A DNA stretch of 64,000 bases from Scatophagus argus (lineage: Eukaryota; Chordata; Actinopteri; Scatophagidae): positions 14,209,019 through 14,273,018 of the forward strand of contig NC_058504.1 of the NCBI RefSeq assembly GCF_020382885.2, given 5' to 3'. A program made the translations under genes and the position numbers. A model generated the notes under the pieces. It searched no databases. It saw nothing but the letters and a program-made list of their open reading frames with translations, and was not told where the DNA came from. Each line of letters begins with the position of its first letter. Within the stretch, counting starts at the first letter, position 1. Shown here piece by piece: positions 1 through 64,000 of this stretch.

Positions 1-8307
<8,307 letters not shown>

Positions 8308-9262
8308 TTCCACTCACTTAACGCTGTCTCAAAACAACCAGCCTGACGACCACTCCACAAGACAGACAGACACACACACACACACACACACACAGTATGC
8401 GTTACATACATACATACACAAGTACAAGCTGCAGAGTGCAGAGTACAAAGATAGAGCCTAGGTTTCTGAGGGCAGTGAAGGTCACGGTTTGGGAAAAGAG
8501 AACATTTGATTTGGGGAGGGGTTAGAGAGGGAGGGATTAGTCGATGAAGGAAGTCCTTTATTGCTGTCACACAGTACATGCTCAAACATGTCTAGTTGTT
8601 TTCCAATTTTTTCTTTTTTTCTTTTTTTTTTTTTGCTGTTGTTTTGGATTAACTCTGTATTTAAGGTCAGTGTGTTTGTTCTGTTGTTTTCATTGTATAT
8701 GTAAGATGTGAGAGTAAGGGAGGTAAAAGCTGTCCTGCTTTTGGGGCAGAGATTCAGCTACCACATAAATGAACGATAAAATGTGAGTACTGGGCTAACT
8801 TTCCTGTTTTGATGCCGTTGCTATTATTTTTGTTCAATAGGAGCGAAGTTAACCTGTTTTTGTAGATTTTTTTGTTGTTGTTGGAGTTTTTAAACAGCTG
8901 ATTGCTTCTGCCCTCTGTGGCTAAAATGAATTTTTCAAACCAGCCAATGAGGGGAAGCAGACCAAAGTTTTGTATTTTTTGTTTTCTTATTTCACTTTTA
9001 AAAGAAGTCTTTTCATTTTCTACACCATAAGGTAATGATCAAAAGAGAATTCTGAGAGGGCAGTGGGTTTTTTTTCTTTTTTTTCTTTTTTGGTCACTTA
9101 TCTTTGTCCCGTGAGCTGAATGAACTGCAGACTTCCAACAACATTTTCAAGAATCACAATTGCAGCTGAACAGAACTACTGGCCATTAACATTGTATCAA
9201 TATATATATTGATCTTAGCAGTCTGTTTGATTTTTCACAATAAAGTTTACAAAAACTACTTT
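8308..9262 (+). other. kdm3b: KDM3B 3' UTR with poly(A) signal
   Basis: T-rich, gene-free sequence follows the stop codon. An AATAAA hexamer at 9239-9244 is the first good poly(A) signal, so cleavage probably falls near 9260. The UTR contains a (CA)n tract at 8370-8394. Confidence 0.7.
8370..8394. repeat. (CA)n microsatellite
   Basis: About 12 uninterrupted CA units in the KDM3B 3' UTR, preceded by a short GACA run. Confidence 0.95.
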
Positions 9263-10182
9263 TTGTTAATGGTTTTTACTCATGAAACCTCTTTGTGTGT
9301 ACACACAGTGTGCCTGGGAGACATGGTAATATCCAAAGTCCAAAAAAGATAAACAGAAGCAGCTAATGTTACCTTTAGACAGCAAATATTTTGAATTCTG
9401 TCCTGAGAAATGCCTTCAACAGTCAATGGATTATTGAAATAGTTGACACTTTTCTGATGATTGAATTATCTCTTAACTGAGATTTTTTTTTTCATGGCAT
9501 GTCTGAACGTCTGTCTGAATCTAAGGTAGTGCGTGGTATTGAATAATTGAGTTTTCATCTTAAATTAACTCAAGGAAGTATCAGAATGTTGTATTAAGAG
9601 GAGAAATTAACATTTTCAACCACGGTGGCTTAAATTTCATTTTTTGTGTGTGCATAATTTGATCTTATTTTCTGCCTTAACTGACATAAGGAAGGTCTTT
9701 TGAATTTTTTTACAATCATAAAACAGATATTCGATGATAATAATGAGTACATGATTTTACATGGTCTTAAATGTAAACCCCACACAGTACCTTATATCAG
9801 ACTGTCTCACCGATGCTCTTACACTATCTGTCCTGTGTGGCCTCGTTTTCACTGCTCATGTCTGAATTAGTAAGTAGATCACAAAATTGGGACGGGGACG
9901 ACTGAACGTACTGTACCTGCCCGAGGAGCAGATAGATCTTTTGTATTACCAACTCTTCACATAACACACCTACATATGTTTGTTTTTTCTTTAATAACAT
10001 CTCATCATCTGTCACTTAACCACAGGATCTCTGGCTTTTGGCTCGTTATTTCCGCTAATTGATTTACCTCATTGGACTATTGAGTCTATATGAGTCTCTG
10101 TTGTTGCTCTGAATAGGAGGAGCACATGTTTTGTTTTTTAAGTTTTAAGTTAAAATGACACTTAATTAAAGTTAAATGACAC
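9263..10182. other. Intergenic spacer KDM3B-REEP2
   Basis: AT-rich spacer with no coding signature on either strand. Nothing recognised except the approach to the REEP2 promoter. Confidence 0.6.
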
Positions 10183-10227
10183 GACTCTTAAAGGGGCTCT
10201 GACAAGGCTCTGGCCCCTTTAAGAGTC
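10183..10227. promoter_or_regulatory. Perfect palindrome upstream of REEP2
   Basis: GACTCTTAAAGGGGC at 10183-10197 pairs perfectly with GCCCCTTTAAGAGTC at 10213-10227 across a 15-nt spacer. It lies about 240 bp before the REEP2 start codon, where the sequence becomes GC-rich (GGAGCGGAGCGGAGC at 10245 onward). It could be a cruciform or hairpin, or two inverted copies of one protein-binding site. Confidence 0.7.
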
Positions 10228-10467
10228 CCTCTTTAAAGCAGTGGGAGCGGAGCGGAGCAGCTTGGATCCAGAGACTGCAGCACATCCTCAGATGCTGTCG
10301 GCACACCTGATAACACAACACAGCAGAGCGGAGCCGGGCAACCAGGCTGTGTTCCCATCACAACAAACCGCGTCCAGGACGGGAATGGGGGGCACCTAGC
10401 CCGCTAGCTAACTAACTAACAGCATTTCCTAGAAGCAAAGAAGGCTAACGGCCGGTGGTCCAGCAAG
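10228..10467 (+). promoter_or_regulatory. reep2: REEP2 promoter / 5' UTR region
   Basis: Composition shifts from AT-rich to GC-rich with several CpGs just before the first coding exon. No convincing TATA box is seen, which fits a TATA-less GC-rich promoter. The transcription start cannot be fixed from sequence alone. Confidence 0.45.
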
Positions 10468-13400
10468 ATGGTGTCCTGGATTATTTCGAGGATAGTAGTG
10501 TGAGTACGGGCAGGGCTGCACCCGTTGTGTTTAAACGTTAGCCTCTTCCAGCGGCTCCTCCATTCATCGGCTGTCTGATGCTGAACGATGCGCCGCGGCA
10601 ACGAGCTAGGCTTGTGTGTGCTCGGTTATCCGTTTTCCGCATATGACAAGTTACATGTCAAGGACGTAAGAAAATACTTCGGCTAAATTGCTATTTAAGC
10701 GACGAGCACCGCGGTAGTCGGCATAAACCGCTGCAACGGTTCGTCGCTTTCTTCATTTATTACAACGATGCAGTACGCTCTGCATCCAGCGCTTGCTAGC
10801 TGCTGGTAGCTAACGTATGCTGGCTAGCCAGTTAAGTGAAAGCCAACTGACAGATAATGTCTCGGCAGGGTAGAGGAGTTGTTGTCAGCCGGCCACATTT
10901 TTTAGGTGAAACCTGTTTAAGATACCGGCTGCAGACTAGGGGACGGACTCCAAACCGCCTGGCGTGGCTTTTTTAAAAAAAATGTTATATAATATTTAAC
11001 ATCTCAGCACCATATGGTAACACGAGTTGGTGAAAATGAGGTGGCCCAGCAGGCCGGTCAGGAATGAATGTCTGTCTGTCTGTCCATGGCTGGACCTGCG
11101 TTCATGAGCTGTCCAGATCAACGTGAATGGCTTACATTTTCATTATTAGTTAATGTTGCAGATTTATTCTTAGCTGTGGTCAGGCGAGCATTATCAGCAG
11201 GTCAGGCCTCAGTTTCCACCTTTCCACACCACATCCAGACAGTGTGGATGACTCAACTAAAGACAGCAGCTGTCCTCGTCCTCATCAGTACGCTTTTAAA
11301 ATGTCTTCTTAGTGTTGCCTTATGTCAGGTGTTAGGTTTTTAAGCAGTCTGTCAATGATACTGTCATTATTTTGTGTATTTAATCGGACTGTACATAAAG
11401 CTTGGTAGTATAATCCTGAAACATAGCTAAAATGTTGTGTGGTTTTGTTTTTTTTTTTTGAAAGGCCCAGATGCAGATGTTATTGATGTTTCATCCCTGT
11501 AAATAGTCTGCTTCCTTGGATTACATAAGATAACACATTAGCAAATTGTTACTTTTAGCCACTTCCAGCTGGCTCTTCCACTTCACTGCACCTCAGGTAG
11601 TCATGCGCCGATGGGAGACAAACAATGTGACTGCTTATGCATCATAATGGCTGCTGCACATCTGACACAGGATCAGTCGTTTCTCATTTCTTATTCTGTG
11701 CTTCAAACATGCAGCTGCCTCTTTTTAATGGATACACAGGAGTGTTTTTTTAAAATTTTGTTCGAAGCAGCTTAAACACACAGTTTGCTCAGTGTCTCTG
11801 ATCTCTGAGTTTCCGTGAGAGGATGGGCACCCTCATACTCGAAGAAGTGAACTGGAGATGGGGACAGCAAGAGGCACAGAGCGTCTGCTGAGGGAGTCTA
11901 CTGGCCTAGAGGCCTTTCTAAGAGCCGCCTCAGCTTACTGTACAAAGCTGAGAGGCGCTGCACACATGACTGAACAGCTCAGACACACTCTGGGAAAGAA
12001 GATCTACTTCTGTACCTAGCAAAAAAATGTATATGTGCTCAGGCTGCCAGCAGCTGGAGGCGCAAGCCTCGTAGGCAGACATGGTGTGAAAATTTCGGTC
12101 TTTAGTTTAGTGTTAGGAGTCACAATCAGTGGTTTATGCTGGATGCATGGAGAGTGACTTTCTGAACTGTATTCCCCATGCTGTCCTCTCACACAGCATT
12201 TGACATCCTGTCACATCAGCACAAATCACCACAGCAGCACAGGATGCCACCAAACGCACATCAAAAACACGGCTCTGCGTGCACAGTGTCGCAGTCTGTA
12301 TTGGATTAACACGTGGTGACCCACCCCTGGCAGACTTTGTGTGTTTTTCCACTTTGTCTCGCTGCAGTTTTCCTGACTCCTTGATGTCCTGTATATTTTT
12401 TTTTTGTGCTGGTTATTAAGCTAGCGTGTGTTGACCACTGTGCCTTAGCTTTCTGCTGTGACATTTACAACCCTGATTCCACAGTAGTTGGGAAGGTGTT
12501 GAAAACGTATGTAACTGTAGCAGTAATTTTTGCACAAAGGTTTATGAAGTGTTCTTAAGCACATGCAGCAATATCCTTTATACAGTCGTGTGTTTCCAGA
12601 AGTGGTGAACGTTGCCCCATCCTTGCATGTGAGTGACCAAGCCTTTCGAGGATGGTCCTTTTAAACCCAGTTGTTACCAATTAACCTGTGGAGTCCTCCA
12701 AACAGGTGTTTTTAGAGTACTCCATCACTAGTACAGTTTTTTTGTTGCCCCAACTTTTCTGAAATGTTTTCCTGGCATCAAATTCAGAATAAGCATATAT
12801 TTTAAAAAAAAACAAAAAAACTATGAAAATGATGAGGTAAAACATAAAATGCAGTGTCTTTGTACCAACAAGGCTAACCTACTTTTTAAGCAGGGACACT
12901 TCTGTCAGCATTTGTTAGATGTCAGAGTCAACACCCAAGCTGAACCCGCCTCCTCTGACCCGGACTTCTTGGCTCCTCTGCTTTTTTTCTTACAGCCTTG
13001 CCTTTGGGACGCTCTATCCAGCATACTCCTCCTATAAGGCTGTCAAAACGAAGAATGTAAAGGAATATGTGAGTAGCACTTTGGGACGCTTTAAGTTATT
13101 TTCACACTAATGTTTTCAATGTTCGTTGTGGGAGTGAATGTTGTACAAAGCACACAGATGGACTTAAGGCCAGACACACACTTGACTTTGTTGAATTGGA
13201 GGACACATTAATCACCTTAGCAATTTCTGTTTCGGTGTTTGCCACACTGACTGTTCTGTTTCTTTGAAGGTCATCATTCAAAGACTCATTACCAAAATAT
13301 CAAGTATGTTTGATAATGATCAGTGTATCCCAGACGGGGCCAAGAACATAGCATGGCTCTACGTGGTCCATGTAGAATAAAAGAAGAGCTGAAAGTGGTG

Positions 13401-16199
13401 TTTGAGGGTAGTCTTTGATTTGTTTGAGTTGATCATTTTTTATCCAACTCCACTGTTAAAAGCTTTGTTTAAAGAGGAAACCAACCAGTAATGTTAGGAA
13501 CCACTGATGTGACACCCATAGCATATTAAGAGCATGAAACTAGCCAGTCCCTTGATACTCCTTACCTTATTTTGTCATGACACACCCTGTGGTGTCTGCT
13601 AAACACCAGATTTCCTTTCCTTCCTTTCAGTTTGCCATTGGAATTTTACGCACACAGAAGCATTCAAACACTAACACTGACCTGAGAGAAAAGTTTGGGA
13701 TTTGGCAGCGTTATAAAAGGTGGAATATTTAACACAACAAATAAAGTGGTAGTGACTTTAAGACTGAATAACCAGTGTCCCCAGTGCGCTCCAGGATAAG
13801 TCAGTAGATTCCTGTTGTGTTAATGGCTGAGAAATGAGGTCCTCCCTGCTTACCTCATAGCACTCTGGCCCTCTGCCTAGATTTGCAGTGAACAACAGTC
13901 TCCTCCTGTCAGGTTACCATGGCAACTGATTCAGTACCATTTTATATAGCAAAATGCTTGATTATTGATAATTTATTGACGCTAAACCTCCTGTGTATAT
14001 TATTTCTTTCATAATGTTAGTTTGGCTCTGAGTCTGGCCTGGCTTGTAGCGTTTCATTTAGCTTGGACGATGAGCTACATTTTCCTTGTCTGTGGCAGAT
14101 TAACCATCCACAATGATGAGATCTGACAGCACTGAAACATGTTTCATTTGTGCATCTGTTCAGCGCCACGTGTCTCAGCACGTGTAGACTGGATGCTGTG
14201 AGTTTTCATGTGCTATTTTTGTCATGTTAGCTTACTCACCTGTGTGTGTGTGTGTGTGTGTGTGTCTCCAGGTGAAGTGGATGATGTACTGGATAGTATT
14301 TGCGTTGTTCACGACAGCAGAAACGGCCACAGACCTGCTCCTATCGTGGTGAGTCAGGAGCTGCTCATGATCTTTACTCTCAGCTAGCTTATATAATATC
14401 AATAGATGCATTCATGTGTGTATCTAGTGCTGATATTTTTAGTACAGTGGTTTCTTATTGAGATAGTGTCTTACCTTCCAATTGTGTTTTTCTCTTTACA
14501 ACTCAGATATATGCATCTTTGTCAAAGTTTTATGTTTTCTTTTTCTCTCTTTTGATGGTTTAACTCTCAACTTTCATTACTCAGGTTTCCATTTTACTTT
14601 GAGCTGAAGATTGCCTTTGTGATCTGGCTCCTGTCCCCATACACCAAGGGCTCCAGCGTGCTCTACCGCAAGTTTGTCCACCCAACCCTGTCCAACAAAG
14701 AGAAGGTAGGAACGTCATCTTTTTTTTAAAAAAAATCATTAAGCCCAATTTGCAAATGGTTTGCACATTGACACTCAAATATTGCCATCTGTCCTTTCCT
14801 CTAATGTTTCTTTTTGTTCTTTGTCTCGACTGCCTCCTTCACTCCTCCCCAACAACGACAGGAAATAGATGAGTACATCGCACAGGCCAAAGACAGGAGT
14901 TATGAGACCATGATGAGGTTTGGAAAGAGGGGTCTCAACCTGGCTGCTAACGCTGCTGTCACTGCTGCCACCAAGGTGAGCTGTGTGCTCTGAAGTAGGT
15001 TGCCATTATGGGTTAATAACTCAGACAAATTCATTCATGTTTGTCATCGTGTTGTCATTTTAGGTTTTGTCTTTAGCTCTGTTCAGACTTACGGTCTTAG
15101 ATCCACATCAGTGCAGACTGAGCCCAACCAAGATGCAGTGTAACGCTGATGTTAGAATGTGTTTCAAATACTTTTCAAGTCACGCTGAGATGGCACTGTG
15201 CTTCCCTGCTCACATGTGATTTTTTATCAGAAGGATCTTTGACTGCAGAAATAAAGCTTATAAATAAAGCTTATTTTCACTTGCACTGGAAACTTGTTCC
15301 AGGCAACAGACTTCAAGACTTTGCCAGTACTGATGTGTTCAGTTTACACTGATATGAAACACAGAGAACAACAAATCATCACTAATAGTTGTTTATTCAT
15401 TTTCTGCTGATCAGCTAATCAGTGAATGGAATAATCATCGCATCCCAATCCAATGGTGCCAAACCAGTAATATAACATGTACAAGAAATAAATGGGATAT
15501 TTAGATTCAGAATCCTGGCTGTATAATATAGTTGCCATAAACAAATCTACCCTATCTTGTCAGCCTTTCATTAGACAAACTTAATCAGTCAGTGTTTCAC
15601 CAAATATGAGAATTGAATGGTTTAATATCATCATACAGTCACATATCTGACATGTCTGTGTTTACTTTTCCGTTGATCCCCAGGGGCAGGGCGTGCTGTC
15701 AGACAAGCTGCGGAGTTTCAGCATGCAGGATCTGACTCTCATCAACGCTGAGGATGACCTGGCTCTGCACACTTCAGATTCTCGCATGAGACGGGACCCC
15801 ATGGACGAGATGAGCTCGGGGGCCAGCACGCTGCCCCGGGCCAAGAGCTCCACTGCACGTCAGAGTAAGCCATACCCATGCTGCTTCTTTAGGACTATAT
15901 GTGGACTCACACACATCTGCATAAATACATACATAGTGTGTGTCCAGTTAGTTGATTGAGTGTTCTCACAGATTACTATCTTTACTTGGACAGAGATGAC
16001 TTCCTTTATTCATAACTGATTCTAGTCGGTCCGAGTAGAGTCATGTGATTTAAAGCACTGTAGGATGGCAGGGAAAGAAGTATCGAGTGGGGCTGAAAGC
16101 ATGTGATTCCAGTGGGAGGAGAGGCCTGGCAGGAGGACTCTTTGTTTCTCACTGCACTGCTGGCTGGCTGGCCGTGTGGGCCTGATGAGCTGTGAACTG

Positions 16200-16231
<32 letters not shown>

Positions 16232-18651
16232 CGCAGAGGACCGACACAAACAACGAGCGAACAGCACAAAGTGGCACATTTTAATTTGTGCTAATAACAA
16301 AACATGTGCGACTTCAAAAGGTCTGTCTGAAAGACAGATGGAACAAAACACTCAAGTGAAAGAATCAGACAGCTGGAGTTAAAATCGGCTCTTCAGGGTG
16401 ATTTATGCATGCAGCTTTCTGTAACAACAAGAGAATGTTGTCTTACCTTGAACAGAGCAGACTGATTTTTATTTTTTTAATTTTTCAATTTTTAATTTTA
16501 GTGAGATATTTTATCACTGCGATTGTTTAAGTAGTTTCATAATTCCTAACAGGATATCAAGGATCAGGGATCAAGAAAATTTATTGTCATACCAGCTCAC
16601 ATTTACGTGTTTATGGTACAAACTTAGGACTGAAATGAAGAGGTAAAAATAGAATATATAAACTAAAAACAAATACAATATAAAAACTAAACATTTGAGA
16701 AAAAGAAATAAATAAATAAAGAAGCCAGTTCTAGCATGTGCAGCATAGCACAACAGGCTGTTTCTGAGCCTGGTGGTCTTGCTCCAGATGCTCCTCAGCC
16801 CCCTGTCTGAGGGGAGGGGTTGGAAAAGTCATCAATATAAAAGACATCTATATTTAAGAAGATAGGAAGAAAACTCTGAAAATGAAACATATTTTAGTGT
16901 GGTGGAATGTTTTTCTGACTCTTTCCTACCTCTGCAATCACCTCATGACCCAACAGATTCATGTTGTGAACTCACACAACACAAACAAGGTTGGGAACCA
17001 CTTCTGTACATGGTTAAAGTTTAGATTAGGGCTTTCCAATCCTAGTGAAAGAGGCTTGTTTTGTTTTTCCACATCCTGGCTTTAAGTGCTTAATCACCAC
17101 CGTCTCTTGGCGTCCAGATTTGCTCGCCGCAGCAGCAGACAGCGACCAAAGCGCTCAGCTGCTCGTGTGGCTTTCGGTGTGGGCGCTCTGAAATGGATGC
17201 CCCTCTGATGACCCTGCGTGGATCTCAATGAATCGATGCATATATTCCCAGATACTGTAAACGGTGGCTGTGCTGAAGAGACTGGTATTTATCCTGTTTC
17301 TCCAATCCTGCAGCTCGCTCTTTGGCAGCCACGTCCCTTGCTGATGACGCATCATCCCAACACAGTTCTGACCAATCAGACACAAGGACTGAACACTCTG
17401 ATGAAGAGGTGGGAGAAAAAGCTCCGAAACGAGTGTCCAGTGTCAAGGCAAACAAGAAACCTGCTGCTGCCAAGACAGAGGTAGGGCCAGTGACGACACA
17501 CACACACACACACGTAATGAGTTAATGCTCATTCATTTGTGCTGTATTTTATGAGAGCACAGTAAAATCATTTTTAGGTTTTACAAACTTTTTATTTTTG
17601 AAAGGGAGAAAATCAGTTTTCTAACATAAAATGAAGTCCAGGTGAGCACAACATTGTTTTAAACCATAATGGCAGCTCCTTATTGATGTCCATGTTTGTT
17701 GATGTAACCAAAAGAATATATGCGTGATTTCCACATTATAAAACTGTAACTTATCATGCAGTTGGCTATAAGGCTTAAAATTTACCTCAGAATATTTTTG
17801 AACTAAATGGCAATATTTAATAATTCTTGTTTTGTTCTTTCTTAAATAATCTTTAGCATGCCAGTAACAGTTGGTTTAATTTGCCGAGTTTTCATAAGAA
17901 ATGCTCATCAGTTTTCATATTGTCAGTCTTTACAGTTCAAAAAAGAAAGTGTTGTTACTTGGTTTACACATCAGGCGGTCTAGAAGTGCACGTATAAAAA
18001 GTTGGGAGTTGAAAGTAACAGATTTACAAAAAAAAAGGTTGGTGTGTGGGTCAACATTGGATCCTGCAACACCTATAATGCAACTCAACAGCATCTCTGA
18101 TTTCCCTTGCATGTAAAATGCTTGTAGCTTTCCAGCTTTAGTTTCTCTTTAAAGTTTCAAGCTGAAAGGGTACACTTCTTTCTTGCTGTACGAATTGCGG
18201 CCCTACTTCAAACGATGGACAAATTCGAGCATGCCTTCCCTGTTTCAGTGTGATTTCTGGCTGGCTCCAGTGGATTGGCTAGTTAATCTTTGAAAAGCTC
18301 AAGCTGATGTGCTTGATTGGTCAGTAGAAACGCTGCTGGAGAAGTTAGTGTTCTACCTTTTTCCCCCTCACCATTTTCAGTACGATGCAGAAAACATGCA
18401 ATTGCAAAAGGGAATCACCTCAAAGACGTGAAATATTTTTCGAGTATCAATAAATAAATTTGATAAACCCCCCGCCAACTTACTATTCACTGTTACCTCT
18501 CTTTCCTTGTTGTTTTATTACCTTTGTTAATTTTTCTTTACTTTTCCCTTCCCCCCTGTCCCTTTCTTCCCTCTGCAAGACTCAGTCCAAGACAGTGAAG
18601 AAGCCAACAAAGAAAAAGACCACCGCTACTAATGCAGAGACGCCGCCATGA
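10468..18651 (+). CDS. reep2: REEP2, receptor expression-enhancing protein 2
   Basis: Eight coding exons in phase: 10468-10499, 12996-13068, 14272-14348, 14585-14705, 14862-14975, 15684-15864, 17314-17480, 18580-18651; 837 nt, 278 residues plus TGA. The start [11 protein letters not shown] is the typical REEP1-4 N-terminus. [18 protein letters not shown] follows, then the hydrophobic hairpins around [18 protein letters not shown] and [18 protein letters not shown], then the conserved [11 protein letters not shown] and [15 protein letters not shown] helices. [16 protein letters not shown] and the Lys-rich tail (KAPKR, KKPTKKK) match REEP2 more than REEP1. REEPs are ER membrane hairpin proteins that shape tubules, bind microtubules and aid GPCR trafficking; REEP2 is mainly neuronal in mammals. 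Position directly after KDM3B is conserved. Intron 1 (2.5 kb) carries an interspersed repeat and intron 2 ends in a GT microsatellite. Confidence 0.94.
12469..12835. repeat. Degenerate interspersed repeat in REEP2 intron 1
   Basis: It begins with ACCCTGATTCCACAGTAGTTGG and ends with TTGTTGCCCCAACTTTTCTG, resembling the inverted ends of a common teleost DNA-transposon-derived repeat with a CCCTGATTCC start and CCCAACTTTT core. No coding capacity. The family name is uncertain. Confidence 0.45.
14241..14265 (+). repeat. (TG)n tract abutting REEP2 exon 3 acceptor
   Basis: About 12 TG units end 6 nt before the acceptor CAG of exon 3 and take the place of part of the polypyrimidine tract. UG-rich RNA is bound by CELF and TDP-43-type splicing factors. 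Confidence 0.9.
16202..16231. repeat. (GA)n microsatellite in REEP2 intron 6
   Basis: About 13 uninterrupted GA units in the 1.4-kb intron between REEP2 exons 6 and 7. Confidence 0.93.
16560..16860. repeat. Probable LINE-derived remnant in REEP2 intron 6
   Basis: It holds an AATTTATTGTCATACCAG-like 3' UTR phrase and a GC-rich stretch (CTGTTTCTGAGCCTGGTGGT, then CTCCTCAGCCCCCTGTCTGA) of the kind seen in teleost LINE 3' regions. No open frame; degenerate. Confidence 0.35.
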
Positions 18652-20910
18652 GGCCGGCTGTGCTTGTCCACCAACCTACACTCACTCCACCCACAGCCTG
18701 CTGGCCCTGCCTCCTCCGTTTGGTCTCCTCACAAACACATATACACTGTATATATCAAGCACTGAAATTGTGTCACTTTTGCTGGTTTCTAGAGCAAAAT
18801 ACAGGTATGTGTATGTGACCTCCTTTAGGATGGGAACAATTCTTTTATCTTTACCAAGTTGTATATTTTATCTTTACTTACTGCGAGCTCCTCTCTGATT
18901 TAACAGTCGGGATGTTTCCTATACATAGGAAAAGACATGGATAGTGATAGATTGATAAAGGCTCTAGACAAATATGTAGATCCCTTTAGTAGATGAGAAT
19001 ACAAGCTGGCCATGTTGCAGTTCTCCAGTCTCACTGACTCGTTTTCTCCTGCATAGATTTTGACATTCTTGATTGAGGCTGTCTTTGGTTGAAGTATCTT
19101 AAGTAAAATATCACATTTTTCACCCCTTTGGGCCCTTTTTTCCTCTGAGCTGCTCCTACAGTTAAGAAATACCACCCTCTGAATGCATGTAGGCCTCAGG
19201 TCTTGGTCTGCATCTTGATCTGCCCACGATGGTAGAAATCCTCAGATGCTTTCTACAGACATTTGGCTGCAGTACTGCAGCATAAGAAGGTGGTTGGGAT
19301 CCACTTCAAGGCCCACGTTGACAGTTGCAGACCCAGTAGTTCCTGCTTTTGTCCTTCAGCCACCACCAAGTTCATGTAACCGTTTAATTTGTTATAAAAA
19401 TCTGCTTTGGCCCTCTAAGTTTTTGACAGAATTTTAAGCGTCACAGCTTGTGGAAGAGTTTGAAGTTTAGCCTTCCGTGATTAAATACCTCTGAGTGAGT
19501 CTGACTCTGCTAAGTTCAGGTTTCACTTACAGCGACTTTCTTCCTCATTGCTTTTAGTGCGATTTTCAAGTCGTGTACTGGTGATGGAGTTGTTGGTTTA
19601 ATGTTGGCTTAATTATCCTTCATCTAGACTTCACTCTCTTTTAGTCTCTATTCATCCCGGTTCTTTTGGTCATGTGATATTAGTAAGAAGTAAGTATCAT
19701 CAGTTGTGCATATCCATAACACTATAACTGAACGCTGTCGCAATACAGTAGTCACATAAGAAGTAACATATCTCCTTTCAGTACAGTTGTAATGTCTGTG
19801 TATTGTTTGTGTCATTACATTAGAAGGTTAAGGAGTGGCTTTGCACTTTCTCACTGCCTTTGCCCAGCTGTCTTTATAATATTTCTACTGATCTTAGAAG
19901 CCTGGATAAAGCAAAGCATTATGGAAATAATTAAACTAAAGCCGACATCAGGAGACTGTGAGGAATTAGTCTGTGATCCCCATGCTGCTTTTTAAGATGT
20001 GAGGGAGTGTTGGACCAGGCTGTGGGTGTTTCTAAACACTGGACTTTTCTTCTGGGATGAGCTCCTCTGGTTGCCAGCCACTGCATTGGGCCTGGTTTCT
20101 TCTATAATGAGGAGTTTAAAAGCATGAGACTGCTCTGCTCTCATTACTGCTGTCTGCAGTGTAGTACTAGTATTACCCAGTAGGGGGAGACAACCCCCAC
20201 TTCAGTTGTTGGCAAAGTCAAACTAAACCATACATAGACACAATGTAAATAGTAACCTTGACTGTATATACAGTATGAGCTTGCTTGCCTTATTCATTCT
20301 CTGGGCTCAAATTCATTTAACTTTTTAATCATTTTTGTGCTTTTTTTTTTTTATTTATCGTCTGGAGAAATCACACTTATTGAAACTAGACTTTGTTAGT
20401 ATGGGCTTCTGGTGTTGGAAGTGAGTTTTGTATTTTTAACGAGTTTACTTTTCTTTTTCTCTTATTCTGACACCTTTACTCCTGTCCATCGCAAAGCAGA
20501 GAATCTGAACTGATGTTTTTACGTTCACATCCTGTGCTCTACTCAGACTGATTGGAAAGTATTTTTGGGCCAAAATTTGATATCCAGCCTGTTTTTTTTT
20601 TTTTTTAATTTAATGTTCCACTGAATTAAAAGAAGATGGCACATGATTAAGACCTTATTAATTAAGCCATTTTGCCTAATAAAGGCATAAAAACCTGCTT
20701 TTTAAAAAAATAATATCTCACACTAATGCAGTTTCTGGATATTTATTATTTTAAATCAGTACTGTATACAGGGATGTTCATCTGTATTGTTTGTGCCAAT
20801 TCTCAAAGCTCCGTGTCAAAAAGGATTACAGTATGTGTGTTGGGACAATGGTATCTAACAAGGTCATGTATCAGTAATATAAAACTACTAATAAAGGAAA
20901 TCAAATCAGT
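18652..20910 (+). other. reep2: REEP2 3' UTR, about 2.2 kb
   Basis: AT-rich, gene-free sequence follows the REEP2 stop. AATAAA hexamers at 20678-20683 and 20890-20895 could end a long 3' UTR, as is common for neuronal REEP transcripts. An earlier site cannot be excluded. Confidence 0.5.
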
Positions 20911-22184
20911 GTATTGCTGCTTGTTATATATTTGAAGCCAAATGGTTACACTGAAAAAAATTTGGAGTGACATTTACTAGGCAAGTTTTTCCACATGGAA
21001 ATCCCTTGTAATTTTTACTCAGGATAATTCTAAGTAGCATTTACTTCCTAAAAACACCTTTTCTTTACAAAAAATACTCAAGTAAATCTCACAAGCAGTA
21101 CTCACCTATTGGAAGTAAATTTTACTCAATTACCATTGCATTTTAATTGCAAAATCCAGTTAAATATTTCTGGTTCTTACTCTTATTTAACTAAGCTTTT
21201 CTTTGTTTAATTCTATGAAATGATTAAGTAATATTTACTTGAATTAAATTTAATTTATGACTTCACATTACCACAATAAATTTGTTGCCATTTCTGTGAA
21301 GTGAATAAATAAACATTTTAAATTTTTCAAATGGACATTTTATTTTCCCATTTGCACTGACATATGTATGTCTACATAACATCATAACCTTCCTTTGGTG
21401 TACACGAACAAGGATTGAAAACACACACACACACACCTCTGTCTCATTACAGACAGACACCCACTCATGCACGCATGCACACGCACACACACTCCTGTCC
21501 ACACACAATAGGGCTGAGAAATCGTGAACATCCTATTGCAGGTATTGCAGGTGAGGAATCCTCCACACACTCAATGGAGAATTAGTGTGAATATCCTCTT
21601 AAAAGAAAACATGACCTGCTGCTGATGACACAATGTTCACAGATTTCTAAAAATCGGGGAAGAAATGACTTTCAGAAATGACACACACACACACACCTTG
21701 GCAATTTCACATATGTAGGGTATTCCTTTCTTTTAAACCTCAGAACAGAGAAGAGGTATCACTGCAACAACAGCAACTGAATCAACTGTCTACTAACACT
21801 GAATCGCTGTGATCACAGAAGGAAATGTGAGAAGAACCAGCATTCTACGTGGGTAAGTGTATTAGAAGTGTGCAACATAAAATATATTTCTTAATGGTAT
21901 CTGTTGAGACAATGTGCTCCATCAAGGGCTCAACTGTAGCTATAGGAATAGGAATCAAACCCAGAGACCACTCAGAGACTCACAGTGAAGATTATGTAAA
22001 TGTCTCTGCTTTTTTTGAGCACATAATACGAGAGAGGACAAGATTGTCTACATTTCTGTGAGAAATCACACACAGTGATGAGATACAGAGAGAAGTTTGA
22101 GGTGAACAGACACTATCAAAATAAGACATCAGCAATACGTTCATTAACATTAGATGATGCAGTTACATTAATTAAAACATTTAC

Positions 22185-22740
22185 CTCACTTAGTGAGTCC
22201 AACATCGGTCTTATCTTGATTCCTGCAATCCCGCCTTTCTTCCTAAATATCTCCACAAGTTTGGTGGTGTGCCTGTCCAGTTTGGACAAAAACGTTTGCT
22301 CCAGATGAACTGCGGTTATTCGTTTGAACTCTTCTTTGATCTGAAACGAAAGATATAAACACAAAATATATAAACACAAATATCATATCCAGATGACTCA
22401 ACAGACCCCAGGTACACTTCATTATTGAATGAACAGGTCCCCATCAGACAAACCTCGTAGTGTAAGAGAGAACTGGAGTTACCTGAGTTTCACTCAACAG
22501 ACCAGGCCACTGTTCCATGAGGTCTTGGACTGTGGGGCAGTCATTGACAACCTCTTTTCTTCTGAGAGCGAAAGACTTCTCCATTTTCTCGTTAATTATC
22601 TTCCCGTTGTTGTTCTTCTTTATTTCCTTGAGCAGATCTAGTCTCTCATTCTCTAAAGTTTCCTCTGTCTCTCCTAATGGCAGTGGTGGCAGGTAATTCA
22701 CTTCAACTTTCTTCGCCCTTTTGATGAACCATCTTCATTG
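22185..22740 (-). pseudogene. SAMD3-like / uncharacterised teleost repeat-family gene fragment
   Basis: Two minus-strand exons join in phase. The first runs from about 22740 to 22483 (KRAKKVEVNYLPPLPLGE ... PTVQDLMEQWPGLL ... SETQ) with donor CAG/GTAACT. The second is 22340-22185 (IKEEFKRITAVHLEQTFL ... KKGGIAGIKIRPML ... LSE), with acceptor TTTCAG and a following GAG/GTAAAT donor. The layout (proline-rich VNYLPPLP, MEKSFALRR, WPGLL, EFKRI, F-x-KLD, KGG-x-AG) matches proteins abundant in fish genomes and often named sterile alpha motif domain-containing protein 3-like. Their function is unknown to me. It sits inside the TIR element and is probably its cargo. Upstream and downstream exons were not resolved, so intactness is unproven. 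Confidence 0.55.
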
Positions 22741-23482
22741 ATGCATCATTTCTTCAGTGTGTTAACCTCCAGTTCTGAAATGGCTAGCTGGCTAACTTTG
22801 CCCTGTAATTGCCCATTTTATACTTGATCCTCTGTTGCCAGCCATATAAGCCATTAAAAGACCCTGGCTCTTTGAAGCATGGGTACTTTTCTACCAAAAG
22901 CTTCAGCAACAGCTAAAATCTGGACACCAGTGGGGTATGCTGTGAAGCTAAATATTGTCTCTGATAGCTTCTCAAGTATGTTATTTGTTACTCTTGGGTT
23001 GTTCAACAGTGTGCCTTCCTTTTCATAATCCTTGTTTCCAGTTTCCAGTACAAGGTCAACATCATAAGAAAAGGGCGGTATTTCAAACTTACTTGGCCAT
23101 GGCTTAGACCTGAAAGATGTTCCACTTTCATCTTGACATAATGCATTACCTAGCTCCTTAACCTAAACCTAACCAAAACGCAATTCAAACATAAACTCTA
23201 AAACCAAGTCTTGATCCTCACAAAGAGACAGTTAGTCCCCACCAGTATAGTAAAAGTCAGGATTTTGTCCCCATGTGGATGGAAAAACACACACTCACAC
23301 GCGGACGCGATAATCCTCTCAAATGGTATCCGGTTTTGCACTTGTTTTCATCCAAACTTTGCAAACATGGTCGGGAGTTGCGGAAGACTATGGGGCGACA
23401 CATACACAGACACACCATGCAAGCCAGCCAGCAACATATCCAACTTTGATAAAACCACAGCCTCCAGGCAGAAACGACAAGT

Positions 23483-23508
23483 GCGCTAGCTAGCTAGCTA
23501 GCTAGCTA
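23483..23508. repeat. (GCTA)n microsatellite
   Basis: Six GCTA units in the TIR element, 105 bp before the nested hAT copy. Confidence 0.9.
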
Positions 23509-23621
23509 GAAGACGACAACGACGAAAAACAAAAACCGCCGACTTACACAAAAAAATAACACATAAAACGGGCCTTACAACGTTTGTGTGCTTGTTAGCT
23601 TTTGTCAAGACCAGGTGTCGG

Positions 23622-24490
23622 CAACCCAAAATGTCCAAAGAGCAATATTGGACCAAAAACAAAAACAAGAAACAAATCTGTCTGGAGCCGCAAAAAATTA
23701 AAAGCCTTATATAAGCCTTGTATGAAGGGAACACAGGCTGTAAGTGTATGTTAGCTATATTAGCTTACCAAAATGACTAATTTGATGAATGAATCCTTCA
23801 CGTACTCACCATCTGTGAAAGGTTTTCCACGCGTTATTATCTCCCGGGTTGCAGCAAAACTAGCAGCAGAAGTGGAGTTTGGAGATGCAATCCACCTCTT
23901 AAATCTGTCTTTGCGCTCCTCTAATTTCTCCAGAAGTAAAGCAATCGCACTTTTTCTCTCACTCCCAACTGCTGCACATTTAGCATGCCTTCCCTGGAAA
24001 TGTCTTTCCAAATGACTCTGTTTGTTATTTGACAACTTCTCATTACAAAGCAAACATGCAGGCAATCCTTCCGCATCGGCAATGAAATCAAATGATTCGG
24101 TCCATTCTTCCTTGAATCCTCTGTTCTCATCAGCTATCTTTGGCTTTTCCCCTTTGGGATCCATGGCCCATGACACACCCGCCGGTTTGTTTCCAACAGC
24201 CATCTGCCTGGCACCGCGCCGCGCCGAAACGTGTGTCGCAGGCTATGACGCACATCGTCATTGACAGAAATGTTGAAATTTAATATTTATTATAAACATT
24301 TTTACAGCACTGGAAAACGTTAAGAATGTTTGTGTCATGTTTGTGCTCCTACAGAAACCATATTAAAACAAAATATATATTCCCCCTATTTCTTTCCATT
24401 TTCATACATTTTTGAAAAAGCTCCAGAGAGCCACTAGGGAGGCGCTGAAGAGCCGCATGCGGCTCCAGAGCCGCGCGTTGCCGACCCCTG
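23622..24490 (-). mobile_element. hAT-superfamily element, complete ends, 869 bp
   Basis: Ends are CAGGTGTCGGCAAC and GTTGCCGACCCCTG, imperfect inverted repeats. A perfect 8-bp target duplication GTCAAGAC (23614-23621 and 24491-24498) is diagnostic of hAT. The minus strand encodes only the N-terminal part of a GTF2I-repeat-protein-2/hAT-like transposase, so this is an internally deleted copy. Confidence 0.9.
23760..24165 (-). pseudogene. hAT transposase N-terminal fragment (GTF2IRD2-like)
   Basis: It reads from MDPKGEKPKIADENRGF through a zinc-finger-like segment (PACLLCNEKLSNNK, then H-x(5)-H with HFQGRH). It then runs past LEERKDRFKRW, TREIITRGKPFTDGEYVKDS and stops. The catalytic RNase-H-like core and dimerisation region are absent, so it cannot encode an active transposase. 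The GTF2IRD2 C-terminal region of vertebrates derives from such an element. Confidence 0.75.
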
Positions 24491-24820
24491 GTCAAGACTT
24501 ACCTGCGCACTCAACAGCACAGCGTGCAACGAACGGCCTGACGTCACACACCGAGTGCAAAGGAGGTTGCCAGGTTCACTGATATCACCCAAGTACATTT
24601 TACTTGCACATTTCAACTAATAAAGTTAATGGAGTAGTTTAGTGAATATCACTTGGAATAAAGAGTAAAATTTATATGCAAAATTGAGGATACATTCTTA
24701 CAAACGCCACATGAAAACCGACATTCTAAAGTACTTAAGCACTTAAATGTTATTTGTTTGTAGAATTATATACATAATTGAAGTAATAATTGCAGGGACA
24801 AAAAATCATTTTTTTCAGTG

Positions 24821-26016
24821 TATGCCACAACCTTCTTGGAGCTCTCGAGGGGAAGGACAAATATCCACCTAATTTTTCAGATTTTATTTCTTAAAAAACA
24901 TTTTGAAACTTTTGTATTTGAAAATGCTGAAAGCTTCTATTTTAAACTGCTGTCTGTTTAGTGTTGATTTTACATTGGTTCTGGTTACAGGGTGTCTTTA
25001 CAATATTAACAGTAATAAAAAAAATGCTAATCATGAATGCAAATAGAAGGTTAAAGAAGCATTAGATTAGAAACATTCAATAAGTGATTAAAACCAACCA
25101 TGTAGATATTTAACTGTCCACCCAACAGAAGACACCCCTGTAAACACATGCACTGGTACTTTCTTCTGCTTTCCTGGTGGTTCTCTCAAATACAAGTACA
25201 AGTTTGACTCACTAAAAAAGGTAGTTTGACTTTCTGCACACTATTAACAAATATGAAAAATATTTGGCTGCCAGGGATTGGACAGCTGAATGAAAGGTCC
25301 TGAAGAAACAGGTTGAGCGCAAGCCTGGATGAAGCTGAATATCTTCCGACTGAGATTCAACCTTCAGTATTTTCCAGTGACCAATTAACAGACCCTGATT
25401 AAGATCACAGTTTAAATGTATTACGTGACTCTGACGTTATACACCTCTGTAATAAAAATACTCAGTGAAGATAATTTTCCATAGTTTGTAGGGCAGACTA
25501 TGGAGCACTTCTTCCCATATTGTCTGCTGGAGAGGTGGCCACTTTGTCGTGTTGTTATGCTTTTTGGGCAGCCATAGAGGGCACTTTATCATGTTTCAGC
25601 CACTGTATAGGCTTTCGTCCACTTCAGTATTTTAACCACAAGCGGAGATATTTTGATGATGAAGGAACAAAGCACACAGAGTCTCCTTTAAAAAAATTTA
25701 ATTGCCAAGAGTTCAGGGCAGAACAAGCAACAAATTCCAGAAAAAAAAATCCATAGACCTAAGTTACAATGGTCGTTGTTGTTCCAATTACAAAAACAAC
25801 CTTATCAGTTGAAACATATATATATATGTACATACATATATATCATACTAGACAGGCCACAAACTTTTCTGTCCCTACAAAAATTGAAGGTCCAACTTTT
25901 GTAGATATTAAAAATATCTATTCAAAAATAAAATATATTTAGTAGAAATATATTTCATGTTTATATATTATGAATATTGTGTAATGATGTGATCAAGGTA
26001 AAGTCATTTAATTTAA
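24821..26016. other. AT-rich spacer
   Basis: No gene or recognisable element on either strand. A TATATA/CATA-rich run sits at about 25815-25850. Its right part is presumably the 3' UTR of the minus-strand deaminase-like gene. Confidence 0.5.
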
Positions 26017-28651
26017 TCAATTCAGTATATTCTCACTTCTGGACACAAGGTGGTAAAGCTGTAAAGGGCAGTTGCTCCCAAATGATGACTTCAGCTCTTT
26101 CTCAAAAACATGAACCACTGCAGTATTGAAATCTGATGTGATCTGTTTTCTTTGATATTCCTCAAAACTTCTATCTACCATTTTATTCCATTCCCCAATC
26201 AGAGTATTAATTGTCTTTTCTGGTTGGTTATGCATTTTATCTTGGATAATTTTCTTTCCATGGTTCAAATATTCTTCATTTATCAGACACAAGTTTTTTG
26301 TTTCACTCTTAATTTCTTTGAGAGCAGAGTTCACAACATCCAATTGCTGCTTTCTATGCTTGGGTTCAATGTCCAAGACTGTCCTAATATCTCCTGGTTT
26401 TAATTTATTAAAATCCTCGTAGTTTAATACAAAGGAGTCGCCTTGGCATTTATTGGAATAGCCATCCAAAATATCTGAAATGTCAGCCTTTTGAAAATAA
26501 TTTGAGCCACTAAATCCATAAAACTCTGAGAATATCACAGTGGTGAGAAACCCATATTCAGTTAGCCATTCACAGGATTTATGTAAAAGTTTGAACATGC
26601 AAGAGATAAGATGTTTTTTTTCTCTTTTCAAACATGGGCTGTTGGTTGTATAAATATAAATATTTTCCACATTTTTTCTATACTTTTGAAAAAATGTACA
26701 AAGTTTTTCAATTAGAAATTCCTCACTGTGCTTATTATCATTGTCTTTATTCTTCTCCTGTCTTTTTGGGTAAGCAGGAGCTGAAATTACAAGTCTGTCT
26801 TTCAAAACAACAACAGCAAAGGCATATTGTTTGCCAATTCCTTTGTGTTTCTTACGGTAGTGATTTACGAGATAAAGCAAGAGCGGTCCTGCAACGACTT
26901 GATGTACTCCTAATTTTTTTTTTGTATGCAAAGACATTATGTCATCATACTGCTTACCCCTCTCAGGATGTGGTATATTTTGTCCAAAATGCTTTTTCAA
27001 CTCCTGATATTTTATTTCAAATTTTGTTGTGCTTGATGTTGAAAGTAGATCACTTGAGTTTTTGTCTGATTGATTTGTAGGTAAGTCTAAATTTAGATTT
27101 ATGTTAATATCTATATCATGCCAGTCATGTAACTGGTCTGAGATGTCACAAATTATGACATTTTTCAAATCGATTGAACCACTAATATTTCCATATTGAC
27201 TTGTATTGAGCAAGTCAGGTGACTGAGGCTCTTTAAGTAACATTTCCAAATACAAAACTAGATAAGTGTTCTTGCAGCCAGAGTGATGGTTCTTCTCCTG
27301 CTGGTCCTTTTTCCTGGATAATAAAAAAGTTGAACTTAATTTAATTCATATGAAAAAAAGATACATTAAACGTTATGTTATTTAAGAAAGGAACAGGCAA
27401 ATGATGTCCTCCTGCTGAAAGCAGCGTCAAATCAGAAACCCTCCAGAAGGATGTACATAAACTATGTATTTTATGATTTCATTTGGAGGAGCTGTTGCAA
27501 ATTAAATATATATGAATCTGGGTCAATTAAACAACATACATTATAAGGCTCAGTAAGACATTGTTTCACAGCTGGATTGGATTTGTGTTGGATTAGGGCT
27601 TAAGTGGCGCACCATATTAAAGTATCCTTGCAAAGTTGATATCTTTTCTATTCAATGTGTGACAATATTATAATATTATAAACTATGTTAATTATGTTTC
27701 TAAAATGTGGTTTATTAATTACTAATATTGAATGCATAATTTTAACCATTTATTAATTATCATATTATTTAGTATTGACTGAAGTGAGTGAAGGCAGTTA
27801 TCTTTTCTTAACCCTGATAATGATTCACTGTCTTTCAAGTCTTTTACTCGAGCCATTTACATAAGACAAGTTGACATAAATAAACTGAGTTAAACACAGC
27901 ATTTTATTTCTTAGGGCGAACCTTTGAGATGAGATAGGTTGTAGCTCGATCGAATTGCTTGATGCCATCTCTTCTCTCTCAGGCATTTCTGGAATTTGTT
28001 GCCTGCTGCCCTCCTGCTTAATGAAGAAAAATTGTTTTATTACTGCCTATTGCAGCATTATGTTCTTATTGGCTTAAAGCAGGGGTCGGCAACGCGCGGC
28101 TCTGGAGCCGCATGCGGCTCTTCAGCGCCTCCCTAGTGGCTCTCTGGAGCTTTTTCAAAAATGTATGAAAATGGAAAGAAATAGGGGGGATATATATTTT
28201 GTTTTAATATGGTTTCTGTAGGAGCACAAACATGACACAAACGTTCTTAACGTTTTCCAGTGCTGTAAAAATGTTTATAATAAATATTAAATTTCAACAT
28301 TTCTGTCAACGACGATGTGCGTCATAGCCTGCGACACACGTTTTGGCGCGGCGCGTTGCCAGGCAGGTGGCTGTTGGAAACAAACCGGCGGGTGTGTCAT
28401 GGGCCATGGATCCCAAAGGGGAAAAGGGCTCTTTGAACATTTTGGGTTGCCGACCCCTGGCTTAAAGTGTTATATATCCAATGTGATGGTTAACAAACAA
28501 CATGTTATTGTGGAATATTTATGTAATAAGTCAGTAACTCCTGACAACTGCAAGAGTTGTCAACTAGTTTTTTTCTTTGAAGAACTGTCTTTTGATTAGC
28601 TAATACATAGATACATAAAAGATTAAGATAAGAGTAATCAGTTACCTCCAT
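26017..28651 (-). CDS. Divergent AID/APOBEC-like zinc deaminase candidate (paralogue A), three exons
   Basis: Exon model on the minus strand: ATGGAG 28651-28646 (donor GAG/GTAACT), 28013-27922 (acceptor TTAAGCAG, donor AAG/GTTCGC), 27313-26017 (acceptor TTATTATCCAG). Phases are 0 and 2, giving 464 codons without a stop. Deaminase-fold evidence is in the last exon. A hydrophobic strand KQYAFAVVVLKD is followed by HSEE on a helix (H-x-E zinc ligand and catalytic Glu), the strand NIYIYTTN, S-P-C with a second Cys after 10 residues, a helix, and strand FLTTVIFSEFYGFSG. The C-terminal part (FNTAVVHVFEKELKSSFG) matches the tandem copies at 37-54 kb, so they are one family. The N-terminus has no hydrophobic signal, so the protein is probably intracellular. 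Intron 1 holds a 380-bp hAT MITE. I do not recognise a named gene; SNAD/NAD-type AID/APOBEC relatives of fishes are the nearest idea. The PC-x10-C spacing is unusual. Confidence 0.6.
28080..28459. mobile_element. hAT MITE, 380 bp, in intron 1 of deaminase paralogue A
   Basis: Ends CAGGGGTCGGCAAC and GTTGCCGACCCCTG are perfect 14-bp inverted repeats, with a perfect 8-bp target duplication GCTTAAAG (28072-28079 and 28460-28467). It is an internal-deletion derivative of the same hAT family found at 23.6, 36.4, 44.3 and 50.1 kb, lying in the opposite orientation. No coding capacity. Confidence 0.93.
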
Positions 28652-28841
28652 GGCAAGAAACTGTGGACACTAGAGAGAGAAAATTTTGATTATTTACATT
28701 AACATTGAAAATGAGAATATATTGCTTTTTACTTTGTATCATTGCTTTGAATTTGGTTTGCTTATCATAGCGGGACATAATTGCCCAATGTTGTGTTACA
28801 CATGAAACAAAGCTGCAAAACACAGGAAAATCAGTTCTTAC

Positions 28842-28865
28842 CAGATTTGGTCCTCTGCAGTGACC
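28842..28865 (-). other. Possible 5' UTR exon end of deaminase paralogue A
   Basis: On the minus strand, AGGACCAAATCTG is followed by a strong donor GTAAGAACT. The next acceptor, TCTCTCTCTAG (28670), leads into the exon holding the ATG. This would make a non-coding first exon; its 5' limit is not visible. Confidence 0.4.
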
Positions 28866-29019
28866 CACCCTAGCAGGGGAGGGCAAAGTTTGTTTTTGAT
28901 CTTTTTCTTTTCTAGATTTTTTTATTATTATTATTTAACTTGAGGATATAATTTGATAAATATTTACAGATCAGAAGAAGGAAACTTCAAAAACTTAGAA
29001 TCTAACAAGGTTTACCCTC

Positions 29020-29240
29020 CCCGGCTTAAGGTTGTCTTCTTAATCCTTGTCAGGAAAAAGTATCGCGGTTAAAAAGATCGTGTGTTTGCAGTGGATTGTT
29101 TATAAAGCCTTCCCAAAGCCTTCCAACAGCCAATCATTTTGGGCGATATGTTGTTGCGAAGGCTTTTAACAGAACAGAAACTGAAAGGGTTTTCAAGTCC
29201 AAACCTGATCAAGCACCGCTGTGTGTTTTAAAGTTACGAT
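29020..29240. repeat. Shared upstream block of the deaminase-like genes (copy at paralogue A)
   Basis: Related blocks stand at 36965-37200, 44880-45115, 47980-48195 and 48430-48585. Each holds TATAAAGCCTTCC (or the part after it) and a GAAANNGAAAG/C motif, followed by GTGTTTTAAAGTTACGATAG. Here the block is upstream of a minus-strand gene; elsewhere it is upstream of plus-strand copies. Confidence 0.7.
29177..29187. promoter_or_regulatory. ISRE-like motif GAAACTGAAAG
   Basis: It fits the interferon-stimulated response element core GAAANNGAAA. It lies about 0.3 kb upstream of the likely first exon of the minus-strand deaminase-like gene. Confidence 0.4.
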
Positions 29241-29453
29241 AGAGAGTTAAGTTAAGACAGTTAAGATAAGATAAGACTTTGAACTCATGTTAAGGTTTAT
29301 TCATCAAATTAAAGAAAAGCACCTGGAAAAGGCTGGAGAGGGGAGAGAGAGAGGGAGAAGCATTTCCAAACCAGGCCAAATGACAGAATATGCTATCATA
29401 TCATGTTCTACTATCATAGATTAAACTAAAAACAAATAAAATAAATAACAACA

Positions 29454-29780
29454 ATGGTTGTATTGTTTTCCTTATCAATCAGTTTAGACATTAAATCTTT
29501 CAATCTTCAATTTAAAAGATATTGTCAGTGGACTGATAACACAGTATTTTCACTTGTCACAACAGGAGAAACACTGGTGGACGTAATAACAGTACCAACA
29601 GCTCAGTTTCTTGTAAATGTCTCAGTAAGACGAACAGAAAGTCAGCAGTACACCTGTGAGTCTCGTGTTATGAAAACCATGTGGTTTATGACATCAATGA
29701 GTCCACTATTGTTGTTCACCGTAAATGTTTTCCATGGGTGTGGAACAACTGTGGATGTGGTCAGACCAGAATGGGCTTAA
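29454..29780 (+). other. Duplicated 108-codon open frame, function unknown
   Basis: Open through segments such as CQWTDNTVFSLVTTGETLVD and VSVRRTESQQYTCES. A second copy at 41072-41386 is also open for 104 codons, with several amino-acid changes. The VSVRRTESQQYTC phrase is faintly Ig-like, but no domain can be assigned and no splice context supports a gene. It may be chance openness inside a duplicated repeat. Confidence 0.2.
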
Positions 29781-30730
29781 TGAAACTTTATCACACGCTA
29801 TGATGAAAAGCACTGGCCTTGAAATAATGTGCACAGAATAACAGCCATAACCTGCCGAAACTAACGTGCTACCTGAGTTTAACGAGTGAGTTACCTTTCT
29901 ATTAAAAATCTATATTGCCTATTCTCTAATTGCACTCACTGCCAGCTGAAGGACTTCAATTCACGACTCAACAGTCAGCTGTCTGTAAGTTTCGTTCTGA
30001 GAGGTTGGAGTGATACTTTTCAGGTTCAGTGGGTGAAGCACCAATGTGTGTTTTGATGTGTTGCTATACTGAGAGCCAACGTAGAAGCGGGGCAGAGACA
30101 CTATTATGGTGACCACATAATCGTTTCGTATTATTTTTATTTGGCCATTTCACAAAAAAGACAGAAACAGTGGATTCCCCCCGCCCGTTCAATTTGGGAG
30201 AAACCCACCAAGAGGTGAACTGCCCCCCCTTCCCTTTCTCACACACAGCTTCAGTGCACGACAGCTTCTCAGCAAGCACCTTGCAGCTGCAGGGGGCGCC
30301 AATTTGCCGATTCCCTACACAGTGATATCACAGATAATAGAAAACCATGTAGCGGCGCATTTTTTCCCAAGCACTCGTGCAGCCCTCCTTGTGTCATGCA
30401 AAGCGGCTGCGCAGTTCGCACGTGCCTACGTGTAACTACAAGCAGTTTGTTGACGTGGCCCAAAAACTTGTATTAACAGCAAGAGCTCTCACTCCTCCGA
30501 TTATTCACCCTCCTACACGCATACACAATGATGAAACAATCACGAGAAAGTGGGATGTCGGCTTTATACAAGATCTTTGCATCGCCAAAAGTAGAGTAAG
30601 ATGAGTGAATCTATGCCAGCAATAGCTTTGTGCAAAGACAATCAATAGCAGGAAGCACGAACCATGTTTTTGTTGCTTTGACAAATAATCAAAGTTTTAT
30701 TTAGCAAAGTTTCGAAAAAAGTATGCATGG
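29781..30730. repeat. Tandem-unit sequence, left part (matches 41.4-43.6 kb)
   Basis: Long stretches match 41400-41660 and 42890-43595, including the GC-rich segment near CAGGGGGCGCC and the end GTATGCATGGACAA. No gene seen. It shows that the duplicated unit begins left of the ERV. Confidence 0.7.
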
Positions 30731-30734
30731 ACAA

Positions 30735-31464
30735 TGTGGATTAATAAATATTTACCGTGCCTTATTCTGTTATATGCTTTGGTATAATTCATAATGTTAT
30801 AACCATGTAGAACTGGTTGTTTGTCTCAGGACTGCACACTCTGAGGGAGATAGAGGTATCATGCATAGTAGGAGAAGGACACCATATCTCAAGTCACTCT
30901 GACCGATGGGCGAAGACACTGATACACCACCCCTCCCCTCTGGCTTGAGTGGAAAGGTGTTGAGACTAACAACCGGTGTTATCCATCCATCCATCCATTT
31001 TCTATACCGCTTATACGTCAGGGTCGCGGGGGAGCTGGAGCCTATCCCAGCTGACTACGGGCAAGAGGCGGGGTACACCCTGGACTGGTCGCCAGTCAAT
31101 CGCAGGGCCCACACACAAAGACAAACAACCACACACTCTCACACTCACACCTAGGGGCAATTTAGAGTAGCCAATTAACCTAATGTGCATGTTTTTGGTA
31201 TTGTGGGAGGAAGCCGGAGTACCCGGAGAAAACCCATGCAGGCACAGGTAGAACATGCAAACTCCACATAGAAGGGCCCAGACCGGGATTCGAACCTGGA
31301 ACCCTCTTGCTATGAGGCGACAGTGCTAACCGGTGTTATCTTAAAGTATATAATGATGTACTTCCTTGAGTGCTTTAGATCCCACTTGGCGTTTGGCTGA
31401 AACAGACTTGTACTCTGAGGTGGGATCTCCAAAGATCTTTGTTTCTAAATAAATAACTCTGTTT
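30735..31464 (+). repeat. ERV 5' LTR, interrupted by a LINE fragment
   Basis: From 30946 it matches the 3' LTR copy, with one substitution (ACAACC versus ACACCC) and a 4-bp indel over about 166 bp. It contains a TATATAATG promoter-like motif (31351 onward) and AATAAATA near 31449. The first 211 bp have no counterpart in the truncated 3' LTR. Confidence 0.7.
30984..31328 (-). mobile_element. LINE 3' tail fragment inserted in the ERV 5' LTR
   Basis: Read on the minus strand it ends in GGATAAGCGGTATAG-like sequence and a GGAT array, the classic 3' end of an abundant teleost LINE. It is bounded by a direct repeat AACCGGTGTTATC at 30971-30983 and at about 31328-31340, while the 3' LTR carries the unoccupied site. 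It is 5'-truncated and non-coding. Confidence 0.82.
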
Positions 31465-31663
31465 TAAGGCTATTCAATGACTACACACCGTACACACACT
31501 CCTACCAGGCGAGGATGAAGCGCCCCATGAGCAGCATAAACACCCTATGACCTTGAGATAACACACACACTCAACTGCAAACATTTTCCCTTTAATCACC
31601 ACCAGCTAGGGAGTCAAATACAAATTATTTGGACTAGGTGATGTGCAAGCGATAGTTGATAAA

Positions 31664-32336
31664 ATGCCTCCAGTGGCAGAAGGTGGAGGATTGTGGCTAA
31701 ACAAACTAGATAGTCTCACTGCAGGACAGACTGTGGCGCTTGGAGACTTTAGAGCGGTGGCAGCTGGATGCATGACGGGAGCAGACCTGAGGGAGATTTA
31801 GGAGGAGGCTAATACAAGACACTCTACTGATAACACACCAATCACTAGGGTAAGCACTGACATAGGCAAAGCAATGAGAGAGAAGTATCCATTGCCCAAC
31901 GCTGCAATGGTTCCAAAATTACAGTGGGCGCCTGAACAGCACCCATGCGAGTTTCTAAATAAATGTAAGGACACGTGGCTCAAACACACAGGTGTCCACC
32001 CAGGGCCAAAAGGGGTACAAAGAGAATGGCGGTGTTAGAGGGTGTTCCAGAGGAGGTTAGAGGAAAAAAAACATTTAGTGCATCACCTCACTTGATCACA
32101 AGACGAACAGCAAAAGGAGCGGGACACTATTAAAGAGCTTCAGGGTCAATTACTGAAGCTACAACTGAACGAGGCCAGACAAAAAGTGGAGGCTCCGGGG
32201 GCTGGCCACCGTGGGGAGGAGAGGGGACGAGAGGACATGAGGGAAGGGGGGGACCACCAAAGGGACAGCCGGGAGGAAACGTGTGCTACTACTACAACCA
32301 ACCAAGACATTGGGTGAAAGACTGCTCCAGTATACC
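31664..32336 (+). pseudogene. ERV gag remnant
   Basis: Gag-like frames start at ATG 31664 and are broken by an in-frame TAG at 31799-31801, further stops and frame changes. Near the end is a nucleocapsid-type zinc knuckle (32284-32325) whose second zinc-ligand Cys position is Tyr, so it would not bind zinc normally. A TGA closes it before the protease frame. Structural protein of a retroviral particle; non-functional here. Confidence 0.6.
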
Positions 32337-32458
32337 GCAATGAGGGTGGGGCTGAGGTCGAGGCAATCCACCACACCCAGGCCTGACGCAGGCACTCAAT
32401 CACCAAGCAGCACCTACAGTATCCAGTATCCCATGGTGAACTGGGATGACTGGGAGGA

Positions 32459-34300
32459 GTGGGGAACACACCACAGAGAGACCACGACAGCAGACCCGAT
32501 GCTGTCTATAAAGTCAATCTATTGGGGAGAGATCTCCTCATCAAGCTGGGGGCATCCATACTGTGTAGCCCGGACGGACTCATAGTGACATTGACAGACG
32601 GCACCAGACTCCCCTGTACAGGTCTGAGAACCACAGGGCAATACCTCTTCCAGTCTGTGGAAGAACAGTATGCAGACATCTGCTGGGCTCTGTTGCAACC
32701 TGAAACGCCTGAGCACAACAGCATCCTGTCAGCCTACCTGCAGTGGAAACCCTGGATCTCACTTCTCGAGCCCTACATCTATCCTCCTGACCCAGGCCAC
32801 GTGACCCTCTTCTATGACAGACTGCAAACTGAGTGGTATCAAGATGGGTTCCAAGAACAGCTACAAGGTAAAAGTTGGCAAATACACTCCACCAACATAT
32901 ATGTGGCTCCAGAGGGAGTTGCAGCAGCAGTCATGCTCACAGAAGATAAACTAGATTGGTATATGGTGTCAGAAGAGGCGGTTCCTCGTGTCTCACTAGG
33001 ATTACATCCTAAACATCAGGCAAAAGACCTGGGAGGTGTGGTTAAACACGCTCTGGCTCAGACTGATTGGACACTCACACAAATCCCTCATCTTTACTAC
33101 TAAGCTAAGACATATCGCATTGATTGACATACGACATGGCTAACCCTCACACTTCGCATGGAACACCCCTATCCTGCCAGTAGAAAAGAAAGGGACAGGT
33201 AAATACAGAATGGCACATGACCTCAGAACCATTAATAACATCCTTTCTATTACTACGGTGCCCGTGCCTAATCCATATGTGGCTCTGACTAATCTGGATT
33301 CGTCTCAATCATGGTTTACATGCATTGATCTGGCTAATGCATTCTTTTGTCTCCCATTAGCAGAAGAGTGCTGTGACATTTTTTCATTTACCTACAAGGG
33401 TCGACAGCTGAGGTACACCAGGCTACCACAAGGGTTCACACTATCACCAGGGCTGTTCAATCAGTTCCTCAAATAGGCTTTAAGTGACTGCATTCTGCCA
33501 GACAACACCACACTCATTCAGTATGTAGATGGTCTCCTCCTGGCGGCGCCCACAGCTACTGTCTGTCTTACAGCAACCAGCTCTGTCCTGCAACACTTAG
33601 CCAGAAAAGGGTTTAAGGTAAGTAAAGCCAAATTACAGATAGCTAGGAAACAGGTTTTATTCCTAGGCAGAGCGATCTTCCAGAAAGGAGCAGGGATGTC
33701 TCCAAAAATTGGCTACTGCTACTGAATTGGCCTTACCAGACTACACGTTGCCATTCTACCTTGATGTTTCTGGAACAGATGCAGTTGTTAATGGCATTCT
33801 GTTCCAGAAAAAAGGAGGAGAAAAAACAGTGCTAATGTACATAACTGCAATAAACAAATCCATCAAACACGAGGCAGAAATGAGGGAACAATGCAGGAGG
33901 GTCAGATCATGCAGCAGAGATGGCGGCTGGGTATCAGGTAAAACTAGAACTAATGTGTTCAGAAGAAGAGATGGAACTGAACCAGAACTAACTGACATTA
34001 TAAGATTGCAAAAGGGGGTCTCACCACAGGAGAAAACGCTCTGGAAAGCCCAAGGAGCTAAAGAGGTGGGAGGAGTCCAGATGGACGTCTTATTCTATCC
34101 CATGAGAAAAACAGTGCTAGACGAGGCGCAAATAGTAGGACACGTGGGAGCGGCACAGATGCTGAGAAACCTGGAGAACTAGCGGCATCCTCACTTGAAA
34201 GATATGGTAAAACACTGGGTAAGAACATGTGAACTTTGCACCAAGTGCAATGCCAGACCGACCATCAAACTTGAACCGGAACAGAAGAGAAGACATCAAG
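32459..34300 (+). pseudogene. ERV pol remnant (protease end, RT, RNase H, integrase N-terminus)
   Basis: A 214-codon open piece starts with a protease C-terminal motif (NLLGRDLL) and runs into the RT N-terminal part. Frame changes follow. RT fingers/palm sequence is readable at 33210-33476 (LPQGFTLSP region), with a TAG right after it. The active-site motif then reads YVDG rather than YxDD, a lost catalytic Asp. RNase H-like sequence (33709 onward) and an integrase HHCC zinc-binding piece (H-P-H ... CELC, 34140-34250) follow. The integrase catalytic core is missing. Confidence 0.75.
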
Positions 34301-34799
34301 GGAGGAGGTGAAATAACGCTCCTCTCCTGCATGTGGCGTGCCAAGCCACCAACCTCCAAAACAGACACCTCTGAAATCTATGAATACAATAATCAGAGAA
34401 CAAAACAAATTGACCGAGCCGGTGGTATCACTCAGACAAAATACAGATTTGATTAAAACTCCTCCTTCAGCTGTACTGAAGTGAGCAGAGTGGTGGGACA
34501 CCACCGACATTTTAGGAGAACTACACTGTCCACTCCAGCCTAATGCACTCAGGTCTATTACCAATACTTGTAGATGACAGATAAACTTTCCAATTGGGCT
34601 TTTCTACATTACATATACGTTGGACGAAATCAGATGTTATATGTCAAAATAGACAGATGGTGAGACGGTATGATTTGAGAATTTAAGAAGTTTAAATAGG
34701 ACACAAAGATGTCCAACTGTCAAGTATCTTTCTTTATTGTTTGTTTGTTTATTGTATGTGTGGCTTTGGCTCTTGCTCTAATAAAACTTTTGCTGTGCG

Positions 34800-35455
34800 G
34801 TCATACCAGACTATAAACGGGATAAGCTGTACAGCCTCGTGGCTGCTAGAATTGAGTCACGCTTGCATAATCAACTTCAAAACATTGACAGGATAAAGAA
34901 AAGAGAAGTGATGTATGGTAATGCTAAATGGCTAGCAGGACTCAGCCTGCTGGCCGTGCTGATTGTAACTTTAATATTACTCTTGTGTGAATCCACTGAC
35001 CAACACCCTGCCTCCTCCACGATAGCTTCTAGAGTCAAATGAGCAACCGCACATTCAGGCAAAACAACAGACTATTGTTTGCAGCAATACGGCGGAATTG
35101 AATTAAATTACACCATAGGGAGTACGACCACGTTTGTATTTGACCTGTGTTCAGTCATCCCCTGTGGCAACCGACCTAGTGACTGGAAGGAATATGACAT
35201 TCATTTATGTAATGATAACCCCACTAATGCAGAATGTTCCGCAGGCAAGGCCATAATGGGAACATGGTGTGGTGACTGGAGTATGGTGAGAGCATACACT
35301 GGCGGACACTGGAGCCCTTATAAATTAAAGGCACCATCCCAAAGCAGATGGGGCCAGGTAAAATTCCAACGCAACTTTGACACAACTTCGAACAAGGTCC
35401 TTACGCTCTTAGTCCCAACGCCAAATCATTTTACCTAGTATTGGGTGTAGAACAC
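34800..35455 (+). pseudogene. ERV env remnant, N-terminal part
   Basis: A leader with a strong hydrophobic segment (LAGLSLLAVLIVTLILLL) ends in a TGA at 35040. A Cys-containing surface-domain-like stretch (35079-35438) follows and then stops. The fusion peptide, transmembrane subunit and cytoplasmic tail are absent: sequence passes straight into the truncated 3' LTR. Assignment rests on position and hydrophobicity pattern. Confidence 0.5.
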
Positions 35456-35495
35456 ACCGGTATGGACACCAAGGGGTTAATTAAAATCGAGTGAC

Positions 35496-35707
35496 TGAGT
35501 GGAAAGGTGTTGAGACTAACACCCGGTGTTATCTTAAAGTATATAATGATGTACTTCCTTGAGTGCTTTAGATCCCACTTGGCGTTTGGCTGAAACAGAC
35601 TTGTACTCTGAGGTGGGATCTCCAAAGATCTTTGTTTCTAAATAAATAACTGACTCTGTTTAACTCTCTCACATCAACCTACTCGGGGAAGCAAGTGTGC
35701 TTCAACA
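35496..35707 (+). repeat. ERV 3' LTR, 5'-truncated
   Basis: It matches the 5' LTR from TGAGTGGAAAGG through the AATAAATAAC poly(A) region, then continues about 46 bp to the terminal CA. That last part has been lost from the 5' LTR. Confidence 0.7.
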
Positions 35708-36352
35708 ACAACCTGCTGCAAACAGTTGAAAGCTATGGTATTGCTCTTGGGTTTACATCTGCTACTTCTCTAGATCCCTGCTACCGACTGTCCGACAGGT
35801 GTTGGAAACTGTGCTCGAGTAGCCCGCATTACACATCAGGGAAAACTACAGATTGTCTGATTGTTTCTCCTATCTCCTCTCCTAACTCATTCATATTTTG
35901 AGCGAACGTGAACTGAACGTGCGGTATTTCCGCTTGATGATCGTTATTGTGAACGCGTTAGTTCTGGCGTTTGTGAACGGCGCTCTCTCACAGAATAATT
36001 TCGTTCAAGAGCGTGCCAGATTTTAGTAGAAAACCCACGCTGAACAACCCTTAATATGTAGCGGAAAAAGCATCCAACCTGGCGACAGCTGTCATACCTG
36101 TCGCAGTAACAAATACGTCATCAAAAGACGGAGTATGGACGAAGGCAGCGCCAGCTCGGACCACTCAGACTCAACTGCGTTTGACTATTACAAAAAGTAC
36201 TCAAATGGAAAAACATTTGCACCTTAAGGACTACAGTCCTGGTTTTGTTTTCATAATAAAAATAAACACGATTCAAGCAGCAAGGTTTTGCTCGTGTTTT
36301 TGAGAATATGCTGTAGGCGTGAAAGCTGAAGCTGCTACTAGTGTGGACTGAA

Positions 36353-36956
36353 TGGGCGGCAACCCAAAATGTTCAAAGAGCCATATTGGACCCAAAAAAC
36401 AAATCTGTCTGGAGCCGCAAAAAATGAAAAGCCTTATATAAGCCTTATATGAAGGGAACACAGGCTGTAAGTGTATGTTAGCTATATTAGCTTACCAATT
36501 TGATGAATGAATCCTTCACGTACTCACCATCTGTGAGCGGTTTTCCACGCGTTATTATCTCCCGGGTTGCAACAAAACTAGCAGCAGAAGTGGAGTTTGG
36601 AGATGCAATCCACCTCTTAAATCTATGTTTGCGCTCCTCTAATTTCTCCAGAAGTAAAGCAATCGCACATTTTCTCTCACTCCCAAATGAGTGGTCTGCT
36701 GCAAATTTAGCATGACACACCCGCCGGTGTGTTTACAACAGCCACCTGCCTGGCACCACCGCGCCGCGCCAAAACGTGTGTCGCAGGCTATGACGCACAT
36801 CGTCGTTGACAGAAATGCTGAAATTTAATATTTATTATAAACATTTTTACAGCATTGGAAAACGTTAAGAACGTTTGTGTCATGTTTGTCCTCCTACAGA
36901 AACCATATTAAAACAAAATATATATTCCCCCCTATTTCTTTCCATTTTATACATTT
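36353..36956 (-). mobile_element. hAT remnant in tandem unit 1, both ends lost
   Basis: It matches the element at 44266. The left terminus is gone through a 26-bp deletion between two CGGCAAC repeats, so GGGCGGCAAC runs straight into CCAAAATG. The right end is cut at CATTTTATACATTTC. It carries a shortened piece of the hAT transposase N-terminus on the minus strand. Confidence 0.8.
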
Positions 36957-37420
36957 CATACAGTTGACTCTCCTCGGCTTTGAGTTGTCTTCTTAGTCCT
37001 TGTCAGGAGAAAGTACCGCCAAAACGATCGTGTGTTGGCACTGAGTTGCCTATAAAGCCTTCCCTCAGCCAATCATTTTGGGCGACATTTTGGTCGTTGC
37101 AATGGCAAGTTTTATTATGAATTGAAACCGAAACGATTTTCAAGTTCAAACTTGATAAAGCAGCACTGTGTGTTTTAAAGTTACGATAGAGAGTTAACAT
37201 TCAACAAAGCAAAGTGTTGAAATCGTTTTTTCTCCATATCTACAATGACATCTGTAGTGCAGGTAAGTAAGTAAGTGGAAGTAAGTAAGTAACGTGCAGG
37301 CGGCACAAAAAAGACTGCGGTCAAGCCAGCCTTTACAATGTGTTCAAGTGACCCAATATACGAGACACTATGGTAATAGCGAGTTCGAACCCATCTCACA
37401 ATAAAGAGGCGGTGCTCCCG
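36957..37420 (+). promoter_or_regulatory. Upstream block of deaminase-like copy 1
   Basis: Contains TATAAAG at 37051-37057, an ISRE-type motif at 37124-37134 and a GTAAGTAA microsatellite at about 37262-37290. It is nearly identical to 44872-45335 upstream of copy 2. Confidence 0.4.
37124..37134. promoter_or_regulatory. ISRE-like motif GAAACCGAAAC
   Basis: Matches the interferon-stimulated response element core GAAANNGAAAC exactly. It lies about 0.4 kb upstream of the likely 5' UTR splice donor and 0.85 kb upstream of the copy 1 start codon. Confidence 0.45.
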
Positions 37421-37608
37421 CTAAAGTTTTCTTCAAAGGTTTCCTTCAAAAGTTTCATTCAAAAGACTGGAAAAGATGCGGGCCTGATCTCTTGTGCAGC
37501 CAGCGAGGTTTGTTCATTTATGTGTTTTTATGTTTCTCTGTGTATATTTACAGTTTGTGTGTAATATGAAGTACTCTTAACTGTATTCATCATCATGTGT
37601 TTAAACAG
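37420..37608 (+). other. Probable 5' UTR exon/intron of deaminase-like copy 1
   Basis: GCAGCCAGCGAG/GTTTGT (donor at 37508) and TTTAAACAG/GTCGACG (acceptor ending 37608) frame a 101-bp intron. The donor is retained at 45422 (copy 2) and 52918 (copy 3). Copy 3 reads AACAAG/TCGACG at the acceptor, with AG kept. Confidence 0.4.
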
Positions 37609-37979
37609 GTCGACGACGGTTTTCGGCGACAGAGATACAGTCGGGATAAATAAATCAACCAGTGACAGAAGAACTACATGGTGTGTATTGAGTGACAACC
37701 AGTATATCGGAATGAATAAACGGACACTTCTTGTATTAGTGTCCTGTTTATTCTTGGCCATATAAAAAGTGACAAAGGGTCACGAGGGAAGTATTTGCGT
37801 TAAAACAAAATCTTTGATGCGAATTTGAAGTTTTCTTACACATCAACGGTTTCGTTTCCTGACTACCGACCACAGTGCTCACAGTGGACCGGTTACAATC
37901 GGAGCACCAAGCCATCATATCGATAACACGACAATAACAAAACCATAACAACAGTGAGACAAATCTGTTATACCATAAT

Positions 37980-39032
37980 ATGATGGAAAGTATTCAATCG
38001 TTAAAAGACATCTGGAAACAAACAACAAACCGCTGTGACAACACAGAAATGTTTAATCACCCGGTGAGACAGTTTTCAACTGAAGGAGAGGAAAATGATA
38101 ATAATGTGTCTTTTGAGAGGGTATTGCATCATTATATAAGACCAGAAGAAGCTGAAAGAGAGAAGCAATATGCATTTTCTGTCATCCTCATGAAAGACAA
38201 CAGACAAAAGTTTTTTCCACCAGTTTATCCAGATTTTACAAACAACAAAGAGTCTGGTGGTCCAAAAACAGCAATCCACAGTGAAGAAATTTTAATTAAA
38301 CAACTGGATAACTTTATGTGCCAAAATGGAACAATGGTGAAACAAGTTTTGATTTACACGTATTACAGCCCGTGTTTAAAGAGGAACAGAACTGACCCTT
38401 GTATGTTTCAGGTTCTAGCCAGTGCCGATGCATGGTTTACGCGTTATGATGTTTACACTGATTTGGCTTACACAAAGCCATGGGGATTAAACGGTCCAAA
38501 TTACTTTAAAAATCTCAGTTATGCCACTATCTCATCTCCCTGCAGTGTTTTTTATCCGTATATTGAAAAAAGCAAGGACACTTCTTTCTGTTTGGATGAT
38601 AAGAATCTGAGAAGCATTTTTAAAAAAAGTGACGTCTACAAGACATTGTCACGTGTTGAAGACAATGATAAAAATACTCTACGCTGCAGTATTAAGTCTG
38701 CTCATGAAACCCTTGTGACGCTGGCTCAAAATTCACATGGTCTGTGTAAACATCATTTGGAATGTGGAGAACAGGCAATTCAGTCTTTCTCATTTCTGCC
38801 CGAAGTTCACCATGAAATTTGTGAGAAATTGGAGAAGGATTGGAAGGAAATGGTCAGAAACAGTTCGATGACAGTGATCAGAAAAACCATCACAGAAGAA
38901 TTCAACAGTGCTGTAGTTCATCTATTTAGAGAACAGTTGAAGTCATCTGTGGGGAAGAGCAGCCCCCTGCGGCTTCACTGTATTCCTTGCCCTGCGCGCT
39001 TGTCTCCTCGGCGCTCTTGTGCTCGATCATGA
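37980..39032 (+). CDS. AID/APOBEC-like zinc deaminase candidate, tandem copy 1 (C-terminally truncated, 350 aa)
   Basis: A single coding exon starts MMESIQSLKDIWKQTTN. A core strand YAFSVILMKD (about residues 64-73) is followed by H100-S-E102 on a helix, the strand VLIYTYYS, then PC132-x8-C141: the three zinc ligands and catalytic Glu expected of a cytidine-deaminase fold. A helix, a strand (DVYTDLAYTKPWG) and the loop GLNGPNY follow, then a 150-residue helical C-terminal region. CGA to TGA at 39030-39032 removes the last 13 residues present in copies 2 and 3, including part of an Arg/Ser-rich tail. Copy 1 differs from the others at LASADAW, DVYTD and TKPW right after the zinc Cys. No signal peptide, so probably cytosolic or nuclear. 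Substrate unknown; it could act on DNA, RNA or free nucleotides, or be inactive. Confidence 0.62.
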   Translation: MMESIQSLKDIWKQTTNRCDNTEMFNHPVRQFSTEGEENDNNVSFERVLHHYIRPEEAEREKQYAFSVILMKDNRQKFFPPVYPDFTNNKESGGPKTAIHSEEILIKQLDNFMCQNGTMVKQVLIYTYYSPCLKRNRTDPCMFQVLASADAWFTRYDVYTDLAYTKPWGLNGPNYFKNLSYATISSPCSVFYPYIEKSKDTSFCLDDKNLRSIFKKSDVYKTLSRVEDNDKNTLRCSIKSAHETLVTLAQNSHGLCKHHLECGEQAIQSFSFLPEVHHEICEKLEKDWKEMVRNSSMTVIRKTITEEFNSAVVHLFREQLKSSVGKSSPLRLHCIPCPARLSPRRSCARS

Positions 39033-39131
39033 ACCGAAACGTTTGAAAACCTATACAGACAGCAGGACTAAGATAAGAAATCTTGCTATATTGCTTGTGA
39101 TGCGACAGGAAACCAAGGGCTTTGTAAAGTC

Positions 39132-39327
39132 TTCTCATTTTCAACGTGGGACATCACTTTCAACGCAGTCACCCGACATGATTAAAGATTTAAAGATTAA
39201 AGTGACATATTTTGTGATTGGAGGGAAATTTTCTCATTTTCAACGTGGGACATCACTTTCAACGCAGTCACCCGACATGATTAAAGATTTAAAGATTAAA
39301 GTGACATATTTTGTGATTGGAGGGAAC
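39132..39327 (+). repeat. 99-bp tandem duplication, two copies
   Basis: TTCTCATTTTCAACG... starts at 39132 and again at 39231. Each copy joins gene 3' sequence to the SINE tail (ATTAAAGATTTAAAG), so the duplication happened after SINE insertion. Unit 2 has a single copy and no SINE. Confidence 0.9.
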
Positions 39328-39549
39328 TCACTCCAACGAAATTTGTTCTCTGCATTTAACCCACCCAAGTGACGTGCACACACACACAGCAAACCCGGGG
39401 CAGTGGGCGACCGCGTGCAGCGCCCGGGGAGCAGTGGGGGTTAGGTACCTTGCTCAAGGGTACCTCAGCCATGGACACCGGGATGGGGAATCGAACCAGC
39501 GATCCACCGGTTACGGGTCCGACACCCTAACCGCTGATCCACGACTGCC
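39182..39549 (-). mobile_element. tRNA-derived SINE
   Basis: On the minus strand it begins with a tRNA-like head: A-box-like TGGATCAGCGGTTAGGGTG and B-box GGTTCGATTCC near 39487-39498. A GC-rich body and a 3' tail of ATCTTTAAATCTTTAAT type follow. It is absent from the equivalent place in unit 2 (47092), where CCGACATGATGGTGTGTAC is continuous. Exact bounds at the tail are blurred by the 99-bp duplication. Confidence 0.8.
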
Positions 39550-40860
39550 TGATGATGTGTACGTGACATTTTCAGACTGATGTTGGTGGTGTTTTTTTTG
39601 AAAATAAAATGAATGACTTTTAACCTTCCTCTGCTTATTTGTGTTTATCCTTAACATGCCATTGATATGTCAGGCACAGGTAAACCTCCTCACCTGTTAC
39701 TTGCTCATATGGCGACAAACACCAGGCCTATACTTTACAAAGAAAGTTAATAAAACTATGCCTGATGGTGATAATAAATATTGTAGTTCACTAGAAATAA
39801 AAGAAACTATATTCCAACTAGTTTAATTGAGCCATAAGAAGTCCTCTGTGAGATTATGCCATTTACTCAAGCAATAATGTCTGAACACTTCTTGTTTTAA
39901 AGTCTTTTCAGTTTATTATAAACATCCTTGTGCAGCGCAGTGACACTGTTAAAGTTCTAGTAACAGTGCAAACTAGAAAATTTCACAGGACATTTTGAGT
40001 GGGCCAATGTCACTTTATCCTCACCATGCAGAACAAAAGCAGGCTGAGGAGGCAGGGAGCTGGCTGGCAGGAAGAAATCTTCGGCAGCATAACACAGGAG
40101 AACAGCACACAGAGGTAGAGCGCAGAATAATCCGGCAGCAAGCAGGAGTGCAGGCCTAGAACTCAGGTGTGCCTCTGCTGCCAAATGGAGGAACCAATCA
40201 CATCCCCTGCCACACACAGGTTCTGCAAAAAGAACAGAAAAAAGAGGGGGAACAGAGAGAGCACAAGGAGAAAAACACAACAAAAAACATGCAAAGTCAA
40301 ACCATAACAATTGTGTTTGTATCCGTGGCACAGTAAAATGATCTTCTTCTTAAATTCATAAAGAGTCTTTAGAACATCTCTAGTCTCTTTTACATAAACA
40401 CAGTAACATTATAATAATATAATAGTGCTATTACCAGGTATAAACTTGTCCTGTCAAAATATTCACTATGAAATTATACAGGAATTAAGTGGAATCACTC
40501 TATCTCTCCTCATTAGCTTATTACAAATATAAAAGTTTTATTTATCTGATTTATTTTAACACAAGTTATAGTTGTTTGTTTTCACATTGAGGAACCATGA
40601 GGACTCGCACTGAATCCAGTCTCCACGTCCCTTACACTTCACAGTCACCAAGAGCAGTTTTACTTATTGCATTTGTATCCGTGGCACAGTAAAATGATCT
40701 TTTTCATGTGATGTAAAGACGTGACAAAATGTCAAAAACAAATGTGTTGGTAAGGTTCATCACCGCAGTATTGAGTTAATGCAATACCTTAGTGAACATG
40801 TTTCCTGAATGTTCTCTCAGCTTAACAATTTAATTTATAAAATCATTCACCTGAAAGGAG
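39550..40860. other. Unit 1 spacer, duplicated at 47100-48660
   Basis: AT-rich sequence with no convincing gene. AATAAAATG at 39602 may be the poly(A) signal of copy 1. A CAG-rich stretch (40020-40230) gives a 124-codon minus-strand frame repeated at 47501-47875, but it lacks domain or codon evidence. Confidence 0.5.
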
Positions 40861-43595
40861 ACTTTCAACTCATGTTAACGCAAATATTTAAGGCATCACT
40901 TAAGGTTTATTCATCAAATTAAAGAAAAGCACCTGGAAAAGGCTGGAGTGGGGAGAGAGAGAGAAGCATTTCCAAACCAGACCAAAGAACAGAATATAAT
41001 ATCATATCATGATCTACTATCATAGATTAAACTAAAAAAAATAATAATTATAATAATAAAAAATAACAACAATGGATGTATCAATCCATTTAGAAATTAA
41101 ATCTTTCAATCTTCAATTTAAAAGATATTGTCAGTGGACTGATAACACAGTATTTTCACTTGTCACAACAGGAGAAACACTGGTGGACGTAATAACAGTA
41201 CCAACAGCTCAGTTTCTTGTAAATGTCTCAGTAAGACGAACAGAAAGTCAGCACTACACCTGTGAGTCTCCTGCTATGAAAAGCATGTGGTTTATGACAT
41301 CAATGAGTCCACTATTGTTGTTCACTGTAAATGTTATCCATGGGTGTGGAACAACTGTGGATGTGGTCAGACCAGAATTGGCTTAATGAAACTTTATCAC
41401 ACGCTATGATGAAAAGCACTGGCCTTGAAATAATGTGCACAGAATAACAGCCATAACCTGCCAAAACTAACGTGCTACCTGAGTTTAACGAGTGAGTTAC
41501 CTTTCTATCAAAAATCTATATTGTCATTCCCCTGAGTTTCTCTAATTGCACTCACTGCCAGCTGTAGGACTTTAATTCACGACTCAACAGTCAGCTTGTC
41601 TGTAAGTTTCGTTCCGAGAGGTTGGAATGATACTTTTCAGGTTCAGTGGGTGAAGCACCAATGTGTGTTTTGATATACTGAGAGCCAACGTAGAAGCAGT
41701 GCAGAGACACTACGAGAATGTTTATCAGGTGACAAACTATACTGTTAGGTCAAGAAAATCTCAGTTTCATGTCAGCAGTCTGTCAGCCATTGACAGAGCC
41801 AAAAAAATAATCTTTGTCCATTGCCTGTGTAACATAAATATTATTTATATCATTATTTGATATGTTGTGTTGTGTAATACTTCATTTATGTGATTTAACT
41901 TCCTGCGATATTGATTTGTAATAATACAATACAATACCTACACTTTATGTTACACGGGGGGCACTTTAGTTGTTTCAACAGATGCACAGGAGACGTGAAG
42001 CAGGACTCAGCTTTAAAAATCAACAAAGCATTTCACTGCTGTCCCTTTAACTCATCACTTGTCTCCTGCCAGTTTATTGAAAATAACTTTGTAAAATTCT
42101 ATACACCTTTACTTTATCTTTGTGAATGAGTTTGCATACATTTAGATGTCTCTTCCTCTCTTTGGAGCCTATCCCTATAAAACAAACAATAATATAAAAT
42201 ATTAAGAATAATATACAAATAAAATATAGAATAAATATTCTAAATAGCACAAATCCTTCATCACACAAAAAACACACTAAATAAAGTCTAATCATTACAC
42301 TATTGCACTAAGAACAGAAAACACAAACTAAAACTAAAACCTGACCTTTCCGGCCTTCCTTGATGCAAAATCCAGCCCTTCAATTCTATGCTTGGCACAC
42401 TTTTAGTTATGACTGTTTAAACTACATTTTGTCACAAAACAGAGATGTAGCAAATGGCAAATGTTCATCTTTGAAACTACCTACACATATGAAAAGTCCG
42501 TTGGCTAATTACAGGACCCAACGTGAGGGAAATAAATAATAACTGAACTTGTAACAGTTTTGTTGCAAAGCACAATCTTATGGTGAAATTAGATCTGGTG
42601 TTTGTTAAGATGAATTACTGCTGTATAAGCACAGCAAGCATCATAGCAGGAAGGCTAACAATTAACATTAGCCCTTCGTTCATGACATGGATACTGTAAT
42701 CATACAGAGAGAACATTGCATACCTTTATCTTTTGCTCGTTTCACCTCTCCTTCTTTTATTTCTTTCCTAAATTGGCCACCTGATGGCTTTGACCTTTTT
42801 CTGTCCATCTCTGCGTTTACTCGGCACTCGACAATCATCAAGTTTCTCAACGCTGTCACTCACGACCAGGAGTCGACTAAACCAATTCACCTTGGTGACC
42901 ACATAATCGTTTTGTATTACCTATTTTCATTTGGCCATTTCACGAAAAGACAGAAACAGTGGATTCCCCCCACCCGTTCAATTTGGGAGAGACCCACCCA
43001 GAGGTGAACTGCCCCCCCTTCCCTTTCTCACACACAGCTTCAGTGCACGACAGCTTCTCAGCAAGCACCTTGCAGCTGCAGGGGGCGCCCATTTGCCGAT
43101 TCCCTACACAGTGATATCACAGATAATAGAAAACCATGTAGCGGCGCATGTTTTCCCAAGCGCTCGTGCCGCCCTCCTTGTGTCATGCAAAGCGGCTGCG
43201 CAGTTCGCACGTGCCTAAGACATAAAAAAAAACATAGCGCGAAGGATGACACCTTCACTTCGTCCCCATCCGGACGTGTAACTACAAGCAGTTTGTTGAC
43301 GTGGCCCAAAAACTTGGAGATCTCGTATTAACGGCAAGAGCTATCACTCCACCGATCATTCACCCTCCTACACACATACACAATGATGAAACGATCACGA
43401 GAAAGTAGGATGTCGGCTTTATACAAGATCTTTGCATCGCCAAAAGTAGAGTAAGATGAGTGAATCTATGCCAGCAATAGTTTTGTGCAAAGACAATCTA
43501 TAGCAGGAAGCACGAACCTTTTTTGGGGTTTTTTTTTTTGTTGCTTTGACAAATAATCAATTTATTTAGCAAAGTTTCGAAAAAAGTATGCATGG
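40861..43595. repeat. Left part of tandem unit 2
   Basis: It matches 29281-30735 (ERV side) and partly 48580-49890 (unit 3). It contains the second copy of the unassigned open frame (41072-41386), AT-rich spacer, and the GC-rich stretch at 42960-43220. Its end GTATGCATGGACAACCTGC is the unoccupied ERV target site. No recognised gene. Confidence 0.7.
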
Positions 43596-44257
43596 ACAAC
43601 CTGCTGCAAACTGCAGTGATGCTGCGAGTTGAAAGCTATGGTATTGCTCCTGGGTTTGCGTCTGCTACTTCTCTAGATCCCTGCTACCGACTGTCCGACA
43701 GGTGTTGGAAAACACAGGAAAAACTACAGATTGTCTGATTGTTTCTCCTATCTCCTCTCCTAACTCATTCATATTTTGAGCGAACGTGAACTGAACGTGC
43801 GGTATTTCCGCTTGATGATCGTTATTGTGAACGCGTTAGTTCTGGCGTTTGTGAACGGCGCTCTCTCACAGTATAATTTCGTTCAAGAGCGTGCCAGATT
43901 TCAGTAGAGCCTATCAGGCGAAAACCCACGCTGAACAACCCTTAATATGTAGCGGAAAAAGCATCCAACCTGGCGACAGCTGTCATACCTGTCGCAGTAA
44001 CAAATACGTCATCAAAAGACGGAGTATGGACGAAGGCAGCGCTAGCTCGGACCGCTCAGACTCAACTTCGTTTGACTATTTCAAAAAGTACTGAAATGGA
44101 AAAACATTTGCACCTTAAGGACTACAGTCCTGGTTTTGTTTTCATAATAAAGATAAACACGATTCAAGCAGCAAGTTTTGCTCGTGTTTTTGAGAATATG
44201 CTGTAGGCGTGAAAGCTGAAGCTGCTACTAGTGTGGACTGAATGGGCGGCAACAAAG
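43596..44257. repeat. Unit segment shared with 35708-36350
   Basis: Near-identical to the sequence right of the ERV, with GAACGTGAAC-type motifs and a short frame MDEGSASSDRSDSTSF (44025 onward). Probably an old DNA-transposon fragment; not identified. Confidence 0.5.
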
Positions 44258-44265
44258 CGTTAGGG

Positions 44266-44875
44266 CAGGGGTCGGCAACCCAAAATGTTCAAAGAGCCAT
44301 ATTGGACACAAAAAACAAATCTGTCTGGAGCCGCAAAAAATTAAAAGCCTTATATGAAGGGAACACAGGCTGTAAGTGTATGTTAGCTTACCAAAATGAC
44401 TAATTTGATGAATGAATCCTTCACGTACTCACCATCTGTGAACGGTTTTCCACGCGTTATTATCTCCCGGGTTGCAGCAAAACTAGCAGCAGAAGTGGAG
44501 TTTGGAGATGCAATCCACCTCTTAAATCTATCTTTGCGCTCCTCTAATTTCTCCAGAAGTAAAGCAATCGCACTTTTTCTCTCTCACTCCCAACTGGGTG
44601 GTCTGCTGCAAATTTAGCATGTCATTTAGCATGACACACCCGCCGGTGTGTTTCCAACAGCCACCTGCCTGGCACCGCGCCGCGCCAAAACGTGTGTCGC
44701 AGGCTATGACGCACATCGTCGTTGACAGAAATGTTGAAATTTAATATTTATTATAAACATTTTTACAGCACTGGAAAACGTTAAGACTGTTAGTGTCATG
44801 TTTGTCCTCCTACAGAAACCATATTAAAACAAAATATATATTCCCCCTATTTCTTTCCATTTTATACATTTCATA
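44266..44875 (-). mobile_element. hAT remnant in tandem unit 2, left end intact, right end missing
   Basis: It starts with an intact CAGGGGTCGGCAAC terminus preceded by CGTTAGGG (44258-44265). It is cut off at CATTTTATACATTTC, where the upstream block of the deaminase-like gene begins. The missing right end with the matching CGTTAGGG flank is found at 50948-50955. Confidence 0.85.
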
Positions 44876-45335
44876 CAGTTGACTCTCCTCGGCTTTGAGT
44901 TGTCTTCTTAGTCCTTGTCAGGAGAAAGTACAGCCAAAAAGATCGTGTGTTGGCACTGAGTTGCCTATAAAGCCTTCCCTCAGCCAATCATTTTGGGCGA
45001 CATTTTGGTTGTTGCAATGGCAAGTTTTATTATGAATTGAAACCGAAAGGATTTTCAAGTTCAAACTTGATAAAGCAGCACTGTGTGTTTTAAAGTTACG
45101 ATAGAGAGTTAACATTCAACAAAGCAAAGTGTTGAAATCGTTTTTTCTCCATATCTACAATGACATCTGTAGTGCAGGTAAGTAAGTAAGTGGAAGTAAG
45201 TAAGTAACGTGTAGGCGGCACAAAAAAGACTGCGGTCAAGCCAGCCTTTACAATGTGTTCAAGTGACCCAATATACGAGACACTATGGTAATAGCGAGTT
45301 CGAACCCATCTCACAATAAAGAGGCGGTGCTCCCG
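44876..45335 (+). promoter_or_regulatory. Upstream block of deaminase-like copy 2
   Basis: Nearly identical to the block upstream of copy 1, including TATAAAG (near 44968) and an ISRE-type motif. Confidence 0.4.
45039..45049. promoter_or_regulatory. ISRE-like motif GAAACCGAAAG
   Basis: It fits GAAANNGAAA and is the same site as 37124 in copy 1, with the last base G instead of C. Confidence 0.4.
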
Positions 45336-45894
45336 CTAAAGTTTTCTTCAAAGGTTTCCTTCAAAAGTTTCATTCAAAAGACTGGAAAAGATGCGGGCCT
45401 GATCTCTTGTGCAGCCAGCGAGGTTTGTTCATTTATGTGTTTTTATGTTTCTCTGTGTATATTTACAGTTTGTGTGTAATATGAAGTACTCTTAACTGTA
45501 TTCATCATCATGTGTTTAAACAGGTCGACGACGGTTTTCGGCGACAGAGATACAGTCGGGATAAATAAATCAACCAGTGACAGAAGAACTACATGGTGTG
45601 TATTGAGTGACAACCAGTATATCGGAATGAATAAACGGACACTTCTTGTATTAGTGTCCTGTTTATTCTTGGCCATATAAAAAGTGACAAAGGGTCACGA
45701 GGGAAGTATTTGCGTTAAAACAAAATCTTTGATGCGAATTTGAAGTTTTCTTACACATCAACGGTTTCGTTTCCTGACTACCGACCACAGTGCTCACAGT
45801 GGACCGGTTACAATCGGAGCACCAAGCCATCATATCGATAACACGACAATAACAAAACCATAACAACAGTGAGACAAATCTGTTATACCATAAT

Positions 45895-46986
45895 ATGATG
45901 GAAAGTATTCAATCGTTAAAAGACATCTGGAAACAAACAACAAACCGCTGTGACAACACAGAAATGTTTAATCACCCGGTGAGACAGTTTTCAACTGAAG
46001 GAGAGGAAAATGATAATAATGTGTCTTTTGAGAGGGTATTGCATCATTATATAAGACCAGAAGAAGCTGAAAGAGAGAAGCAATATGCATTTTCTGTCAT
46101 CCTCATGAAAGACAACAGACAAAAGTTTTTTCCACCAGTTTATCCAGATTTTACAAACAACAAAGAGTCTGGTGGTCCAAAAACAGCAATCCACAGTGAA
46201 GAAATTTTAATTAAACAACTGGATAGCTTTATGTGCCAAAATGGAACAATGGTGAAACAAATTTTGATTTACACGTATTACAGCCCGTGTTTAAAGAGGA
46301 ACAGACCTGACCCTTGTATGTTTCAGATTATAGACAGTGCCGTTGCATGGTTTATGCGTTATGGTGTTTACACTTATGTGCTTTACACAAAGTCGTGGGG
46401 ATTAAACGGTCCAAATTACTTTAAAAATCTCAGTTATGCCACTATCTCATGTCCCTGCAGTGTTTTTTATCCGTATATTGAAAAAAGCAAGGACACTTCT
46501 TTCTGTTTGGATCATAAGAATCTGAGAAGCATTTTTAAAAAAAGTGACGTCTACAAGACATTGTCACGTGTTGAAGACAATGATAAAAATACTCTACGCT
46601 GCAGTATTAAGTCTGCTCATGAAATCCTTGTGAGGCTGGCTCAAAATTCACACGGTCTGTGTAACCATCATTTGGAATGTGGAGAACTGGCAATTCAGTC
46701 TTTCTCATTTCTGCCCGAAGTTCACCATGAAATTTGTGAGAAATTGCAGAAGGAGTGGAAGGAAATGGTCAGAAACAGTTCGATGACAGTGATCAGAAAA
46801 ACCATCACAGAAGAATTCAACAGTGCTGTAGTTCATCTATTTAGAGAACAGTTGAAGTCATCTGTGGGGAAGAGCAGCCCCCTGCGGCTTCACTGTATTC
46901 CTTGCCCTGCGCGCTTGTCTCCTCGGCGCTCTCATGCTCGATCACGAAGCGAAACGTTTGAAAACCTATACAGACAGCAGGACTAA
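45895..46986 (+). CDS. AID/APOBEC-like zinc deaminase candidate, tandem copy 2 (363 aa)
   Basis: Full-length member of the tandem family, with HSEE and S-P-C-x8-C at the same places as copy 3 and all ligands present. The N-terminal third is almost identical to copy 1 at the DNA level. In the middle it reads IIDSAVAW ... GVYTYVLYTKSWG, closer to copy 3. Further on it has private changes (HEILVRLAQ, CNHHLECGEL, LQKEWKEM) where copies 1 and 3 agree. The tail LSPRRSHARSRSETFENLYRQQD-type end is basic and Ser-rich. The start MMESIQSLKD is shared by all three copies and preceded by the same CATAAT. Family known only by fold; substrate and role are inferred. Confidence 0.64.
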   Translation: MMESIQSLKDIWKQTTNRCDNTEMFNHPVRQFSTEGEENDNNVSFERVLHHYIRPEEAEREKQYAFSVILMKDNRQKFFPPVYPDFTNNKESGGPKTAIHSEEILIKQLDSFMCQNGTMVKQILIYTYYSPCLKRNRPDPCMFQIIDSAVAWFMRYGVYTYVLYTKSWGLNGPNYFKNLSYATISCPCSVFYPYIEKSKDTSFCLDHKNLRSIFKKSDVYKTLSRVEDNDKNTLRCSIKSAHEILVRLAQNSHGLCNHHLECGELAIQSFSFLPEVHHEICEKLQKEWKEMVRNSSMTVIRKTITEEFNSAVVHLFREQLKSSVGKSSPLRLHCIPCPARLSPRRSHARSRSETFENLYRQQD

Positions 46987-47950
46987 GATAAGAAATCTTG
47001 CTGAAATGCTTGTGATGCGACAGGAAACCAAGGGCTTTGGAAAGTTTTCTCATTTTCAACGTGGGACATCACTTTCAACGCAGTCACCCGACATGATGGT
47101 GTGTACATGACATTTTCAGACTCATGTTGGTGGTGTTTTTTTTGAAAATAAAATGAATGACTTTTAACCTTCCTCTGCTTATTTGTGTTTATCCTTAACA
47201 TGCCATTGATATGTCAAGCACAGGAAAACCTCCTCACCTGTTACTTGCTCATATGGCGACAAACACCAGGCCTATACTTTACAAAGAAAGTTAATAAAAC
47301 TATGCCTGATGGTGATAATAAATATTGTAGTTCACTAGAAATAAAAGAAATTATATTCCAACTAGTTTAATTGAGCCATAAGAAGTCCTCTGTGAGATTA
47401 TGCCATTTACTCAAGCAATAATGTCTGAACACTTCTTGTTTTAAAGTCTTTTCAGTTTATTATAAACATCCTTGTGCAGCGCAGTGACACTGTTAAAGTT
47501 CTAGTAACAGTGCAAACTAGAAAATTTCACAGGACATTTTGAGTGGGCCAATGTCACTTTAGCCTCACCATGCAGAACAAAAGCAGGCTGAGGAGGCAGG
47601 GAGCTGGCTGGCAGGAAGAAATCTTCGGCAGCATAACACAGGAGAACAGCACACAGAGGTAGAGCGCAGAATAATCCGGCAGCAAGCAGGAGTGCAGGCC
47701 TAGAACTCAGGTGTGCCTCTGCTGCCAAATGGAGGAACCAACCACATCCCCTGCCACACACAGGTTCTGCAAAAAGAACAGAAAAAGGAGGGGGAACAGA
47801 GAGAGCACAAGGAGAAAAACACAACAAAAAACATGCAAAGCCAAACCATAACAATTGTGTTTGTATCCGTGGCACAGTAAAATGATCTTCTTCTTAAATT
47901 CATAAAGAGTCTTTAGAATGTATAGATCAAGTAAGGAAGAAGCCAAGCTT
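46987..47950. other. Unit 2 spacer after copy 2
   Basis: Matches 39033-40370 without the SINE and 99-bp duplication. AATAAAATG at about 47147 may be the poly(A) signal. No gene seen. Confidence 0.5.
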
Positions 47951-48133
47951 AAAAAGCTTGAAATCTAACAAGGTTTACTCTCCTCGGCTTTGGGTTGTCT
48001 TCTTAGTCCTTGTCAGGAGAAAGTACCGCCAAAAAGATCGTGTGTTGGCACTGAGTTGCCTATAAAGCCTTCCCTCAGCCAGTCATTTTGGGCGACATTT
48101 TGGTTGTTGCAATGGCAAGTTTTATTATGAATT

Positions 48134-48144
48134 GAAACCGAAAG
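48134..48144. promoter_or_regulatory. ISRE-like motif GAAACCGAAAG (orphan block 1)
   Basis: Same motif as at 45039, in a block with no adjacent gene. Confidence 0.3.
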
Positions 48145-48503
48145 GATTTTCAAGTTCAAACTTGATAAAGCAGCACTGTGTGTTTTAAAGTTCATGTGAT
48201 GTAAAGACATGACTCTTCAAACTGACAAAATGTCAAAAACAAATGCGTTGGTAAGGTTTATCAGAGCAGTATTGAGTTAACATAATATTTGTTTAAAACA
48301 TGTTTTCCCAATGTTAAGTCAGCTTAACAATTTAATTTATTTAAAAAAATCACTTGAAAGACGACTGAATGTATACTAGAATGTATAGATCAAGTAAGCA
48401 AAACTTAAAAAGCTTGAAATCTAACAAGGTTAACTCTCTCCGGCTTTGAGTTGTCTTCATGTTGGGCAATATGTTGCTGCGATGGCAAGTTTTGTTATGA
48501 ACT

Positions 48504-48514
48504 GAAACCGAAAG
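48504..48514. promoter_or_regulatory. ISRE-like motif GAAACCGAAAG (orphan block 2)
   Basis: Same motif, in a shortened block that lacks TATAAAG. Confidence 0.3.
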
Positions 48515-48600
48515 GGTTTTCAAGTTCAAAGTTGATAAAGCGCCACTGTGTGTTTTAAAGTTACGATAGAGAGTTAATATACAAACAGTCCAGAGTCATG

Positions 48601-49882
48601 TAAGACTACAGTAACATCATAACATAATACATAAATACAGTAACATTATAATAATATAATAGTGCTATTACCAGGTATAAACTTGTCCTGTCAAAATATA
48701 CACTGTGAAATCATAATTAATTCACGACTCAACAGTCAGCTGTCTGTAAGTTTCGTTTTGAGAGTTTGGAATGATACTTTTCAGGTTCAGTAGGTGAAGC
48801 ACCGATGTGTGTTTTGACGTGTTGATGTATTGAGAGCCGACATAGAAGCAGTGCAGAGACACTACGAGAATGTTTATCAGGTGACAAACTATACTGTTAG
48901 GTCAAGAAAATCTCAGTTTCATGTCAGCAGTCTGTCAGCCATTGACAGAGCTAAAAAAATAATCTTTGTCCGTTGCCTGTGTAACATAAATATTATTTAT
49001 ATCATTATTTGATATGTTGTGTTGTGTAATACTTCATTTATGTGATTTAACTTACAAGGCATGTAGAAACCTCGGTGCTGTGCATAGACTTTATGTTACA
49101 CGGGGGACACTTTAGTTGTTTCAACAGATGCACAGGAGACGTGAAGCAGGACTCAGCTTTAAAAATCAACAAAGCATTTCACTGCTGTCCCTTTAACTTA
49201 TCACTTGTCTCCTGCCAGTTTATTGAAAATAACTTTGTAAAATTCTATACACCTTTACTTTATCTTTGTGAATGAGTTTGCATACATTTAGATTTTATTT
49301 TATACAACAAATTTATACAATAATGATCAATGTTATGTTGATGATGATGATGTTATGACAATATAATTATGTGAACAGATCAGTTTTTGTGTGGAACTAA
49401 ACAGGGCCATCATGTTAATCCTGTCCTGGATGCAAAGGACAACACCTTCTCTTCCTCTCTCTGGAGCCCACCCCTATTAAACAAACAATAATATAAAATC
49501 TTAAGAATAATATACAAATAAAATGTAGAATAAATATTCTAAATAGCACAAATCCTTCATCACACAAAAAACACACTAAATAAAGTCTAATTATTACACT
49601 ATTGCACTAAGAACACAAAACACAAACTAAAACTAAAACCTGACTTTTCCGGCCTTCCTTGATGCAAAATCCAGTTCTCCAATCCTCCAATTCTATGTTT
49701 TTAGTATAGAATTTGAGCTTTTAGTTATGACTGTTTAAACTACGTTTTGTCACAAAACAGAGATGTAGCAAATGGCAAATGTTCATCTTTGAAACTACCT
49801 ACACATATGAAAAGTGCGTTGGCTAATTACAGGACCCAACGTGAGGGAAATAAATAATAGCTCAACTTGTAACAGTTTTGTT
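48601..49882. repeat. Left part of tandem unit 3
   Basis: Matches 41570-42560 of unit 2 with small indels. AT-rich, no recognised gene. Confidence 0.65.
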
Positions 49883-49895
49883 GCAAAGCACAACC

Positions 49896-50020
49896 ATCCA
49901 TCCATCCATTTTCTATACCGCTTATCCGTCAGGGTCGCGGGGGAGCTGGAGCCTATCCCAGCTGACTGCGGGTGAGAGGCGGGGTTCACCCTGGACTGGT
50001 CGCCAGTCAATCGCAGGGCC
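49896..50020 (-). mobile_element. Short LINE-tail/SINE-like insertion, 125 bp
   Basis: Same 3' tail family as at 30984. It is flanked by GCAAAGCACAACC on both sides (49883-49895, 50021-50033), and the empty site GCAAAGCACAA stands in unit 2 near 42569. Its 5' boundary GGCCCTGCGATTGAC (minus strand) is the same as that of the copy at 52386. Confidence 0.92.
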
Positions 50021-50067
50021 GCAAAGCACAACCTTATGGTGAAATTATATCTGGTGTTTGTTAAGAC

Positions 50068-50947
50068 CAGGTGTCGGCAACCCAAAATGTCCAAAGAGCA
50101 ATATTGGACCAAAAAAAAAAACAAAAAACAAATCTGTCTGGAGCCGCAAAAAATTAAAAGCCTTATATAAGCCTTGTATGAAGGGAACACAGGCTGTAAG
50201 TGTATATTAGCTTACCAAAATGACTAATTTGATGAATGAATCCTTCACGTACTCACCATCTGTGAAAGGTTTTCCACGCGTTATTATCTCCCGGGTTGCA
50301 GCAAAACTAGCAGCAGAAGTGGAGTTTGGAGATGCAATCCACCTCTTAAATCTGTCTTTGCGCTCCTCTAATTTCTCCAGAAGTAAAGCAATCGCACTTT
50401 TTCTCTCACTCCCAACTGGGTGGTCTGCTGCACATTTAGCATGCCTTCCCTGGAAATGTCTTTCCAAATTGCACTTTTTGTTATTTGACAACTTCTCATT
50501 ACAAAGCAAACATGCAGGCAATCCTTCCGCATCGGCAATGAAAGCAAATGATTCGGTCCATTCTTCCTGGAATCCTCTGTTCTCATCAGCTATCTTTCGC
50601 TTTTCCCCTTTGGGATCCATGGCCCATGACACACCCGCCGGTTTGTTTCCAACAGCCACCTGCCTGGCACCGCGCCGCGCCAAAACGTGTGTCGCAGGCT
50701 GTGACGCACATCGTCGTTGACAGAAATGTTGAAATTTAATATTTATTATAAACATTTTTACAGCACTGGAAAACGTTAAGAATGTTTGTGTCATGTTTGT
50801 CCTCCTACAGAAACCATATTAAAACAAAATATATATTCCCCCCTATTTCTTTCCATTTTCATACACTTTTGAAAAAGCTCCAGCGAGCCACTAGGGAGGC
50901 GCTGAAGAGCCACATGCGGCTCCAGAGCCGCGCGTTGCCGACCCCTG
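50068..50947 (-). mobile_element. hAT element, 880 bp, with non-matching flanks
   Basis: Both termini are present (CAGGTGTCGGCAAC and GTTGCCGACCCCTG), but the 8 bp on the left (GTTAAGAC) and right (CGTTAGGG) differ. The right flank equals the left flank of the unit 2 hAT (44258-44265). The left flank matches the unoccupied unit 2 sequence GTTAAGAT (about 42606). The minus strand carries the same GTF2IRD2-like N-terminal fragment. Confidence 0.9.
50207..50622 (-). pseudogene. hAT transposase N-terminal fragment (GTF2IRD2-like)
   Basis: Starts MDPKGEKRKIADENRGF and is closely similar to the fragment at 23760-24165 with the zinc-finger-like Cys/His set kept (CLLC ... HFQGRH). Ends after DSFIKL. 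No catalytic domain. Confidence 0.75.
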
Positions 50948-51169
50948 CGTTAGGGAAATACCAGTATTTTAAGTGCTGTCGCCTCAATGCTAATGTAAAC
51001 CCTGGTTGGACAAGGATTCAAGATTGGATACGAAGATGAATGTGCCACATAGTTTCAGTCTTAAAGCTGCTAAAATAATTGCTGTTTGTGGTTCTCTGTG
51101 GACTGTGGAAATAATTTTGACAAATAATAGCTCGCAGCAGCGTACTGAAGAAAAAAAGACTATGGACTA

Positions 51170-52260
51170 GTTCGTTTTTGGAACCTTGAACTTAGTTCAA
51201 AATTTTGAATTATGAACTTTGAACTGAACTAGTTCAATTTAAAAATTGTGAACTGAACTTTGAACTAGTTCATGTCATGTTTCCTAACACTGGGCACGTG
51301 GATACATAAATGCAATAACAACACGTCTAACAGAAAACACATAAGAACAAACATAATGACATTACGTGGTCACTGTGAAAATTTATTAAGAGCTTCAGTG
51401 GCTGAGGGGGACAAAGCTTTTTTTTTCCTTGAACAGCCTTTGAGCAGACAGATTTTGAATGGGCAGACCAATCATTTTTAGGCACTGTGTGACAGGGAGC
51501 AGTTTGGCACCTGTTTGGCACCTGTTTGCCAAACGACAATAAGAGCAAATATTACCCGAGGGAGGGACCGCGGGCGTCGACTGCGCCACCTCGTGGACGC
51601 CTGAATCACTCAGTGAACTACACTCTCCTGAGTCATTTTCCTCTGAGGGATACACTTTCATGGTGACCATTGTCCCCGGTTGTTTTAACAGATTTAGTTT
51701 CCAGATAAACAAACTTAAAACGTTAGGCTGGCAGTAATGAAGAGAGTGAAACCCATCAGCAGGCACAAGGCAGGAGCAACGCAGGGAGATAGGGGTGTGT
51801 TGTATTCAAGTGTATCTCGGAGAAAACTCGCTTTTTTTAAACTCTGCTAAATTGCCACCGCAACAACTCACGTACAGTAGGACACAGCATGTAACAAGTA
51901 GTGTATAAAACCTGCAGTTTGTGACTCTCATTGCAACAATTTGCGAGGGAACAGTGCGTGTTCAGTGTGAATCCTTCACTGAATGAACTGCAGGGCACTG
52001 AGCCCAATTTGCCGAGAATACCAGTTAAATAGCATTCCATAGGACAGGACACTTGAAACATCGTGATTTATAAACAAGTTTACTCTTACAGACGTGTTGT
52101 CAAAGCAACACAGCAACAACACTCTCGTCTCCCGATCCGGAAGCTGTGCACTGAACTGAAACCTGAAACCTGAAACCAGTCTCCTCCCGCCAAGCACGGA
52201 ATGATTCGGTGAACGAATCACATCTAAAGTAACTGTCGTGCCCATCACTGCACAGACGCT
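51170..52260 (-). mobile_element. Unclassified DNA-transposon remnant
   Basis: The right side begins (minus strand) CAGTGATGGGCACGAC and the left side near 51285 reads CACTGGGCACG, an imperfect inverted pair. The minus strand has a start-exon-like frame from 51660 (MVTMKVYPSEENDSGECSS, ending at a CCTCGG/GTAATA donor). A GAAC/GTTC-rich stretch at 51170-51280 may be its tail or a different repeat. Bounds and class are uncertain. Confidence 0.35.
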
Positions 52261-52284
52261 ATAAATAAATATCCCGCACTGTAG

Positions 52285-52800
52285 TCGCGCCAAAGTTTTC
52301 AAATGCCTCCATATATGAGACACTATGGTAATAACGAACCGATTTCACAATAAAAGCAGTGTTCTTGCAACTAGGCAAAGTTACATCCATCCATCCATTT
52401 TCTATACCGCTTATCCGTCAGGATCACGGGGGAGCTGGAGCCTATCCCAGCTGACTACGGGCGAGAGGCGGGGTACACCCTGGACTGGTCGCCAGTCAAT
52501 CGCAGGGCCGCAAAGTTACATTCACTCAACAATACATGATCACATTGATATAATAAATAAATAAAATAATGAACAAATAAACAAATTAAGCTCTAAATAT
52601 GCCATCAAATTTGTTCTCTGAATTCAGAGTGCTGTTTCAAGGAAACTTGCTGCACTGAACAGTTTGATTTGAAATTGATTTAATGACTGAATGTAACTTT
52701 TCCCAGTTTCCGCTGCCTTTATTGTGAAATCGATTGGAACTCGTATTACCATAGTGTCTCTTATATAGAGGCACTTGAAAACATTATGGAGGCTGGCTTG
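52285..52800. repeat. Inverted repeat around the promoter of copy 3
   Basis: Arm 1, about 52295-52380 (ATATATGAGACACTATGGTAATAACG ... TTTCACAATAAAAGC), recurs inverted at about 52700-52800 (GCCTTTATTGTGAAATCG ... ATTACCATAGTGTCTCTTATATAGAGG). A related single arm lies at 37345-37400 before copy 1, in the arm 1 orientation. A LINE tail splits arm 1. Confidence 0.75.
52386..52509 (-). mobile_element. Short LINE-tail/SINE-like insertion, 124 bp
   Basis: Flanked by GCAAAGTTACA on both sides (52375-52385, 52510-52520). Nearly identical to the 125-bp copy at 49896, with the same 5' cut point. Confidence 0.92.
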
Positions 52801-52809
52801 ACCCCATCT

Positions 52810-53586
52810 TTGAACTTCAGGCGGGAAAGTCCGCGGAAAGGGCGTTACTCCCACCGAAGTTTCTTTCAAATGACTGGAAAAGGACGTCGACTGATCTTGG
52901 TCTTGTGCAGCCAGCGAGGTTTGTTCATTTATGTCATTTATGTGTTTTTATGTTTCTCTGTGTATATACAGTTTGTGTGTAATATGAAGTAATCTTAACA
53001 CAGTGTAATATGTGTGTAAACAAGTCGACGGCGGTTTTCGGCGACAGAGATATAGTCGGGATAAATAAATCAATCAGTAACAGAAGAACTACATGGTGTG
53101 TATTTCCTGGACAGAGTGACAACCTGTATTCCAGAAAATATTGGTATGAATGACTTGGCCTTCAGTTTGACTTCAGTTGCATCATCCAGTAGCGGACACT
53201 TCTTGATGTAAGTTTTCTTGTCTTCAGTTTCCTGTTGTTTTTTTTCCTTGGCTGTATAAAGAGTATAATGATAAAGGGTCACGAGGGAAGCTAAAAGTGT
53301 TTACCTTAAAACAAAGTCTTTGAAGCGAATACTAGGATTTTTATTTAATTCGATCATAGTTTGCGTGTAATATGAAATAATCTTATCTTGTCGTGTATTT
53401 CCTGGACAGAGACACAGGCACGCACCTTGCCTTCCATCACTATAAGTTTTCTTTACACATCAGCGGTTTCGTTTCCTGACTGCCGACCGCCGCGCTGATG
53501 AAAGGACCGGTAACATTCTGAGAACCAAACCATCACATCGATAACGCGACGGCAACGCGGCGATAAGAAGAGATTTAATTTGTAAT
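52810..53586 (+). promoter_or_regulatory. 5' region of deaminase-like copy 3
   Basis: Contains TTATATAGAGG just upstream (52753), then the likely 5' UTR exon with donor CCAGCGAG/GTTTGT at 52918, then GTCGACGG-like exon sequence as in copies 1 and 2. It diverges more from copies 1 and 2 than the coding part does. No clear GAAANNGAAA motif was seen here. Confidence 0.35.
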
Positions 53587-54678
53587 ATGATGGAAAGTAT
53601 TCAATCGTTAAAAGACATTTGGAAACAAACAACAAACCACAGTGACAACACAGAAATGTTTAATCTCCTGGTGAGACAGTTTTCAACTGAAGGAGAGGAA
53701 AATGATAATGATGTGTCTTTTGAGAGGGTATTGCATCCTTATATAAGACCACAAGAAGCTGAAAGAGAGAAGCAATATGCATTTTCTGTCATCCTCATGA
53801 AAGACAACAGACAAATGTTTTTTCCACCAGTTTATCCAGATTTTACAACCAACAAAGAGTCTGGTGGTCCAAAAACAGCAATCCACAGTGAAGAAATTTT
53901 AATTAAACAACTGGATAACTTTATGTGCCAAAATGGAACAAAGGTGAAACAAGTTTTGATTTACACGTATTACAGCCCGTGTTTAAAGAGGAACAGACCT
54001 GACCCTTGTATGTTTCAGGTTATAGACAGTGCCGCTGCATGGTTTACGCGTTATGGTGTTTACACTTATGTGGTATTCACAAAGTCATGGGGATTAAACG
54101 GTCCAAATTATTTTAAAAATCTCAGTTATGCCACTATCTCATGTCCCTGCAGTGTTTTTTATCCGTATATTGAAAAAAGCAAGGGCACTTCTTTCTGTTT
54201 GGATCATAAGAATCTGAGAAGCATTTTTAAAAAAAGTGACGTCTACAAGACATTGTCACGTGTTGAAGACAATGATAAAAATACTCTACGCTGCAGTATT
54301 AAGTCTGCTCATGAAACCCTTGTGACGCTGGCTCAAAATTCACATGGTCTGTGTAAACATCATTTGGAATGTGGAGAACAGGCAATTCAGTCTTTCTCAT
54401 TTCTGCCCGAAGTTCACCATGAAATTTGTGAGAAATTGGAGAAGGATTGGAAGGAAATGGTCAGAAACAGTTCGATGACAGTGATCAGAAAAACCATCAC
54501 AGAAGAATTCAACAGTGCTGTAGTTCATCTATTTAGAGAACAGTTGGAGTCATCTGTGGGGAAGAGCAGCCCCCTGCGGCTTCACTGTATTCCTTGCCCT
54601 GCCCGCTTGTCTCCTCGGCGCTCTTGTGCTCGATCACGAAGCAGAACGTTTGATTACCTATGCAGACAGCAGGACTAA
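53587..54678 (+). CDS. AID/APOBEC-like zinc deaminase candidate, tandem copy 3 (363 aa)
   Basis: Best reference copy. Residue map: YAFSVILMKD 64-73, H100-S-E102, VLIYTYYSPC132, C141, helix to AAAWF, strand GVYTYVVFTKSW, loop GLNGPNYF 169-176, CPC at 186-188, then helical regions with FNSAVVHLFREQLESSVG and an Arg/Ser-rich tail (RLSPRRSCARSRSRTF) that could be a nuclear localisation signal. Differs from copies 1/2 at the N-terminus (NHSD, FNLLVRQ) but agrees with copy 1 over HETLVTLAQ ... KHHLECGEQ. No frame damage. H-x-E with P-C-x(n)-C and alternating strand/helix order is the zinc cytidine-deaminase pattern; the 8-residue gap between cysteines (2-4 in typical AID/APOBEC) is the main reason for caution. 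Alternative: a structural zinc-binding protein with an inactive deaminase fold. Confidence 0.65.
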   Translation: MMESIQSLKDIWKQTTNHSDNTEMFNLLVRQFSTEGEENDNDVSFERVLHPYIRPQEAEREKQYAFSVILMKDNRQMFFPPVYPDFTTNKESGGPKTAIHSEEILIKQLDNFMCQNGTKVKQVLIYTYYSPCLKRNRPDPCMFQVIDSAAAWFTRYGVYTYVVFTKSWGLNGPNYFKNLSYATISCPCSVFYPYIEKSKGTSFCLDHKNLRSIFKKSDVYKTLSRVEDNDKNTLRCSIKSAHETLVTLAQNSHGLCKHHLECGEQAIQSFSFLPEVHHEICEKLEKDWKEMVRNSSMTVIRKTITEEFNSAVVHLFREQLESSVGKSSPLRLHCIPCPARLSPRRSCARSRSRTFDYLCRQQD

Positions 54679-54749
54679 GATAAGAATTCTTGCGGCATTG
54701 CTTATGATGCGACAGGAAACCAAGGGCTTTGGAAAGTTTTTTAATCCAT

Positions 54750-54857
54750 GTGAACAGCAGTTGAACATGGGTCAGTTAGTCCTAAGAAATGGACGAACGC
54801 CGTTCGGAAGGATGGGGCGATGGCCTACGTCGCCCCCGGCCGATCGAAAGGGAGTCG
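54750..54857 (+). rRNA. 28S rRNA-derived fragment, about 108 bp
   Basis: TGTGAACAGCAGTTGAACAT, GTCCTAAG, GCCGTTCGGAAGG, GGGCGATGGCC and CGGCCGATCGAAAGGGAGTCG-type phrases match an internal part of vertebrate 28S rRNA in order, with scattered C-to-T/G-to-A-type changes. It ends abruptly where 28S would continue GGTTCAG. It is not an rRNA gene. Confidence 0.85.
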
Positions 54858-55225
54858 AACCTTCTTCAACTCACCAATTTAAAAAAAGAAATCATACTGT
54901 TTAGCCCCCCCATTTCCCCACGACGATGTCAACCTTGGTCCTCTGTCCACCAGTCAAAAACTCACTGCCAGAAAGCTACGTGTTATATTTGGCTCAGCTT
55001 TACTCACTAACTTAACTTAATTGTTTTAACTTATTGGTTTTAAATTGTATATTTCCTTTTTTAAAAATGTAAATCTTGAACCTTGTTCACAATTTGTCTA
55101 TTTATGTTTTGTTTATTATTTATTTTGTTTATTGCCTTCTATTTGTGTAAAAATTGTCATTTTTGTTTTTAATGATTGTTATGCACTTGGGAAAGCTGGT
55201 TTTTGAAAGGTGCTATGCAAATTAA
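54750..55225 (+). mobile_element. 28S-headed SINE-like or chimeric retro-insertion
   Basis: A 28S-derived head (54750-54857), an unrelated body, and a LINE-like 3' tail (TGCACTTGGGAAAGCTGG ... AAGGTGCTATGCAAATTA, 55184-55224). It begins where unit 3 departs from units 1 and 2 (after GGAAAGTTTT). The architecture is that of a SINE with an rRNA head; a one-off template-switch chimera is the alternative. Target duplication could not be read because a Tc1-like element sits at its 3' end. Confidence 0.55.
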
Positions 55226-56014
55226 TACTGCTCAAACAAAAATAACGGGAACACTTAAACAACACAATGTAACTCCAAGTCAATCTGTGAAATCAGCCTG
55301 TCCAGTTTGGAAGCAACACTGATTGTGAATCAATTTCACCTGCTGTTGTGCAAATGGAACAGATACCCGGTGGAAATGAGAAGCAATTAGCAAGACAACC
55401 ACTAAAAAGGAGTGGTTCTGCAGGTGGTGCGAGCTGTGGCAAGAAGGTTTGCTGTGTCTGTCATCACAGTGTCCAGAGCATCGAGGAGATACCCGGAGAC
55501 AGGGGGCTTGTGCTTACAGCCCAACACCGTGCAGGGCGATTGGCATTTGCCAGAGAACACCAAGACTGGCGGGTTCGCCATTGGCACCCTGGGCTCTTCA
55601 TGGATGAGAGCATCCATCCATCCATCGCTCCATCCACCAACGCCACGTTGCACCACAGACTGTCCAAGAGTTGACTGATGCTTTAATGCAGGTCTGGGAG
55701 GAGATCCCTCAGGAGAACATCTGCCACCTCATCAGGAGCATGCCCAGGAGTTGTAGGGAGGTCATGCAGGCACATGGAGGCCACACACACTACTGAGCCT
55801 TATTTTGACTTGTCTTGAGGAATTTTCACTCAAGTTGGATCAGCCTGTAATGTGATTTTCCACTTTTATTTTGAATATGATTCTGAATCCAGACCTCCAT
55901 GGGATACTAATTTTGATTTACATTGATCATTTTTATGTTATTTTGTACTCAACATATTCTACTATGTAATGAATGTGTTATTTTAGTGTTCCCTTTATTT
56001 TTTTGAGCAGTGTA
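55226..56014 (+). mobile_element. Tc1/mariner-type element, internally deleted
   Basis: Ends CTGCTCAAACAAAAATAACGG and (inverse of right end) CTGCTCAAAAAAATAAAGGG are related inverted repeats with TA at the boundaries. The interior keeps transposase-like phrases (AAGAAGGTTTGCTGTGTCTG, CATCGAGGAGATACCCGGAG, GGAGGAGATCCCTCAGGAGA), but frames are broken and the middle is missing. An ATCC run at 55610 interrupts it. Confidence 0.7.
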
Positions 56015-56099
56015 TATGTGTGTGTATAATGTTTTGTATAACTATCATATTTCTGGTTCATTTTTGCTTTTTGTTTTTTTTGTTTGTTTTGTGTCATGT

Positions 56100-56340
56100 T
56101 AGCATTGCTGTTTGTGGATTATAGCTTTGTTTTCAACACCATCATCCCAGACATCCTGGTCAATAAGATGGCAGCCTTAGGCCTGCCCTCACTCACTTGT
56201 GCTTGGGTCAAAGACTTTTGACCAGTCACTCCCAGACTGTGAAGACTGGCAATCTGTCCTACCTGCACACTCAGCACTGGCTTCTGAAGTGTGTCTTCAC
56301 AGAGTCACTGTGGTGTTGAAGACATCATGCCTCGTTCTCG
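56100..56340 (+). pseudogene. Non-LTR (LINE) reverse transcriptase fragment
   Basis: LLFVDYSFVFNTIIPDIL ... LVNKMAALGLPSLTCAWVKD is the palm/thumb part of a CR1/Rex-type LINE RT (upstream Asp motif VDYS-x-x-FNTI), then a TGA and frame loss. The continuing phrase CCTACCTGCACACTCAGCAC recurs at 58350. Confidence 0.7.
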
Positions 56341-56572
56341 TTCTGTCTGCGTGTGAAGTGCAGCCAAACTGAAATTATGTTCATCAGAGATACTTCAGTT
56401 ATTATCTCACCGAAGCTGAAATTTACACTTGGAAGACAGGGGCTTCTGAGGACAAGGGAGTGGCGCAAGCAGAGTACAGGGAATGGCAGACAAGAAGAAA
56501 CAATGTGCCCGGAGAGAAAAGAAAGGAAAGCGGGCAGGCTCGCATGCCCAGCTAAAGGCTAGCAAGCCACCA

Positions 56573-56662
56573 ATTCAAGATCGACGTTCAAGATCGACGT
56601 TCAAGATCGGCGTTCAAGATCGACGTTCAAGATCGGCGTTCAAAATCGACGTTCAAGATCGA
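56573..56662. repeat. 13-bp minisatellite, array 1
   Basis: About 7 copies of GTTCAAGATCGAC/GGC. The 13-bp period gives a 13-residue peptide period through frame rotation. Similar arrays at 57568 and 58656. Confidence 0.93.
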
Positions 56663-56965
56663 CGGCCTGGAGCTTTTCTGGGCGGACGGCAACCACTGGT
56701 TGGTGGAAGACACGAGGAGGAGGACTGTGAATTAAGGTATGGAGGCCTGACGTGAGATACAGGCATGGCGAGGCATGGCGTGGAATTCTGCTGTGGCGTG
56801 GGAATCCGAGGCGGCTGACGACTGGACCCTCGAAGTCGCGATTGGAGGGCTATGGACCACAGCGGCAGGCAGCAGGCAGCCTGGTCTGTGGAGTCGGGAC
56901 AGGCGCGCTGATTTCCATGGTGGTGGAGGGCCCGGTCCGTGGAGTATTGTTAAGTCGCTCTTAGG
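56663..56965. repeat. Cassette following minisatellite array 1
   Basis: GGCCTGGAGCTTTTCTGGGC ... GGTTGGTGGAAGACACGAGG ... TGCTGTGGCGTGGGAATCCG. Repeated after arrays 2 and 3. Confidence 0.9.
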
Positions 56966-57560
56966 GTGACGCATGGGTAATTGTTGCAAAATTTGCCCAG
57001 CACTCCAGCCTCGAGCCCGTTATTCGAAATGGACTACAGACACATGTACAAGAACAATAAGCAGGTTCAGATCGCTCTTCTTTGACCCAAATAAGATGTC
57101 CGTGGACCTTGATCGCCCTTGCTGAGAGGAAGCATCAGCAGTCTGACATGTTTAAAGGACCAGAGGTACACCTCGACTTGACTCCCAGTGCCTCTGGTGT
57201 GTATGACTGCATTTTTTCACAGTATAGGCATTAAGATTGTATTTATTTGTTTGTTCTTCTTCTTTTAATTTATTTTAACATTGTTTTAGATACAGCAGAA
57301 GCCATTCATGGTTTTGAGTATTGACTAGTAATTTCCAGTCTTTCCCACAGGACTTTGTGAGACTATGGTGAGTGAACCTCCGATGCTCTAGGGGACTCTA
57401 TAGGCCTGTCTGCTGTGGCGCCGAGCACAGGCGGACTCAGCCCTGAGACAGTGAGCTGCGGCCCCTCTGCTGTGACGTGATGAGCAGGCGGACCCAGCCC
57501 GGGAACAGTGAGCTGCTGCCCCTCTGCTGTGGCGTGAACAGCAGGCAGACCCAGCCTAAA
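56966..57560. other. Spacer between repeat cassettes
   Basis: Contains GC-rich phrases (CTGCTGTGGCG..., 57408-57560) in three variant copies of about 60 bp. No gene recognised. Confidence 0.5.
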
Positions 57561-57567
57561 TGCTGGG

Positions 57568-57676
57568 CGGCGTTCAAGATCGACGTTCAAGATCGGCGTT
57601 CAAGATCGGCGTTCAAGATCGGCATTCAAGATCGACGTTCAAGATCGGCGTTCAAAATCGACGTTCAAGATCGACG
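57568..57676. repeat. 13-bp minisatellite, array 2
   Basis: About 8 copies of the same unit, followed by the same cassette as array 1. Confidence 0.93.
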
Positions 57677-57884
57677 GCCTGGAGCTTTTCTGGGCGGACG
57701 GCAACCACTGGTTGGTGGAAGACACGAGGAGGAGGACTGTGAATTAAGGCATGGAGGCCTGACGTGAGATACAGGCATGGCGAGGCATGGCGTGGAATTC
57801 TGCTGTGGCGTGGGAATCCGAGGCGGCTGACGACCGGACTATAGACCACAGTGGCAGGCAGCAGGCAGCAGGCAGCCTGGTCCG

Positions 57885-58165
57885 TGGAGTCGGGACAGGA
57901 GCGCTGGTCTCCACTGTGGCCTCCACTGTGGCAGATGGCCTGGTCCGTGGAGTCGGGACGGCAGCGTTGGTCTCCACGGTGGCGGACGACCTGGTCCGTG
58001 GAGTCGGGACAGGAGCGCTGGTCTCCACTGTGGCAGATGGCCTGGTCCGTGGAGTCGGGACGGCAGCGTTGGTCTCCACGGTGGCGGACGGCCTGGTCCG
58101 TGGAGTCGGGACGGCAGCGTTGGTCTCCACGGTGGCGGACGACCTGGTACGTGGAGTCTGGTAAG
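57885..58165. repeat. 51-bp minisatellite
   Basis: About 5.5 copies of a unit with core CTGGTCCGTGGAGTCGGGAC and TTGGTCTCCACGGTGGC. Because 51 is a multiple of 3, several frames on both strands stay open (17-residue repeat, e.g. DGLVRGVGTAALVSTVA). Those frames are not evidence of a gene. A shorter version follows array 3 (58960-59090). Confidence 0.93.
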
Positions 58166-58319
58166 GAGTGCTGATCTCCATGGCGGCTGACTGCCTGGTC
58201 CATGGCGTCGGGACTGGAGGTACAGACGCCGGACAGGCACAGCTAGGCACCGGTTCTGGGGAGCTTGTCGCCGACTGCAGGCCAATCCTAGATCTCCTGT
58301 GACTCGTGCACCTTCCACA

Positions 58320-58610
58320 GGGGCCCAAGACTGGGAAGATTGGCAGTCTCTCCTACCTGCACACTCAGCACTGGCTTCTGAAGTGAGTCTTCACAGAGTC
58401 ACTGTGGTGTGGAAGACATCATGCCTCGTTCTCGTCCTGTCCATCGACTTCAGGAAAAACATAGCAGCCCCTCCTGCCCTATACATCAAAAACGACTGTG
58501 TAGAGAGTACACACTTTCAAATTCCTCGGCACCCTCATATCAGCTCACCTCTCCTGGACCCTAAGCACCACGACAGTCATCAAGTACAAGATGGCAGCAC
58601 ACAGTAGAGC
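58320..58610 (+). pseudogene. LINE RT C-terminal fragment
   Basis: Plus-strand phrases corresponding to the CR1/Rex-type region after the RT domain (ALYIKNDCVE ... THFQIPRHPHISSPLLD ... HHDSHQV) with frameshifts. It starts with the block also seen at 56245-56340. Confidence 0.55.
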
Positions 58611-58655
58611 AGCGGCTTCTCGAGCTCCCGGGACTAAGCCTTATTTCAACAACTC

Positions 58656-58735
58656 GGCATTCAAGATCAACGTTCAAGATTGGCGTTCAAGATCGGCGTT
58701 CAAGATCGACGTTCAAGATCAGCGTTCAAGATCGA
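58656..58735. repeat. 13-bp minisatellite, array 3
   Basis: About 6 copies, followed by a third cassette and partial 51-bp units up to about 59190. Confidence 0.92.
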
Positions 58736-59194
58736 CGGCCCGAAGCTTTTCTGGGCGGAGGGCAACCACTGGTTGGGGAAGACACGAGGAGGAGGACTGT
58801 GAATGAAGGTATGGAGGCCTGACGTGGCGACCTGATGAGACATGGCATGGAAGCCTGACGTGGGATACAGGCTTGGCGAGGCATGGCGTGGAACTCTGCT
58901 GTGGCGTGGGAATCCGGAGTCGCGACTGGAGGGCTATGGACCACGGCGGCAGGCAGCCTGGTCCGTGCAATCGGAACTGGAGCGCTGGTCTCCACAGCGG
59001 TGGACGCCCTAGTCCGTGGAGTCGGGACAGGAGCGCTGGTCTCTACTGCGGCGGACGGTCTGGCGTGTGGAGTCGGGACTGGAGGTACAGACGCCGGACA
59101 GGCACAGCTAGGCACAGGTTGTGGGGAGCCTGTCGCCGACTGCAGGCCAATCCTAGACCTCCTGTGACTCATGTGCACCTTCCACAGGGGCCCA

Positions 59195-59600
59195 AGACTG
59201 GGAAGTAGAAAACTTCCTCCAGTACACAGTAATCCCCTTTGGAAAATGCTCCTGCAACCTGAATGGTAAATAAGGTGCTAGGAGATATTCTGAACTGTAG
59301 GTCGTACCTAGGTGACATTGCTGTTTACTCTGATGATGGGGTGAGTCATATAACTACATTAAGGGAAGTTTTCAGACGCCTTTCAGCTACATCCCTTACC
59401 TTGAATCTTGCCAAATGTGAATTTGGGAAAGGTACTGTGCTCTATCTTGGTCATCATGTTGGTAGTGGACAAGCGTGTCCTGTGGATGCCAAGGTCTCAG
59501 CTATTGCTGTCCTGGGGTCGAGTGTTAATCCCATTCAGATCCTTACCAACCACAACCCTCAAGTGTCTCTCAAGGATGTACACTATATTGCCAAAAGTAT
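59195..59600 (+). pseudogene. Ty3/gypsy reverse transcriptase fragment
   Basis: ENFLQYTVIPFGKC ... then SYLGDIAVYSDDGVSHITTL ... VFRRLSATSLTLNLAKCEFG ... TVLYLGHHVGSGQ: the palm and following part of gypsy RT. The usual YLDD catalytic motif reads YLGD, so an active-site Asp is lost. A frame break lies before 59263. Downstream text resembles a degraded RNase H/RT connection (TNHNPQVSL). Confidence 0.8.
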
Positions 59601-59639
59601 TCACTCACTCCTCCTCTTCTCTCTTGTGTTCCACAGGTG

Positions 59640-60232
59640 AAAGTTCCTAGAGTGGATCCACCTGTGTAGCCAGGCTGTGCTGCTGTTGGTCCATTGAAGC
59701 TTAAAGTTGGCCAATCATCATTAGGGGCCTCTATATATAAAAGCTGGCACACCTGCATGCTCTCTCTGGACCTTGATTCTTGTCTTTCATGCTGAGTCTT
59801 GTGTTTACTTGGCAAGTTAAGGTAAAGGTATGTGGTGGGAGATAGGGGTAACTAGGTTAGTTTGGGATGTACACCCTATACATTTCTGCAGCAAATAGAA
59901 GTTACTTGTCTACATACACTAGCTTTATTGGTTGGTGCCACCCATTGTATTTCATTTATTTAAGTCTCTTTTTAGATAAGAGAGGTAGGCCTTTTGTTTG
60001 TTCTTTTATTGCAATCAGTAGTGATTAGTCAGGCCTAGTTTTATTGTACTGTTTTTGATTATTTTGGCGCAACCACACAGCCCCCTTCCCATTCTTTTTG
60101 GTTTAAATTCCTGTTAAATTTAGTTTGCTATAAAAATAAAACATTTTTATTTTTCCCTACCACCTTGGCTCCATTAAATTATTTGGTTGTTGTGTTACAG
60201 CCTCCGGCTGACTCAATGAGGGCGTAACAGCA
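59640..60232 (+). repeat. Probable gypsy-type LTR
   Basis: Contains a promoter-like TATATATAAAAGC (59731), poly(A) signal AATAAAAC (60135), then a T-rich stretch, and ends GAGGGCGTAACA at about 60230. It lies just downstream of the gypsy RT piece. The second LTR was not found, so the bounds are approximate. Confidence 0.4.
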
Positions 60233-61529
60233 ACTCTGTTTTCTTTACTGTGATATGGTTTATACACTGTTTGAATACACACTATAAATAGTGCAGACTG
60301 TTATAAACCAGCATTAACAGTATACCTGTCTTATTAATTCAACACATATGCAAATATTAGTCTGTATTTATCTGTTGTTTGTTACTTAGCATGACAGTTT
60401 ATGAATATGGAATAGTCTTTTGTCTTGACTGGAATTATGGCTTTTACATGGATTTAATTCATGCCTTATCAGCTATTTAGATTTTTCAGAAGTGTTCTGC
60501 CCATATACAAATCAGAGATGTTCTTGACAACCAATTTTACTGCCTAGTCTAAAAGTAAGAAAACACTCAGAAAATGGGTTAAATGCTCCTGAAAATACAA
60601 TAAAAGTGCGTTTCAAAACTGCTGTTCACATTCTTGTGATTTTGTTAACATTAGTATGCTGAATAATGCCCGCTCCCCTTTTTTTTCCAAACGAAGTGAC
60701 ATTTGCTTAGGAAGACATATAATTTTGTCAAAGCCAGACCCTATTTCACTTGCAGCAAAAAGAAATTCTGTAATTTTTGGTGAAAACAATATTAATTTGT
60801 TCATTGAAATCAATGGACAGTGTGTGTCCTTTAAACATATCAAAATTATTTATTATGCATATGGGCAATTTGTTTTTGACTGCTATAGCTAATATAACTA
60901 AACATCTTTATATTTAATTATCATTGTTCAAAGAGAGGAAAAGTCTTGTAGGAGTCGACAGACGCGCCGGCGCGTCCTTATCACAAGACCACTTTAAGAC
61001 GACGTAGCTGCAAGATGCAGCCTCGCTGAATCCCAGTTTTTTTTGTGTCGAAAGTGGGCACTTCAAACTATATACCAGTTTTTTATTTTGTTAATATGTC
61101 AAGTAAAACCCGAGTTATGATAAAAAATATACGCACTGTTTTTTTCATGACCATTGCCATCACGTTTGGTGCGCGTTTGGGGCGCGCATTTTATTCAAGA
61201 AGACGCAGTAAACACCAGCGCATTGAGCGCACTTCATTCAGCGCATTTCAGCGCATTTTCCCCAGTCGGATTTTAGAGTTTTGTGTGATTTTAGGTCCAG
61301 TGTGTCAATACAGTATGTTAAAATGAAAAAAACAACAGTAAATCACACTTGTGAGGTTGTGCTGATCAAAAATGATTCCAAAATGGCAAGATAAAAAAAA
61401 TTCTAAGTTGAAATATAAAATTAGAATCAAAAATAGTCAACAACTGACAATTATACATGACTTCAGAGGGTTAATGAAGACCATTGACTATGACTATGGT
61501 TCAACCATAATTTTCATTTGTTATGCATC
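60233..61529. other. Gene-free stretch
   Basis: AT-rich, with one GC-richer patch at 60955-61020 (CGCGCCGGCGCG palindromic core at 60962) and a series of GCGCATT/GCGCACT motifs at 61170-61260. No gene recognised. Confidence 0.5.
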
Positions 61530-61718
61530 AGAAGAACGACCGGTAAAGCTGGGAAACATCCTGTCATTCACTGCAGGATGCCATGTTGTGCCACCTATTG
61601 GGTTTTCTCCTCAACCCTCGCTGGTTGTTTTATTTTCCAGACAGGGAGCCACTCAACCACCTGTATGAGAATTCACCAATCCTACGAGGACAAAGGTAAT
61701 GTGGACTTTGCAGTCTGA
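61530..61718 (+). pseudogene. HECT-type E3 ligase C-lobe fragment, frameshifted
   Basis: KLGNILSFTAGCHVVPPIGF matches the HECT C-lobe start (L-x-F-x-T/A-G-x-x-x-x-PP-x-GF) seen in G2E3-like fish proteins. The frame is then lost and resumes one frame over as TTCMRIHQSYEDKGNVDFAV, where HECT has the T-C-x-x-x-L-x-x-P-x-Y region with the catalytic Cys. Only about 60 codons; no flanking exons recognised. Assignment rests on motif order. Confidence 0.45.
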
Positions 61719-64000
61719 AACACTCAGGTTTTTTGAATGTGTAAAAATGTGTGTAAAAACTATTAACAGTCAGTAACATATTTTGGGGACAACCATCATT
61801 TCAAGTAGCTTAGTGTTTACAATTCTGACATCTGTCATATACATGGTTTGTATGGCACTTGTGTACGATATATTTTACAGCACATTCATTTTTTGATATC
61901 TTCTAAAATTGGGTTTGAACTTTAAGGTGCTTGCTGTTAAACTATAAAATGATAAAGGCGCGTACCCTTTCACACCTCCAAGATCCTTACAGCCTTATTT
62001 GCCACTGGTGCAGGCTTCAGTCTTCCCTGTGTTAAAAAGTGAACCCATGCTGGCCCATGGTGCATATTACAACCATGGCTTGATTTCACATTAATGTGGG
62101 AAAAGATTACAACCTGACAATTTGGCTGAAACAAATTACTTTCGTGTTTGTTACGTTTGGCTTTCTCTCAAATATTTATACTGTTAATCTTGGAAAGTTT
62201 GATCACTCCCCAAACATGTTAATTCTGCATTGAAAAGTAGCTTCCTTGATAAAGACCTAAGACTGAAATGTTTTCTCTATATTAATTAATTAATTTGCAA
62301 ATTGCAATGTCTGTAAGAAAGAAGAATTTCCCCTTGGGGATGAAAAAAGTAATGCTGATTCTGATTTGTAAATGATTTTGTACCCTTTGTTAAATGGACT
62401 TAAATATAGAACCCTCTTTGTCTTCTCTCTGCAAATAATACACTTGAGTTGTACATCTTGTAGGTGTGTGTGGTCTACCCTCTGACGACATTGCCAGAGC
62501 ACAGAGGAAGTCATGTGGTTGACATTCTTCCTGCTCTTGGCGGCATTCAGAAGTTACTCAACATCTTGACTATGATTCACAGTTTTTAGTCCACTCTACC
62601 TCACAAAAGAGTACTCACTCGCCACCTGCATATAATGCATAATCAGAATTGGATTTATTGTCCAGTGTATACAATGTACACAAGAACTTTGACTCCTGAC
62701 TCCTAGTGGCTATTGTTGTACTTACACAGAGTTTTAAGAAATACTTTGAGGAAGTGCAAAAAATTGGAGTACAGCACTACTGCATCAAAATTTCATCAGC
62801 ACATGTAAATCTCTGTCGACGGTTCCTCTGGTGTTTACTGCCATCTTGTGGTCCTGTTCATTCTTGTGCAAGATGAAATATTAATAAAATGCCTATGTGA
62901 AAAATAGGCATTGAGGTAGGAATTAAAACAAGCCAGAGTTTACTGACCTGACACTTAGGGGGAGTTTGCATCATAACTTAAGAGCTACAAAACAAAATCT
63001 TGGTTACCTCTTCTTTAATGAGGTGAATGATTAAAAGTAGGCCTGCTTTGATTTGATCTCTATGGTACATCAATATGAACTTTTAGACCAGATTGACTTT
63101 CTTGTGCAAAAGGTTTACAGCTCCTAAAGGAAAGCAAAATTAGACATTATAAACTGACAATGCAACAGTGAAAATTGTGGTGTCTGGTGTTATTTTCACA
63201 GAACAGATGTAACACAAGCTCTCAACACTTGATGGAGCTGTCTGCCCAGCAAGGGAAAAGAGAAGAGGAAAGTGAGTTACAGCAAATGTCAATGTGGTAA
63301 ACCCTGTGAGCATTGGGGGGCAGCCGCACTGTATGATACCTGTTTTAATTGAAAATGTGGACAAATTGAACAGAGGTTTGAAGGAAACTGAAAGATTGCT
63401 TTCACTTAGCAACTGTTCATAAGAGAGCACGAATGTATTTCCACATGCAATCTATTTCAGAGTCAGCTTGCTGTGCAGCATTCATGACATATTTTGTTCT
63501 CCTCCCAGGTATCAAGTCAGGTGATGTCTTTTAACCCAAACACGGCCCCATAAACTGGCCTGTCAGGGGCTGCTTGGGCACATCACGACTGAGGTGTAAG
63601 GAGGCTACTGTGCCTTCTGCGTTCTAACCTTGTGAAGTACAGTTTTCGACAGCTTATGTAACAGGTCAGCTAAACAGGAGCGACATTTCTGTGTGTGTGT
63701 ATGTGCACACGTGTGTTTCAGGACATACAGTATCAGTGTTATAGAGGGTTGAAGGTGTTGGCAGGGCCAAGGAGTCCGGTCAGAGTGTCAGGACCTATCT
63801 GTGTTTTAGGTCCATGTGGCTTTACCAGTGCACGTGTATGTATGTATGTGTGTAATTAGGATGCACAATATACTGCATGTGTGTGTGGCTGTACCAAGGG
63901 TCAATATGTCACATACAACGGCGTTGCTATGAGAAACACCCCCACAGGCTCCTGGTATGTAGCTCCAGAGATGAGGAATATCACTAATAGGCTATCTGAT
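61719..64000. other. Gene-free right end of window
   Basis: No coding, RNA or element signature on either strand. A short GTGT/TATG-rich area at 63690-63880 is microsatellite-like. Confidence 0.5.

Follow-up and report, generated by a model that had tools for sequence, protein, structure and literature searches.

A cluster of SNAD3 genes in the spotted scat encoding putative zinc-dependent cytosine deaminases, probably intracellular

The SNAD3 gene cluster and its tandem array

The window, a 64-kb stretch of DNA from Scatophagus argus (spotted scat), carries a cluster of four genes assigned to SNAD3, three in tandem on the plus strand and one divergent paralogue on the minus strand (Table 1). 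All four open reading frames were recovered where the original prediction had placed them, the minus-strand one at 26017-27255. The minus-strand gene is present as proposed, and its size had to be revised, with three exons extending out to 28651 and a spliced product identical to P0025. Copy 1 ends 13 residues short at its C-terminus (350 vs 363 aa). The proposed REEP2 neighbourhood was supported; of three exon pieces examined, one scored above the PF03134 cut-off, one scored below it and one gave no match; we take the neighbour with the PF03134 match to be REEP2. A JmjC exon, presumably KDM3B-like, is present further left in the window.

Table 1 Coordinates of the SNAD3 genes, array units and catalytic segment in the window
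Feature	Position	Strand	Details
SNAD3 divergent paralogue LOC124068033	26017..28651	-	464 aa; PF18749 67.8 bits for the 412-aa ORF; spliced translation identical to P0025
LOC124068033 exons	exon 1 28651-28646; exon 2 28013-27922; exon 3 27313-26017	-	GT/AG borders
Array unit A (spacer + copy 1)	29290..40374	+	self-comparison; blocks matching unit B at 89-99%
SNAD3 tandem copy 1	37980..39032	+	350 aa; PF18749 87.9 bits; ORF
Array unit B (spacer + copy 2)	40900..47918	+	self-comparison
SNAD3 tandem copy 2	45895..46986	+	363 aa; PF18749 92 bits; identical to database protein P0001
Array unit C (spacer + copy 3)	48717..54740	+	self-comparison; upstream part more diverged, with repeat insertions
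SNAD3 tandem copy 3	53587..54678	+	363 aa; PF18749 95.9 bits; H100, E102, C132 and C141; invariant motif positions
Predicted zinc/catalytic segment of copy 3, HSEE ... SPC-x8-C	53884..54009	+	motif scan, alignment

The blocks of unit A that match unit B fall within 29290-30734, 35724-39182 and 39550-40374, and retroelement remains split unit A from about 30.8 to 35.7 kb. As judged from these repeats, the SNAD3 genes have been multiplied in tandem at the scat locus, and the multiplication in fish that had been predicted is borne out in this window.

Catalytic motif and family membership

Six-frame stop-to-stop ORFs of at least 60 aa from the whole window were scanned with the pattern H[AVSCP]E-x(20-40)-PC-x(2-12)-C, which occurred four times, once in each SNAD3 gene; over 200 shuffles of these ORFs it turned up 0.1 times on average and never more than twice. 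The H-S-E ... S-P-C-x(8-10)-C motif described earlier is present in all four genes. An alignment of 28 rows (the three tandem copies, the full minus-strand protein and 24 other database proteins) showed H100, S101, E102, E103, S130, P131, C132, R135, C141 and W152 to be invariant in 28/28 rows. The conservation of the same positions between the minus-strand paralogue and the tandem copies is thereby upheld, as is the interpretation of the motif as that of a zinc deaminase. The wide Cys-Cys spacing had been read as the sign of an unusual clade. It turned out to be a property of the group, the next Cys lying 7-11 residues on in 31/31 database relatives and 8-10 in the window proteins.

All four window proteins scored 67.8-95.9 bits with PF18749 (SNAD3), against a curated cut-off of 27 bits. 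In the full-length scan PF18749 matched 28/28 aligned rows at E ≤ 1, together with the unrelated SpmSyn_N, tRNA-synt_1d and PigL_N, which matched two rows each at the same threshold, and it is listed as a precomputed domain for 31/31 database relatives. On these profile scores, the four proteins almost certainly belong to SNAD3, and their occurrence in a ray-finned fish is as described in a passage of PMC11004436. The original prediction of a related or new clade thus held for its first half, the relation to AID/APOBEC-like SNAD clades; because all four proteins exceed the PF18749 cut-off, the clade taken for new is one that already exists. A deaminase clade distinct from those described is highly improbable, and as a new family it is refuted. 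It would draw on the wide Cys-Cys spacing and long C-terminal region, as compared with the classical PC-x(2-4)-C enzymes, and on the C-terminal region of the minus-strand gene, which taken alone gave no SNAD3 match, yet aligns with the other rows. Against it, besides the scores and the 28/28 matches, the C-terminal region of copy 3 taken alone matched SNAD3 profile positions 258-366 (E 1.9e-6, 27.8 bits) and so falls inside the model. A sub-clade within SNAD3 is possible.

A domain-only Pfam scan of 14 of the 28 aligned rows (E ≤ 1) returned mainly deaminase families, namely SNAD3 (14/14), APOBEC_N (14/14, best E 2.2e-5), SNAD1 (13) and NAD1 (13), followed by dCMP_cyt_deam_1 (6, best E 6.9e-4), XOO_2897-deam (6), SNAD4 (5), Inv-AAD (4), APOBEC3 (3) and APOBEC4_like (2); the remaining four families gave a single weak match each. 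The APOBEC_N, SNAD1, NAD1 and dCMP_cyt_deam_1 matches of the window proteins were all under the family cut-offs. A zinc-deaminase fold is very probable for the SNAD3 proteins. Sequence searches of solved structures with a single protein, the full alignment and the domain-only alignment yielded no deaminase match, the SNAD3 profile yielding none even at E 10. Two solved-structure matches from the alignment search (E 0.36 and 0.52) lay outside the catalytic segment, and we discarded them as looking like chance. Matches in NCBIfam (best E 0.039) and PHROGs (best E 0.043) were at chance level only, and 22 pattern matches for relatives in viral contigs included none that was confirmed. In a tree of 33 rows the scat proteins fall into two SNAD3 lineages: the first groups with two sparid proteins in a set of 5 rows (99/97), and the second belongs to a clade of 13 rows (98/96).

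Among known systems, SNAD1 (PF18744) resembles the window proteins by a weak match over the catalytic segment in 24/28 rows at E ≤ 1, while the window proteins stay below the SNAD1 cut-off and have a Cys-Cys spacing of x8-10 instead of the CVxxC given for SNAD1 in a section of PMC11004436; SNAD1 also differs by its usual signal peptide and its C-terminal group of three Cys. Classical AID/APOBEC enzymes (PF08210, APOBEC_N) share the HxE...PC...C logic, with weak matches in all 14 domain rows; however, the window proteins reach 23.2 bits at most against a curated cut-off of 25, the classical PC-x(2-4)-C spacing is exceeded in every database relative, [TS]-x-[NY]-S stands before P-C in the SNAD3 alignment in place of the classical S-W-S, and SNAD3 has an extra C-terminal region of about 150 residues.

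Variation among the tandem copies and upstream patterns

The dN/dS ratios among the tandem copies were 3.0, 1.5 and 1.1. Although all three pairs exceeded 1, none did so significantly (p = 0.08, 0.31 and 0.49), and we therefore do not claim positive selection. The copies show no sign of purifying selection, and their changes are clustered at residues 138-167 (p = 5e-5, with a test window of 90 nt chosen by us), with block mosaicism among the copies (p = 0.011). Copies 1 and 2 differ at 22/350 residues, and 11 of these differences lie within 138-167. An excess divergence of their coding sequence over the flanks was not significant (p = 0.07). The possibility that one side of the cluster is simply ancestral was rejected, as the commonest residue among ten close relatives is carried by copy 1 at 146, 161 and 163 and by copies 2 and 3 at 162, 186 and 207.

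The strict interferon element GAAANNGAAACY was absent from the whole window, and the looser pattern GAAANNGAAA occurred once upstream of copy 1, once upstream of copy 2 and once in the stretch scanned for the minus-strand gene, most of which falls within the gene itself; copy 3 had no such site upstream. The searched regions contained no NF-kB pattern, and a bacterial-type promoter scan is not informative for fish. Copy 3 is preceded by four sites of the GAS-type pattern TTCNNNGAA within 1.5 kb. As the pattern is palindromic and registers on each strand, they amount to 8 counts, where the window average predicts 0.94; copies 1 and 2 have no such site upstream. Our overall case does not rest on this enrichment.

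Cellular location and proposed function

SNAD3 has already been named and has a Pfam model, and no experimental study of it was found in the literature searched, outside which lies Krishnan et al. 2018, reportedly the founding paper. It is named as a clade in a passage of PMC11004436, and the wording "SNAD2 and 3" appears in part of PMC8201067; as a whole word "SNAD3" is absent from PMC13402138, where the matches are probably gene names starting with snad_3. SNADs are treated as secreted in the literature excerpts considered here. A portion of the review PMC8201067 ascribes a predicted secretion sequence to them, extracts of PMC11004436 report signal peptides predicted in 26/38 SNAD1 proteins and a C-terminal three-Cys cluster as a SNAD characteristic, and SNAD1 was detected in shark plasma according to a section of PMC9207270.

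For a simple signal-peptide test, we scored the best 10-residue hydrophobicity within the first 45 residues. Exported E. coli controls scored at least 2.04 in 11/11 cases, in a crude comparison whose controls are bacterial and hand-picked from one region and in which 2/18 cytosolic controls also exceeded 2.04. The three tandem copies scored no more than 0.70 and 31/31 database relatives no more than 1.85, so 0/3 copies and 0/31 relatives reached the lowest exported control. Several of these relatives derive from short contigs, and a 5' exon may be missing from them. Furthermore, the complete gene model on the minus strand has a polar N-terminus, and a similar one is found in 4 other relatives. 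In the 28-row alignment, Cys is present in 28/28 rows only at the C132 and C141 columns, the next most frequent column reaching 18/27 and the C-terminal columns at most 11/28, so the characteristic SNAD C-terminal cluster was not seen there. Since the N-terminus is not signal-peptide-like and no Cys beyond the zinc ligands is conserved, SNAD3 is most likely intracellular, and we think it quite likely that the enzyme acts inside the cell. Family membership rests on the profile; therefore only the word "secreted" in the name, which this simple test does not support for the SNAD3 group, is dropped. In a grouper relative (P0016), an internal hydrophobic stretch with a 19-residue mean of 1.68 at residue 198 could be a membrane segment.

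True secretion of SNAD3, whether by way of 5' exons missing from the annotation or by an unconventional pathway, and with delivery to infected cells or extracellular parasites, is unlikely. The published accounts of SNAD secretion speak for it, and splicing from an upstream exon would be possible at the tandem starts, each of which is preceded by 14 open codons with AG dinucleotides; the hydrophobicity scores, the polar N-terminus of the complete gene model and the lack of a third all-row Cys column, despite the published cluster, weigh on the other side. Still less likely is a substrate such as free cytidine, deoxycytidine or another small molecule, or a protein that has lost catalysis and kept nucleic-acid binding. 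The weak dCMP_cyt_deam_1 match in 6/14 domain rows fits a small substrate, and so does the replacement of S-W-S before P-C, a motif that part of PMC8201067 calls critical for polynucleotide deamination; yet APOBEC_N matched more rows with a lower best E-value, and loss of catalysis is improbable because every aligned row (28/28) retains the H, the E and both C.

We infer that H100, C132 and C141 most likely hold a single zinc in each SNAD3 protein, with E102 most likely as the proton shuttle, and that the protein would deaminate cytosine in single-stranded nucleic acid. A nucleic-acid cytosine deaminase is the probable identity of SNAD3, and an antiviral role is evenly balanced. APOBEC3 is intracellular and tandemly expanded, and the window SNAD3 looks alike in both respects; it most likely works within cells, with viral or retroelement nucleic acid as its probable target, as for APOBEC3. 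Its copies have multiplied in tandem and been reshuffled. Taken as a whole, the explanation we favour on balance is a SNAD3 cluster of intracellular zinc-dependent cytosine deaminases, probably antiviral or anti-retroelement. If percomorph SNAD3 stays in cells, this alters its role, the systems in which to test it and the group with which to compare it, and it is to be viewed as a source of candidate intracellular antiviral or retroelement restriction factors. A more far-reaching and rather doubtful proposal is that SNAD3 proteins of spiny-rayed fish are not secreted and would be intracellular, fast-evolving, tandem nucleic-acid deaminases, an independently evolved restriction-factor cluster filling the part of mammalian APOBEC3, with gene conversion moving segments between the SNAD3 copies and with change concentrated in the alpha-3/beta-4 part beside the presumed substrate loop. 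The 11 differences between copies 1 and 2 in residues 138-167 provide a ready natural experiment on that block.

The deaminase genes and their family

Four genes carrying a deaminase motif had been claimed from the sequence, and they are present in the window. Among all six-frame stop-to-stop ORFs of at least 60 aa, the motif was found four times, once in each gene; 200 shuffles averaged 0.1 occurrences and never gave more than 2. The three tandem copies share 92-94% protein identity, and their identity to the minus-strand paralogue is about 29-33%. The spliced product of this paralogue exactly matches the database protein P0025 (Scatophagus argus LOC124068033 isoform X2, 464 aa), which places the window in the spotted scat or a species very close to it, and the copy 2 protein is identical to the database entry P0001. 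The stop codon of copy 1, at 39030-39032, shortens the protein by 13 residues relative to copies 2 and 3, a loss that does not reach into the deaminase domain.

Features in and around the SNAD3 cluster (array units A, B and C are spacer plus copy 1, 2 and 3)
Feature	Position	Strand	Remarks
JmjC exon	6843-7103	+	left of cluster; presumably KDM3B-like
REEP2-like exons	12919-15956	+	left of cluster; PF03134 matches at 14188-14349 (below cut-off) and 14556-14726 (above)
Coding-looking protein pieces	22116-23162	-	directly left of the SNAD3 genes; Pfam scan of three pieces without a match
Repeated element	23601-24490; 50057-50947		96% identical; shorter copies at 28080, 36357 and 44266
Minus-strand SNAD3 gene	28651-28646, 28013-27922, 27313-26017	-	exons with GT/AG borders; spliced product 464 aa
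Retroelement remains	31600-35500	+	interrupted frames, separate pieces; PF00078 reverse transcriptase match, PF17919 RNase H match below cut-off
SNAD3 copy 1	37980-39032	+
SNAD3 copy 2	45895-46986	+
SNAD3 copy 3	53587-54678	+
GAS-type TTCNNNGAA sites	52205-53524		four, in 1.5 kb upstream of copy 3
Repeat blocks, QDRRSRSTFKIGV-type	56500-59000		coding-like in several frames; three related stretches, each about 350 bases, 80-91% alike
Array unit A			about 11 kb; retroelement remains within
Array units B and C			about 7 and 6 kb

All four window proteins matched PF18749 (SNAD3) at 67.8 to 95.9 bits (Pfam cut-off, 27 bits), and all 28 rows of the alignment matched the model at E<=1. Two protein searches and a profile search returned 24, 3 and 29 database relatives, 31 distinct in sum, all of which carry a precomputed PF18749 domain; those named to species all come from spiny-rayed fish. 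When the deaminase segment alone was scanned for 14 of the 28 rows (E<=1), the families with at least two members matching were deaminase families only: SNAD3 and APOBEC_N (14 each), SNAD1 and NAD1 (13 each), dCMP_cyt_deam_1 and XOO_2897-deam (6 each), SNAD4 (5), Inv-AAD (4), APOBEC3 (3) and APOBEC4_like (2), which supports a deaminase fold for the SNAD3 proteins. Four more families gave a lone weak match each. A few unrelated families also matched in the full-length scan of the 28 rows, two rows apiece, and a sequence search of solved structures with SNAD3 proteins reached none.

The original reading as AID/APOBEC-like zinc deaminases appears largely correct in fold and kinship, but the family already has a name. 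Krishnan et al. 2018 is reportedly the founding paper on SNAD3. The proposal of a new clade was not borne out, since the four proteins exceed the cut-off of the existing SNAD3 model and the clade is already described from ray-finned fish in PMC11004436 and PMC8201067; by sequence, the locus belongs to this named family. The wide Cys-Cys spacing held to mark that clade does exist, with 8 or 10 residues in the window genes compared with CVxxC in SNAD1 and Cx2-4C in classical enzymes, as given in PMC11004436. However, 7-11 residues separate the first zinc Cys from the next in 31/31 database relatives, so the wide spacing is a feature of the whole group. The C-terminal region of copy 3 by itself matched SNAD3 profile positions 258-366 (E 1.9e-6); that of the minus-strand protein gave no SNAD3 match by itself, yet aligns with the other rows.

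Lineages and divergence of the SNAD3 genes

A tree of 33 proteins placed the minus-strand gene together with two sparid and two further proteins in a group of 5 rows (support 99/97), on a branch of length 1.16 that the program marked as long and unsure, and the tandem copies in a 13-row clade (98/96) including butterflyfish and grouper proteins. Split in this way by the tree, the SNAD3 genes of the scat seem to represent two old lineages and one recent burst. The Pampus punctatissimus SNAD3 protein P0013 appears by eye to carry a partial second C-terminal region at its N-terminus and has a PF20384 (DUF6679) match; it may stem from gene fusion or from faulty annotation.

Self-comparison revealed block matches of 89-99% between units A and B, and the upstream part of unit C was more diverged. 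The repeated element, whose zinc-finger reading frame gave a weak PF18658 match below cut-off, is probably a DNA transposon that has scattered copies along the array. Among copies 1-3, 43 of 1050 coding nucleotides are variable, and dN/dS of the three copy pairs was 3.0, 1.5 and 1.1, not significantly above 1 (p 0.08, 0.31, 0.49). The odd-one-out copy shifts along the gene: copy 3 at 11/12 variable sites in residues 11-119, copy 2 at the lone site in residue 123, copy 1 at 10/19 sites in residues 138-207, and copy 2 again at 9/11 sites in residues 244-347. This pattern formed 21 runs compared with 28.4 expected (p=0.011). A single 90-nt stretch, a window size of our choice, at residues 138-167 holds 15 of the 43 sites (p=5e-5). 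Both results fit an exchange of segments between the copies, or with others lying beyond the window. Copy 1 carries the commonest residue of ten close relatives at 146, 161 and 163, and copies 2 and 3 carry it at 162, 186 and 207; judged by these relatives, ancestral states around residues 138-207 are mixed between copies. By analogy, residues 138-167 should overlap helix 3 and strand 4, immediately ahead of the presumed substrate loop.

Cellular location and possible role

SNADs are described with a signal peptide, predicted in 26/38 SNAD1 proteins, in PMC11004436. In contrast, none of the 31 SNAD3 database relatives reached the scores of exported controls in a simple export test, the highest 10-residue Kyte-Doolittle mean within the first 45 residues, with bacterial controls picked by us from one 49-kb E. 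coli region. The 11 exported controls all scored 2.04 to 3.19, and 16/18 cytosolic ones stayed under 2.04 (the others, 2.11 and 2.16). The maximum among the relatives was 1.85 (P0004, stretch beginning at residue 28). Copies 1, 2 and 3 scored -0.13, -0.13 and 0.70, and the full minus-strand protein -0.09; the 412-aa ORF of this gene, whose start is not the true N-terminus, scored 1.27. Cys occupies two alignment columns in 28/28 rows, C132 and C141, followed by a column with 18/27 and a gap-rich one with 6/7. A polar N-terminus of the type [QR]Q[IV]P[ED]M-x-EREEM is shared by 5/31 database proteins (P0016, P0025, P0027, P0030, P0031). The frame 5' of the tandem start codons stays open for 14 codons only, but it contains AG dinucleotides, so these copies may have an upstream exon. 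P0016 has an internal hydrophobic stretch at residue 198 (19-residue mean 1.68), which could be a membrane segment. On these sequences, SNAD3 proteins of this group more likely stay in the cell than are secreted, and the mismatch with the name 'secreted' is a point worth following.

Given the established chemistry of the superfamily (PMC11004436), H100, C132 and C141 would most likely hold zinc, E102 would most likely shuttle the proton for hydrolytic deamination, and the substrate would most likely be cytosine within a single-stranded nucleic acid. The absence of an export signal, the lineage-specific duplication and the unconstrained protein change among copies point to an intracellular, antiviral or anti-retroelement function as the most likely role. 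Its rivals are a secreted role, for which the signal peptides of SNAD1 provide a precedent and against which the export scores speak, and a small-molecule or non-catalytic role. Searches of one open-licence library found no experimental SNAD3 study. Promoter patterns lend the antiviral or anti-retroelement role little support: strict interferon elements were found nowhere in the window and GAS-type TTCNNNGAA sites were absent upstream of copies 1 and 2. Upstream of copy 3, TTCNNNGAA reached 8 counts on both strands compared with 0.94 expected from the window average.
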